Part shown: in pieces, positions 1 through 64,000 of the stretch | Position numbering within the stretch: the first letter of the stretch is position 1 | Layout: every line of letters starts with the position of its first letter | Assembly (NCBI RefSeq): GCF_028583425.1 | Contig: NC_072801.1 | Span: forward strand, 59,783,766 to 59,847,765 | From: Eublepharis macularius | Taxonomy: Eukaryota; Chordata; Lepidosauria; Squamata; Eublepharidae | Reading direction: 5' to 3' | Length of the DNA: 64,000 nt | Notes under the pieces: generated by a model | What the model was told of the DNA's origin: nothing | The model's database searches: none | What the model saw: the letters and a program-made list of their open reading frames with translations, nothing else | Translations under genes and position numbers: made by a program

Positions 1-593
1 GGCTCCATGGCAAGGGGCTCTATACATTTTAAACCCCCACACTTTAGCTGCTTGGCTGGGACTTCTCCACCAGGCAGCCCAGACAAACTGGTGGGGTTTA
101 AATGCCCCTTTCCCTGCCGCTGCACAAAGGCAGAGAAAAAGGCATTTAAACCCCATCTTCAGCTGCTTGGCGAGGACTTCAGTGCCAGGAAACCCAAGCA
201 AGCCTGTAGGGTTTAAATGCCCCTTTCCCTGCCGCTGCACAAAGGCAGAGAAAAAGGCATTTAAACCCCATCTTCAGCTGCTTGGCGAGGACTTCACTGC
301 CAGGCAACTCAAGCAAGCCTGTAGGGTTTAAATGCCCCTTTCTCTGCTGCTGCATACTAGCATGGAAAGGGGAATTTAAACCCCAGCTTCAGCTGCCTGG
401 CACGGACTTCCTCTCAACACAGGTGGGGTGAGCCAGGGAGGTTTAAATGCCCCTTTCCATGCTGCTTCAAAGAGGCATGGAAAGGAGCATTTAAGCCCCA
501 GCTTTTTCCCACTTGGTTTCCCGAAGCACATGATCATTTTGGAGAGGTGCTGGAACACCATTCCACCACGTTCTGGCTGGAAAAAAGCTCTGG
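1..593. repeat. Foldback tandem repeat ending in a hAT-like terminus
   Basis: About four and a half units of 112-125 bp run in tandem. Each has the arms GTTTAAATGCCCCTTTCC and a near-inverse GGCATTTAAACCCC, so each unit can fold on itself. The block ends at 593 with GCTGGAAAAAAGCTCTG. That resembles the inverted end CAGGGCTTTTTTTC of the hAT-like MITEs at 50979 and 53054. From 594 on, the sequence matches intron 4 of unit C (about 41715). I infer the right part of a larger non-autonomous DNA transposon whose left end lies outside the window. The open frames here are repeat artefacts. Confidence 0.6.
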
Positions 594-1003
594 TTCAAAG
601 AAACTAAAGAAATCACAGTATGCTATTGTTACAAATTATTTATATAAAGCTCTTGGAATTCCCTTCCCTGAGACCCTATGTCTCCCACACTAACCCTTTC
701 TAAAGAAAATAGTAACTTTTAAAGAATACGTACGTTGAGGACTTTGCACTTCCAGGATGTAGTGAGAGCCATTAGTTCAATTGGAGGATTAGACTGATTC
801 ATGGATGATGGGCCCATCAATGCCAATTAGCCATGATGATGAAATGAAACCTCCATATTTCTTTTTTAAAGTATTACTTTCCAAACAAACATGAAAACCA
901 TCAGCATATTCTGGGGCTGGAGATCTGTTCTCTTGCTCTTTGTGGATCTTGCCTCTGTGAAACTCATTTCCCTTTTATATCTACTTGCTCCTCTTTCAAA
1001 AAG

Positions 1004-1092
1004 TTGATTCTACACCGATAGAGAACGTGACTGCTGAAGACTTCCGCAACCTCATGGAAACCAATGTTGTGAGCTGTTTGCTAACATCAAAG
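1004..1092 (+). CDS. HSD17B14: Unit A exon 5
   Basis: 89 nt, phase 1 in and phase 0 out. It encodes the helix with EDFRNLMETN and ends at LLTSK. The donor is AAG/gtgaat. The acceptor reads tttcaaaaag, with a weaker pyrimidine run than unit C's ttttgcaaacag. Confidence 0.82.
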
Positions 1093-4000
1093 GTGAATGA
1101 TTCTAATCTACAACCACTTTCCTCCTTCCCTGGAAGCAGGTGGCTTACCCTGGGGGCATATATGTTTAAAAAGTCAAATAGAGAAAATGCTGGAGTGGTA
1201 TCCATTTAAGAAGTACCATGGTTTACCTGCATATGTCAGGCCTCTGGTGCCTAGATCAGAGGAAGGGCCATGACTCTACGACTGAAGATCTGCTTTGCAC
1301 CCTAAGCATTCACCTTTACCATCTCCAGTTGCAAGAATTTCCACTAGATGTGCTGGAAAGGGTCTCTGCCAATCAGCAGTTCTAAAGTAAGAGGGTTAAT
1401 GTTCTGACTCCAATATATGGCGTGTTTCCAAGTTTCTCTTCTGAGATCAGGCATATTGTTTCTCCTTATATTTTGTGTACAGTACGCACTGCCCTACTTA
1501 CGGGAAACAAGAGGAAACATCATCAACATTGGCAGTCTTGCTGGTGTTATCGGGGCAAAGAACTGTTTGGCGTATGCTCCAAGCAAGGTAATCCTGAGAC
1601 AAGAACGGAATCAATTGCAAAAGTGTTTGAAAACTTTTGCTGCTGTGCCTTTAAAAGCAGTTTGATTGTTAGATGGAGGTTTTCTCAGTGTGGAGGAAGA
1701 CACTATTACAGGCTTTGAAAAGCTCCACCGGCTGATTCTTGCAAATTAAGTTGCTATTAAAGTTATCAGAGGAGGCCAAGCTGGTATTTCTCAAGTCGGT
1801 GGGCAATTCTGATACATGAGGCTAAACCCAGTCTGTAAACAGTCAAGGTTTTATGGAATGTAGGTTGGCCTCGTTTTCATTAACAGACTTAGAAAAGCTC
1901 AATGAAACCTCAAAAGTGAAAACAATCTATGTCTTTTAACTTACTATTTTTCCCCAGGGAGGGTTGCCAACCAGCTTAAGAAAAAAACTTACTATCCCTT
2001 TAACAGAGGCTTAATTGACATGAAATTTACAAGGTGATATCATTTACTTCCCAACTATGAAAAGTTTGGCCTTGAATTATGTCTGCTCCCCCTCCCCCCC
2101 TACACTATTTAACATTCCACAATGGAACAGATCTTTGTAGGGTGGTGATGAAAGGGGCTGAAAGTCAGTGTGACGGATGACGAGGTCTGCCCTGCACCAT
2201 GTATTGTGTCCTCACTAGAGTTGCCAATAGGCCTTGAAAAAAGTGTCCTATGCCAAGAGAAGATTTGTTACCATTTGGATTGAAGACATTATCACAAGAA
2301 ACTTCTTTATGCTCATCAGACTGTAGTCAAAGGCCTAAAAGAAGGCCGAGCCATTCCTGACCAGTTGGCAACCTTACTTGTGTCTTTATCTTGCAGGGTG
2401 CTGTGATCGCAATGACCAAAGCCCTGGCCATAGATGAGAGCAAATGCGGAGTGCGAGTCAACTGGTAAAACTTACTCTCCATACAAAATCCCCTCAGTGC
2501 ACACTGCGATGTGCAAAGGAACGTTAGGAAAGAAAGGGTGGTCTTCCAAATCCCAATGCCAGAAGCTTAAGACCAGGGTTTTTTTGCTAAAACAGAAAAA
2601 AGAAAGAATAGGAGAAAATAAGGAATAGTATGGGGAACTGGCATTCTCAGAGGGTAATATCTGAACAATTGGGCTGGGATCACTTTCTAGAGGAGGTATA
2701 AATAGTAGAAAGTTCCCACATTTCTTTTTCCAATATTGTTCTTTATGAGAAGAGAGACACTAGGAATAGATTCGACAAAACATATGATAACTTCTAGGAT
2801 TACAATTTAAGAAATTAATCCCATTATTTTCAAACCCAGTGGAATAACCTGGTTTTCCTTAAAACTGTGCATCTTAAGTATCTTTAAAGATAAATGTTCA
2901 TATCAGTCTGTGAGATATCACAAAAGCACCAAAACTACTGCACCGATAGAAAGAGAAGGTGGGAGGTGTCAACTTCTTAAGAGGGCCTCTCCAAGGTGTG
3001 TAGAAAAGTAGAGTTTTGTAAATCAGCTCAAAGAAAAATAAGAGATGGGGGCAGGGGGAATTCCAGGGGAGCAGGGTTCCAGCTACAATGACAGCCAAAT
3101 CTGCTCCTTGAGGATCATAACATAAAAAGCAGCAGAAAGACACAGCCAAACTACATGAGATGCCCAGCACGTGTTCTTCATGTGTTGGATTCCTGCAAGT
3201 TAATCTGGGAAGTGTAGTCGATCCCTGCCCCTGAGCTCCCAGTAGGAAATCCAAGCAGAACAGGTTTTTGAAAGAGAGAGAGAGAGTCTCTTGCAAAAAT
3301 CTGCTCCATTTGGATTTTCCTCGAGGAGTTCAGAGGCAGGCATGGGGGTATGTCAGAGCAGGAGGGCCAGAAGGACAGGAAAGAAAGGATCAGTGAGAGG
3401 AGCCCAAAGAGAGACAAGCCCGAAGCTGACAGGCAGCTAGCAACAGCAGAAGTAGCCACTGAGGCTGCCGCGGCTACTCAACTCAAACATCCCTTCCCAC
3501 AGAGCTCTGAGCTCGGGTGTCTCAAGTCTGCTTCCTCTCTCTTAGACTGCCAGGGAGGGCTGCTCACTCTATCTGCACCCTCGAGAGACCCACACTGGGC
3601 TGGGGACCGAAGGCAGCTGTGAGTATAAAAGGAAGAGTGGCACAGGAGATGGGGGGAGCCGCTTCTCTGTCAGCCAGACCCACCTGAAGGAGGGCCGACG
3701 AGGCTGTCAACCAGTAGCGCCATCTACATTCACACGCACCTCACAGGCCTTCTCCAAAAGGCAGGAGGCTTCAGCTTACTAGTGCAACTTCACCTTTCCT
3801 TGCCCACGCTTCTGAGAGTGCAGGGCTGGGGAGATGCCACAGCAAGAGAAGGAGGCCGGCAAAGGCAAAGGGGGAGACGACTCCAGCATCCAGCAACTCA
3901 ACCATCTCACATCTAGGGGAAGGAGACTTCAGCCCCTCAAGCTCAGAGCTCTGTGGGAAGGGATGGTTGAGTCCAGCAGCTGCAGTAATGGTGGTTTTGT

Positions 4001-6011
4001 AACTTCTCTTTACATGGGTTCTATGGGGCTTAGAAAGCAACTTTCACAAAATTTTAAGACACAATTTTTCTTCTTTTAAACTTTTTAACAATTAATAAAA
4101 TACAACTTTAACAAAAAATTAACTTTTAAGTACAACCATACAAAAAAACTCCAAGTCAACAATGTCCTTGAAAAGTCATCCAAGAAGTGATGATGTGTCC
4201 TCTCTCATCCATTTGAAGCAGCTGTACCCCCGCTTCAGGCTTCTGGTTGGGAATTATAGCCCTGCAAAAATAATACAACCCCAGTAACACCAGCTATACA
4301 CAATACACAAACACCACTTAAATCATATTTTACATACAATATTTGATTACCTTATTCAAGGTGATAAGAGCTTATAATTTATTAAGCTCCCCTGCAAACA
4401 ACCTCCTCCTCAGCAGCCTGCTGACTCCACCCCACTGGGCTAAACCAATTAACCTCACAAGGGTTACAGTGGCAGCTTCGGCAGCTTCTTCTACACCTGC
4501 TGTCTGTCAGCTTCAGGCTTGGCTCTCTTTGGGCTCCCCTCGCTGACTAATTTCCTCCAGTCCTTGGCTCTCAGTTAAAGGAGAAAAAGGGGTGGGTGGA
4601 CAAATGAACCTGCCTTGAGCGTATAGAATCCCAGAGGAGGAGATTTGGTGAAGCAGATAACAGCCATCTAGTGATTCTTTGCATGACCATAGCATGGTCT
4701 ATCTGTACCTTTTTGAAAACTGAGTCAAGTTATTGCTACTGCTTAATCTTGTGCCATCACCAAAGGACTTGTTCATTCCGCATGGCCTGAGGTTGCAGAG
4801 GCTGTGTTACATTCTGTATTTTACAGGGATGTATGAAGGAATAATCATGTATAGGATTGTAGGGTAAAACAATTCACATAGAATGTTCAACTGTAAGGTG
4901 GAAGTACATGTCTTTCTAGAACTATTGAAGACACTTGTTCAAAACTCCTTCATTTGGGAATATGTTTCTTGATATTACATGATACCCTTGCCCTTTTTTT
5001 TAATTCTGAAGCATTTTGAATTCTAGCGTCTCACCAGGTAATATCTGGTCTCCTTTGTGGGAAAAGTATGTAAGTCTGACACCGGATCCACAGGCGGTAA
5101 TCCAGGCAGCCCAAAAGCAGCAGGCAAGTATGTTCTGGGAAAACAGGAAGTGTTAGTGCTGCCCATGTGGTTCTGCAATACTTAGGGTGGGGCCTGAATT
5201 TCTCCCTGAATGACAGCTATAGGGATCAGTGCCCAGGAGAATATTCCGCAAGCATGCAGCTCTGCATGTTCGGGGAAGCAGAAGTCCTAGAGTGGCTGGC
5301 TAAAGAGGGTGGATGCTCTTGGACTTCTGTTGGTTGTATGGAAGAAGCTTCCTGGCTGAGCTCCCTCCCCCGGCACTGTCTCCTGATCTGCCAAACTGGC
5401 AATCCTCACTCTATCATGACCTCTACCTGGATGGCCCAGACTTAGCCAATCTTAAAAGCTAAGCTGGAACAGCTCTGTTTTGAACTATGATGGGAAATTA
5501 TCAAGTAAATCTAGAGTTTCTGCCCAGAGGCATGCAATAGCATACCCCTCTGAACATCTCCTTCCTTGAAAACCCTACAAGATCACCATAAGTCAAGTGT
5601 GACTTGATAGAAAAAAATGATGTACCACATATAATATGGTAATAATAAGTAGGGTTGTGAACAGACATGTAGAAAAAAATTGAAAGTCAGAATTCGGCAC
5701 CAAGGAAAGGTGAATTCTCCTCCTAATTAATCCCGCCCTGCCGAGATTCAGCTCATGGTCTAATCTCACATGAGTGTAGAATTTAACCTTTCTCTTCTTT
5801 TGCACACTTATAGCTTATGGGACGTTATGGGACCCCGAAAGAGGTGGCCTTGGGCGTCCTGTACCTGGCTGCTGAGGGAACTTTCTGTACTGGTTTCGAC
5901 CTCGTGATCAGTGGAGGAGCGGAAGTTGGCTTTGGGACAAAGAGCGAGGTGGATCCTCAGCCTGGCCCAAGTGTGAAAGGCATCTCCAAGGACTCCTCTA
6001 GGAAGAAATAG
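1004..6011 (+). CDS. HSD17B14: HSD17B14-like SDR, unit A (exons 5-9, 5' part outside window)
   Basis: Five exons at 1004-1092, 1483-1587, 2397-2464, 5027-5123 and 5814-6011 match the C-terminal two thirds of 17-beta-hydroxysteroid dehydrogenase 14. That cytosolic short-chain dehydrogenase is known to oxidise 17-beta-hydroxysteroids with a nicotinamide cofactor. Visible hallmarks are INIGSLAG with the catalytic Ser, YAPSK (Tyr-x3-Lys), GAVIAMTKALAIDES, CVSPGNIW, and FCTGFDLVISGGAEVGFG near the end. All exon phases match unit C and no stop is seen. Exons 1-4 would lie left of the window behind the repeat block at 1-593; whether they exist cannot be seen. HSD17B14 is preferred over other DHRS members because of the GNIWSPLWEK and FCTG segments. 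Confidence 0.88.
1483..1587 (+). CDS. HSD17B14: Unit A exon 6 (catalytic Ser/Tyr/Lys)
   Basis: 105 nt, phase 0 at both ends, acceptor gtgtacag, donor AAG/gtaatc. It opens with YALPYLRETRGN and holds GSLAG (catalytic Ser) and YAPSK (catalytic Tyr and Lys), so the SDR triad is present in unit A. Confidence 0.86.
2397..2464 (+). CDS. HSD17B14: Unit A exon 7
   Basis: 68 nt, phase 0 in and phase 2 out, acceptor ttgcag, donor ACTG/gtaaaa. It encodes GAVIAMTKALAIDES followed by GVRVN. The split codon TG/C restores the family's Cys before SPGN. Confidence 0.86.
3136..4560. repeat. Unit-A-specific 1.4-kb insertion with foldback core
   Basis: Intron 7 of A carries about 1.4 kb absent from units B and C at the same place. 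The homologous flanks are AAAAAGCAGC near 3124 and CAGTTAAAGG near 4571. Inside, a segment near 3478-3535 containing CCCTTCCCACAGAGCTCTGA reappears in reverse complement near 3905-3975, making a long foldback with a roughly 380-bp loop. I see no coding domain and no family name can be given. Exact ends are approximate. Confidence 0.5.
5027..5123 (+). CDS. HSD17B14: Unit A exon 8, GC donor
   Basis: 97 nt, phase 2 in and phase 0 out. It encodes SPGNIWSPLWEKY and ends AAQKQQ. The donor is CAG/gcaagt, a GC-AG intron; the same GC donor is seen in units B and C. Confidence 0.84.
5421..5618 (+). repeat. 5S rRNA-derived SINE with BovB-like tail (unit A intron 8)
   Basis: AGCTAAGCTGG and ACTATGATGGGAAAT correspond to the 5S rRNA internal promoter words AGCTAAGCAGGG and ACTTGGATGGGAGAC. 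The 3' part reads CCCTACAAGATCACCATAAG, then GTGACTTGATAG and an A-run, like the tail of RTE/BovB elements. The same copy sits before exon 9 in units B and C, and its tail survives in D. Confidence 0.75.
5814..6011 (+). CDS. HSD17B14: Unit A exon 9 with stop
   Basis: 198 nt including TAG. The acceptor is cacttatag. It encodes GRYGTPKEVALGV, FCTGFDLV and SGGAEVGFG plus a polar tail ending SRKK. The tail is slightly longer than that of human HSD17B14. Confidence 0.87.
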   Translation, partial: LMGRYGTPKEVALGVLYLAAEGTFCTGFDLVISGGAEVGFGTKSEVDPQPGPSVKGISKDSSRKK

Positions 6012-6315
6012 AGCTGCAAACTGGGTGGGAATAAGAGCTAAGAGTCCAGCTGTCTAGGACTAGGAAGGTTGAGAATGAAAGATGGCAGCCCCATCTTGGA
6101 TTCAGCTCCACCTGGCCCAGGCTCTGATACTGTAAGCAGGAGCTCAGTTGTGGAATGTCCCTTTTCTAATTCGGCTTTAGTTTGTCAGATGCATGCACCC
6201 AAGGACAACGGGACCATGTAATTGCTGAACTTCATTAAATGCTTCCTCTTGATGTTTTCTGCTGAATTCCTTTGACCATCAACTGTGCTTGTTCTTATCC
6301 CAAATCTCATTATTC

Positions 6316-6321
6316 AATAAA
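6316..6321 (+). terminator. Unit A polyadenylation signal
   Basis: AATAAA lies 305 bases past the stop in a 3' UTR shared with units C (46335) and D (59052). The flanking words cattattc and gacgtgg are also shared, which supports it as the genuine signal. Confidence 0.7.
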
Positions 6322-6609
6322 GACGTGGTTCAAACAAAACAAGTGCCATAAATATGCTGTTGCTGTCTGGTTTTGATGCATGAACATGAGTTTTCATCAG
6401 GACCTCCCTCCCTAGTTGAGCTGAGTTTGGTTCCCCTCTCGTTTCTTTCCCTCACCTCCAAGCTCTCTGCCTGCATTAGTTTATTTCTCCCCTTTCAATA
6501 CCTTTCAGATTGTTTAAGGGTGAATTGTGCTTCCTTGCTGGTGAAGGAACAGCAGTTTTGCAATCCTTCAAAAGCAGTGCTTCTGACCAGAGCTGTGATG
6601 GATTTCCTC

Positions 6610-7569
6610 TTCCTGGGATGTATGTGTATGTCATGTGCTCTCAAAGTTGCTTCAACCTTATGGCAACTATATGAATGAAAGACCTCCAAAACATCCCATC
6701 ATTAACAGATAGGGTTGCCAGGCCCCCTCGATCTCCCAGTGGGAGATTGGGGCCTGGCACTTACCATGTGCTCCTGCAAGCATGATGACATCACTGCTGG
6801 GAAGTGATGTCACCACGCAGCCCGTTTGGGTGTGGATCGGGCCCGTCGTGGTCCCCTGTGGAGCACAGGAGTGGTCCTGCGCTCCGCAGGGGCCCACAAC
6901 GGGCCTGATCCACACCCAAACAGGCCCGATCCACACCCATTTTGGCACGGATCAGGCCCGTTTGGGCATGGATTGGGACTGTTGTGGGCCCCTGTGAAGC
7001 GCAGGAATGCTCCCGTGCTCCACAGGGGCCCCAATCCAGGCCAAAACAGGCCTGATCCTGATGGTGGCTGTGCGTGAGGGTGCGCAGCACCGCAGGGAGG
7101 CGCGCATGGAAGGTGAGCGCCCCCCGCTGGCCTGGTAGGTAGGGGCGAGGGTGGGAGGGTGGGGCAGGGGATCCCCCACCCCCACTGGGGGTCTGGCAGC
7201 CCTATTAACAGACTTACTCAGATTTTGCAAACTGGAGGACATGGCTTCCTTTCTTGAGTTAAGCCATTTCATTTGGGGTCTTCCTCTTTTCCTACCATCT
7301 TCAACTTTTCCTAGTGCTATTGATTTTTCCAGAGAGTCTTGTCTTCTCATGATGTGACCAAAGTACAATAACCTCAGTTTTGTCATTTCAGCTTCTAGGG
7401 GAAATTCAGGCTTGATTTGATCTAGTACCCACTTATTTGTCTTTTTGGCTGTCTGTGGAATCTGCAAAACTTGCCTCCGGCACCACATTTCAGATGAATC
7501 AACTTCCTTCTTGTCAGCTTTCTTCATTAACCAACTTTCACATCCATTCATACTAAAGGGGAACACCAC
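6610..7569 (-). mobile_element. RTE/BovB LINE 3' fragment
   Basis: On the minus strand, 7569-7205 encodes the C-terminal end of a BovB-type ORF. Visible words are CESWLMKKADKKEVDS, ILQ/LQIPQTAKKTNKWVLDQI, KLRLLYFGHIMRRQDSLEK and GKVEDGRKRGRPQMKW. The stretch 6700-6610 continues into the typical tail (GTTGCCATAAGGTTGAAGC, then GCACATGACA). It is interrupted by the hAT-like element at 6710-7204. Related BovB remnants lie 3' of units B and C, so the insertion predates the array. Confidence 0.85.
6710..7204. mobile_element. Non-autonomous hAT-like element, 8-bp TSD
   Basis: The ends TAGGGTTGCCAG and CTGGCAGCCCTA are inverse copies with one mismatch. They are flanked by the 8-bp direct repeat TTAACAGA (6702-6709 and 7205-7212). 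The 495-bp inside is GC-rich with repeated words such as GGATCAGGCCCGTTTGGGCA in both directions. It splits the BovB fragment. No transposase is encoded; frames here are repeat artefacts. Confidence 0.8.
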
Positions 7570-10088
7570 AGTGTGGATTATTTTGACCTTGGTCCCCAGA
7601 GAGACATCCTGGGATGCTACAAAGCAGTTCAGCTGTGGAACCGAGGATGAAAATGGAATCCAACTTTTTCAAATGCCAGCCTCAAAATATGTATTGTCTG
7701 AATTTCCGGGGAAGAACTTAGACACTTTGAAAGATTTCTGCAGAAAGCCAACAGAACGTCTAGGTTCCTAAAACATGGTTACGTGTTCCTCAAAACAGCT
7801 CTCATTCCCTCCTGCTGGTCTCCCCACCTTTGTGAACTTAGCAGCTGAAGTCCTCAGTCTGTTTAAATCCCTCAAAAGGGATGGAGCACAAAAATGAATT
7901 TTAAAAACAGTTCACTACAATTAGAACTTATTTTGATGATTTAGCAAAGCATATGAGAAGAGTGACAATAGCAAGGTAGTCTCAGAAGGGGAGGCATGGA
8001 AAAATCTGTCAAGAATGCAGAGAAAATGAAAATTCGTTTTCAAAAAAGAGGGAGCTTAAAAAGTTTGCAAACACAGGAAGGCTGGTAAATGCCCATTATG
8101 AAATGCCAATCCCTATATTTTAGGGAGGGGAATAACATGAAACACATATCGGGATGGGTTAGCCTACAAATGAAGAGATGGCAGAAGAAGCCTGTGACAT
8201 GACACTGCAATTATTACCGTTCCATAATTAGACTATCAATTCTCTCTTCTTCAAATTCAAGAACGTCCAAGTTTATCAACATATTTCTCTAATGCCATAA
8301 AGCAGCAATGCCAAACCTTTTCAAGCATAAGACCTCTTCTTAACCTCAACAAATTTCCAAGACCTCCCAGGTGGCAGTAGCATACAATTCTGTTACTATA
8401 TCAACGGATCGAGAAAATCAGTGACAAAAAGATGAAAATGACCGTTCCTAGTGCACGTTTGGATTTGCCAACCCCTTGCAACAACTCCATAGCTCCTCAG
8501 GTGTCTTCAACCCCCCAGATCAGAACCACTGCCTTAAAAAGAGAAAGCCCTGTCAGACATTCCATCCGCAGGTGTATCTCTTTTCATTTAAAAGGGCCGT
8601 TTTTAAAAAAGGACTCCGCTGATGTGATTCACACCTTTAAAGAAGGCTTCAGAATGGTGATAGTCATCCTCCTGCTGTGTTTTCTAGCGCCCACAACCTT
8701 TGCCCCCAAACAAGGAATCAGTCCTTGTTTTATTTCCTCTCATTGGAACAGGAGAGGCCTCAGGACACTGAGACAACACTCACAACCTCATTTGCGCAAC
8801 GGGGCTGAGGTCCTGGACAGGGTGGGCCTTGGGAGCTCCAGGCAAGGGCAACGCAGACCTGTGGCAGGAATCACACAATTGCATGTTCAGTATAGGCTTT
8901 CCTGCCCCCTCTCCAACAGTCCACTGGGGAAAAGTTACGGTTGCCCACTACCTAGAGAGATGGAAAACGGCAGGATTAACTGGGTGTTATTTATCTTCAT
9001 GCAACAAAAACCGTTAGCTGCTTTCCCCTACACATTAAGGCTCTATTAAAGGGTTAGGAAGTATTTGTCCAGGCTTGTTGGCAAACATAGAAGAAGAACC
9101 ATTGGCTTCCTCAAGACATCATCATCTGGTTGTCCTTCTTCCGGCTGCATTGGTGAAAGTGTGGAGAGGAAAGTATGGATTTCTTCACTCCTCACTTCAA
9201 CTGCTGGCAAGCTGTTTTTTTTAAAAATATTGGTTGTAGGTATATTGCTATAGCATTTGTTATGGATCGGGGGTACTGTTTTTACTCTTTGCTTCCTCCC
9301 TCCGGAAAAAAAAAAGGTTTCTGTGGTCTAACTACCACATTAAGGGTTACCACAGTGTACCTTGATCATCCCCTTTTTGAGATGGGCTTCTAGTGCCTGG
9401 AGAGGAAAGCACACCCCCTATGGCAGAAATACACCTAGAGAGTTCCGCCTACTGTCATCCATCTTAAAAGGCCTGTTGTGATCAGGCCTTTTATTATCAA
9501 ATCAGGGGAGGATCCACCGCTGTCCCTCTTCTCAGGTTTCAGAGGGGGACAAACCAAAGAGTTAGAAAGATAGAGAGCTCAGGGCACTTGTGTTTACTGT
9601 TTACTATTGTTTACTGCTCTTACTGTCCTTTAATATGCAGATTGCTATTCTCAGGACCTCCTCCTCCTGACTTCCTCCTTTTAACACCTTTTCTTCCTGG
9701 CTTTGTTCCAGGCAACACCTCTCTCCTTCTCCTCCCTCCATCTTGGCAGCATGGATGCAGGCCTTGCCCTGCCATCCATGTCCATCTTTAGACTAGATGG
9801 GTAGTTAGGCTCTCTCTCTCCTCCTTTCATATCAAAGTATGGAGTTCCTGCAATAAAGAAATCTTATTTCTTTTCTAAATATAAACCAAGTGTATGCTTT
9901 TGTTATTTTCACTCCTGCACACACACACACACACACACACACCAGCCAGCCAGCCAGCCAGCCAGCCAGCAGAACAAGTTCACAACCACTTATAATCATG
10001 CTTCCTATGCCAAACAATAGACTAATGGCCCAAACATGCTCTTTAATTAGGTTCCTGGGGCCTACATAATGATTTATTTATCAACTTT
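7570..10088. other. Upstream flank of unit B, no gene
   Basis: Non-coding sequence that aligns by eye to the 5' flanks of units C (about 36.8-37.7 kb) and D (46.6-48.3 kb). Shared words include CCTAGACCTCCCA-like text near 8360 and GATTTGCCAAC near 8463. The open frame at 8432-9049 lies in this shared flank and is not conserved as protein in the sister copies, so I do not call it a gene. Confidence 0.6.
9917..9970 (+). repeat. Compound microsatellite (CA)n-(CAGC)n
   Basis: About twelve CA units are followed by about seven CAGC units. Unit D lacks this tract in the matching flank. Confidence 0.9.
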
Positions 10089-12030
10089 TTCATAATCAAG
10101 CTCTGCGTTAGCCTGGAGGGCCAGGACCTTTGAAATGCTATTTGAACTGGAACTGCAAGCGCTCCGGGTGCAGCTTCATGAAAACAAATCCAAGAGAGAT
10201 CACGAGCCAGCTCGATAAGACAGGCAGACTGGGGAGGGGAGGGGCTGGTCAGCTCAATGCTCCTCTTCCCAGTACTGGTAAGGTGAACTTTAAGTGACTA
10301 CTTTGATTTTCGGACCAGGAAGATGGGGAATTGGTTTGTTGTCATTTGAAAGGGCTTGCACTGAGCAAAACTTCCTGTCTAAAAAATTCTTAAGGGTGCT
10401 GAGACCTCAACTGAGTGGGAGATTGCTTGACCTCCGAGCATAGGAAGATCTTGTTCAACTTGAAACTATAATCAGTTCACAAAGAAAGCTGCTGTGTGCT
10501 TTGGGCTGTCCCCTGAGCTGTGTAGGGAAACAGTCCACTAGAAGAAATGAGACCAAATCGAAGCTTGGAGATACTTTGTAGTTCACACAAGAGATCTCAA
10601 TGTTTGGCTGATGGCCAAACATTGCCAAAATCTGGACTCTATTGTCAGCCTGCTTGTATTGTATTACCCAAATAGGCATTCTCCTAATTAATTGGGGGAA
10701 TTAGCTTTAAAGAAGACAAGCAAGATCAGGTAACTAGGATTTTCCACCTACGTTCACAGGGAATATTCCATTATGGAACTCTCAAATAAGCCCTGCAAAC
10801 ATCCAAACTGCCTCCAAATCAATGGCTTAATGGCTGCCTCTGGAGATGGACAATGGAGTTGGGAGAGGCTTCCAAAGGCGGAGTATAGGCATTAATGGTA
10901 CTTGATGATTTATTGAGCACCAGATGGGAAAAGCTACTAGGTTTGCTGAATAGCTTTGGTGTTGCTTGATTAGGGGAAGCGAAGTTGATGTTGACAGAAT
11001 GATTCAGGAGCTTCCTTGATGCCTCATCATTTTAAGTTATGCACCTTCAGGGAGTAGAGGGGTGCCCCTCCCTCAGAGCCAGCCCCCTGCAAGGGGCCGG
11101 GCCCATGGATGCCTGAGGGGGTCAGGGCGCTGGGCATGCCAGTGAGCTCTGCCGCCACCTGCCACGGGCCAGGGGGTGTGGGCATGTACAGATGGGGGTG
11201 CAGCCCTTGATATTATACAGCTCCTGGACGCAGTGGGCCATGATCCTGGGGTGAAGTGGGGTTGGCCTTGGATGCTGCAGTCCCTCTGCCTCCTTCTATA
11301 GGATGGCGTGCTTTGGACAGATTGTATCCTGCCCCTACAAGCTTCCCCATCCAAACTCCCTGATTGGTGGGACAATATAATAAAGACTGGTTTCTGTGCA
11401 ATGGGTGTCTGTGTTTATTGCCTTGGGGTGGGGTGGGGCCTGGGCCTCTGTGTCTGCATGTTGGTGGCTGGCTCTGGCTAACCCTCCACCAAGGCACCAC
11501 TCGGTGACACAGAGCAGAACCACAAGTGACAAAAGGCACAGATTGGACACTTGTCTGCTTCCCTCAAGTTTTGATGGGAAATGTAGGCAGCTTGGCGGAA
11601 TGCTGGACAAGTGACAGTTGAAAAGTCCATTGGACAGCAGTCAGAGAGCGAAGCTGCGAGACCAGGATGCCTACATTTCCCATCAAAACTTGAGGGAAGC
11701 AGACAAGTGTCCAATCTGTGCCTTTTGTCACTTGTGGTTCTGCTCTGAGCCCTGCTGCCAGGAATGACTGCTGCCTGGTTCAGGGCTCCCTGGGTTCCTC
11801 GTGGCAGGGTCCCTGACCATCCCATGCCAACATCTCTGGATGCGGCCACCACGGTCTTGACACTGCATTGGGCAAATGGGGGAGTGGCTCCTCAGACCAC
11901 GCCTACCCCTCTCCTTCCTGATTGTGAGCTCTGCCCAACACACGGGCCGGGGTGGTCTGCCGGCATGGGCATGGTCTGCCTGTTGCTCTGGAGGCTGCCC
12001 AAGATCATGGGCTGCCCACTGGCTGCACCT
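10089..12030. repeat. 1942-bp direct repeat, first copy
   Basis: The stretch from TTCATAATCAAGCTCTGCG to GGCTGCACCT recurs at 12185-14126, offset 2096 bp, apparently base for base: every open frame inside is duplicated with the same translation. The left half (to about 11060) is homologous to the 5' flank of unit D (48.26-49.58 kb). The right half is not seen elsewhere and holds one 234-bp palindromic MITE (11512-11745). Confidence 0.92.
11512..11745. mobile_element. 234-bp palindromic MITE, copy 1
   Basis: Nearly perfect arms of about 78 bp begin GAGCAGAACCACAAGTGAC and end with its inverse. The asymmetric centre reads GGCAGCTTGGCGG on one side and AGACCAGGATGCC on the other. Flanking triplets do not match here, unlike the copies at 24711 and 49744. 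Confidence 0.85.
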
Positions 12031-12184
12031 TTCCTGGCACCTCCCCAGACAGTCTGCTGGGAACAGCACCCTTTGGCTGCAGCCGGCAGCGCCCGCACCT
12101 CTGCCCCACCCAGAATGCTTTCTGGCTCTTTTGATTTGCATCTCTGCACCACTGCCACCACACATGCACTTCACTGGCACGGGA

Positions 12185-14126
12185 TTCATAATCAAGCTCT
12201 GCGTTAGCCTGGAGGGCCAGGACCTTTGAAATGCTATTTGAACTGGAACTGCAAGCGCTCCGGGTGCAGCTTCATGAAAACAAATCCAAGAGAGATCACG
12301 AGCCAGCTCGATAAGACAGGCAGACTGGGGAGGGGAGGGGCTGGTCAGCTCAATGCTCCTCTTCCCAGTACTGGTAAGGTGAACTTTAAGTGACTACTTT
12401 GATTTTCGGACCAGGAAGATGGGGAATTGGTTTGTTGTCATTTGAAAGGGCTTGCACTGAGCAAAACTTCCTGTCTAAAAAATTCTTAAGGGTGCTGAGA
12501 CCTCAACTGAGTGGGAGATTGCTTGACCTCCGAGCATAGGAAGATCTTGTTCAACTTGAAACTATAATCAGTTCACAAAGAAAGCTGCTGTGTGCTTTGG
12601 GCTGTCCCCTGAGCTGTGTAGGGAAACAGTCCACTAGAAGAAATGAGACCAAATCGAAGCTTGGAGATACTTTGTAGTTCACACAAGAGATCTCAATGTT
12701 TGGCTGATGGCCAAACATTGCCAAAATCTGGACTCTATTGTCAGCCTGCTTGTATTGTATTACCCAAATAGGCATTCTCCTAATTAATTGGGGGAATTAG
12801 CTTTAAAGAAGACAAGCAAGATCAGGTAACTAGGATTTTCCACCTACGTTCACAGGGAATATTCCATTATGGAACTCTCAAATAAGCCCTGCAAACATCC
12901 AAACTGCCTCCAAATCAATGGCTTAATGGCTGCCTCTGGAGATGGACAATGGAGTTGGGAGAGGCTTCCAAAGGCGGAGTATAGGCATTAATGGTACTTG
13001 ATGATTTATTGAGCACCAGATGGGAAAAGCTACTAGGTTTGCTGAATAGCTTTGGTGTTGCTTGATTAGGGGAAGCGAAGTTGATGTTGACAGAATGATT
13101 CAGGAGCTTCCTTGATGCCTCATCATTTTAAGTTATGCACCTTCAGGGAGTAGAGGGGTGCCCCTCCCTCAGAGCCAGCCCCCTGCAAGGGGCCGGGCCC
13201 ATGGATGCCTGAGGGGGTCAGGGCGCTGGGCATGCCAGTGAGCTCTGCCGCCACCTGCCACGGGCCAGGGGGTGTGGGCATGTACAGATGGGGGTGCAGC
13301 CCTTGATATTATACAGCTCCTGGACGCAGTGGGCCATGATCCTGGGGTGAAGTGGGGTTGGCCTTGGATGCTGCAGTCCCTCTGCCTCCTTCTATAGGAT
13401 GGCGTGCTTTGGACAGATTGTATCCTGCCCCTACAAGCTTCCCCATCCAAACTCCCTGATTGGTGGGACAATATAATAAAGACTGGTTTCTGTGCAATGG
13501 GTGTCTGTGTTTATTGCCTTGGGGTGGGGTGGGGCCTGGGCCTCTGTGTCTGCATGTTGGTGGCTGGCTCTGGCTAACCCTCCACCAAGGCACCACTCGG
13601 TGACACAGAGCAGAACCACAAGTGACAAAAGGCACAGATTGGACACTTGTCTGCTTCCCTCAAGTTTTGATGGGAAATGTAGGCAGCTTGGCGGAATGCT
13701 GGACAAGTGACAGTTGAAAAGTCCATTGGACAGCAGTCAGAGAGCGAAGCTGCGAGACCAGGATGCCTACATTTCCCATCAAAACTTGAGGGAAGCAGAC
13801 AAGTGTCCAATCTGTGCCTTTTGTCACTTGTGGTTCTGCTCTGAGCCCTGCTGCCAGGAATGACTGCTGCCTGGTTCAGGGCTCCCTGGGTTCCTCGTGG
13901 CAGGGTCCCTGACCATCCCATGCCAACATCTCTGGATGCGGCCACCACGGTCTTGACACTGCATTGGGCAAATGGGGGAGTGGCTCCTCAGACCACGCCT
14001 ACCCCTCTCCTTCCTGATTGTGAGCTCTGCCCAACACACGGGCCGGGGTGGTCTGCCGGCATGGGCATGGTCTGCCTGTTGCTCTGGAGGCTGCCCAAGA
14101 TCATGGGCTGCCCACTGGCTGCACCT
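12185..14126. repeat. 1942-bp direct repeat, second copy
   Basis: Second copy of the block at 10089-12030, separated from it by 154 bp (12031-12184). It ends abruptly at GCTGCACCT, where the first copy continues TTCCTGG and this one continues ACAGAGATAG. The lack of visible divergence implies either a very recent duplication or an assembly duplication. Confidence 0.92.
13608..13841. mobile_element. 234-bp palindromic MITE, copy 2
   Basis: Copy carried along by the 2096-bp-offset direct repeat; same orientation and sequence as 11512-11745. Confidence 0.85.
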
Positions 14127-15110
14127 ACAGAGATAGCTGGCCAGCCAGCCCCATTGTTCCCTATGATGGGAACCAACTGCACAACAAAGAATAAAACAAG
14201 AACAACACAAAATAAAGTTTTTAAAAAATTATTTTCTCCCTTCCAAAGTACAAGTAGGCAAAGCATTATGACACATTACACCAGCAGTCCCCCACACAGA
14301 AAAATAACACAACTCACTTAACATCAGAGAATCACAAAGCACGATTCCTGTCAAAAACACTTTATTTCTTGAACAGCTTTAGGTTACACATAATGTGTCA
14401 TAATGCTTTGCCTGTGGTTCAGGTGCTCTTTCACAGGGACCAGCTGGCACTCAGAAGTGTGCCCACCATTGTGGCACCCCTGGGCTGTGCAGAATTGCCC
14501 AGGGAAAGAGAGTTTAGAAGTTCCCAGCATAGGGAACAAAGGGAGAGGGCTGGCCTTTGCCAGCCTGTTCCTGGGGTTATGGGTGTGGGGCAGGTGGGGG
14601 TGGATTTGGGTCTGTGAGGGGCTAATGTGGGGATTTGGGTCTGTGTGTGGCAGCTGGGGGGAATTGGGTTTGTGTGGAGCTGTAAGGGGTGGAATTTAGG
14701 GGCTGAGAGGACCTACTTGGGGAGGCCATGAAATGGCCCCCCCAAGTGGGAGCAGGCTGAGCCTTGGTGGGGGGTGGGAGGAGGGGTGGGAGAAGGGCCC
14801 CAGAGGGTTGGGGGGCATTTTGCATGCAAAATGCCACCCCTGGCAACACAAGCCTCCCCCAGCTGTCAGTGGTAGAGATTAGAGCACCTACTTGGGGAGG
14901 CCATGAAATGGCCCCCCCAAGTGGGAGCAGGCTGAGCCTTGGTGGGGGGTGGGAGGAGGGGTGGGAGAAGGGCCCCTGAGGGTAAGGGGGCATTTTGCAT
15001 GCAAAATGCCACCCCTGGCAAAGGAAGCCTGCTTCTTCATTTTTTCCCCATAGGAAATAATGAAGAAGATGCTCCTTTATGGGAGGATGGGGGGACCTGC
15101 TTTGGGGGGC
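14127..15110. repeat. Unidentified repeat with about 177-bp tandem units
   Basis: Two strong units near 14708-14850 and 14885-15025 share CCTACTTGGGGAGGCCATGA, GTGGGAGCAGGCTGAGCC and GCATTTTGCATGCAAAATGC. A weaker third unit lies near 15090. The upstream part (14127-14700) holds a self-inverse segment around GCAAAGCATTATGACACAT (about 14255 and 14395). No coding domain is recognised and no family name can be assigned. Confidence 0.55.
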
Positions 15111-15179
15111 CATAACATGGCCCCCCAAAGTCCAATCTGTCTGAAACCTGGGTGGTTGTTAGAGAAGGGTTAGAGGAAG

Positions 15180-15427
15180 TTCCCCACCAATTTTGGGCTT
15201 ATTCGGTGGGAAGATGCCTCCCCCAGACGTCCGGGAAGACGGAGGCATTTTCCCATTGAAAAGCCGAATGAAAGACGAAAGAATCCCGAAACGTTTCGGC
15301 TTTTTTCTTTCGGCTACCCGAAACGTTTCGGGATTCCCCGAAACGTTTCGGCATTCCCTGAAAGAAGCCGAAACACTTTTGTTTCGGCATTCTTTCGGCA
15401 TTCTGAATGCCGAAACGCACATCCCTA
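15180..15427. mobile_element. Palindrome-rich DNA element, GAAACGTTTCGG motif
   Basis: The word CCGAAACGTTTCGG occurs several times, together with inverse CGAAAG/CTTTCGG runs. The right end CACATCCCTA resembles hAT-like termini. The left terminus is unclear. Non-coding. Confidence 0.5.
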
Positions 15428-16697
15428 CATTTTACCATCGTTGGTGGACTTGTAACAAAGTGAAAAAGTTTGGTCATAATTACATATGTTAATGTTACAT
15501 ATGTTAATGCAGAGAATCCTAGAGGTTAATCTAGAATTTAAACCAGAGTTTTATTTGTTGGGAATTATGGATAAAAAATTGGAAAAAGAGTACGGAATTT
15601 TAATTTTACATATAGTAACAGTGGCACAGCTTTTATATGCTCAAAAATTGAAGTGAAAGGATCTACCTTCATTGGAACATTAGACTGGAAAGATGATGGA
15701 CTTAGCTGAGATGGCCAAATTCACAGCACTAATTAGAGACAAGACACTGTCTATATTCATGACAAAAGCACCTGCAAATGAATAAATATACACACTTCTA
15801 ATAATATTATCACAATATCTTAAGATCTTTAAAGTGCTTCATGCTACAAATGTACAAAGAATCAATACTCAAACAACGTTCCTGCAAGGAAGTCCCTAGG
15901 GTATCATAAGTCCTTCACTGCCGTGTTTTCTTGCTTGAAGAGCTGAAGCCCAAGGTCGGGATCCCAGGAGAACATGGCACAACAGCCAAATGGAAAAGAC
16001 CTGTTGAATCTTTTTCACTTTTTCTTTTATATTCCAGGTGAAAATCAAGAAAATAGGAGGAAAAAGGCCCCAGAGCAGGGCTCCCCTCACTCGACTCACA
16101 AGTAAATGTGGCACAGCTGCTGACTTGAAATTAACATTCTTAAATCTGCTCTCTTTTTTCTTACAGGTTGAGTCAAGAAGACAAAAGGGAAAGGCCCAGC
16201 CGGGTCTCCCCTGGCTCGGCTCTACAAGCTGCCGGCTTTATAACTCAGCTTGTTTCAGGATGCACAATCTTCATCAGGAGCCGCTCTTGTATCACCACAG
16301 CAGTCTTGAAACTCTATGACTGAACCACAAGCATTCATGAGCAGAAATTCAATGCACAAACCGAATTTTGTGAGAGACTAAGAAAAATGAATTAATGATT
16401 TGTGAGTTTGATTTTTAAGAATAAGGATTTGGGATACTAAGAAGATGAGATATAGAAAAAGGATGTTAATTAAACCACAAGCTGATTGACACTAAAGCAG
16501 GAAGTGTTGTAGGGGAAAAACTGTAACAGGCTGCTGGGTTTTTTACCTTGCTGTTTAGGCCTCTGTTAGCTCTTTGTAGTTGTGCTATTGTTATGTTATG
16601 TTTTATTTTTCTTCATTTACTCTCTCTTTTAACTTCACCATAATAAAAATAAAATATAAAATTTAAGTGTAAGCTTTTGATCTAAACGTTCTTAGGT
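15428..16697. other. No recognisable feature
   Basis: AT-rich sequence without a conserved frame. Two short ATTCCAGGTGAAAATC / TTACAGGTTGAGTC stretches look like exon borders, but no protein family is recognised. A possible LTR-like stretch near 16507-16690 (an A-rich AATAAAAATAAAATA segment) borders the copia fossil; its identity is unproved. Confidence 0.4.
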
Positions 16698-17237
16698 GAC
16701 GCATGCTGGGTTTACAGTCATACCACAACTCAAATGGTGTCCTACTTGCACCTTTATGTTTTGCAGGTAGGTAGCAGTATTGACAGCTTTTCCCTAGTAT
16801 TCTTCAGGTTGCTCTGCCTAGTATTCTTCAGGTTGCTCTGCTTCACAGAGCATACTTCTGCACATTTCAGTGAGAGTGTTTCTTTCTTTCTGAAATTCCA
16901 TTGTTTTCTGGTATATATGAGACTGTGAGATGATGCTCTATTCCTTCTGCTGCTAGGAAGCTTGTCCTTTCCCACCTATTCACCTCTATTGTCCATCCAG
17001 ATTGCTAATGGGGTTTTTTTGGAATCTGTTGTTCACCATCGCCAAATACAGTTTGAGTTTCTCCAGTACTTGGCTTTTCTCCCTTATTAGGTAGTTCACA
17101 GTACATCTTGAAAAGCCATCAGTAAATGTCAGTACATACTTATTTCCACTTGGTGTCACTGTTGTTATGGGTCCACAGACATCAAAGTGAATGAGTTCCA
17201 GTGGTCTCTTGGTTTGGCTTTCACTCTGTTTGTTGAA
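16698..17237. repeat. 540-bp copia segment, left copy
   Basis: Matches 17856-18395 at an offset of 1158 bp, essentially identical, from GTGACGCATGCTGGG to CTCTGTTTGTTGAAGC. The two copies bracket the gypsy gag fragment. Confidence 0.9.
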
Positions 17238-17851
17238 GCGGCTTGGGCCTCTCCGGTCAAGTAAGGGCCAATGATGAAGGCCCACTGGGCCTGCGGCCAG
17301 CCTGCCGCCTCCGCCGTGCGTTCAAAGGCCTCCAAAAAGGCATCTACGTCGTCTTCTGGCCCTAACTTGGCCAGGTGAAAGGGCGGGCGGGGGTTGGCGC
17401 CTCCCCCGCCCCCACCGGCACCGGCCCCTGCCTGGGCCAGGGTCTGTTGGAGTCCCCGGATCAGGGCCGCCTGAGCGTCTTGCTGCTGGCGGGCGAGAGC
17501 GGCCTGGGCATCCAGCTGCTGCTGGGCCACCTCCTTCAGCAGCTGGCCCTGATGCTCCGTGAGCCACTGCCCGAACTGGGTGAGATCCATGGCAGGGCTG
17601 GCCAGGGGTGTCTCTCCGCTCGGCTTCTGCAGCACTGCCGGGCGTATAAGGATACGGGAGCTGCTCCAGCCTGCGGGGGTGGGTAGGTGCGGAAGCGGGT
17701 GCCTCACGGGTCCGCCGGTGCCTGCTTTCTCCACCAGTTTGTGAGGCCCCGCCCCGCCCCCAACCGCGCCCTCCTCGTGCTCCGCCGTCCCTTCCTTTGC
17801 CTCCAGGGGGAGGGGTGAGTTCCCTCTGCCTCAGACTGGGCTGACGCATGC
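17238..17851 (-). mobile_element. Ty3/gypsy-type gag fragment inside the copia fossil
   Basis: The minus strand shows a gag-like segment with MDLTQFGQWLTEHQ, a Gln/Ala-rich coiled region and DVDAFLEAFERTAEAAGW, typical of Ty3/gypsy gag proteins in vertebrates. It is much more GC-rich than the copia sequence on both sides. Only the 5' end of the element is present. It is a fossil fragment. Confidence 0.75.
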
Positions 17852-17855
17852 TGGT

Positions 17856-18395
17856 GACGCATGCTGGGTTTACAGTCATACCACAACTCAAATGGTGTCC
17901 TACTTGCACCTTTATGTTTTGCAGGTAGGTAGCAGTATTGACAGCTTTTCCCTAGTATTCTTCAGGTTGCTCTGCCTAGTATTCTTCAGGTTGCTCTGCT
18001 TCACAGAGCATACTTCTGCACATTTCAGTGAGAGTGTTTCTTTCTTTCTGAAATTCCATTGTTTTCTGGTATATATGAGACTGTGAGATGATGCTCTATT
18101 CCTTCTGCTGCTAGGAAGCTTGTCCTTTCCCACCTATTCACCTCTATTGTCCATCCAGATTGCTAATGGGGTTTTTTTGGAATCTGTTGTTCACCATCGC
18201 CAAATACAGTTTGAGTTTCTCCAGTACTTGGCTTTTCTCCCTTATTAGGTAGTTCACAGTACATCTTGAAAAGCCATCAGTAAATGTCAGTACATACTTA
18301 TTTCCACTTGGTGTCACTGTTGTTATGGGTCCACAGACATCAAAGTGAATGAGTTCCAGTGGTCTCTTGGTTTGGCTTTCACTCTGTTTGTTGAA
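17856..18395. repeat. 540-bp copia segment, right copy
   Basis: Right-hand copy of 16698-17237. It continues into further copia sequence after GAAGC, whereas the left copy continues into the gypsy piece. Confidence 0.9.
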
Positions 18396-18680
18396 GCTTA
18401 GTCCGGTCTCCTTTGCTTCAATGCAACATGTACATTTCTCTGCATCAGGACACTTTCTCATTTGCATATCCTTTGTTAGAGTCTGCCTTTCAAGTTGGCT
18501 TATTGCTTCAATATCCCTATGAGAAAAACATCTGTGCCACAGTCTTGAGCAGCCTTTGTGGTTGCAAAATTCGCCTTTCTTTTATAACATTCAAGCCTAT
18601 ACAAGTCTTCACTTAAGTAGCTTGAGCAATCGAAACAGTTTCATCTGTGATAAAACATTTCTTTCCATTAAACACAGTCT

Positions 18681-18924
18681 GCCCCCCTTATCCCACACCA
18701 GCTAAAAGTGCCAAAGGGGTGGCAACGTATGACTTACCATTTGTGGCTGTCGTACGGCTAAGTGTGTTGGGTTGGGGAAAGCAATGGTGAACTACCCTGT
18801 AAAAACTTCACTGCGAGACTTTGCAGATCTCTCTTGACGCGCTATAGGACAGAAAGGCCTGGAGGAGGATGATCTACGGAGTAGCCGGTGGTCGGACGCG
18901 ACTGTGTGGCTTGGATCGGATCGG
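18681..18924. mobile_element. Unidentified 244-bp insertion with 11-bp TSD
   Basis: Flanked by AAACACAGTCT at 18670-18680 and 18925-18935. The insert starts GCCCCCCTTATCCC and ends with a short GGATCGGATCGG run. It contains GTGGTCGGACGCGACTG. The size and long target duplication suit a SINE-like retroposon, but I cannot place it in a known family. Confidence 0.65.
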
Positions 18925-19779
18925 AAACACAGTCTACACTCCTTTTCTTCCCATAGTACGTACAGAAAGCAAGCGGTTTTTCAGCTGTGGTACATAGAGG
19001 CAGTCTTTTACAAGCACTTCCCTAACTTCGCCACCAGGGAGTGTACAGTACAATGTCCCACTCCCAATCCCTTCAAAAGTAATTAAAGCACCATTAGCCA
19101 TATACAAATTTTGTTTGTGTTCATTCAACACTTCAAAGAAATCTTTATGTGAACTGCAGCCTGAGTGCACATACCAGATTGATTCATCTACATGCCCCGA
19201 AGCAATGAGCAAGCTTTTCTTGCCCAGCCCATAATTAGCTGGCCGATCACTAGCATTAAGTGAGGTTCTCGAAGCACCTTTGAATGGCAGTCTTTTGTTC
19301 TGTGGTTTATGGCCTTACCTTTGTGATTCAAGTAAAGTACAGTTTCGTTTGATGTGCCTTTTTCCTCCACACGACTGGCAGAAGAAATCTCTTTGCTGTA
19401 ACTTTTAAAGCGATTTCATATGATTCATTTTTTAAAAAAATTTCTTTGCACAATCTCTCTTCCTCAAGAAAAGAAATAATACCTAGAAGAGAATTGTGGT
19501 CTTCTGATTCAATTGCATGGACCACATTCTCATAGCTTTAGGGTAAGCTTATCAAAATCAACACTATCATATCCTGATCTGGAATCTCTTTGCCTGCTAG
19601 ACTCAATCATTGGGCTAAATCAATCATTTTGTCTAGGTGGCATCTGAGATCATCTCTCTCTCTCATCCTGTCTCATTTTTGCAAGTACATCTGAGTTTTT
19701 AATGAGGACTTTACATGCAATCTCCCTAGCTTTTCACAGACCTGCTTAGCTATTTGCATATTTATCACCCTTAATAGCT

Positions 19780-20419
19780 GACAGTCACTTAGAACTGAAA
19801 CAAGGGAAGCTCTTTGTAAGGGGTTTGTAACCCCTCAAAGTAGCTTCCAGCAGACAGTCCAGTTTTTGCCACTGTGAAGAGAACATGACATGAAAGGGGG
19901 AGACCCATGGGTCATGCCTTTCCTGGGGTGCAATCTCTCTGAAACTCTCTGAAGACCTGGTATTGGACATTGGGAAGGTCAGTTTGTAACCCCTCAAAGT
20001 CCAGTTTTTGCCACTGTGAAGAAAAAATGACATGAAAGGGGAAGACTTTTTCTCGGGGTGCAATCTCTCTGGAACTTGGGGGGTCTTCAGAGGACAGTGA
20101 GGACCATTTCCCCCGCAAATTTGGTGGTTATTGTACATTGGGAAGGTCAGTTTGTAACTCCTCAATTAGCTTCCAGCAGAAGTCCAGTTTTTGCCACTGT
20201 GAAGAGAAAATGACATGAAAGGGGGAGACCCATGGACTCTCCTTTCCCCAGCTCAAGTTCAGCTCAGTCCCAAGGGGGCTGTTCTGGCTCCCATGAACCT
20301 CTAACTACGAACATGTTCGTGAACATGTCATGTCCGTCGATGTTCGTGAATCCCTGTTCATAGATGGCAACAAACAACTAACATCATGTTCGGTTTTTTT
20401 CCTGTTCGTGCCCATCTCT
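19780..20419. repeat. Tandem-repeat-bearing hAT-like debris
   Basis: Three related units of roughly 120-180 bp share CCAGTTTTTGCCACTGTGAA and ATGACATGAAAGGGG. They are followed by a stretch rich in GTTCGTGAAC-type palindromes and ending TGCCCATCTCTA, the same terminus as the element at 61581-62398. The left terminus is not found. Confidence 0.5.
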
Positions 20420-22160
20420 AGTTGTAACCAATACATGTGTTTAATCCATCCTCGTTTCAGAAAACAATTTCCCTCTCCCTTCCTCAGCAACAAACATTTC
20501 AAATCCAGTTCGTGCCTCTTCTGCAAGCCCTTCCCTCTCCCTTCCTCAGCAACAAATGTTTCAAATCCAGTTCGTGCCTCTTCTGCAAGCCCTTCTCAGT
20601 TATGACCTGACTTGGGAAGTTTAATTTCCTTCTGATGATTCTACTGTCAGCAGAAGTTTATCTTATTTCCAGTGGAATTGATCTCACCTAGAGCCATCTA
20701 ACATGGCATAGCTTCAAGAAATTACCCACCACCATCAGCTGTGTATGAGTGTGCATGCGTGCATGCTTGGCTTTTCCTCTCATCAGTGTTGAGGCATTTT
20801 TGACGGCTCTGATGAAAGATCCTTTCCCTCAGCCACGGGCTTTGGGGTGGTTGTCAGGGAAAAATAAGGAAGACTCTTGATTTCTTTTTTCTAGGATAGT
20901 TCTATCTGGGAAGGATGTTGTTGGGGAAAATTTATACTAATGTATATAAAAGGCAATTTTAAAAGTAGAGCTCTGCATGAGCACTTTTTTAAAAAAAGTT
21001 AATACTCAGCACCAAGAAAACTTGTTTCCTCATATAAAATACAAAGTTAGGATATTGGCACTGATTATTCTTCAAGGTGGTGTTTTATTTCACCATAATG
21101 AAGTTTACTTTGTAATCCCAACATATTTTGTAAAATTAAGGGGAGGGGTGACTTTACAGGTCTCTCCATTCTGTTTCAAGTCTCAAGGCTGAACCCTGGG
21201 GCATGTTATTGGTTGCATGATTGAAAGAAGACGGCTGACAGAACGAAGAGGAATGCACACCCTACACAAGCAACAGGGCTTCAGGGAGGGCCTTCTCTTC
21301 TCTTTGTTGGAGACATCTGGTGGTTGGTTTGTGGTGAGATGATTTGCCTGTGGAAGGTTGCCTGTCCTGTAACTGGAAACGCCTCTTCCACTTGCAAAGT
21401 GTTTGTGGATTTCTTTTAAGACTTAACTGGTGGGAATGGCAGGAAATAAATCTTGTAAACAAACAAATAAATCTCATGATGTACATCCGTGTGTGTGTGT
21501 TTATATCCCTTCTTTTTAGTTCTCAGTTAAGGCCTCAGGCTAGAAGCTGATTATAATAATATCCAAAGAACAACCCCTTGTTTAAAAGTCCGGCTAAAAA
21601 GAAATGTTTTGACCTGGTGATGCTCAAGGTGAAAGGCATTCCACAGATCTGGTGGTCCCCTCATCCTCCCTGCAGGCATGGAGAGCAAGGACATCTTAAC
21701 TGGGTGGCTGGACAATATGAGAGGAGGTGGTCCTTTAAGGAGCCCATTTATGGCCTTGGAGGAAAAAAACCAACACTCTGCATTGATTGGGGCCAGGAAC
21801 AGACAGACAGCTAGTAGAGCACTCTGGGCATAGGGGTGAGATGATCCCTGTATTCAGCCCCTTACTCTCTTCTGCTTCCAATATATATTAGGTTAGCAAC
21901 TATAAAGAAAATATGAGGTTGAGAGTAGTAGATACAGGTAGGTGAGTGAACTTGAATGATAAGATCATGGCCAAAGTGGTGACTCCCATCTTCTGCTTCA
22001 AGCACTCCAAGAGAAAGAATACCGGTAAGAAATTTTCAATTCCATTCATTGTGGAAAGTGTTGCAAACACATTGAGGTTCTCCCTGTTCTTGTCCCATCA
22101 CAGCTTGTTCAGACATTGTATCACCTATCCTAGTGGGGACCGAAGGGGCATCCCAAGCCT
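20420..22160 (+). pseudogene. Unit B intron 1-intron 2 remnant, exon 2 deleted
   Basis: 20420-21500 aligns with intron 1 of unit D (about 55250-56220), and 21510-22160 aligns with intron 2 of D and C. The junction near 21500-21515 (gtgtgtttatatccc then ttctcagttaagg) skips the stretch that holds exon 2 in D (56285-56329). A 62-bp tandem duplication (20468-20529 and 20530-20592) is internal. Confidence 0.7.
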
Positions 22161-22164
22161 CTGA

Positions 22165-23100
22165 AACAGAGTGGGGTGAATTAACGTCACCCAATTGTCC
22201 CTCACTGCTCTCTTGGATAGATTTGGACCCCCATGTGTTCTTGCCAGACACCTTCCCCTCCTCCCTGGCTTGTTAGTGGACTTTCCTATCCTCTCACTGC
22301 TCCCAGCCTACACCCCCCGCCCCCAGCAATCCAGATGTCTGGGTTTCCCTAGGCAGTCATACCTATCGGTGTCTCACCTCCAGCCCTGCTGGAGTCTCCT
22401 GCTGATTGCGTCCAGCCTGCTCCTTGCCTTTGTCTGCCTGGCTGCACCCTGCCTGCTTCTCCCTATCATATGCCTGACAGCCATGGCGTTACTGCCCTGG
22501 GGATCACCCTGCGGCCAGCCACCCTCTCCATCTGACCCATGCTGCCAGGCCTCTGGCTGGGGCTAGGCTGCTCTGATAGCCCTACCTCATCTGCCCGCTC
22601 AAGAGTCAGGCTGTCATCTTGCTCTGGATCTCCCCAGCCCCAGCCCCAACCCCAACCCACCACTTGAGACAGGGAAAGCCCATCAGATTTGCCCCCTGCT
22701 CCTTCCTTTGCCCACTCGGCTGTGGGTCTTGCCCAACACTACAGCTGTGGACAAATGGCCATGGAGATCCCGTGGCTGCTGGGTGGCCTTTCTGGACTCT
22801 GATCAGGGCTGGCCTCTGGGGCTCCCCCTGTCCCTGCCCCCACCCTGAAGTGGGGAGGGCCCATCAACTTTGCTGCCTGCTGCTCCCTTTGCTTCTCAGC
22901 CATGGGTCTTGCCCAGTGCCACAGCTGTGGAACTGGTGGCCATGGGGACCCTGTGGCTGCTGGACAGACTGCCGGGTTTCTTACTGGCCACTGCAGCCTT
23001 CACCACCATACCCTCAGCTCCACTGAGTGCCCTGGCCTCTCCACCTATCACTGTGGCCTCCTTGACATTCTGAGGCACCGCCATCTCTGAGAAAGTTGCC
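22165..23100. repeat. GC-rich segment shared by units B and D
   Basis: Matches 57190-57890 in D and is absent from intron 2 of C and E. It holds internal repeats around CCATGGGTCTTGCCCAGTGC and GACCCTGTGGCTGCTGG. The frames on both strands are hydrophobic or low-complexity and differ between copies, so no gene is called. Confidence 0.6.
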
Positions 23101-23244
23101 TTGCTGATGGGCTCTGGCAGGGAAGTCACGTGCGGGGTGCCCAGGGAGCGCAACCCCAGGAGGCCTCCCTGGTGCCAGACGCACACCAAAGGAAATATAC
23201 TGTTGATGGAAAGTAGGATTGTCAGACCTTTTCTGGCCTGGCCT

Positions 23245-23482
23245 GAGAGCCAGTTTGGTGTAGTGGTTAAGAGTGGCAGGACTCTAATCTGATTCCCCAC
23301 TCCTCCACTTGAAGCCAGCTGGGTGACCTTGGGCAGGTCACAGCTTCTAGGAGCTCTCTCATCCACACCCACCTCACAGGGTGTTTGTTCTTGTGGAGAT
23401 AATAATGAGGTAAACCTCTCTGAGTGAGTGTTAAGTCATCCTGAAGGGTGGTATATAAATTGAATGTTATTGTTGTTATTCG
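23245..23482 (+). repeat. tRNA-derived SINE (Sauria-type)
   Basis: Starts GAGAGCCAGTTTGGTGTAGTGG (box A region), passes a box B-like GATTCCCCACTC, and ends GAAGGGTGGTATATAAAT followed by a TTGTT tail. This layout and 3' end suit the squamate Sauria SINE family. Second copy at 44528. Confidence 0.8.
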
Positions 23483-23698
23483 TATTATCTGAAACATAAT
23501 CAACAATAAGCAGAGGTCACATGTTATTATTGACTGGCCTTGCTAAGCTGATACAAGTTTCCACCAGAGACCTAAGTATCAACCAGATATCAGCATAATA
23601 TGTATTCTCTTCCAAGTAATGCCATCTTTTGCAGTTCTGTAGGTGTTATGTCAGAAAGCTGCAGTTTTTCCATATGAATTGCAACGTTTTTTTAGATG

Positions 23699-24177
23699 GT
23701 TCCAAGTTCCCCGATGACAATGGCAATGGAGCAAGGGGAATGACTGAGCTGTGTTTGCCCTCCTTCTGTCACCCTGGAAACCCGAATAGAAGCCCAGCTT
23801 TCCTTGATCAGCAGGGCTTCCTTCCAACCATGGAGCAGCAAAGCAGTCACCAGTTGGGAGAAGACAGCCAGGGGAGGGAGGGAGAAGGGGATGTTCTGTA
23901 GCCACCGGCACTCCAATCTCATCCCTGCAAACCCTGATAGGCAGCTCTAATGGCCAAACACAGACGGCCAAACACAAACACAGATGCCACCAGCATCACC
24001 CGCCATTCCTGTATCGTTGGGAACAGCGGGACACCCCTCTGCTTTTGCATGCACGATCCATGATCCACGGATCGGGAACGGGAGATGATTGGTGTGGATC
24101 ATTTATTGGGGATCGTCGCTGGTGCCGATCCACGATCAGCTGGATCTTTAATTTTTTTTGGATCATGCCCATCTCTA
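23699..24177. mobile_element. Truncated hAT-like element at unit B deletion junction
   Basis: Homologous to the right part of the complete element at 61581-62398 (shared GAGCAGCAAAGCAGTCACCA and the end CATGCCCATCTCTA). The left end is missing. Left of it is intron-2-side sequence, while right of it (24178 on) is intron 7 of the SDR gene. Confidence 0.7.
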
Positions 24178-24710
24178 CTTAAGATCCAGGGGGTTTGCTT
24201 AAACAAAAAACAGAGAGAGAGAGAATAGAGGGAGACGATAAGAAACAATAATAGAAAATTGGCATTCTCAGAGTGTAACATCCAGACACTTGAACCGGGA
24301 TCACTTTTCAGAGAAGTAATAATTAGTACAAAGTTCCCATATTTCTTTTCTCTTTCAAATATTGCTCCTTAACAGAAGGGAAAAACAAGGAACAGATTTG
24401 GCATAAAATATAGTAGCTTCTACAATTACAGTAAACTGGTTTTCCTTAAAGCTGTGCATAGGAAGTGTCTTTAAAGATGAGCGTCAGTCTGTGAGATACC
24501 ATCAAAGCACCAAAACTACTTCACCAACAGATATGGAAGGTGGAAGGTATCTACCTACTAAGGAGTTTCTCCCAGGTGTGCAGAAAAGTACAGCTTGGTA
24601 AATAAAATAAATGAAAAATAAGAAACAGAGATTCGGGGGGGGGGGCAGAAATCCAGCTTCAATGGCCTCTAAATCTGCTCCATGAAGCCCAGAATGTAAA
24701 AAGCAGCTTA

Positions 24711-24944
24711 GAGCAGAACCACAAGTGACAAAAGGCACAGATTGGACACTTGTCTGCTTCCCTCAAGTTTTGATGGGAAATGTAGGCATCCTGGTCTCGC
24801 AGCTTCGCTCTCTGACTGCTGTCCAATGGACTTTTCAACTGTCACTTGTCCAACATTCCGCCAAGCTGCCTACATTTCCCATCAAAACTTGAGGGAAGCT
24901 GACAAGTGTCCAATCTGTGCCTTTTGTCACTTGTGGTTCTGCTC
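24711..24944. mobile_element. 234-bp palindromic MITE, TTA target duplication
   Basis: Same family as 11512-11745, opposite central orientation. Flanked by TTA on both sides (24708-24710 and 24945-24947), as expected of PIF/Harbinger-type elements. Unit A and C lack it at this place in intron 7. Confidence 0.88.
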
Positions 24945-25790
24945 TTAGTCAGTTAAAGGGGAAAAAGGGATGGGGGGAGAAATCAACTTGCCTAAGAGCT
25001 TCCAGAATCCCAGAAGAGGAGATCTGATGAAGCTGATAACAGCCCTCCAGTGATTCCTTGCAGGACCGTGGCTTGGGAAGCCAACTATCAGTACATTTTA
25101 AATAATTTATTTAAGTTACTGCCACTAATTTTTCTTGTGCCATAACCAAATTAATTGTTAATTCCACAAGGGCTGAGATGTCAAAGGTTGCATTCCATTC
25201 TGTCTTTTCCTGGGATGTATAAATGAATAATCGTACAGAGGATTGTAGGGTGAATCAATTCACATAGTGTGTTCAACTGTAAGGTGGAATTTAATTCCTA
25301 GAAATATGAAAGACACTTCTTCAAAACTCATTCATTTGGGAATATGTTTCTTGCTATGTCAGGTCCCTGCCCTTCTCCTTTTTTCTTTTTTTAATTCCAA
25401 GGCCTTTTGAATTCTAGCATCTCACCAGATAATATCTAGAGTCTTTTCTGGGAGAGGTTTGCAAATCAGTAACTGGATCCATAGGCAGTAATCTGGGAAG
25501 GCAAAGATCATCAGGCAAGTGTGTTGCGGGAAAACAGGAATGGTGGGGCTGCCCAGCTGATTCTGCCATCCTTAAGGTGTGGCCTGAAATTCTTCCTGAA
25601 TGACAACTACAGAGATCAGTGGGAGAATATGGCAGCACTGCATGTTAGGGGAAGCAGAAGTCTGAAGTGGCTGGCTACAGAGGGTGGATGCTCTTGGACT
25701 TCTCTTCCTCCTATGGAAGAAGCATCCTTGCTGAGCTCCCTTCCCAGTCACTGTGTCCTGATTTCCCAAACCACAACTAGAAATGTTAAC

Positions 25791-25999
25791 TCTACCATGT
25801 CTATTCCTGGATGCCCCAGACTAGGTGAATCTCAGAAGTTAGCTGGGACAGCTCTGGTTTCTATTAGGATGGGAAATCACTAAGGAAATCTAGAGTTGCC
25901 GACCAGAGGCAAGCAATGCCGTATCTGTCTGAACTTCTCTTTCTTTGAAAACCCTACAAGGTCACTATGAGTCAGCTGTGACTTGACAGAAAAAAAAAG
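25791..25999 (+). repeat. 5S rRNA-derived SINE (unit B intron 8)
   Basis: Orthologous to the copies at 5421 and 45303, with GTCACTATGAGTCAGCTGTG tail and A-run. Confidence 0.72.
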
Positions 26000-26033
26000 T
26001 TCTACCACATGTAAGATGTTCATAATATGTAGG

Positions 26034-26922
26034 GTTCATAATATGTATGGAAGACACAAGAAATACCAACTGTAGAAGACTGGATTTACAAATTGCTGTA
26101 CATGGCAGAAATGGACAAAATGACTAGGAAACTTAAAGATCTGGACCTAGGGCAATACATTGTTGATTGGGGGAAATTGAAACAATTTTGGGGGAAAAAA
26201 TGGGATGTAAAAGGAGAACTGTGGCAGTTTGAGAATTTTTAAAGAAAAATGAGGACAAGGGAAGAGAGAAGGGATCTTACCATTTAGGGGGAATGTAATT
26301 ATAATCTAAGCTAGTATAAGGGTCTGGGGAATTTTATTTAGAATAAATAAATATATGATAATGAGGATAGTCAAATAAATATATTAATGTGGTATATTAT
26401 ATATAATATATTATGTTAGAGGATCAGATTGTATATTATATCATGAAATTGTGTTATAGTGTATCGTGCTGTGCTACATTGGTGACATGGCACACAGTAG
26501 GGGTTTTATAATACGTATTATATTGATAGTACTATACTTGATAGAATATATACTTAAAAGATAGAAAATGCTTAAACTAAGATCCTTGTTATATTATACT
26601 ATATATTACACTACATTATACTGTTATGCTATATTGAGGGATATAAGATGTATACTATATTGATAGTATATTTGATAGAATATGTGTAAAAGAATTAGAA
26701 TGCTTAAAGTAAGGGATATTATGATTATATGTGGTAGGAAAGTATAAATGAAATAGATTTAAGTAATAAGAAGGGTTAAGGGTTGGAAAGCTGTTGGAAG
26801 TCGATAGGGAGGGGGGAGGAAAAGGGTGGGGGATAGGGTCAATTAGATAATAAGGGAATGTGTGTATTAAATTTGGAATTATACTCACCAATAAAAATTT
26901 TAAATATATATATATATATATG
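26034..26922 (+). mobile_element. L1-like LINE 3' end in unit B intron 8
   Basis: 26080-26240 encodes the terminal part of an L1-type ORF2 (EDWIYKLLYMAEMDKMTRKL, then DWGKLKQFWGKKW and WQFENF-stop). An AT-rich 3' UTR and an AATAAAAATTTTAAA(TA)n end follow. Units A and C lack it, and the flanks GTAGGG/GTAAGG CTGTGAAT rejoin in them. Confidence 0.75.
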
Positions 26923-27642
26923 TAAGGCTGTGAATGCACTAGTAGAAAAAAACTGAAAGTCAGAATTCAGCACCAAAACCCCCTGAATTGTATAACTAAT
27001 AAATCACACCCTGCTGAGATTCAGCTCATGATCTACTGTCTTATTAATTGAATCTAGAATTCTACATTTCTCTTCTTTTGCACATTTATAGCTTCTGGGA
27101 TGTTTTGGCACCCCAGAAGAGGTGGCCTTGGGTGTCCTGTCCCTTGCTGCTGATGGAATTTTCTGTACTGGTTTTAACCTCGTGCTCAGTGCTGGAAAGG
27201 AAATCAGTTTTGAGAAGAAGGTGGATCCTGAGCATGGCCCAGGTGCAAGTGGGAGCTTCTCTAGGAAGTTTTAAAGCTGTAAAGTTTGGTAGGGGTAAGA
27301 GCTAAGACAGCAGCTGTCATTTTTTCAGAGTCATCCTTCCAAGAAGAAGCATTCCAAAAGGTTGTTGCATCATGACGCTGTAGCAAAAGAGGATAAAATG
27401 TGAGAGTCTTGAGAGTCAGTGTGGTATAGAGGTTCGTGTCAGCCTAGGAAGTTCCAGAATGAAAGATGGCAGCCCCATCCAGGATTTGGCTCCACCTGGT
27501 CCAGACTCTGACACTGTAAGCAGCAGCTCAACCATGGAATGTCCGTTCTCTAATTAGGTTTCAGTTTGTCAGATGCATGCACCCAAGGACAACAAGGCCA
27601 TGAAATTGTTGAACTTGGTATATTTCAGGTGTAATAAGATGA

Positions 27643-28530
27643 GGGGAGCAAGATGGTGACCGAGTAACAGAACTGGTCTGAGCTTCTGCCACAAATTTTA
27701 GTTTTCTTTTTATTTGAATACTTTGAAAACCCAGATGTTGTAAAGCCTCCACGCACTGCTGCCTACAGCTTCTGGTTGGCTGTGGGTTGTTTATTCATCC
27801 TTAAGGTAAAGTATTATTTTGAAAATATACACATAGCTTGCCAGGCTGGGAGAATCTTGCCGTTTTAGCATTTTGATGTATTCAGGCCGGGTGTGAGGAG
27901 TTGGCTCTTGGATGGAGAGAGTTGCTTCTTTTATCTATCTTCTTTCCTCATTACGGCACACAAAAAACAGAGCTATGCCAGTTCTGGGTCACCTCTTGCA
28001 ACAAGAGCTGTTAAACAACTAAAGACTGATGAATTTGACTCTCTAGGAACCACAAGTTTTCTCACATCCTCCCTCAGAGCGGAACCACAAGTGACAAAAG
28101 GCACAGGTTGGACACTTGTCAGCTTCCCTCAAGTTTTGATGGGAAATGTAGGCATCCTAGTCTTGCAGCTTGGCTCTCTGACTGCTGTCCAATGGACTTT
28201 TCAACTGTCACTTGTCCAACATTCCGCCAAGCTGCCTACATTTCCCATCAAAACTTGAGGGAAGCTGACAAGTGTCCAACCTGTGCCTTTTGTCACTTGT
28301 GGTTCCGCTCTGAGGGAGGATGTGAGAAAACTTGTTGCAATCTCTTTAAAAAATAGATATGTGGCGCTTGAAATAGAAGAATCTTTCTGGTCTTCAGATA
28401 GCCCTGAATCACTGGGTGAAAACTCCCCGTTTTGATCAGGAGTTCATTCAATACAGTTTGGAAAAACTGCAAAAGCTTGTTAGCAATGAAAGACAGTATT
28501 TTGCTGTCATGGAATTTGTGACAAAGCAAA
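27643..28530 (+). mobile_element. L1-like 5' end remnant 3' of unit B
   Basis: GGGAGCAAGATGGTGACCGAG followed by ACAGAACTGGTCTGAGC has the look of an L1 5' UTR start. The same start occurs at 58262 in unit D. Further on, sequence of uncertain identity is broken by the palindrome at 28053-28334 and by the L1 insertion at 28530. Confidence 0.5.
28077..28310. mobile_element. 234-bp palindromic MITE within a longer palindrome
   Basis: Same family as 24711-24944 and same orientation. Its flanks are also inverse copies of each other: 24 bp at 28053-28076 (CAAGTTTTCTCACATCCTCC then CTCA) and its exact reverse complement at 28311-28334. No direct target duplication is possible here. Confidence 0.9.
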
Positions 28531-29921
28531 TATCCTAGAATAAACTTTCAACCATGAAACGTTCATCTAAAAGAGGAGGTATGGCTATGCCAGACTTAAA
28601 ACAATATTATATGGCAGCTCAAATAGTGCTTTTGTTAAATCCCTCCGACAACTTGGGCTGGACATATGCTGAAACTGTGCACATCTTCCCTCATGACATA
28701 AAAGATATAATTTGGACAAATCCTAAAAACAGGCCAACTCAAACCTTTGCCAATCCGTTTTTGAAATCCACATAATCTGCCTGAGACAGATCAAGAAATT
28801 ATCTTGCCCCTACACCTTCACCACTATCATCCTTCCTTGACCAAACGTGGTTTCCACCTGGTCAGGATTTAATTTCATTCCAGCTATGGAAGGTAATTAA
28901 GAAAACTAGGATTATAGATATAACCAAACAAGGGGTCATCCTGAGTAAGGGGCAAATAGAAAGAGGTGCAGACGTCACTGTCCCTTGGTACCAATATTTG
29001 CAATTGCCCCACCTCATAAACAGTCAATCAGTTATGAGGTTTTACTAAAAGAAGTTCATCCTCATCACAAGGGCCTCATAGCAAGAATGTATGCCATTCT
29101 GCATCTACATAACAACCAATCCCCTCTAAAATACCAATTGAAATGGAATAGGGACTGCAACATCACACTAACAGACAGACAATGGTCTGTAATCTGGTCT
29201 AGTAAACCCTTTAAATCTAATGCAGTCAATATTAAAATGTCTACTTTTAAATTAATGTCGAGATGGTACATGACACCTCGTTTTCTCCACCGACTTAATC
29301 CCACTATAGTGCCACTTTGCTGGAAAAAATGTGGCCAAAATGGTGATTATATTCATTTGTGGTGGTCATGCCCTAAAATCCAATCATTCTGGGACTTAAT
29401 TTTACGGGAAATTAAGGTGATCACAGGCTACGATCTGCCTAAAAGTCCTGAGACTGTTTTACTAGGCCTTTGGGAAGATTCAGCCATACCAATGATTCGG
29501 AAAAATTTAATATTTTTGTTACTAGTGGCTACAAAAATGCTTCTGGCTTCATACTGGAAACAAGACAAACTCCCAAAGCTGCAACAGTGGTATCAGAAAG
29601 TATGGGACATCTTTACCATGGAGAAAATAGCAGATCACCTTCACACTGTTGATAAACCCCAGTATCAGTTATCATTCTTTACACAATGGATGCCCTTCCT
29701 GAACTATCTATATGCAGTTAATCAACTACCCAACGACGACTTGAACACCTTTTAGCTTTCTAGCTACATTATGAGTTTATCCCATTGTTATACCCTTTGC
29801 ACTGATATTGTAAATTATTGCATTGGCTGTTCTGTCATTGACCATTCCAAAGTACGTTTTCGGTTCAATTGTTACTTGTATTTAAGAAAATTAAATAATT
29901 GAAAAATAAAAAGTAAAAAAA
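28530..29921 (+). mobile_element. 5'-truncated L1 insertion, 18-bp TSD
   Basis: Flanked by GAATTTGTGACAAAGCAA at 28512-28529 and 29922-29939. It encodes the C-terminal part of L1 ORF2. A long open stretch at 28985-29755 holds HPHHKGLIARMYAIL, STFKLMSRWYMTPRFLHR, PLCWKKCGQNGDYIHLWWSC and KIQSFW. It ends in an A-rich GAAAAATAAAAAGTAAAAAA tail. The reverse transcriptase core is missing by 5' truncation. Confidence 0.9.
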
Positions 29922-30379
29922 GAATTTGTGACAAAGCAATGTTTACTGACAGCCAAAACTGTAACTGGCATTTATTAACAACTTGCCTCAGTGTCCATCC
30001 AGCAAAGATTAATGTCTGCAACCTCACTTGAAGCTTTCACAGAAAATATTTGGAGAGCCTTTTTTTTTTACAACCAATTATTTGGCCTCTAATGCCAAGG
30101 GGCCACACTTTGAAGAAGATACCAGATTAGATAACTTGCAAACGTATCCAGTTGCACCCTTAAATCATTGTCGAACTATTGCTCAGGCTGATTGTGCTCT
30201 TTGGGGTTGCAGTTGGATCTTGCAGGTAAACCAGGTTACTCTTTGCATTGGATAGAATGATGAATGCTAGAACACATGTAGAAATGTCATAATCAATTCC
30301 TTGAGTAAACTCCATCAAATAGATCCTCAATTAGTAGATCTAACTGCCATTAATTGGCTGCCTCTCATCCCTCTCTACA

Positions 30380-33200
30380 AGGGACGCCTCTCTATTTAAT
30401 GTTCTTATTTTAGAAAGGTGTTCCTGTATGCGTATGCGGATAGATCGAGAAGTACTTCCCACATACATTAGATTGTAAGTGCATAAATAAGGTAGACTAC
30501 ATTTGATGTGGAACACCTAGAGAAGTCACTAGAGTACATCGCCAAACCTGTCCTGGGATGTCTAAAGTGCTTGAGGTTCCTACTCAGAGAGCAAATGTTG
30601 CAGTGTCCACAAGGGAAATGTCCCTTTGACAACTTAGTTTCTCTAGCTCGGTTGTTGAGGTTGGAATGCACCAACAAATCTTTTAGACTCTTGGTTCTTC
30701 TGTAACTGATCTGTGGTAGCTGTTGGCACCCGGGAATATCCTGGATGATATGCCAGTTCTTTTTGATGATCTCAACTATTTTCCCTGAGAGTGGCAAGAA
30801 ATCAAGGGCCCAGGTAACCACATTTGTATTAGCCTGTCTCCGGGCTCTGTATTGTAACAATGATTCACGAGACCTATTATCTGCTCTTGTCCTGGCTTGA
30901 TGGATTACATGTGCGGGATACCCGCGTGCCATAAAGGCTCAGCTCATAAGGTTGGCCTCTCTAACATAATCTCTCTTAAGGGAAGAATTGTGTTTTATAT
31001 GCAGGAACTGACTAAAAGGGATATTCCTCTTTAAGTTCATTCTGTGGAACGAAGTATATTCTAAATATGCTGATCTATCAGTCAGTTTCTGAAATGGTAT
31101 AACGCCCAAACTGATGGCTGTCCGCTTGAAGATCACAACATCTAGGAATGTTACACATTGTGAGCTACCATGATGGGTAAATTTAATATTTGGGTTTATA
31201 TTGTTCATCCAGTTGATGAAACTATCAACACACTCATCATTCCTAAGGTCCACAAAAATGTCATCAATAAATCTTTTCAGACAAATTAATTTATCATGGA
31301 ATGGGTTAACAGCACTATTTAAAATGAACCTGCTTTCCAATTGGGCCATGAACAAAATAGCAATACTGGGGGCAGCGGAACAACCCATCGCTACCCCCTT
31401 CACCTGGTAGTAGAATTGGGACTCAAATCTGAAATAGTTGCGTTCCAAAATTAAATCCAGGAGGTCCAGCAGAAAATGGGTGTGGGGGGATTTTTCAAAT
31501 CTATGATTCAAGGTCTCTTCGACAACTTGTCTAGCGTCTAAGTGTGGAATGGATGTGTAAAGAGATTGAACATCCATTGTCATTAAATATGCGCCCACTG
31601 GAATGTTCAGGTTTTCCACAAAGGCAATAAAGTCTGTAGTGTCCTTGATATAGGTGTCAACTTTCATTACAAATGGTTGGAGAATTGTATCTGAAAAGAT
31701 AGCCAGGGGTTCTAAAACCGAATTAGAAGCAGAGATGATGGGTCTCCCTGGGGGGGAGGGGTCTAGTCTCTTTGTGGATTTTAGGCAGGCAACAAAAGAC
31801 GGGTATACGCGGGTTGATATTTATCAAATCCCGATGTAAGGTCTGCTGAATTTCATTGTTGCCTACGGCTTCATCTAATACGATTTTAATTACTCTAGAA
31901 ATTTCATTCGTAGGGTCATAATTTATGGGTTTATAATATTCCCTGTCTGATAATTGTCTTTTTGCCTCCTGTATATAGTCCGTCTTATTCTGGATGACTA
32001 TCCCTCCTCCGTTGTCAGCTGGTTTGATTATTATCTGTTTATCATCTCGTAGATTGGTTAAGGCTCTTTGTTCTTCCTTAGTCATATTCTGCCATGTTTT
32101 GTGATCCTTGCTTTCAGCATCTGCTTCCCCTTTCAAAACCAGTGTTTCAAATGTATCTATAAGGACGTCAGATATTTTCGGAATAAATGTGGAGCGGTGT
32201 CTCAATCTGCTACTCACAACAGACCCAGACGCATTGCCAAAATGTCTGTTTAATTTCAAGAGGCAGAAGAGTTTAAACAGATCAACCCAGGTGTCAAATA
32301 CATAGTATTTGGGTGAAGGTACATGTCCCAAACCCTTACTTAATAATTTTAATTCCACTTCAGTCAGATTTTTTTGAGGACAAATTAAAGACTAGGTTTT
32401 GAATTTCCCCCTTCTGGACAATCGGCCCTTCCCTAAAAAACTCTTCCTAGGTTGATACATGGGGACAGTGTGGTTTCTTAGCATCCGCCCCCCTTCGTCT
32501 CCTGACAATTCGTTGTCAGAAGGGTCTCTGGTCTCAAAATCTGACCCCGAAGCAGGGGGCTGTGCCCATGTAACCCTCTTGTGAGGTTGATTCTCTTTCC
32601 AATTATAAATGTTTTCAGTGCTGTAATCTCGTCTATCCCTGCTTAATTTTTGCACCTTTAAATCCTTTAATCGAATTTCACACTCTTTAATTAGCTGGTC
32701 AACTTCATTTGTTCTACTGGCAAATTCCTCATTTGTATAAGTAGTTTTCAATTCCTCTTTCAGTTTTTCAATCTCTATAGTGACCTCATCTTTCTCTCTA
32801 ACAATGCATTCTATTAATAACAGCATAAGATCAAATGAGCACTTATTTAATATAGCAGCCCAACGTTTTTTGAAGGCTTCATCGTCTTTATACATTCCCA
32901 GAGGTTTGTGCATACTTAGTCCCCTGGGAATGATTTTCTCTTTGCTGTATTCAGTTAAAGAAGCTGCATGCAGAGTTAATTTGGTTTGCTTAGTCGTGTG
33001 TTGAATAAGCAAATCTCAATCATGGGCTGGAGTGCCTCCCCAACTTTTGGAAAGGGGGGGACAATAAAAAGTATCTTCTCTCTATCTTCAGAAGAGAAGG
33101 CGAAAGTATCCATGTAATCAGTCATGTTCCCAGGACCACTAACCAGCAAACAAAGAAAGGGAACCCTCCTTAAGTGCAACTAAGATAGAAAGGGCCAAAG
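30380..33200 (-). mobile_element. Penelope-like element, downstream copy
   Basis: On the minus strand: an upstream frame with a Glu/Lys-rich coiled coil (33119-32392); then a PLE reverse transcriptase (32358-30939) with MTMDVQSLYTSIPH, GVAMGCSAAPSIAILFMAQL and KRFIDDIF; then a region with a CxxC-type GHCNICS segment; then the start of a GIY-YIG endonuclease (VVYLIY, LMYVGST). Family: Penelope-like, probably the Poseidon/Neptune side, judged only by motif. The copy stops within or just after the endonuclease. Some breaks are present. Confidence 0.88.
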
Positions 33201-34370
33201 CCCAGGGAGATACAAAAATAGGGTGAACCGACCGCCCCTTCTAATTTACAAATAATCCACCATTTTGTATCAATTTCAAAACATGTAAGTCTCATTTATA
33301 AAGAACATAACACTGAATCAAGTCCCATACATGAAGTAGGTTTGGAAAGTTTGAAGTCCTGTTCAAGAAGTAAATTTAGAATGTTGTCATATATGGTCAA
33401 TGTCCTTATCTTATATTCCAGGTGGCCCTCATTAGCACACCTGAGGCACAGGCGCCCTCGTCAGCACACCTGAAGCACAGGCTACAAGCTTCACTGGCCT
33501 CTTCTTTTTCGCTCATTTCGAGGATAAATCTTCTTCCAGCCAATTATTCTACAAGTAACCACAAGAGTTCTTAGTCTACGGTTTTCCTAATACAATGTTG
33601 CAAGATAAGGGCTAAAAACTTACAATTTTTTTTCAATAAAGTGATCTCCACACTTCTGTCTCCCGTAGTTTAGTCAGTATCAGTGGGGTGAGGCGTTACC
33701 TATTATTGCCAATTTTATACTGCTGTGAACAATTACCCACGTAGCATTTGTTAAAGGAACCTTCCCGGGGATCAATTGCTCTCAAATAATCACTGGGTTT
33801 TGCAACCTATACACTTACAGGATTATATAACAAATACATAAATGAATGCCATACAGGGAATTGCCCATGGAATTACACATCAATGAACAAATTTCATAAT
33901 GAATGCGATGCATAGAAATTAATCAGTATCGCAATCCCAAATTAGTCACTAAAAGATACTCTTTGAGGAATTTTGCATCAGTACAAAATTAGTACAGAAA
34001 TAGAGGAATTCAATAGAATATCCTTATTTACATAATCAGATAATTGCTTGTCCAAGAAAGCACCAATTTATAAAAACGCTGAAAAGTCAATTTCATTGTT
34101 TAGACCCTTTGGGCTGAGTGAGTTCATTCTAAAAATCCAACAAGCCTCTGCTTGCAAAAGAGCCTGATTTGTATCACCCATTTGTTTCAAAACTTCCAGG
34201 ATTGAAAAATGCAGTTCCCTTTGGTTTTTATGATGCAGCTCAAAATGTGAAACAAGGGGTGCCTCTCTATTTAACATTCTTATTTTAGAAAGGTGTTCCT
34301 CTATGCGTATGTGGATAGAGTGAAAAGTAGTTAAGAGGGTGCTTCTGACTTTCAATCTACTCTCCCCTTA
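33201..34370 (-). mobile_element. Penelope-like element, upstream partial copy and UTR
   Basis: 34355-34068 (minus) encodes the end of the endonuclease region (RIEEHLSKIRMLNREAPL, then ACWIFRMNSLSPKGLNNEID). A non-coding stretch leading into 33200 follows. The word CTCTCTATTTAA...TTCTTATTTTAGAAAGGTGTTCCT recurs at 30388 and 34262, so the two copies overlap in content. This is the partial head-to-tail layout known for Penelope-like elements. Confidence 0.8.
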
Positions 34371-35570
34371 ATGTTGCTAAAAAATGAAAACCTTTCTACT
34401 GTCCCATCAAATCACTCCTGTTCGGGTGTTTCATTATATGACTGTTCAGCTGCTTATTGTCAAAAGGAGTGTTAATCAGCCCCCTGTGACAGGTAATGGA
34501 AGTGAAAGGCCTACAAGGAAGCCAACCTCTAATTCCATAAAGGAGCCAACTTGTTCCCACAGCCATCAAAACCTCTTAATTAATGCCAAATGAATTTTCC
34601 TCTCCTCTTGGAACTTCGACTCAGATGGAATTGTTTGTAGGTTGGAGGAATTTGAGAATGTGTTGACCCACTTATGTACATCAGCTAATTTGATTATATC
34701 CCACCCTTTATTAGCAACAAATAATCCTCAGAAGGGAAACGAAGAAGAAAGGCCACTGATCTATGAGCCAATTGAGCCTCCAGCTATTTCTGCCAAGGAT
34801 TGTGAACCTGTTATATGACAACATTTTAAACTGTGAAACTGAATCGACTTACCTACTCAATGCGGATATTATGAATCCTTCAGCAGCAGTCACTGACTCA
34901 CAGGAAGGGCATGAATGTTTGAATATGTAACCCCACTCAGTGATAGACCACACTTTATCGCTGTTCAGTACTGGTAAATGTGATTTTTCAGCCAGGTACC
35001 CCATGGCATCACTCAACAACAGGCCTAAGTTTCAGGAGAGATCCCCCCCATCTCACTTCAGCACTGTGGACTTACATCTCCATGCCGTGGACAGCCAAGT
35101 TGGGCCTCTACACATCGCCCCCACTGGGAAGAGCCCATCCGAAAATGCCCAGTTCGGTTACTTATTTTTGTTTTTAATATGATTGTCAATGAGCATCATA
35201 AAACACTTCAGTTATATTTTACCAGCTGTGTTCCTCATAGAATTCAAGACTGTCATCTGTATATTGTGTCTGAACTTCAACTTTGAGCAGATGGATTTCA
35301 GTAAAAGAGTGCTGAGATCTTAAGATTTCCACTGTTGGTTTCAGCCAGTCTCTACCTCAGAGCACCCTGAGAATGTTAAGTATTGAATAGACATCTGACT
35401 TCTTCAGATTCTATATTCCAGGTTGTGATTTTATCACATCTTTAGTAATGCAGTTCTGATCTCTCTGCTAATCTATGTGCACTAATAGATATTGCTGTAT
35501 ATTGCATATATACCATCGTGTTAAAAGAGTTCAGTCAGCCGTTCATTAGGGAACACAGAAGTAGCATATG
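34371..35570. other. No recognisable feature
   Basis: Sequence present only in unit B between the Penelope-like element and the stretch (35571 on) shared with D. No conserved frame or repeat family recognised. Confidence 0.4.
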
Positions 35571-36170
35571 AGTTTCTGGACCAATTGCAAATAAACATTC
35601 TTCTTTCTTTACTTTTTCCCCATTTCTCTTCAAAGAGAAAAATAGTAGTTAAAAGAAAAAAAATTGTTAGCTGAGTTCACATATATTGCAGAGGGTGGCA
35701 AAAGCTTATCCGTTTACTAAACATAGCCTGTGTGAACCACAGTCCAGATGGCTTATACTGTATTGTATGCATTATCTTGTTTGTACTGTTTTCGAATGAA
35801 TATGAGGGCATTTTTACAGAGGGAATAAAGTTATAGAAAACTGAATTAGTCAGGTCGGCATTTCCACGTAAGGAATAGGGTTGTCATCTGTTGCTCCATT
35901 TGCTGTATATATTATCCTGTTTGTACCGCCTCAGTTTTAGAATTTTTCATAACTAATTGCTGCTTTGTTTATGGTATAGCATAAGCTGTTTTCTTTACTC
36001 CATTGTTCATTTTAACTTTGTAATCTGATATTGAAAAATTGTTAAACTTCATTAAATGCTTCCTGTTGATGTTTACTGTTGAGTTCCTTTGACCAACAAG
36101 TGTGCATGCTCTTATCCCAAATCACATCATTCAATGGTTCAAACAAAAGAAGTGCCATAAATATGCTTTT
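35571..36170. other. 3' flank shared by units B and D
   Basis: Aligns with 58535-59080: CAAATAAACATTCTTCTTTC at the left, GCTTCCTGTTGATGTTT at the right. The right part is the old 3' UTR, but the AATAAA seen in A, C and D is missing here (ATTCAATGGTTC instead of ATTCAATAAAGAC). Confidence 0.65.
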
Positions 36171-36478
36171 GATGTCTGACTTGGATGCTTAAATGTGAGT
36201 TTTCATCAGGACCTACCGTCCCTAGTTGACCTGGGTTTGGTGCCCTCTCAGCTTCCTTTCCCTCACCTCCAAGATCTTTGCCTGCATTAGTTTACTTTGC
36301 CTCTTTCACTTCCTTTTGGATGTGTATGAGTGAATTGTGCTTGCTTTTTGGTGAAAGAACAGCAATTTTGCACGTCCTTCAAAAGTAGGACTTCTGACAA
36401 GAATAGCGGGGGAAGTTGGTGCGCATTTCCTAAATCTGGGATGTGTGTCATGTGCCATCAAGATGCTTCAGACTTATG

Positions 36479-36681
36479 AAGGAGGGAAAGCGTCACGGTA
36501 TAGCCCGAACTCGTCAGATCTCGGAAGCTAAGCAAGGGCCTTGCTTGGATGGGAGACTACCAAGGAAGACTCTGCAGAGGATGGCAATGGCAAATCCCCT
36601 CCGCTTCCCAGTTGCCCTACAGCTCCTTACTGGGGTCGCCAGTCGATTGGCACAAATACACACAGTTTCTGCAAGTTTAAA
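36479..36681 (+). repeat. 5S rRNA-derived SINE, 19-bp TSD
   Basis: CCCGAACTCGTCAGATCTCG, GGAAGCTAAGCAAGGGCC and CTTGGATGGGAGAC are close to 5S rRNA. They are followed by GAAGACTCTGCAGAGGATGG and a BovB-like end (GGGGTCGCC, then GATTGGCACA). Flanked by AAGATGCTTCAGACTTATG at 36460-36478 and 36682-36700. It landed in the BovB tail that lies 3' of each unit. Confidence 0.9.
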
Positions 36682-36739
36682 AAGATGCTTCAGACTTATG
36701 GAGACCCTAGGAAAGAAAGACATGCATACAGGTAAGCCG

Positions 36740-38330
36740 TGTGGCAATGGCCAATGGTTATCTGTCCCTCAAAAGAGCTCTCATTCCCTCCTGCCTGTCT
36801 AATGGACCTAGCAGCTAATGTACTCAGTCAGCTTTAATCCCTCAAAGAGGGCCCCAAAACTGAATTTTTAAAAAAGTTCACAACAATTAGAACTTCTTTT
36901 GATGATTTAGCAAGCCATATGAGAGGGGTGGAGATGGCAACATTAACAGCAGAAGGGAATACATGGAAATATCTGAGAAAATGCAACTTTAAAAAAAAAA
37001 GAAAGCTCAAAGTAGAACAGCTTGGAAACAGAGGATAGAGGGTAAACACCCATTTTGAAGGTATCCCTCAGTTTTGAGGAGGGGATTACATGGAAAACAT
37101 TATCTCAGGATGGGTTACCCTACAAATGAAGAGATGGCAAAACAAGCCTGTGACATGATTGTGCAGTTCATTGCAATTCCATAATTAGAATGTCAATTCT
37201 CTCTTCATGCAATTCAACAGTGTCCAAGTTTATCAAAATTTTTCTCCAGAAATCTTAAAGCAATCATGCCCAATGGTTTCAAGTATGAGGTCCCTTCTTA
37301 ACTTCAACAAATTTCTTAGACCTAGCAGACAGTTATGTTACTATCTACTGATTGAGAAAACCAGTGAGAAAAAGATGAAAATGAAGAGTTTCTAGAGCAC
37401 ATATGGATTTGCCAACCCCTTGCAAAAACTCCATAGCCCCTCAAGTTTCTCCAGTCCCCAGGTTGGGAACTACTGCCTTTAAAAATGCTTTGTTAGACAT
37501 TCCATCCACAGGTGGTTCTCTTTTCATTGAAGAGTGCAGTTTTTTAAAAAAGGATGCTGCTGATTCACACATTAAGGATGGCGTTAGAACGATCCTCCAC
37601 CCCCTCCAGGTATATTTCCTGGTGCCCACTCCCTTTGTCCTCAAACAAGGAGTCAGTCCCGATTTTCTCTACAACATTGGTACAGGAGAGGCTTCAGAAC
37701 TCTAAGGGTGAAGCTACAAGTGACGAATGACACTTGAACTGCAAGTGTATTTCTCCCTGTTCGCTTGCACTCCACTCAATCCACTTGCCATTCAAGTGTC
37801 ATTCATCACTTGTAGTTTGGCCCTAAGACAACACTCAAAACCTCATTTGTGCAATGAGGACAATGGAATCAGGAGAGGTTTCCCAAGGTGGACTGTAGGT
37901 GTGAAAAATGCTTGATATCCCTTTGATCATTAGATGAGAAAAGCTACCAGGTTTGCTAAATAGCTTGGGTTTTGCTTTTATTGATTCAATGCATTGGGTG
38001 TTGTTTGAATTTAATAAATGTTTCATTTATTTTATAGTAAAAGATCAGCTGATGTAGCAATAAAAAAGAATATGCAAGCTAAACTGACTGGAAAGCTTTA
38101 CACAGAAATTTCCTTGTGCGTTTTCTAATCCGTAGATGAAGATAGCCAGTAAAAGATGATTATCTCATAAAAGGTGTAAAGGGGTGGGGAGTAGGCAGCT
38201 GTTTCAAGGAAAGACTATTATCATTCCAACATATCTCTGGAGAGATAAAGGACCACATCTCAAAACATGTTGTGAGTCCTGTGGGTGTGGTCAAAGGGGA
38301 AAACCACGTGTTGTGCTGTTGTCATTTCTT
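36740..38330. other. Upstream flank of unit C
   Basis: Non-coding sequence homologous to the 5' flanks of units B, D and E. It contains the 118-bp MITE at 37706-37823. The last 300 bp are the most similar to unit E. Confidence 0.6.
37706..37823. mobile_element. 118-bp palindromic MITE, TAA duplication
   Basis: Inverse ends GGGTGAAGCTACAAGTGACG and the inverse of CACTTGTAGTTTGGCCC, flanked by TAA (37703-37705, 37824-37826). A second copy with TCA flanks is at 44021-44138. Harbinger-like by target size. Confidence 0.82.
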
Positions 38331-38340
38331 AATAAAAAGC
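38331..38340 (+). promoter_or_regulatory. TATA-like element of unit C
   Basis: AATAAAAAGC lies 46-55 bp before the ATG in a block kept in unit E (AATAAAAGGC at 60899). In D it reads GTCAAAAGCT. Position and conservation suggest the core promoter and a very short 5' UTR. This is inference, since no transcript start is known. Confidence 0.45.
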
Positions 38341-38385
38341 TCAGATGGCTTTTGGTCTTAAGAGAAACTGAGGCAAATGGCTAGC

Positions 38386-38473
38386 ATGGCAACTTGTCTG
38401 CGTTACCCGGGCAAGGTGGTGATTGTGACCGGTGGCACCAGCGGCATCGGCCTGGCCACTGTGACAGAATTTG
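38386..38473 (+). CDS. HSD17B14: Unit C exon 1
   Basis: 88 nt coding, phase 1 out, donor TTG/gtgagc. It encodes MATCLRYPGKVVIVTGG and SGIG, the Rossmann glycine loop. The protein is identical to unit E exon 1. Confidence 0.92.
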
Positions 38474-41400
38474 GTGAGCATGGAGAGAACAGGGTCGGGA
38501 TGGAGGAGTGGGCAATTTCTGCCACCAGGTGCTAGGGTCAAGCCAGCCACAAAGACGGGGAAGGCTTGCTCCCTAAATATCCAGTCTGGGGTGGAGAGAA
38601 TGTGGGAGAGAGGAAATGCACTCTTGATATACTCAGAGGAACTTGTGTCACTCCTGTGAGCACAAAAAGGATTCATGTCATACCTTGTGGCATAGAATTT
38701 CAATCTGTTCACCTCCTAGAAGGGGAAATGAAACTGACAGAGCCTTCAGGCAGCAAAGAGGAAAGCCATCTGAGAAGCCATCTTTGCAGGCTCTGTAGAG
38801 AGGGGAAATTGACAAAGCCTTCCGATCTGTCTTTTAAAACTCAGCTTCCTGGCTAACATTGCAACTCCCTTCATGTGTGCGTCCTCATGTAATTCGTCTC
38901 TTGTAGTTTAGCTTTCAGTCTTGTAAACGAACAAATAAATCTAGTTCTGTACATCTCTCTGTGTGTGCGCACCTAGTCCCTAACTTTTGTCTTGCATTCC
39001 TTCTCCTCCTGCCATTCAGTTCGCCAAGGAGCCAATGTGGTCTTCTGTTCACGAGCATGTGGAGGTGAGTCAAGACCCAGAGCCATTTTCCTCACCCTCC
39101 ATGACAGGTTTTCCTTATTTGTTTAAAAATGCAACCTCAACAGTGAAACCTCTTCAGAAAGCTTACAAGTGAAACCCAGATAAAATCAGAAAGGCACACC
39201 AATAACAAAAAAACAATAAAAACCCTACAAGGTCATTACAAAAACATAAAATGAGGGTAGTTGCCCAAAATGATTTTATTTATCCAATATTTATACTGCT
39301 TCTCTTCATTTAACATTTCACTCCAGACCTCCAGCTAGAAATGGACTATAACAACATCCGGTTTAAAAGTCCAAGTAAAAACAAATGCTTTGGGCCTGGT
39401 GAGGCTCGAGGTGAAAGGCATTCTACAGGTCTGGTGAGTGCCCATATCCTCCCTGCTGGCACACAGAGCAAGGCTTCAGAAGGGCATCTTAACTGGGGGG
39501 GGGGCTTGACTCCGTTTATGGCCTCGGAGTTAAGAAGTGACCCTCGGCAATGATTGTGGCCAAGAACAGATAAGCAGCTAGTAGAGAGTTCTGGGCACAG
39601 TTGTGAGATTTTCCCTGTATCCAGCACCTTACTGTCTCCTGCTTTCAATATAAATTAGTTTAGCAAATATAAAGAAAATACAAGGTTGAGGGTGGTAGAA
39701 CAGGGAGGAGAAGAAGCTGGAAAGAAAAGGATGTGGCCAAAAGCACTGCCAGAGAAAGAATACCAGTAAGAAATTTTAAGTTCGGTTCATCAAGGAGAGT
39801 GTAGCAAACATACCACGAGAAATAAGCAGATGACAGAAAGTAGGATTGTCAGACTTTTTCTAGCCTCTGTATCCTCAGCAGTCACTAAATTCATTCTTTC
39901 CCTCTGTTCTAGTAGGGAACAGGGAACAGAACGTGCTTCCCCAAGGAGCTTCCCCCTTCCAAACAGACTGTATTTCTTTAATTTTGCAACACTTATAGCC
40001 TACCTTTTTCCAAACAGAGAAAACATTATTTTCAACACATTTATCAGATGTGCATGTGTGTATTTGCAACTTGGCCACAGTTGGAAGAACAGCTTCAAGG
40101 ATAAATAAAAACTAAGCAAAAAGGGGGGGATTAAAGATTTATTCTGCTGGCAATTGTTCTGTTCTTGCAGCGGAAAGGGGACAAGAAATTCAGAGGGAGC
40201 TGCAGAATTCTGGGTGCCCGGGTGACGCATTCTACCAAGTCTGTGATGTCCGCAATGAGGCAGACATTCAGGTAAGCTAAAATGTTTCTTTAGGAGTTCT
40301 TCAGCCTTTTCCAGAAATGTTCTTTCATTTCTGTACCCAAAACCATTCTCCTTATTCTAATTCTTGGTTGTTGTGCCAGTATTCTTCTGGGCCATTATTC
40401 TTCATTTATGCTCCTCTTTCATACCATCTCTGTCACCTGCTGAGTCACTTGTCTCTCTTCTGAAATGCTTCCATGGGGTTCCACTTGATCCCTCCATCAA
40501 CTTTTAACTTCTAGTTCTCACTGTTGTAGCATATCCTTCCCTTGGCTGGTGCAAGAGGTTTGCAGAGTCTGACAATGGGCAGGGCTCAGCGGTTGAGGAT
40601 AAGCTTTGCCTCCTGGACTGTGGGCCCTGTCAGGTTGGAGGCAGCTCACACGGTTCAGAGTTCCTCATCAACCAAGTGCCAAAGCACCCTCTTCCCACAG
40701 CTGCCGCTGGCTTTGTCCCACACCCTACATATATACCCTCTTCTTTGGATGCAAAGGTTACAGCTCCCAGCCTCTGGCCTCTGCCACCATTCACCTGGAT
40801 TATGTGGGGGGAACCATGGGGAATGAGTCCAGGAGCTCTGGAGCTCTTTCTTCCCATGCCGGGAATGATATAATTCCTGGAGCAACAAGTAAGAGCTCTA
40901 GAGCACACACATTTTTTGCACTCATATGAGGTATGTTCTCCCCAAGTGCCTCCCCATGATCCAACCTGTCCCCAGGTTTGGGCTCTAGGGGACCTGGCAA
41001 CCCTTTTCATCACTCCACTCCTTTCTTCCCATTTATTACCCATTCTTCTCTGTCGCCCAGGCTTCAATAGGTATGGCCCATTAGTTCAAATGGTCTCTTG
41101 CACCTGAATCACAGGTCTCTCAATTCTGTTGCTACACTTGCCCTGAACTCTCTTTATCTTCTGTTCCTGCAGAGGTTGATTTTGGTAACTATAGAACGTT
41201 ATGGATGCCTGGACTGCCTGGTGAACAATGTTGGAACTGGTGAGTGATTTTCAAACTGTTGGGGGCAGAGAAGAATTTGGGATAGACACATCTGGGTATG
41301 AATGTGTGTTCCTTGATTATTCCAAATCCAGCATTGACTTGTTTAACAAAGAGTTCAAGGAACAGTAGTTGGATGACTTTTGTGCAAAGAGGAAAAGATC

Positions 41401-44400
41401 TTGTAGGGGGCAGCAAGCTCTAGCTAGACTGGGCAGCAAGGGAGTTCCTTCTTTTTCAAGGGGTTTTTCCTTATCTATTTGCAGAATGCTATTTTTAGGC
41501 TTTTCTTCTAGAACTCTGCACACTCTTACTCAACTGACAAGGGAGCAGGCTTTAGCTCTTCTTGTTGTATCCTGTTTGTTAATGTCCTATCCAGTTTATT
41601 AATTTTCTATCTAGTCTATGAATGGAACCAATAAAGTTTTGTTACTCTACATTGGTTCAATGTCCTGACCACTGCATAGGCACTCTGCCAGTACCAATAA
41701 CTTTGCAAGTGGCTGTTTACAAAGAAACTCACATGTCCTAATATTAAAAAGTATTTATATAAGGTCACATGTCTCCCACACAAACCCTTTTTAAAGAAAA
41801 TACTATTGTCTTTTAAAGAATAATTAAGTTGTGGACATTGCTCTTTCAGAATGTAGAGATGGAACTAATTCAATGGGAGAATTAGACTGATTCATGGAGG
41901 GCGGGTCCGTCAATGCTGATTAGCCATGATGATGATGAAACCAAAATTCCATATTATGTTTTAAAAAATAATACATATCAGACAAAGAGACATGAAAACC
42001 ATCAACATATTGTGACACTGGGGATCTGTTACCTTGCTCTTTTTGGATCTTGCCTCTGAGAAACTTAGTTCTCTTTTATATCCACTTGATCCTTTTGCAA
42101 ACAGTTGAAGCTGAAACGATAGATGGTGTGTGTGCCCAAGACTTCCGCAACCTCGCACAACTCAACACTGAGAGCTGTTTGTTAACATCAAAGGTGAGTG
42201 ATTCCAATGTATGTTTAAGCACTTTTCCTCTTCCCTGGGGGGAGCTGGCTTCCTCCAAAGCAGAACTTCAAATAGAAAAAAACCTTGGAGTGGAATAAAT
42301 GTTAGCGGTCCCGCTCTTTACCTGCCTATGTCAGTTCAAATCAGAATGACAGGGGAAGGGCCATGGCTCTACAACTGAGAACCTGCTATGCACCCTAAGC
42401 ATTTACCCTCACCATCTCCAGTAGCAAGAACTTCCACTAGCTGTGCTGGAAAGGGTCTTTACCAATCAGCACTTCTAAAGTAGTTGTCTGACTCCAATAT
42501 ACAGCCTCTTTTTCAGTTTCTCTTTTGAGATCAGGCATACCATTTCTGTTTATATTTTGCATACAGTATGCACTGCCCTACTTACGGAAAACAAGAGGAA
42601 ATATTGTCAACATTGCCAGTCTTGTCGGTGATATTGGGGCGAAGAATCTGGTATTGTATACCATGACCAAGGTAATCTTGACCCAAGGACAGATTCAGTT
42701 ACCGATGTTTTTGAACGTTTCTGCTCTTGTGCCTTTATTAGCACCTTGATTGACAGATGTAGGTTTTCACAATATGGAGGGGGACACTATCATGGGCTGA
42801 CTTGTAAATTAATTTGCTTCTAAAGGAACTAGCAGAGGCCTGGATGGTATTTTTCAAGTCAGTTGGCAATTCTCATACATGAGGTTAAACCCAGTCTGTA
42901 AACACTCGAGGTTTTATGGAATGTATGTTTGCCTTCTTTTCATTAACAGGCTGAAAAAAAAACACTTAATTATACTTCAAAATCATTGCTGTGAACCCCA
43001 AGTAGGGTTGTCAATCACCATGAGAAAAAAAGGTCCTGTTCTGTTAACAGAGGTTTAATAGAAACTCATGTACAAGATGATATTGTTTACTTTGGCCCTG
43101 AATTATATCAGCTCCCCCTACACCCTATTTAACATTTCTAGATGGAACAGGACTTTTGGGGAATGGTAATGACAGGTACTGAAAGTGAATGCTGAAGGAT
43201 GGAGAGGTCTGGCCCTACACCCTTTATCTCCTCCTTACAGAAGCTTAGTAGACACTTGTATTGTAAACATTATCACAAGAAACTTCTTTATGCTCATCAG
43301 ACTGTAGTCAGAGGCATAAGAGAAGGCCAAGCCATTTAGGTTCAGTTAACAACCCTACTTGTGCTTTTATCTTGCAGGGTGCTGTGATTGCAATGACCAA
43401 AGCCCTGGCCATAGATGAGAGCAAATACGGAGTACGAGTCAACAGGTAAAACATTGTCCAATGTCCGTACATAATCCCCTCAGTGCACATTGCAATTTCC
43501 AGAGGAATATCAGGAAAGAAAAGCAGGTCCTCCAAATCCCAATTCCAGAAGCATAAGATTCAGGTTTTTTTGCTAAACCTCCCCCACAAAAGAGCTATTA
43601 GAAGAAAAATATAAGGAACTGTAACAGGGAATTGGCATTCTCAGAGTGTAATATCCAAACAATTGGGATGAAATCAGTATCTGGAGAAGGTGTAAGTAGT
43701 ACAAAGTCCTGAAATTTCTTTTCTCTTTCAAATATTGTTCCTTATGAGAAGAGAAATGTGAGAAATAGACTCAGCACAAAATCTAATAACTTCTACGATT
43801 ACAATGTAAGAAAGGAATCCCATTTTTTTTCAAACCTAGTGGAAAACCTGGGCCATTTTCACACATCTTTAAAATAGTGTGATATTCATGGAAGGCTGCC
43901 AGCTTCCTCGCGTGATTTTTGACACCATCCATTTACAAAATGCCATCATAACTGATGGCTTTCCTGGTTTTCCTTAAAGCTCTGTAGAAAAAGTATCGTT
44001 AATGATGAGCGTTCATATCAGGGCCAAGCTACACATGACGAAAGACACTTGCCTGGCAAGTGGATTGAGTGGAGGGCAAGTGAACAGGGAGTAATACATT
44101 TGCCGTTCAAGTGTCATTTGTCACTTGTAGCTTGGCCCTCAGTCTGTGTGATATCACTGAAGCCCCAAAATTCAGGCTTTGGTGATATCCAAATCTGCTC
44201 CATGAAGCCCAGAAAGTAAAAAGCAGCCGAGAGACAGATAAAGGAGAGAAAGTAGAGTGGGGAGAAATTAACCTGCCTAAGATCTTCCAAAATCCCAGAG
44301 GAGGAGATTTGGTGAAGCAGATAACAGCCCTCCAGTGATTCCTTGCAAGCCCACACCTTGTGTAGCGAACTAACTTACTGCCACTAATTTTTCTTGTGCC

Positions 44401-45858
44401 ATAACCTAATGAATGGTTAATTCCACAAGGGCTGGTATGTCAGAGAGAGGTTGCATTCCATTCTGTATTTTCCTGGGATGTATAAATGAATAATCGTACA
44501 GAGGATTGTAGGGTGAATCAATTCATTCGGAGCCAGTTTGGTGTAGTGGTTAAGAGCATGGGACTCTAATCTGGAGAGCCAGGTTTGATTCCCCACTCCT
44601 CCACTTAAAGCCAGCTGGGTGACCTTGGGCTAGTCACAGTTCTCTGGAGCTCTCTCAGCCCCACCCACCTCACAGGGTGTTTGTTGTGGGAATAATAATG
44701 GCATACTTTGTAAACCACTCTGAGTGGGCATTACATTGCCCTGAAGGGCGGTATATAAATCAAATGTTGTTGTTGTTGTTATTTAATATGTTAAACTATA
44801 AGGTGGAAGTTAATGTCTTCTTAGAAATATGGAAGGCACTTCTTCAAAACTCATTCATTTGTTTCTTGATCTTTCATGATGCCCCTACCCTTCCTTTTTT
44901 AATTCTGAAGCATTTTGTATTCTAGCCTCTCACCAGGTAATATCTGGTCTCCTATGTGGGAAAAGTATGCAAGTCTGAACCTGGATCCCGAGGCCATAAT
45001 TCAGAAATCTGCATGTCATCAGGCAAGTGCATTGCAGGAAAATAGGGGTGGTGGGGCTGCCCATTTAATTCTGCCATCCCCAGGGTGGGGATTGAAATTA
45101 TGACTGAATGACAACCACAGAGATCAGTGCCCTGGAGAATAGTGCAGCTCTGCATGTTTGGGAAAGCAGAAGTCATAGAGTAGCTGGCTTCAGAGAGCTG
45201 ATGCTCTTGGACTTCTCTTTCTCCAATGGAAGAAGCATCCTTGCTGAGCTCCCTCCCCAGGCACTGACTTCTCATCTCCCAAACCAGAACTGGCAACCCG
45301 AGCTCTACCATGGCCTCTACCCAGATGCCCCAGACTTGGCCAATCTCAAAGGCTAAGCTGGGACAGCTCTGGTTTGTACTAGGATGGGAAATCACAAAGT
45401 AAAGAGTTTTTCTCTTGAACAAGGTCACCATAAGTCAATTGCGACTTGATAGTAAAAAAAAAAGTTCTACCACATGTAAGATGGTAATAATAAACAGGGC
45501 TGTGAATACACCGGTAGAAAAAAATTGAATATCAGAATTCTGCTCCAAGGAAAGCTGAATTCTACTGCTAATAAATCCCACCCTGCCAAGATTCAGCTCC
45601 TTATCTAATCTCACATTAGATGAGTATAGAATTCAACTTTTCTCTTCTGTTGCACACTTACAGCTTCTGGGACGTTTTGGAACCCCTGAAGAGGCAGCCT
45701 TGGGCGTCCTGTTCCTTGCTGCTGATGGAACTTTCTGTACTGGTTTCGACCTCGTGGTCAGTGGTGGAGCGGAAGTCGGCTTTGACACAAAGAACAGGGT
45801 GGAACTTCACCCTGAACCATATGAGAGTGGGAGAATTCAGGTCTTCTCTAGGAAGTAA
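38386..45858 (+). CDS. HSD17B14: HSD17B14-like SDR, unit C, complete nine-exon gene
   Basis: Exons: 38386-38473, 39020-39064, 40171-40271, 41173-41239, 42105-42193, 42567-42671, 43378-43445, 44926-45022 and 45664-45858. They total 855 nt, or 284 residues plus stop; human HSD17B14 has 270. Landmarks in order: TGGTSGIG cofactor loop (about residues 16-23), VVFCSRACG end of the second strand, CDV, NNVG (usually NNAG), IASLVG with catalytic Ser, YTMTK with catalytic Tyr and Lys, SPGNIWSPMWEKY, and FCTGFDLVVSGGAEVGF. No signal peptide or membrane segment, so cytosolic. The family oxidises 17-beta-hydroxysteroids and other small alcohols. All splice phases agree, with a GC donor after exon 8. Oddities are NNVG, Ser for Cys before LSPGN, and the changed loop in exon 5. 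Start chosen because the ATG is kept in E and gives MATCLRYPGK, like human MATGTRYAGK. Confidence 0.92.
39020..39064 (+). CDS. HSD17B14: Unit C exon 2
   Basis: 45 nt, phase 1 to 1, acceptor cattcag, donor GAG/gtgagt. It encodes VRQGANVVFCSRACG, the second strand that contacts the adenosine ribose of the cofactor. Confidence 0.9.
40171..40271 (+). CDS. HSD17B14: Unit C exon 3
   Basis: 101 nt, phase 1 to 0, acceptor cttgcag, donor CAG/gtaagc. It encodes ERGQEIQRELQ and VCDVRNEADIQ; the CDV motif is typical of SDRs. Confidence 0.9.
41173..41239 (+). CDS. HSD17B14: Unit C exon 4
   Basis: 67 nt, phase 0 to 1, acceptor cctgcag, donor CTG/gtgagt. It encodes RLILVTIERYGCLDCLVNNVGT; the NNAG motif reads NNVG. 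Confidence 0.9.
42105..42193 (+). CDS. HSD17B14: Unit C exon 5
   Basis: 89 nt, phase 1 to 0, donor AAG/gtgagt. It encodes AQDFRNLAQLNTESCLLTSK. Compared with unit A it differs at many positions near the loop before AQDF. Confidence 0.87.
42567..42671 (+). CDS. HSD17B14: Unit C exon 6 (catalytic Ser/Tyr/Lys)
   Basis: 105 nt, phase 0 to 0, acceptor atacag, donor AAG/gtaatc. It encodes YALPYLRKTRGN, IASLVG and YTMTK. Confidence 0.9.
43378..43445 (+). CDS. HSD17B14: Unit C exon 7
   Basis: 68 nt, phase 0 to 2. It encodes GAVIAMTKALAIDES then YGVRVN. The split codon is AG/C (Ser), whereas unit A and human have Cys. Confidence 0.9.
44021..44138. mobile_element. 118-bp palindromic MITE, TCA duplication
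   Basis: Same family as 37706-37823, inverse ends GGGCCAAGCTACA and TGTAGCTTGGCCC, flanked by TCA. It lies in intron 7 of unit C and is absent from A and B. Confidence 0.82.
44528..44782 (+). repeat. tRNA-derived SINE (Sauria-type) in unit C intron 7
   Basis: CGGAGCCAGTTTGGTGTAGT start, AGGTTTGATTCCCCACTCC box B area, GGGCGGTATATAAATC end with (GTT)n tail. Units A and B lack it at the same position, so it is younger than the split of C from them. Confidence 0.85.
44926..45022 (+). CDS. HSD17B14: Unit C exon 8, GC donor
   Basis: 97 nt, phase 2 to 0, acceptor ttctag, donor CAG/gcaagt. It encodes LSPGNIWSPMWEKYASLN and ends SACHQ. Confidence 0.88.
45303..45463 (+). repeat. 5S rRNA-derived SINE (unit C intron 8)
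   Basis: AAAGGCTAAGCTGGGACAGC and TACTAGGATGGGAAATCAC match 5S rRNA words; tail GTCACCATAAGTCAATTGCG. Orthologue of the copies in A and B. Confidence 0.75.
45664..45858 (+). CDS. HSD17B14: Unit C exon 9 with stop
   Basis: 195 nt including TAA, acceptor cttacag. It encodes GRFGTPEEAALGV, FCTGFDLVV and SGGAEVGF, with a tail ending FSRK. Confidence 0.9.
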   Translation, partial: LLGRFGTPEEAALGVLFLAADGTFCTGFDLVVSGGAEVGFDTKNRVELHPEPYESGRIQVFSRK

Positions 45859-46334
45859 TAGAGCTGTAAAGTGGGTGGGGATAAGAGCTAAAAGTCCAGC
45901 TGTCATTTATTCCTTCCAAGAAGAGCTCCAAAAGGTTGTTGCTTCATGAAACTGTGGGGAAAGGGGATGAAAAGTGAGAGACTCGAGAGTCAGTATGGTG
46001 TAGAGATTTGTGTCGAACTAGGAAGGTCCAGAAGGAAAGGTGGCAGCACCTTCTTGGACTCAGCTCCACCTAGCCTAGACTCTGATACTGTAAGCAAGAG
46101 CTCAGCTGTGGAATGTCCCTCCTCTAATTAGGCTTTAGTTTGTAAGATGCATGGGCCCAAGGACAACAGGACCATCAGACTGTTGTGTGTGTGTTGGGTT
46201 CCTTCGAGTCACCTCCGACCTATGGCAACACCATGAACGAAAGTTAAATTTCATTAAATGCTTCCTGTTGATGTTTTCTGTTGAATTCCTTTGACAATCA
46301 ACTATATCTGCTCTTATCCCAAATTCCATTATAC

Positions 46335-46340
46335 AATAAA
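46335..46340 (+). terminator. Unit C polyadenylation signal
   Basis: AATAAA 477 bases past the stop, in the same UTR context as unit A's at 6316. Confidence 0.68.
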
Positions 46341-46399
46341 GAAGTGCAATAAATATGCTATCATTGTCTGACTTTGATGTTTCCTCATCCTGGAATATG

Positions 46400-46600
46400 T
46401 GTGTGTGCGTCATGTGTCATTTCTGATTTACGTCAGCCCTATGAATGAAGACCTCCAAAACATCATTAACTGGCATGCTCAGATCTTGCAAACTGGAGGC
46501 TTCCTTTCTTGAGTCAAGCCATTTTATTAGGGGTCTTCCTCTTTTCCTACTGTCTTCAACATTTCTTAGTGCTATTGACTTTTCCAGAGAGTCTTAGGCA
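46400..46600 (-). mobile_element. RTE/BovB remnant 3' of unit C
   Basis: Short version of the fragment at 6610-7569 (GAAGACCTCCAAAACATCATT, then GGTCTTCCTCTTTTCCTAC). It lacks the hAT-like insertion found in A and so shows the pre-insertion state. Confidence 0.7.
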
Positions 46601-49600
46601 CTGTGAAAGATTTCTTCAGAAACCCTATAGAAAGTCTGAGGTTCCAAAAACATGGTTATGTGTACCTCAAAATGGCTCTGATTTGTGCCTGTCTATCTCC
46701 CCACCTTTGTGAACTTAGCAGCTGAAGTCCACAGTCAGCTTAAGTCCCTCAAAAGGGGCACAAAAAATGATTTAAAAAACAGTTAACTACAATTAGAACT
46801 TCTTTTGAGGATTTAGCAAAGCATATGAGAGGAATGGCAATAGCAATGTAACAGCAGAAGGGAAGGCTTAGAAAAATCTGTCAAGAATGCTGAGAAAATG
46901 CAAGTTCTTTTTTTAAAAAAAGAGAGCTGATAGTAGAAGAGCTTGCAAATAGAGGATGGAGGATAAATGCCCATTTTGAAGGAATCCCTCAGTTTGGGGG
47001 AGGGAATTACATGGAAAACATGTCAGGATGGGTTACCCTGCAAATGAAGAGACGGCAAAACAGCTTCATTGCGATCCCATAATTAGACTGTCAATTCTCT
47101 CTTCTTTAAATTCAAAAATGTCCAACTTTATAAAAATCTTTCTCCACAAGCCTTAATGCAGTGGTGCTCAACCTTTTTGAGTATGAAACCCCCTTCTTAA
47201 CCTCAACAAATTACCTAGACCTCCCATATGATAGCAGTAGACAGTTCTATTATTATCAATTGGTTGAGAAAACCAGTGACAAAAATATGAAAATGACAGT
47301 TCTTAGAGCACATATGGATTTGCCAACTGCAACTCCATAGCTCCTCAGGTATCTTCAGCCCCCAGACTGGGAAAAAGAAAGCCATCAGACATTTCATCCA
47401 CATGTAGTCATTTTTTCATTGCAGAGTGTAGTTTTTAAAAAAGGACTCTGCTGATGTGATTCACGCCTTTCAAGAATGCTTTAGAACAGTCCTCTTCCTC
47501 CTCCAGCTGTGTTTCCTTGTGCCCCCATCATTCCTCCCCAAAGAAGGAGTCAGTCCTGATTTTCTCCACCTCATTGGAGCAGGAGAGGTGAGCTTTGGAG
47601 CTCCAGGTTAGAGCAACACAGACCCTGTGGCACCCCCAGGAATCATACAAATGCACATTCAGAAGAGGCTTTCCTGCCCCCACTCCAACAGTTCACTGGG
47701 GAAAAGCTAGGGTTGACCACTATCTAGAGAGATGGAAAACAGCAGGATTAATAGGGCATTATTTATCTCCATTCAACAAAAATCTTTAGCTGCTCTTTTC
47801 TGCACATTAAGGCTCTCTTAAAGAGTTAGGACTTTTTTTCCAGGCTTGTGGGCAAACATAGAAGAAGCACCGAAGGCTTCCTCATGACATCATCATCTGG
47901 TTGTCCTTCTTCCAGCTGCTTTCAAGAAAGTATGGAGGGGAAAATATGGATTTCTTCACTCCCCACCCCAACTGCTGGCAGGCTTTTAAAAAAAGTATTG
48001 GTTGTACATATATTGCTTTAAAATTTGTAATGGATCAGGAGGGATGTGTGTTTTTACTCTTTTCTTCTTCCCACTAAAAAAGAAAAGAAGTTGCTATGGT
48101 CCAACTATCGCATTAAGGGTTTCCACAGAGTACCGTGTTCATCCCCTTCTTGGGATGGGGCAGAGATACTCCCAGAGAGTTCCACCTTCCATCCACCTTC
48201 CGCCTTCCATCTTAAGGGGGAGGGTGTTGAGATCAGGCCTTTTAATATAAAACCAGGCTCTGTTTCACTTTTTCATAATCAAGCTCTGAGTTAGCCTGCA
48301 GAGCCAGGAAGAGAAGGGCAATTGAAATGCCAGTTGCTCAACTTGAATTGGAATTGCAAGTGCTCCGGTTGCATCTGCAGTAAAACAAAGCCAGGAGAGC
48401 TTCGTGTACAGTTTGTGTATTGGAACGGTTATTACTGGGGAAAGCCTTTTGTGTTTTGTAGCTCTACAAGACAGGCAGGGGGAGGGAGAATGGACTCCTC
48501 AGCCCAATGCTCCTCTCCCTAGTACTGGTAAGGTGGACTTTAAGTAATTACCTTGAGTTTCGGATCAGGAAGATGTGGAATTGCTTTTTGTTATTTGAGA
48601 GGGCTTGCACTGAGCAGAACGTCCCCAAAATGGACTTCTTAAGGGTGCTGAGACCTCAAGTGAGTGGAAGATTGGTCAAGCTCCCAGGAGAGGAAGATCC
48701 TGCTCAACTTGGCAACTATGATCAGTTCAAAAACAAAGCTACTGTGCACTTTGCTGTCCCCTGAGCTGTGTAGGGAACCATTGGCAAACGGTCCAGTAGA
48801 TGAAACTAGCTCAAGGAGAAGCTTCAGGATACTTTGTAGTTTACACAAAAGGCCCCCTGAAGACGTGGCTGCTGGCCAAATGCTGCCAGGATCTGGACTG
48901 TGTTGTCAATGTGCTTATATTGTTACCCAAATAGACATTCTCCTAATTAATTGGGGGAATTCGCTTTAAAGGAGACAAGCGAGAGGCAGTAACTAGGATT
49001 CTCCACCTATGTTTATGGGGATTATTCCCTTAGAGAACTCTCAAATAAGCTAGGCAGATACCCATCTAGAAAGGTTTTTTAATTGAAGAGAATAAAAGGA
49101 CAAATGTACAGAAATCACACACAGAATACATACACAGCTAACTAAGAAAGTCTGGGAGTAAAGGGGGGGAAATCAATTTAGAGAGGGCCATAATTACCAG
49201 ACTTGAAGACAGAGTTTCACAAAGACAGCAACAAAATGACCAGCGTTTTCCTAAGAGAAGAAGTCCAAATGGATTTGGGGTGTATGAGTCTCAAGAGAGA
49301 GAAACACAGCACATGATTGGCGAACCCATTTATATGGTGAAATGCACCCTAGGGAAAGCTAACATTTCTACCCCCAAAACAATGGCTTAATGGCTGTCTC
49401 TGGAGGTGGACAATGGAGTTGGGAGAGGTGTGAAAGGTGCTTGGTGATCCTTTGGGCACCAAATGGGAAAAGGTACCAGGTTTGCTGAATAGCTTGGGTG
49501 TTACTTGATTAGGGGAGACAAGGTTGGGTATAGACAGGATGAGTCAGGAGCTTCCTTGGAGCCTCAAGTACCTCCAGGGCATGAAGGGGGCCATTGGTCA

Positions 49601-50811
49601 GCCAGCTGCTCTGACTCACTGCCTGGTAATTTCCATGCTCCTGTCTGGTTGGCATCCTTTCTGCCTTGGGCCAGGCACTGCCTTGTGCTTATAGAATAAG
49701 AGGATGGGGGGTTATGATATTCCATCAACAAACTGCCCACTCAGAGCAGAACCACAAGTGACAAAAGGCACAGATTGGACACTTGTCTGCTTCCCTCAAG
49801 TTTTGATGGGAAATGTAGGCAGCTTGGCGGAATGTTGGACAAATGACAGTTGAAAAGTCCATTGGACAGCAGTCAGAGAGCGAAGCTGCGAGACCAGGAT
49901 GCCTACATTTCCCATCAAAACTTGAGGGAAGCAGACAAGTGTCCAATCTGTGCCTTTTGTCACTTGTGGTTCTGCTCTCAGTGTGAAGAGGGATCTGACT
50001 GCTAACAGTATGGGAGAAATTTTATGATGCTTTACCAAGATTTTTGAGGGAGAAGATGGAGGCAAAAACTCCTCAGAGTGCATTGGCCACCTTAAAGCTG
50101 GGTGACCGGATAGAGATGAGTATAAGAAAAATAGTGATTGTTACATAGTATGAGATCATGATAGAAAGCTGCAGGATTTTTAAAAATCACGTAATGCTTC
50201 TTACCAATTCTCCTTCATCAAGTTCCCAAGAGAATATCCGTCAAATAAAAGAGCACTCCTTTATTTTGCATTTGTACTGGGAAATTTTAGAAATTCCTCC
50301 AGGACATGGAATTTCAGACACAGGGAAAAGTGCATTGCAGTAAACGTCTCTCCTGAGGAACTCTGAATGCTTTCCAAATCAATATTTGCATTTGAATCAA
50401 TGTTTCATTTAATTTGTAGTAAAAAAATGAGATACTGGAAAAATAAAAATGTATCTGCAAACTTGGCAGACTAGAAGGCTTTTCGCAGGTATGTTCTTGT
50501 GCATTTTTAATATATAGATGGGGACAGCCTATAAGAGATGGTTATCTCATAAAAGGTGCAAAGGAGTGGGGAGTAGGCAGCTGTTCCAGGGAAAGGCTAT
50601 CATCATTCCAAACAATCCCTGGTGAGATGGACTACATCTCCCAGCATGCTATGTGACCCATGGCTGTGCTCACTGTGGGAAACCACATGTTCTGCTGTTG
50701 CCATTCCTTAGTCAAAAGCTCATATGGCTTTTATACTGAAATCCTATGCAGAGTTACTCCTGCCTAAGCCCATTGAAATCATTGAGACAAAGTGAGGCAG
50801 ACGGCTAGCAT
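46600..50811. other. Upstream flank of unit D
   Basis: Non-coding. 46600-49580 aligns with 7690-11060 upstream of B; 50380-50811 aligns with the proximal promoter region of C and E. It carries the MITE at 49744-49977. The leader word GAGGCAGACGGCTAGCAT ends at 50811. Confidence 0.6.
49744..49977. mobile_element. 234-bp palindromic MITE, TCA duplication
   Basis: Same family and orientation as 11512-11745, flanked by TCA at 49741-49743 and 49978-49980. Confidence 0.88.
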
Positions 50812-50978
50812 AGTATGATGTACCCTCATTCACTCTCCCCATTGTGAGGCAGAGAAATTCGGTAAATCTACTTCGACTGAGGTGCCCCAAATAGCATGTT
50901 AATAATTTTGGTTTAGAAAGTGTATTGCCAAAATCACACTCCCAGTTCTCTGGTCTCTGTGTACAGCATACTTCAGCT

Positions 50979-51128
50979 CAGGGGTTTTTTTCTGGGAAAA
51001 GAGGCAGCAGAACTCTCAAGAGAAAAATGAGGAAGAAACACATGGGATTCTTTGAAATCATATTGCCAAGTATTTTCAAGAGGTGTTGGACCTCCGTTCC
51101 CCCGTGTTCCCCCTGAAAAAAAGCCCTG
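50979..51128. mobile_element. 150-bp hAT-like MITE, 8-bp TSD
   Basis: Ends CAGGGGTTTTTTTC and GAAAAAAAGCCCTG, flanked by CTTCAGCT at 50971-50978 and 51129-51136. It lies between the old leader and exon 1 of unit D. Confidence 0.88.
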
Positions 51129-52765
51129 CTTCAGCTTATCCTGACACACAGACTTTGAATTATTAGACAGAAGTCTTCCGTAAGACAGTGATATTACAGT
51201 TAAGGAAAAGGAATCTTCTACCTTCACTCTAAAGGTGAACCTGCCTGACTTTTCTTGTCAGACTCCCCAATTCCAAAAATCTTCTCAGAAACCAACTGAC
51301 TGCCTTCAGGCTGGTTCTAAATAAGTAATCAGAAAAGAGGGAGCAGCCTGGCACTCAAGCTTGCCATTCTAGGAATAGTTAACCTTTCCAGGTCTCTGAT
51401 TTTGCTGCACCATGGAAACTTGTTGTTAAGTGCATTCCATCACACATGGCACCTTACGTGCGTTACCCAGGCAAGGTAGCAATAGTGACTGACCCACACA
51501 AGAAGTATTGCCCTGGCCATTGCAAGATAATTTGGTGAGCGTACAGAGAACTGGGTATGGATGGAGGAGTGGGCAATTTTTGCCAACAGGTGCTAGCATC
51601 AAGCCAGCCAGGAAGGCTAGCTCTCTAAGAAAGGGAAGGAAGGAAGTGAGAGAGATGGAAATGTGCTCTTGATATCATCAAAGGCACTTCTCTCTGTCCT
51701 GTGAGCATAAAAAGCACTCACATGGTACCTTGTGGCATAAGGTCTTGTGGAACAGAGACTCTTCATTTGCCTTTGACATACTTGGTGGATAAGTTATAAT
51801 TTACTTTGGATATGTTCCAGAAGTGATTTGTTGCATTGAAAACAGGTTACAACAACTATCTCTTTCCACTGTGGTTTAAAAAACTGAGAAGGGCATGGGG
51901 AAGACTGGAGGTGGCATGGTTTCTGGGTTGTTGTTGTTTTAGTAAGCAAATTATTTTATATTCATTCCTGTACAGCAACAGATTCCGTGACAACAGAAGC
52001 AGTCCTAGAAGGAAAGCCGTTCTGTAGCTTCAGAGGTGTCAGTCAGGACAGGCTGGTAATATCCGGAGTCATTTTCTCTCTGTCTTTGATGGCATTTTGA
52101 GAGATGCTTCCCACTGCTTTTTCACCATCATGTAGAGTCTCATTGCTGCCTGGGCATCCTGGATCGAGCTATGCTCCGTACATTGTACCTTCACATTCAG
52201 CAATTTCTCACAGAGCAGTTTCAGGGATGGCCTCACACACTTGACCTGCTGTCTGAAAGGTTTGTATCTTTGTGTGTCCCGGATTTTCTTTTTAGGATGG
52301 TCAAGAAATAAAACCTTTAAGTCATGGTGAAGAGCATGTCCAACTAGAATCCTTTCCTTTAGAATGTCAGCTACCTCCTTCTGAACAACTTTAAAGTCTT
52401 CCCCTGTTTTTACATTCTCTGGCCGAATCCCACTAATGGCTGTTCTGTAATCCATCACTTTTTCTGCAGCCTTGACATACTTGTCACAAACACACTTGCC
52501 AAACTGATTCACAAGAGATACACGGGCCACAATGCTGTCTTCACCGTTTGGTCCCATGCCAACCATCTCGCAGTCCATGGCTACAGCTCTTGTCAAGCCT
52601 TCAAAAGCCTTCTCCTTAACCAAGGTCTGCTCTTTCAGTGGCTGGGCTTTCTCTTCACTCCCCAGTTGCTTCTGGAGACGCCCCAGTTGTTTCCGGGCAA
52701 TTTTTGCTGCTTCTTCTGACCCCAAGGCTGCTTCAATGTCATCTGGATCCACATCATCAAACCAG

Positions 52766-52967
52766 GGCCATTTCCAGACGGCCCCCCGCCTCACGAAACG
52801 TCACGCGTCGTCGCGCGTCGTCGCGCAGAAAACGCGAAATATCGCGTTTTCTCGCGTGAGTTTTGCACGACATCGCGCAAAACTCGCGCGAGAAAACGCG
52901 ATATTTCGCGTTTTCTGCGCGACGACGCGCGACGTTTCGCAAGGCGGGGGGCCGTCTGGAAACGGCC
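52766..52967. mobile_element. 202-bp CpG-rich palindromic MITE in REXO4 copy
   Basis: Inverse ends GGCCATTTCCAGACGGCCCC and its mirror, flanked by CAG (52763-52765, 52968-52970). The interior is packed with CGCG words (CGCGTCGTCGCGC, GCGAAATATCGCG). Removing it with one CAG gives continuous DIWFDDVD as in human REXO4. Confidence 0.9.
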
Positions 52968-53053
52968 CAGATGTCTGGTAACTCTTCAGGATTCCTTCTT
53001 TTATGTTTAATATACCCGTAGTCCCTCTCAACCTGGTTGTTTCTTTTACCTCG

Positions 53054-53277
53054 CAGGGCTTTTTTTCTTGGAAAACAGGTGGTGGAACTCAGTGGGTTGC
53101 CCTCGGAGAAAATGGTCACATGGCTGGTGGCCCCACCCCCTGATCTCCAAGCAGCACGGAGGTCAATCTCAACTCCCCTCTGTCTGGAGATCAGGGGGCG
53201 GGGCCACCAGCCATGTGACCATTTTCAAGAGGTTCCGGAACGCCGTTTCACCGCATTCCTGCTGAAAAAAAGCCCTG
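53054..53277. mobile_element. 224-bp hAT-like foldback MITE in REXO4 copy
   Basis: Ends CAGGGCTTTTTTTC and GAAAAAAAGCCCTG, with long inner inverse arms (GGTCACATGGCTGGTGGCCC and its mirror). Family as 50979-51128. The expected 8-bp target duplication is not clear. Confidence 0.82.
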
Positions 53278-54370
53278 CTCCTTTGCATTCTTTCTTATCG
53301 TTATGGGCTTGGCTCAGGTTCTTTCTGTGAGCAGATCTTTTTGATTTTTGGAGAGCTGGGTGGATAAGGCTTTCAGTGTGACCCTTCTTGGTGTTCTCCA
53401 CAGGTCTGTATTTCAACCTTTTCTCAGCTCCATTTACTTCTGCCAGTCTGGGGACAATTCCTTCCTCTTTGGTTGCATGTTTCTTCTTGAAGCATGTGTC
53501 AAGTTCATTAACAGCAGAATCCAAACTGGCAGCCTTTTGCTTTAGAAGCTCTTGCAAGGCCTTCCAGTTTGATGAAACTTCTTGGGGAGTTTTGGGTGGC
53601 AACCCTGCCGCCACACTGGGACTTTTTTTCACTTTCTGCTCTGCCAGCTTGATTTTGTTTTTCCAAAACAATATTTTCTTCTTCTTCCTCTTCTTCTTGT
53701 GCTGTTTTTTAAGATTCTCAGGCTTGTCTGTGGCATTGCCTGTTAGAGCTTTTGAGTCTCTGATTCTTATTTTTGCCATCAAGACATGGACCTCAGTCAC
53801 CTCTGGTCACAACCATATCTGCCTCCGACCCAGCACCAAGTTTCTTCTACATTTTTGCTGCACCCTCAAGCCTCCCAGAAGTGAACCCAGCCCTTCTGGC
53901 CCCGCCACGTCCTTCTGTTTTAATAGTAGGTGAAGCTTCATCTGCTGAATTTCAACCTGTTGTAAAACACTTGAACCCAGGGTGCCAGAAGGCAAAACAG
54001 TCATCATACTTCTGGATCCATTGTCTGACTCACAGGCTGTAAGCCTGTGGCTGGAAACCTTGGTTGCCTACATTTCAGGAGTAAGAGTGGCAGTTTTTTC
54101 TGGCTGGGTCTCAGTGCTGGGCTAGGCTTGAACTGTTGAATGTCTGCTTCTGAGGCTGCAATTAATTTTCCATGCGGGAGTGGCAGCCATAGTGGTTTAA
54201 ACAGGATGAGTAGATGCAAAAGGAGGCCCAACCCCTAATCCTTTAAACGGTGTAGAAGAGGGTTCCCCACCCCAAAGGTGCAGTGGAAAGTGGTCTATTA
54301 TCTTTATGCCCTCTTCATGGGTTCCTGAGGCTATTTGGTTGGCCAGAGAAGGAAAGAGGATGCTAACCTG

Positions 54371-54562
54371 GGCCCTTTTCACACTGCTTACCTGCTGCCG
54401 CAACGTCGCGAAATATCGCGCAAAACCCGCGGAAGATAGCGTCTTCTCGCGAGAGTTTTGCGTGACATCGCACAAAACTCTCGCAAGAAGGCGCTATCTT
54501 CCGTGTTTTTTGCGCGATATTTTGCGACATTGTGGCAGCAGGTAAGCAGTGTGAAAAGGGCC
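54371..54562. mobile_element. 192-bp CpG-rich palindromic MITE
   Basis: Inverse ends GGCCCTTTTCACACTGC and GTGTGAAAAGGGCC, flanked by CTG on both sides. The interior has GCGAAATATCGCGC and CTCGCGAGAG. Related in style to 52766-52967. Confidence 0.85.
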
Positions 54563-57189
54563 CTGGATGGCCTTTTAGAATGATTGAACAGGGCTCTTTT
54601 CCATTTCATTTATACCCCACTTTTCCTTCCAGACTGGGACCTAAAAAGGTTTACAACATTGTCTCCTTCTCCATTTTACTCTCAAAACATCAACCCTGTC
54701 AGGTAGGCTAGGCTGACAGTGTTGACTGGCCCAAGGTCACCCAGCAAGCTTCCCTGGCAGAGTGGGGATTTGAGCCTGGGGTCTCCCAGAGCCTAGTCTA
54801 CCCACTAACCCAAGCTGCATTACATTCTGTAAGGCTCACTGAAGCTTTAAGTCCCATTGACTGGAGAAAAATCAGGATAGAAATCCTTTAAATCAATAAT
54901 GCTGTGCAAAAAATATCACCCTCTGTGCTGCCATTAACAGTTTCTCTAGAAATGCGTTTTTCATAACAGGTTAATCACTGGGAGTATATAGTTTAAGAGT
55001 AACATGCAAGGAAAGAACCCGGGGTACCATTGCTGCAGCCTTCTCCCTGGTATAAATAATGCCCTGGCCCTTTAACATGAGCCGAATGGATGCTATTTAC
55101 CCTGTAATGTTATTCATCTCCATGCTGGGAAAATCTTTAGGTGCCCATTTTTACATATTAAGCTTCTGTTAAAGTGACTGGACATTTTTCTCCAGGCCTG
55201 TTGCTGCCAGCCCTAGATGGGAGGGGATACAGCAACAGTTATACATTTTATGTGTCTTAACCAGTACAAGTGTTGGAAACGTTCCCCATGTGAGAAAACA
55301 TTAATTCCTGCCTCCCTTCCCCAGGAACAAATTAGAACTTCTTTTGTCTTTCAAATCCAGTTTGTGTCTCATCTGCCACCCCTTCTCAGTTCATTGTTAT
55401 GACCCAACTGGGGAATTTTAATTTCCTTCTAATGATCCTCCTGACTACTGTCAAAAGCAGAAGTTCTTATTTCCAGCATCATCTAACATGGCATAGCCAT
55501 TGGCAAGCACCTATGAACCCTGGTGAGGCATTCTTGATGAGGACTGGTGAAAGATACTGTCCCACAGGCACGGTTTTGGGGTGGTTGTAAGGAAGACACT
55601 TTATTTTATTTCTAGGATAGTTCTACCTGAGAAGGATGCTGTTGGAGGAAAATTATTCTAATGTATATAAAAGGCAATTTAAAAAGTAGAGCTCTTCATG
55701 CGTGCATTCTTTTTTTTTTTTAAAGTTAATATTCAGCACCAAGAAAACTTGTTTCCTCTTTTATAATACAAATGAAGGACATTTGTACTCATGGTTCTGC
55801 AATGTGGTGTTTTATTTCACCATAATGAAGTTTACTTTGTACTCCCAACATATTTTGTAAAAATAATGCGGAGGGGTGACTTTACTCCAGTCTCTTTCTA
55901 GTGTCAGAGTTTAGCTCTGAAACATGTTCTTGGTTGCATGATTGAAAGAAGTCAGCTGACAGAACAATGAGAACATGAAATGTACCCCCCACATAAGCAA
56001 CAGAGCTTTAGGGAAGGCCTTCTCTTCTCTTCATTAGAGACACTCTGATGGTTGGTTTTTGGTGAGAAGATCTGCCTGTTGAAGGTTGCCCATCCTGAGA
56101 CCGAAAACACCTCTTCCACCCGCAAAGTGTTTGTGGGTTTCTTTGAAAACTTAAATGATGGTAATGACAAGAACTGAATCTTGTAAACAAACAAATAAAC
56201 CTTATGATGTACATATGTGTGTGTGTGTGCGTGCCTGCGCGCCAAGCCTCTGAGTTTTGTCCTGCCCTCCTTTCTCCCTTTTAGTTTGCCAGGGCGCCAA
56301 GGTGGTCTTCTGTTCTCGAGCATGTGGAGGTGAGTCAAGAGCCACTTGACTCACCTCCCAAGACAGGTTCCCCTTAGTTGCTTAAAAAATGCCACCTATA
56401 CAGTGAATCTCCTTGAGTCAGCTTACAAAGGAAAACAAAATTAAATCAGAAAGGCACTGAAAAATGTTAATTAAAAACATTAAAAAACCTTCTAAGAGCT
56501 TTACAAAACCAAAAAAATGCCTCAAATGATTTATTTATTTATTCAGTTTTTATACCCCTTCTCTTCAGTTCTCAGTTAAGGCTTCAGGGTAGAAGTTGAC
56601 AATAACCATAACCGTAACCATAACCATAACATCCAAACAATAACCCCTTGTTTAAAAGTCTGAGTAAAAAGAAATGTTTTGGCCTGGTGAGGCTCGAGGT
56701 GAAAGGCATTCTACAGGTCTGGTGGCCACCCACATCCTCCCTGCTGGCACATAGAGCAAGGCTTCAGAAAGGCATCTTAACTGGGGGGCTTGACTTCGTT
56801 TATGGCCTTGGAGGTAGAAATCTACACTCTGCATTGATTGTGGCCAAGAACAGACAGGCAGCTAGCTAGTAGAGATCTCTGGGCACAGGTGTGAGATGAT
56901 CCCTGTATCCAGCCCCTTACTCTCTTCTGCTTCCAATATATATTAGGTTAGCAAATATAAAGAAAATACATGGTTGAGAGTAGTAGATACAGAGAGGAGA
57001 AGGGTGGGAAGGATAAGATCGCTGCTAATGTGGAAACTCCCATTGTCCGCTTCAAGCTCTGCCAGAAAAAGAATACCAGTAAGAAGTTTTCAGTTCCATA
57101 CCTCCTCAAGGAGAGTGTAGCAAACACACCATGAGATTCTCCCTGCTCTTCTCTGGCCACAGCTTGTTTAGCCATTGTATTACCAATCT

Positions 57190-57890
57190 TGACTGGCACC
57201 AGAAGGGCATCCTAAGCCTCTGAAAAAGAGAGCAGGGTGGGTTAACGTCACCCAGTCGTCCCTTGCTGCTCTCATGGATAGGTCCTGACCTCTGTGTGCC
57301 CTCGCCAGACACCTTCCCCTCTTCCACAGCTTGTTAGTGGACTTCCCTTTTATCCTCTCACCACTCCCAGCCTCCCATCCCCAGCACTCTTGATGCCTGG
57401 TCTGCTCTAGACAGCCCTGATTGAGCCTCCAGCTGATGGCATCTAGCCTGCTCCTTCTCCTTGTCCGTCTGGTTGCATTCCGCTTACTTCTCCCTGTCAT
57501 CTGCCTGGTTGCTGTGATGCCACTGTTTGTGGAATCAATCTGTGGCCAGCTGCCCTCTCTGTCTGACCCATGCCACAAAGCATCCGGTCGGGACTGGTCT
57601 CAGGCTCCCGTTGTCCCCACCCCCGCTCTGAGGCCAGGAGGGCCCATCAGCTTTGCCACCTGCTGCTCCCTTTGCCTTCTCAGTCGTGGGTCTTGCCCGG
57701 TGCCGCAGCTGTGGAACTGGCGGCCATGGGGACCCTGTGGCTGCTGGGCAGCACGCCAGGTCTCTTGCTGGCCACTGCTGCCTTTGCCACCATACCCTCA
57801 GCTCCACCAAGTGCCCCGGCCTCTCCACCTACCACCACAGCCTCCTTGACGTTCTTGGGCGCCGCTGTCTCTCATGAGTCAGTTGTGACT
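57190..57890. repeat. GC-rich segment shared with unit B
   Basis: Same segment as 22165-23100 (CCATGGGGACCCTGTGGCTG and repeats), shorter here. Not a supported gene. Confidence 0.6.
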
Positions 57891-59051
57891 TGATAGCAAA
57901 AAAAAAAAAAGTAAGATGGTCATAATAAGTAGGGCTGTGAATATTCGAAGAGTCCAGCTGTCATTTATTCAAAGTCATCGCTCTAAGAAGAAGCGCTCCA
58001 GACGCTGTAGCAAAAGAGGATAAAAAGTGAGAGACTCGAGAGTCAGTATGGTGTAGAGGTTAGTATTGGACTAGGAAGGTTCAGAATGAAAGATGGCAGC
58101 CTCATCTTGGGTTCACCTTCACCTGGCCCAGACCCTGACACTATAAGCAGGAGCTCAACTGTGGAATGTCCCTTCCCTAATTAGCCTTCCGTTCGTGAAA
58201 TGCATGCGCCCAAGGACAACGGGACATTGAAATTGCTGAACTGTTCAGGTGCAATAAGGCGAGGGGGGCAAGACGGCAACAGAGTAACAGCACTGGTCTA
58301 ACCTCTCCCACAAATGTTAGTTTTCTTTTTCTCTGAATACACCCCGAATTTGCAAAGCCTCCACGGACTGCTGCCTACAGCTTCCAGTTGGCTGTGGGAA
58401 GTATTATTTTGAAAATAATAGACACAACTTGCCAGGCTGGGAGAATCTGGGCGTTCAGCGTTTCGCTGTATTCAGGCTAGTTATGAGGAGTTGGCTGTTG
58501 GACAGTGAAAGTTTCTTCTTTTATTTTGGACCAGTTACAAATAAATATTCGTCTTTCTTTACTTTCCCCCCATTTCTCTTCAAAGAGAAAAATGGTAGTT
58601 AAAAGAAAAAAACCTGTTAGCTGAGTTCACACATATTGCAAGTGGGTGGCAAAAGCATATCCATTTACTAAACATAGCTTGTGTGAACCACAGTCCACAT
58701 GGCTTATAGTTTAGTGTATGTATTATCTTGTTTGTACTGTGTTGCTTTCAAATGAGTAAGAGGGTATTTTTACAGAGGGAATACGGTTATAGTAAACTGA
58801 ATTGGTCAGGGCGGCATTTACTCCATTTGCTGTATATATTATCCTGTTTGTATCGCCTCAGGTTTAAACTTTTTCATAACTAATTGCTGCATTGTTTATG
58901 GTATAATGTAAACTGTTTTCTTTACTCCATTGTTCATTTTAACTTTGTAATCTGCTATTGTTAAACTTCATTAAATGCTTCCTGTTGATGTTTTCTTTTG
59001 AATACCTCTGACCAACAAGTATGCATTTTCTTATCCCAAATCTCATCATTC

Positions 59052-59057
59052 AATAAA
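59052..59057 (+). terminator. Relict unit D polyadenylation signal
   Basis: AATAAA in the same context as 6316, although the coding exons it served are deleted. Confidence 0.6.
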
Positions 59058-59104
59058 GACATGGTTCAGCGAAAAGAAGTGCCATAAATAAACTTTTGAG
59101 GTCT

Positions 59105-59852
59105 GTTTGGCCTGCCTCCCAGAAGCACATGCTCCCGGAGCATGTGCAATGACTTCACTGCCAGAGGTGAAGTCAAAATTGGCTCCAGACAAACCACAGG
59201 AGTGTTCGCACTGATGACATCACCCTCAAAAGTGACATCAACACACACACATCCTGGAGCGTGCTCATCATCAGGGCCAGCCCACCCATTGAGGCCAGTG
59301 AGGCCAGGGTGCTAAGGCGCCGGAGGGGCGCCGGCCCGGGGGCAGGGGCATGCGCCACGGAGCTGCCGCCACTGCCACCAGCCAGGAGTATGTGCTGGTG
59401 GTGGCAGCATGAGGCAGCTGAGCGGGCAGCCTCCCGTTCAGTTGCTCTGCGGGCCAGGCACAGCCGGTGGCCAGGGTGGCCGGCTGCGCCTGGCCCGCAG
59501 AGCAACTGAATGGGAGGGCTGGAAGGTCCCCTGTGTGCGCCTCAGCCCCTGCATGATGACATCACACACAGTGACTTCATCACGCAGTCCGGTGCATGCG
59601 TGTGCACGCACGTGCGCATGCACACAGAGGCAGCATTAAGCTGTCTCAGGTGCCGGCGATGCTGGAGCTGGCCCTGCTCATCATGCATGTTCTCAGGGTA
59701 CCTGCCAGTGGTGAATGACCTCCACAGGGCTTGCCACTTCCCACTGATCACTGTTGGGTCTGTGAGCAAGGAGGCAACCCCCCAAAAGTTTGCCTGCCAC
59801 TGGTGGGCACTTGAGAACTCTAAATACAAGCTGCTGGAAGGCAGGCCAAATA
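59105..59852. mobile_element. Non-autonomous hAT-like element, TGAGGTCT duplication
   Basis: TTTGGCCTGCCT (59106) and AGGCAGGCCAAA (59839) are inverse ends. TGAGGTCT flanks both sides (59097-59104 and 59853-59860). The interior is CpG-rich and includes a self-inverse stretch, TTGCTCTGCGGGCCAGGC and mirror, near 59437-59507. No transposase frame. Confidence 0.65.
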
Positions 59853-59879
59853 TGAGGTCTTAGCTCCGTCCAGAACCAA

Positions 59880-60954
59880 TATTTGGATCAGCCCCAGAAC
59901 ATGTCCTCTTGTAGCGCACAGTGTCTGGACTGCTGTGCTTGTATTATTACCAAAATAAGTGGTTTCCTAATCAGTTGGGGAATTTAGCTTTAAAAGATAC
60001 AAGCGAAAGGTTGTAACTGGGATTCTCCACCTAAGTTTACGAGGAGTATTCCTTTAGAGAACTCTCAAATAATCCAAGCAGATTTCCAACTGGAAAAGGT
60101 TTTTTTATTGAAGAGATGTAAAATGGCAAGTGTACAGAAATCATACTCAGGAAACTTACAAGGCTAACTAAAAAAATGAGATAGGAAAAGGGGAGGAAGC
60201 AGTTTATGAACAGCAATAATTAGTCTTCAAGACAGAGGTTCATGAAGACAAGAGCAAAATGACCAGTGTTTCATGAATAGCCCAAACAGATTTGGAGGTA
60301 TGTGGCACGTCCCAAGACACAGACGCACAGTATGTGGCTGGGGAGCCCAGTTATAGGTTGAAATGCTCCCTGGGGTAAGTTGACATCTCTGCCCCAAAAA
60401 CAATAGCTTAATGGCTGTCTCTAGAGGAGGACAATGGACTTGGGGAGATGTTCTAAAGTAGACTAAAGGAGCAAAAGGAGCTTGATGACCCTTTGAGCAC
60501 CAGATGAAAAAAAGCTACCAGGTTTGCTGAAAAGCTTGGGTGTTGCTTGGTTTGTTGTAGAAGTGATTCCATTTAATGGGAGTTGCTTGGTTTTAATAAA
60601 TGTTTCATTTAATTTACAGTAAAAGATCAGATGGTGTGTAACAATACAAGACTGATTGGACAGCCTTACACAGAAATTTCCTTGTGCATTTTCTAATCCA
60701 TAGATGAAGACAGCCAATAAAAGATGGTTATCTCAAAAAAGGTGTAAAGGCGTGGGGAGTAGGCAGCTGTGCCAGGAAAAGGCTATCAACATTCCAATCA
60801 ATCTGTGGACAGATGAAGGCCCACATCTCAAAGCATGCTGTGAAGCCCATGGGTGTGATCACTGGGGGAAACCACATGTTAAGCTGTTGCTGTTCCTTAA
60901 TAAAAGGCTCAGGTGGCTTTTAGTCATTAAGAGAAACTGAGGCAAACGGCTAGC
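59880..60954. other. Upstream flank and promoter region of unit E
   Basis: Aligns with 48890-50800 upstream of D and, in the last 370 bp, closely with unit C. It has the TATA-like AATAAAAGGC at 60899 before the ATG. Confidence 0.6.
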
Positions 60955-62136
60955 ATGGCAACTTGTCTGCGTTACCCGGGCAAGGTGGTGATTGTGACTG
61001 GTGGCACCAGCGGCATCGGCCTGGCCACTGTGACAGAATTTGGTGAGCATGGAGAGAACTGGGTCGGGATGGAGGAGTGGGCAATTTCTGCCACCAGGTG
61101 CTAGGGTCAAGCCAGCCACAAAGACGGGGAAGGCTTGCTCCCTAAATATCCAATCTGGCATGGAGAGAAATTGGGAGGGAGGGAAATGTGCTATTTCGAT
61201 CCTGAGAGGCACCTGTGTCTGTCCTGTGAGCACAAAAATGACTCATTTGGGACCTTGGCATAAGGCCTTGTGGAGTAGAGACTATTTGTTCACCTTTGAT
61301 ATACTTGATGTAAAAGCTGTAATTTGCTTTTAATGTGTTGCTGAAGTGATTTGTTGCATTGAAAACAAGTAACAGGTTCAAATTCTAGGAAGGACAGGGG
61401 GGAGACTGGAGGTGGCATGGTTTCTGTTTTAATAGCAGGTGAAGCTACACCTCCTGAATATCAACCTCTAGTAATCCCAGCCTGCCAGAATGCAAGGTGA
61501 TAATCGTACTTCTGGATCACTTGTCTGACACTCGAACTGTGAGGCAGAGGCTGGAGAATTAGGTGCCCATGTTTTAGGAGTAGAGATGGACACGATCCGC
61601 GTTATGATCGAACCCCCCCCCCCCACGATAATGGCGATCGCGCGATCGTGACCCAGCGGATCATGATCGTCCATGGCCAATGATCCAGTGATTGGGAAGG
61701 GCCTGGATCGGGACGATCGGGCTCAGATCAGGGATCCAGACTCTCAGGCACCAGCAATCTATTCCCCTGGCAACGGAGCCAGGGAAATGCCTGAGCCGTG
61801 TTTGCCCTCCTTCTGTCACCCTGGAAACCCGAATGGAAGCCCAGCTTTCCTTGATCAGCAGGGCTTCCTTCCAACCACGGAGCAGCAAAGCAGTCACCAG
61901 TTGGGAGAAGACACTCAGGGGAGGGAAGGGGTAGGGGGTGTTCTGTAGCCATGGGCACTCCAATCTCATCCCTGCAAACCCTGATAGGCAGCTCTGACGG
62001 CCAAACACAGACCTCCTGTGTTGCTGAATGGGACCCATGCTTATAAATAGCCGTGGTCTCCCAGGCTGGGTTTCACTTTCTGCGAGCAGTGGAGTGGGAC
62101 AGAGCTCTTGCTTGCTACTTGCTAGCCTTTGGGGGG

Positions 62137-62183
<47 letters not shown>

Positions 62184-63130
62184 ATTGTGCTTGGCTTTAG
62201 TGGATAGCTATTGGCCGCCATCACCCACCTTCCCACATAGCTGGGAATACCAGCGCGCCCCACTTTGACCTCCACGATCCACGATCCACGGATTGGGAAC
62301 GGGAGATGATCGGTGTGGATCATTTATTTGGGATCGGCGGCAGTGCCAATCCATGATCAGCTGGATTGTTAATTTTTGGGGGGTCATGCCCATCTCTATT
62401 CAGGAGTAAGAGTGGCATTTTTTTCTGGCTGGGTCTGTGTTGGGGTAGGCTTGACCTGTTGAATGCCTGCTTCTGAGACTGCAATTAATGACAGCCAACA
62501 GGAGACCCAACCCCCAATTTTTTAGACGGTGCAGAAGAGGGTTCCCCTCTACCGAGGTACAGTTGAAAGAGATCTATTACCCTTATGCCCTCTTTGGCTG
62601 ATGATTCAGCAAGGTGGTTTTTATTTCATACTAATAAAGTTTACTTTGCACTCTCAGCATTATTTTTTTTTGATAAAGGCAGTGGAGAGGTGACTTGACA
62701 GGTAACTCCAGCCTGTTTCAAGTCTCAAGGATTAGCCCCGGAGCATGTTCTTGCTGGCATGATTGGAAGAAGTCAGCTGACAGAACAGCGAGCAAATGGA
62801 ATGCAGCCCACACAAGCAACAGGGCTTTAGGGAGGGCCTTCTCTGCACTTTATTGGAGACAGTCTGGTCATTTGTGGTGAGAAGTTTTGCCTGTGGAAGG
62901 TTGCCCTTCCTGAAACACTTTCATAGGCAAAGTGTTTGTGAGTTTCTTTGAAGACTTAAATGGTACAAAAAGCAGGAAGTGAGTTTTGTAAATGAACAAA
63001 GAAATCTAGTGATATACATCTCTATACATCTGTTTGCCAAGCGTCTAAGTTTTGTCTTGCATTCCTTTCTCCTCTTGCCCTTCAGTTCGCCAAGGTGCCA
63101 ATGTGGTCTTCTGTTCACGAGCCTGTGGAG
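60955..63130 (+). CDS. HSD17B14: HSD17B14-like SDR, unit E (exons 1-2, continues off window)
   Basis: Exon 1 (60955-61042) encodes MATCLRYPGKVVIVTGGTSG and IGLATVTEF, identical at protein level to unit C, with donor TTG/gtgagc. Exon 2 (63086-63130) encodes VRQGANVVFCSRACG with ttcag acceptor and GAG/gtgagt donor. Both are intact and in phase. The 870 bp after exon 2 match intron 2 of unit C and lack the GC-rich segment of B and D. The remaining exons would lie beyond the right edge. Protein class as for unit C. Confidence 0.88.
61581..62398. mobile_element. 818-bp non-autonomous hAT-like element in unit E intron 1
   Basis: Ends TAGAGATGGACACGATCC and GGTCATGCCCATCTCTA. Flanked by TTTAGGAG (61573-61580) and TTCAGGAG (62399-62406). 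Unit D at about 54073 has an uninterrupted TTTCAGGAGTAAGAGTGGC, the empty site. The interior includes GATCATGATCG-type words and a (GA)n tract. The frames inside are not transposase. Confidence 0.85.
62140..62179 (+). repeat. (GA)n microsatellite
   Basis: About twenty GA units after a G-run, inside the hAT-like element. The truncated copy at 23699-24177 lacks it. Confidence 0.95.
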
Positions 63131-64000
63131 GTGAGTCAAGACTCAAGAACTGCTTTCTTTTCCTCCCATGACAGGTTCCCTTTATTCGCTTAAAAAAATG
63201 ACACCGCTACAGTTAACTTTCTTGAGGCAGCCTACAAAGGGAAACTAATTAAAATCAGAAAGGCACACAGAACTGATAATTAAAAAACAATAAAACCCCA
63301 GCAAGGTCAGTACAAAAACATAAAATGAGTGATAGTTGCCTAAAATTATTTATTTAGCCAATTTTTATAGTTAAGTTAAGATCTCAGTTAAGATCTCAGG
63401 CAAGAAGCGGACTATAATAACAATATTCAAAATTCCTGGTTTAAAAGTCCAAGTAAAAAGAAATGTTTTTGGCCTGGTGAGGCTCAAGGGGAAAGGCATT
63501 CCTCAAGTCTGGTTGCTACCTGAAGCAAGGCTTCAGGAGAGGATCTTAACTGGAGGGGTGGGGCTGGACAATATGGGAGCATGCAGCTCTTCAAGGACCC
63601 TGGCTCCAAGCCATTTATGGTCTTCGAGGTAAGAAATGCCCCTCTGGTTTGATTGTGGCCAAGAACAGATAGGCAGCTAGTAGAGAACTCTGGGTACAGA
63701 AGTAAGATTATCCATGTACCCAGCCCCTTACTCTCTCCTGCTTCCAATATATATTAGCAATATAGGTTAGCAATATAAAAAAAACGAGGTTGAGGAAAGT
63801 AGTTACAGGGAGGAGAGGAAGCTGGAATGATAAGATTTTGGCCAAAGTGGGAACTCTCGTCTTCTCCTTCAAGCACTGCAAGAGAAAGAATACCAGTAAG
63901 AAATTTTTAACTTCTGTTCATCAAGGAGAGTATAACAAACACACCGAGAGGAATATGCAGATGATGTAAAGTAGGATTGTCAGTCATGTTCTAGCATCTG
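63131..64000. other. Unit E intron 2, no further exon
   Basis: Matches intron 2 of units C (39065-39880) and D. It shows AGGTGAGTCAAGACTC, a CCTGGTTTAAAAGTCC-like stretch and the end word GTAGGATTGTCAG shared with B and C. Exon 3 is expected beyond the window. Confidence 0.7.

Follow-up and report, generated by a model that had tools for sequence, protein, structure and literature searches.

Vertebrate genomes carry tandem families of enzyme genes that evolve by birth and death, among them the CYP, UGT and AKR1C clusters. In PMC11293516 the product of mammalian HSD17B14 is given as 17beta-hydroxysteroid dehydrogenase 14, an L-fucose dehydrogenase, with a catalytic centre formed by Ser141, Tyr154 and Lys158, and the gene adjoins BCAT2; the legend of Fig. 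4 there credits Asp42 with the NAD preference. The same paper names a Burkholderia L-fucose dehydrogenase (PDB 4gvx), an SDR without the NAD-selecting Asp, which is said to prefer NADP. In Table 1 of PMC7064643, which covers 13 vertebrates with no squamate among them, hsd17b14 is a single gene in 11 species and not found in two, chicken and spotted gar, and never occurs twice; for these species the table agrees with the initial annotation, which had regarded the gene as generally single-copy in mammals.

The locus described here, from Eublepharis macularius, is in our judgement probably a tandem expansion of HSD17B14 over about 516 kb, at the ancestral position beside BCAT2, which has grown by birth and death and encodes enzymes with altered pockets. 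Like the CYP, UGT and AKR1C clusters, it has head-to-tail units, live and dead copies and putative local gene conversion; unlike them, it shows at its right end a regular alternation of dead (short) and live units. With mammalian HSD17B14 (PMC11293516) it shares the fold family, the Ser141/Tyr154/Lys158 centre, the glycine motif and the BCAT2 neighbour, and it differs in having about 28 units, against no more than a single gene in any of the 13 vertebrates of PMC7064643, and in six full paralogs without Asp40, His93 and Gln148. The missing Asp is common to the array and 4gvx, which is bacterial, is no ortholog and serves as a functional parallel only. Among the papers listed by the literature searches, those for geckos and lizards included, none described an HSD17B14 expansion; annotation databases may already list '14-like' loci.

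The window, i.e. the whole stretch of DNA under study, is 64,000 nucleotides long (C12:59,783,766-59,847,765, C12 being contig NC_072801.1). Exon models consistent with splicing were built from tblastn searches with human HSD17B14 and from DNA alignment of the copies. The human exons matched head to tail on the + strand, in five units of one SDR gene, as the initial annotation had proposed, and the models reproduced exactly its two outer ends, 1004, where A exon 5 starts, and 63130, where E exon 2 ends. The features are as follows:

1004..1092, + strand: unit A exon 5, weak acceptor AAAAAG
1483..1587, + strand: A exon 6, catalytic Ser/Tyr/Lys present
2397..2464, + strand: A exon 7
5027..5123, + strand: A exon 8, GC donor
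5814..6011, + strand: A exon 9, through the stop codon
25418..25514, + strand: unit B exon 8, ruined by three stops
27092..27271, + strand: B exon 9, two in-frame deletions
35573..36178, + strand: spacer block; in the 264 kb searched, its first ~400 bases have counterparts only next to the dead units B, D, F and H
38350..38589, + strand: C side of a putative gene-conversion tract with E
38386..38473, + strand: unit C exon 1, start codon and Rossmann motif TGGTSGIG
39020..39064, + strand: C exon 2 (VVFCSRAC; Ser in place of human Asp40)
40171..40271, + strand: C exon 3
41173..41239, + strand: C exon 4
42105..42193, + strand: C exon 5
42567..42671, + strand: C exon 6, catalytic Ser/Tyr/Lys present
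43378..43445, + strand: C exon 7
44926..45022, + strand: C exon 8, GC donor
45664..45858, + strand: C exon 9 and stop
46710..47588, + strand: 3' spacer common to A, B, C and others
51446..51534, + strand: unit D exon 1, frameshift removing the glycine motif
56285..56329, + strand: D exon 2, isolated
60955..61042, + strand: unit E exon 1
63086..63130, + strand: E exon 2; exons 3-9 lie to the right of the window
11507-11749, 13603-13845, 24706-24949, 28073-28314 and 49738-49983: fold-back elements

Unit C has nine exons, 855 bp including the stop, and encodes 284 aa. Every acceptor is AG and every donor GT, apart from a GC after exon 8 that is also found in A and B. Only exons 8-9 are left of B and exons 1-2 of D. 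The earlier description of B and D as ruins and of C as complete was thus borne out. A and E are open, as had been stated; they appeared partial (A exons 5-9, E exons 1-2) because the window edges cut A on the left and E on the right, and in the genome both are complete nine-exon genes.

Several other elements occur in the window. The A-B spacer contains an exact tandem repeat of 1,942 bp (100%; 10089-12030 and 12185-14126), either a very recent duplication or an assembly error. Another exact repeat, of 545 bp (16695-17239 and 17853-18397, 613 bp apart), lies in a Copia-like region, with a Pol_BBD match near it and an rve match below the cut-off. The fold-back elements listed above are self-complementary, about 240 bp long, situated in spacers and introns, and 95-99% alike in one orientation. 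Inside unit D, on the minus strand, there is an intronless frame in two pieces (52069-53806), one of them with a PF00929 exonuclease domain; we take it to be REXO4-like, and it is apparently a retrocopy into which a palindromic element has come, leaving it in two. A reverse transcriptase frame (PF00078; 30939-31820, minus strand), presumably Penelope-like, is inserted in the B-C spacer.

Whole-genome searches were performed on the 2.24-Gb assembly (2.237 Gb, 72 contigs); match counts are lower bounds at the thresholds used. Exon 1 gave at least 22 matches (21 on the + strand of C12, plus a marginal one that lies within the array on the minus strand), exon 3 at least 23 (22 on C12 +, one on C8), exon 6 at least 22 (21 on C12 +, one on C8) and exon 9 at least 25, all on C12 +. 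None of these 92 matches contained a stop. The array spans about 516 kb, from C12:59,414,845 (exon 1) to 59,930,986, the end of the last exon-9 match (~59.415-59.931 Mb). Grouped by position, the matches form about 28 exon-bearing units, and 21 of these have exons 1, 3, 6 and 9; the grouping of unit 11 is a guess, as its exon 9 lies 14 kb past exon 8. Seven ruins or fragments were found: U1 (exons 3-5 only), a lone exon 9 at 59,437,744, and the short ruins B, D, F, H and J. Exonless 3'-flank sequence survives as a further relic at 59,776,988. The tandem array first described therefore stands, with a count about five times the five units given to it, and the local expansion of two dead and up to three live copies is real and much larger than proposed.

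Sequence was read continuously over 264 kb (59,723,766-59,987,765) and in pieces over the left 300 kb. Complete open genes are U2 (284 aa), A (285), C (284), E (278), G (285), I (285) and K (275); K exon 2 is the single candidate printed from a scan filtered by phase and motif. The six frames of 278-285 aa have AG acceptors and GT or GC donors. A GC donor (GCAAGT) begins intron 8 in six of the seven full genes (U2, A, C, E, I and K), and G has GT. Unit U3 has lost the exon-4 acceptor, Ser141, Tyr154 and exon 8, this last loss being based on an exon search of the 264 kb and on blastn. Many array copies look usable, a word that for the 13 left-hand units means open exons 1, 3, 6 and 9, since only some of their exons were read or matched.

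The copy on C8 (C8:41,019,801-41,021,000) is 97.8-98.9% identical to unit 1 in its exon-5-to-intron-6 part. It joins exon 5 of unit 1 to a cryptic exon of 95 bp, which in unit 1 has AG and GT at its borders, then to exon 6 and intron 6, and by translation its exons 3, 4 and 5 are joined as well; no poly-A tail was seen. It resembles a retroposed, partly spliced transcript, which makes recent germ-line transcription of unit 1 probable; this copy is the one sign of expression obtained. An origin of the array units themselves as processed retrocopies was rejected: the full units have nine exons with introns, and only the C8 copy looks retroposed.

Ser, Tyr and Lys of the catalytic centre are all present in 18 of 21 exon-6 copies. 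In the other three Tyr is replaced by Asn; Ser141 and Tyr154 have become Cys and Asn in unit 11 and in U3, and U2, which alone of the three has an intact frame, has Asn for Tyr only. The glycine motif TGGxxGIG is found in all seven full genes and is complete, together with the catalytic residues, in C, A, E, G, I and K. Gln148 occurs in K only (1 of 21 exon-6 copies). K also has His93, for which the remaining six full genes carry Asp or Thr. We take 93 and 148 to be pocket positions of HSD17B14; the solved chains 6ffb and 6hno carry Ala at both in our alignments, which fits this role.

Asp40, which we take to be the acidic residue after strand 2 that sets NAD preference, is replaced by Ser in the six full array genes and by Ala in K. 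For residue 41 the full array genes have Arg, except for Gln in I, and K has Pro. At position 42 the gapped alignment gives Gly for the array genes (Ala if ungapped) and Glu for K (Gly if ungapped); the six paralogs and K are eight residues longer than the human protein between its positions 38 and 62. The acidic residue after strand 2 is thus missing in the array copies, which read S-R/Q-G or -A there. A Ser-Arg pair at this place is typical of NADP(H) SDRs. The loss of His93, Gln148 and Asp40 in six copies suggests altered substrate and cofactor use, as a prediction from the sequence. For K the cofactor inference is weak, because it lacks Asp40 yet has Glu at 42 in the gapped alignment; as K too lacks Asp40, the change at the cofactor site is partly older than the array.

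K would retain the ancestral activity, that of an L-fucose dehydrogenase in mammals. The 16 other copies with an intact triad and an untruncated exon-9 core would be SDR oxidoreductases with a changed pocket, Gln148 being gone in all of them and His93 wherever exon 5 was aligned; their cofactor preference may have changed, perhaps to NADP(H), with Asp40 gone wherever exon 2 was read. It is possible, though less likely than not, that the locus encodes about 17 active SDRs (K and these 16), that the array members have switched to NADP(H) and act on new substrates, which might be gland, skin or dietary sugars or else steroids or lipids, and that the Tyr-to-Asn clade supplies, maybe, non-catalytic partners in SDR tetramers.

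Codon analysis was performed on the six full paralogs (260 codons), with the same kappa in all tests of omega. Omega was 0.564 (2dlnL 19.2 against omega 1), and these six genes are under purifying selection. Outside the assumed pocket omega was 0.379 (2dlnL 31.1) and inside it 0.788 (2dlnL 1.2), no different from 1. Diversification of the pocket (0.79 vs 0.38) was not upheld: the contrast is a hint and not significant, since 10 of 64 slid masks reached 0.788 or more and the mask was picked after the variability had been seen. C and U2 evolve fastest, having most of the private codon changes (nonsynonymous/synonymous: C 9/9, U2 9/3, the other four 2-4 of each), U2 being also the one without the catalytic Tyr. 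An open frame alone proves little, because in neutral simulation the probability of no stop was 0.135-0.376 per terminal branch, indels not counted.

These results bear on the reading that the array consists mostly of relics, i.e. that the expansion was non-adaptive, that only K and a few other copies still work, and that the open copies are young or were kept open by conversion. The seven ruins and fragments agree with it, as do four more units in which exon 6 or exon 9 is damaged (7, 11, U2 and U3), the homogenisation visible in the C/E tract, and the comparison of A with C alone, where omega (0.66, bootstrap 0.41-1.08) is not clearly below 1. We consider it unlikely, given the omega of the whole ingroup, lower still outside the pocket, and the six open frames of 278-285 aa, which keep proper splice sites at 74-91% protein identity to one another.

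In self-blastn, introns, the 3' flank and spacers were common to the units, so whole units were duplicated; the initial annotation had noted shared introns, UTR and flanks. Noncoding divergence between units (K80) is mostly 0.11-0.30, which, with the 8e-10 per site per year used for lizards in PMC8735750, corresponds, very roughly, to 65-190 My; two spacer-4 comparisons with A gave 0.56 and 0.77, the aligned piece of A being only partly homologous. A tree of exons 6 and 9 sets the left-end units 1, 2 and 4 (support 99) apart from the rest (95), with most inner nodes weak, and gene conversion blurs any single tree of units. The putative conversion tract joins C (38350..38589) to E (~60921-61160): some 240 bp across exon 1 are 97-100% identical, intron included, and identity falls to 75-79% in the immediate flanks, which is why we read it as conversion; between 120 and 270 bp upstream, identity is again higher, at 87-92%.

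Towards the right end each dead unit is followed by a live one (B-C, D-E, F-G, H-I, J-K), and the dead ones share blocks of their own. One intron-2 block matches in B, D, F and H only, within the 264 kb, as does the first part of the spacer block listed above (35573..36178). Identity of that spacer is 98.1% for F-H, 94-95% for B against F or H, and 90% for D against the others. For an intron-1 block K80 is 0.09-0.20 among the dead units B, D, F and J, and 0.18-0.25 between these and the live or recently broken U2, U3, A and E, with slight overlap. This arrangement suggests that dead-plus-live pairs were probably duplicated together, with later exchange; it was not one clean event, because G and I diverge more than the F and H spacers. 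The expansion as a whole would have begun with unequal crossing-over between homologous spacers, which duplicated whole nine-exon units, and gene conversion and deletion would then have shaped a birth-and-death family of about 28 units.

A false array, made by stacking haplotypes or repeats during assembly, could draw on the exact 1,942-bp and 545-bp repeats of the window, which may be assembly errors, and on the spacers of dead units, which differ by as little as 1.9% (F/H) or 5% (B/F). It is highly improbable: noncoding blocks mostly lie 10-30% apart between units, far above usual allelic difference, and the units differ in their spacers, ruins and transposon insertions.

Against solved structures, the spliced C protein matched human 17beta-HSD14 best (2.9e-75; best different protein 2.1e-35) and A exons 5-9 matched it at 1.3e-54, which supports the initial assignment to HSD17B14; among solved SDRs no other family gave a better match. 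K is 59.6% identical to human HSD17B14 and the other six full genes 48-50%; these six are 62-65% identical to K at the protein level. The genome's only Aminotran_4 match lies 24 kb downstream of K on the same strand and marks a BCAT2-like gene, a label at the level of the protein family and no proof of BCAT2 itself. About 115 kb to the left of the array there are minus-strand exons of a Tub domain; this domain has 14 matches on five contigs, so that 'TULP2-like' is a label given by position. In humans TULP2 presumably flanks HSD17B14 on the side opposite BCAT2. With these two neighbours flanking it, the array is at the HSD17B14 locus, beside a BCAT2-like gene as in mammals, and K is likely the positional ortholog. 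The legend of a figure in PMC4527844 names a 17beta-HSD14-like and a branched-chain aminotransferase gene among those around Grn. That some other SDR gene was expanded, as the 48-50% identity of the array copies to the human protein and their missing Asp40 might suggest, is hardly credible in view of the 40 orders of magnitude (E-value) between 17beta-HSD14 and the next solved SDR, the higher identity of K and the two flanking genes.

In its mechanism, birth-and-death duplication, this HSD17B14 expansion is ordinary; it stands out by the gene involved, its scale, its catalytic-null copies and the alternation of dead and live units. It shows birth-and-death evolution in a gene found at most once per genome in a survey of 13 species. 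HSD17B14, until recently placed in steroid metabolism, is now assigned to that of L-fucose; a locus with about 28 copies, graded changes of pocket and cofactor site, and natural catalytic nulls is a ready-made mutant series with which to ask what purpose the enzyme serves.
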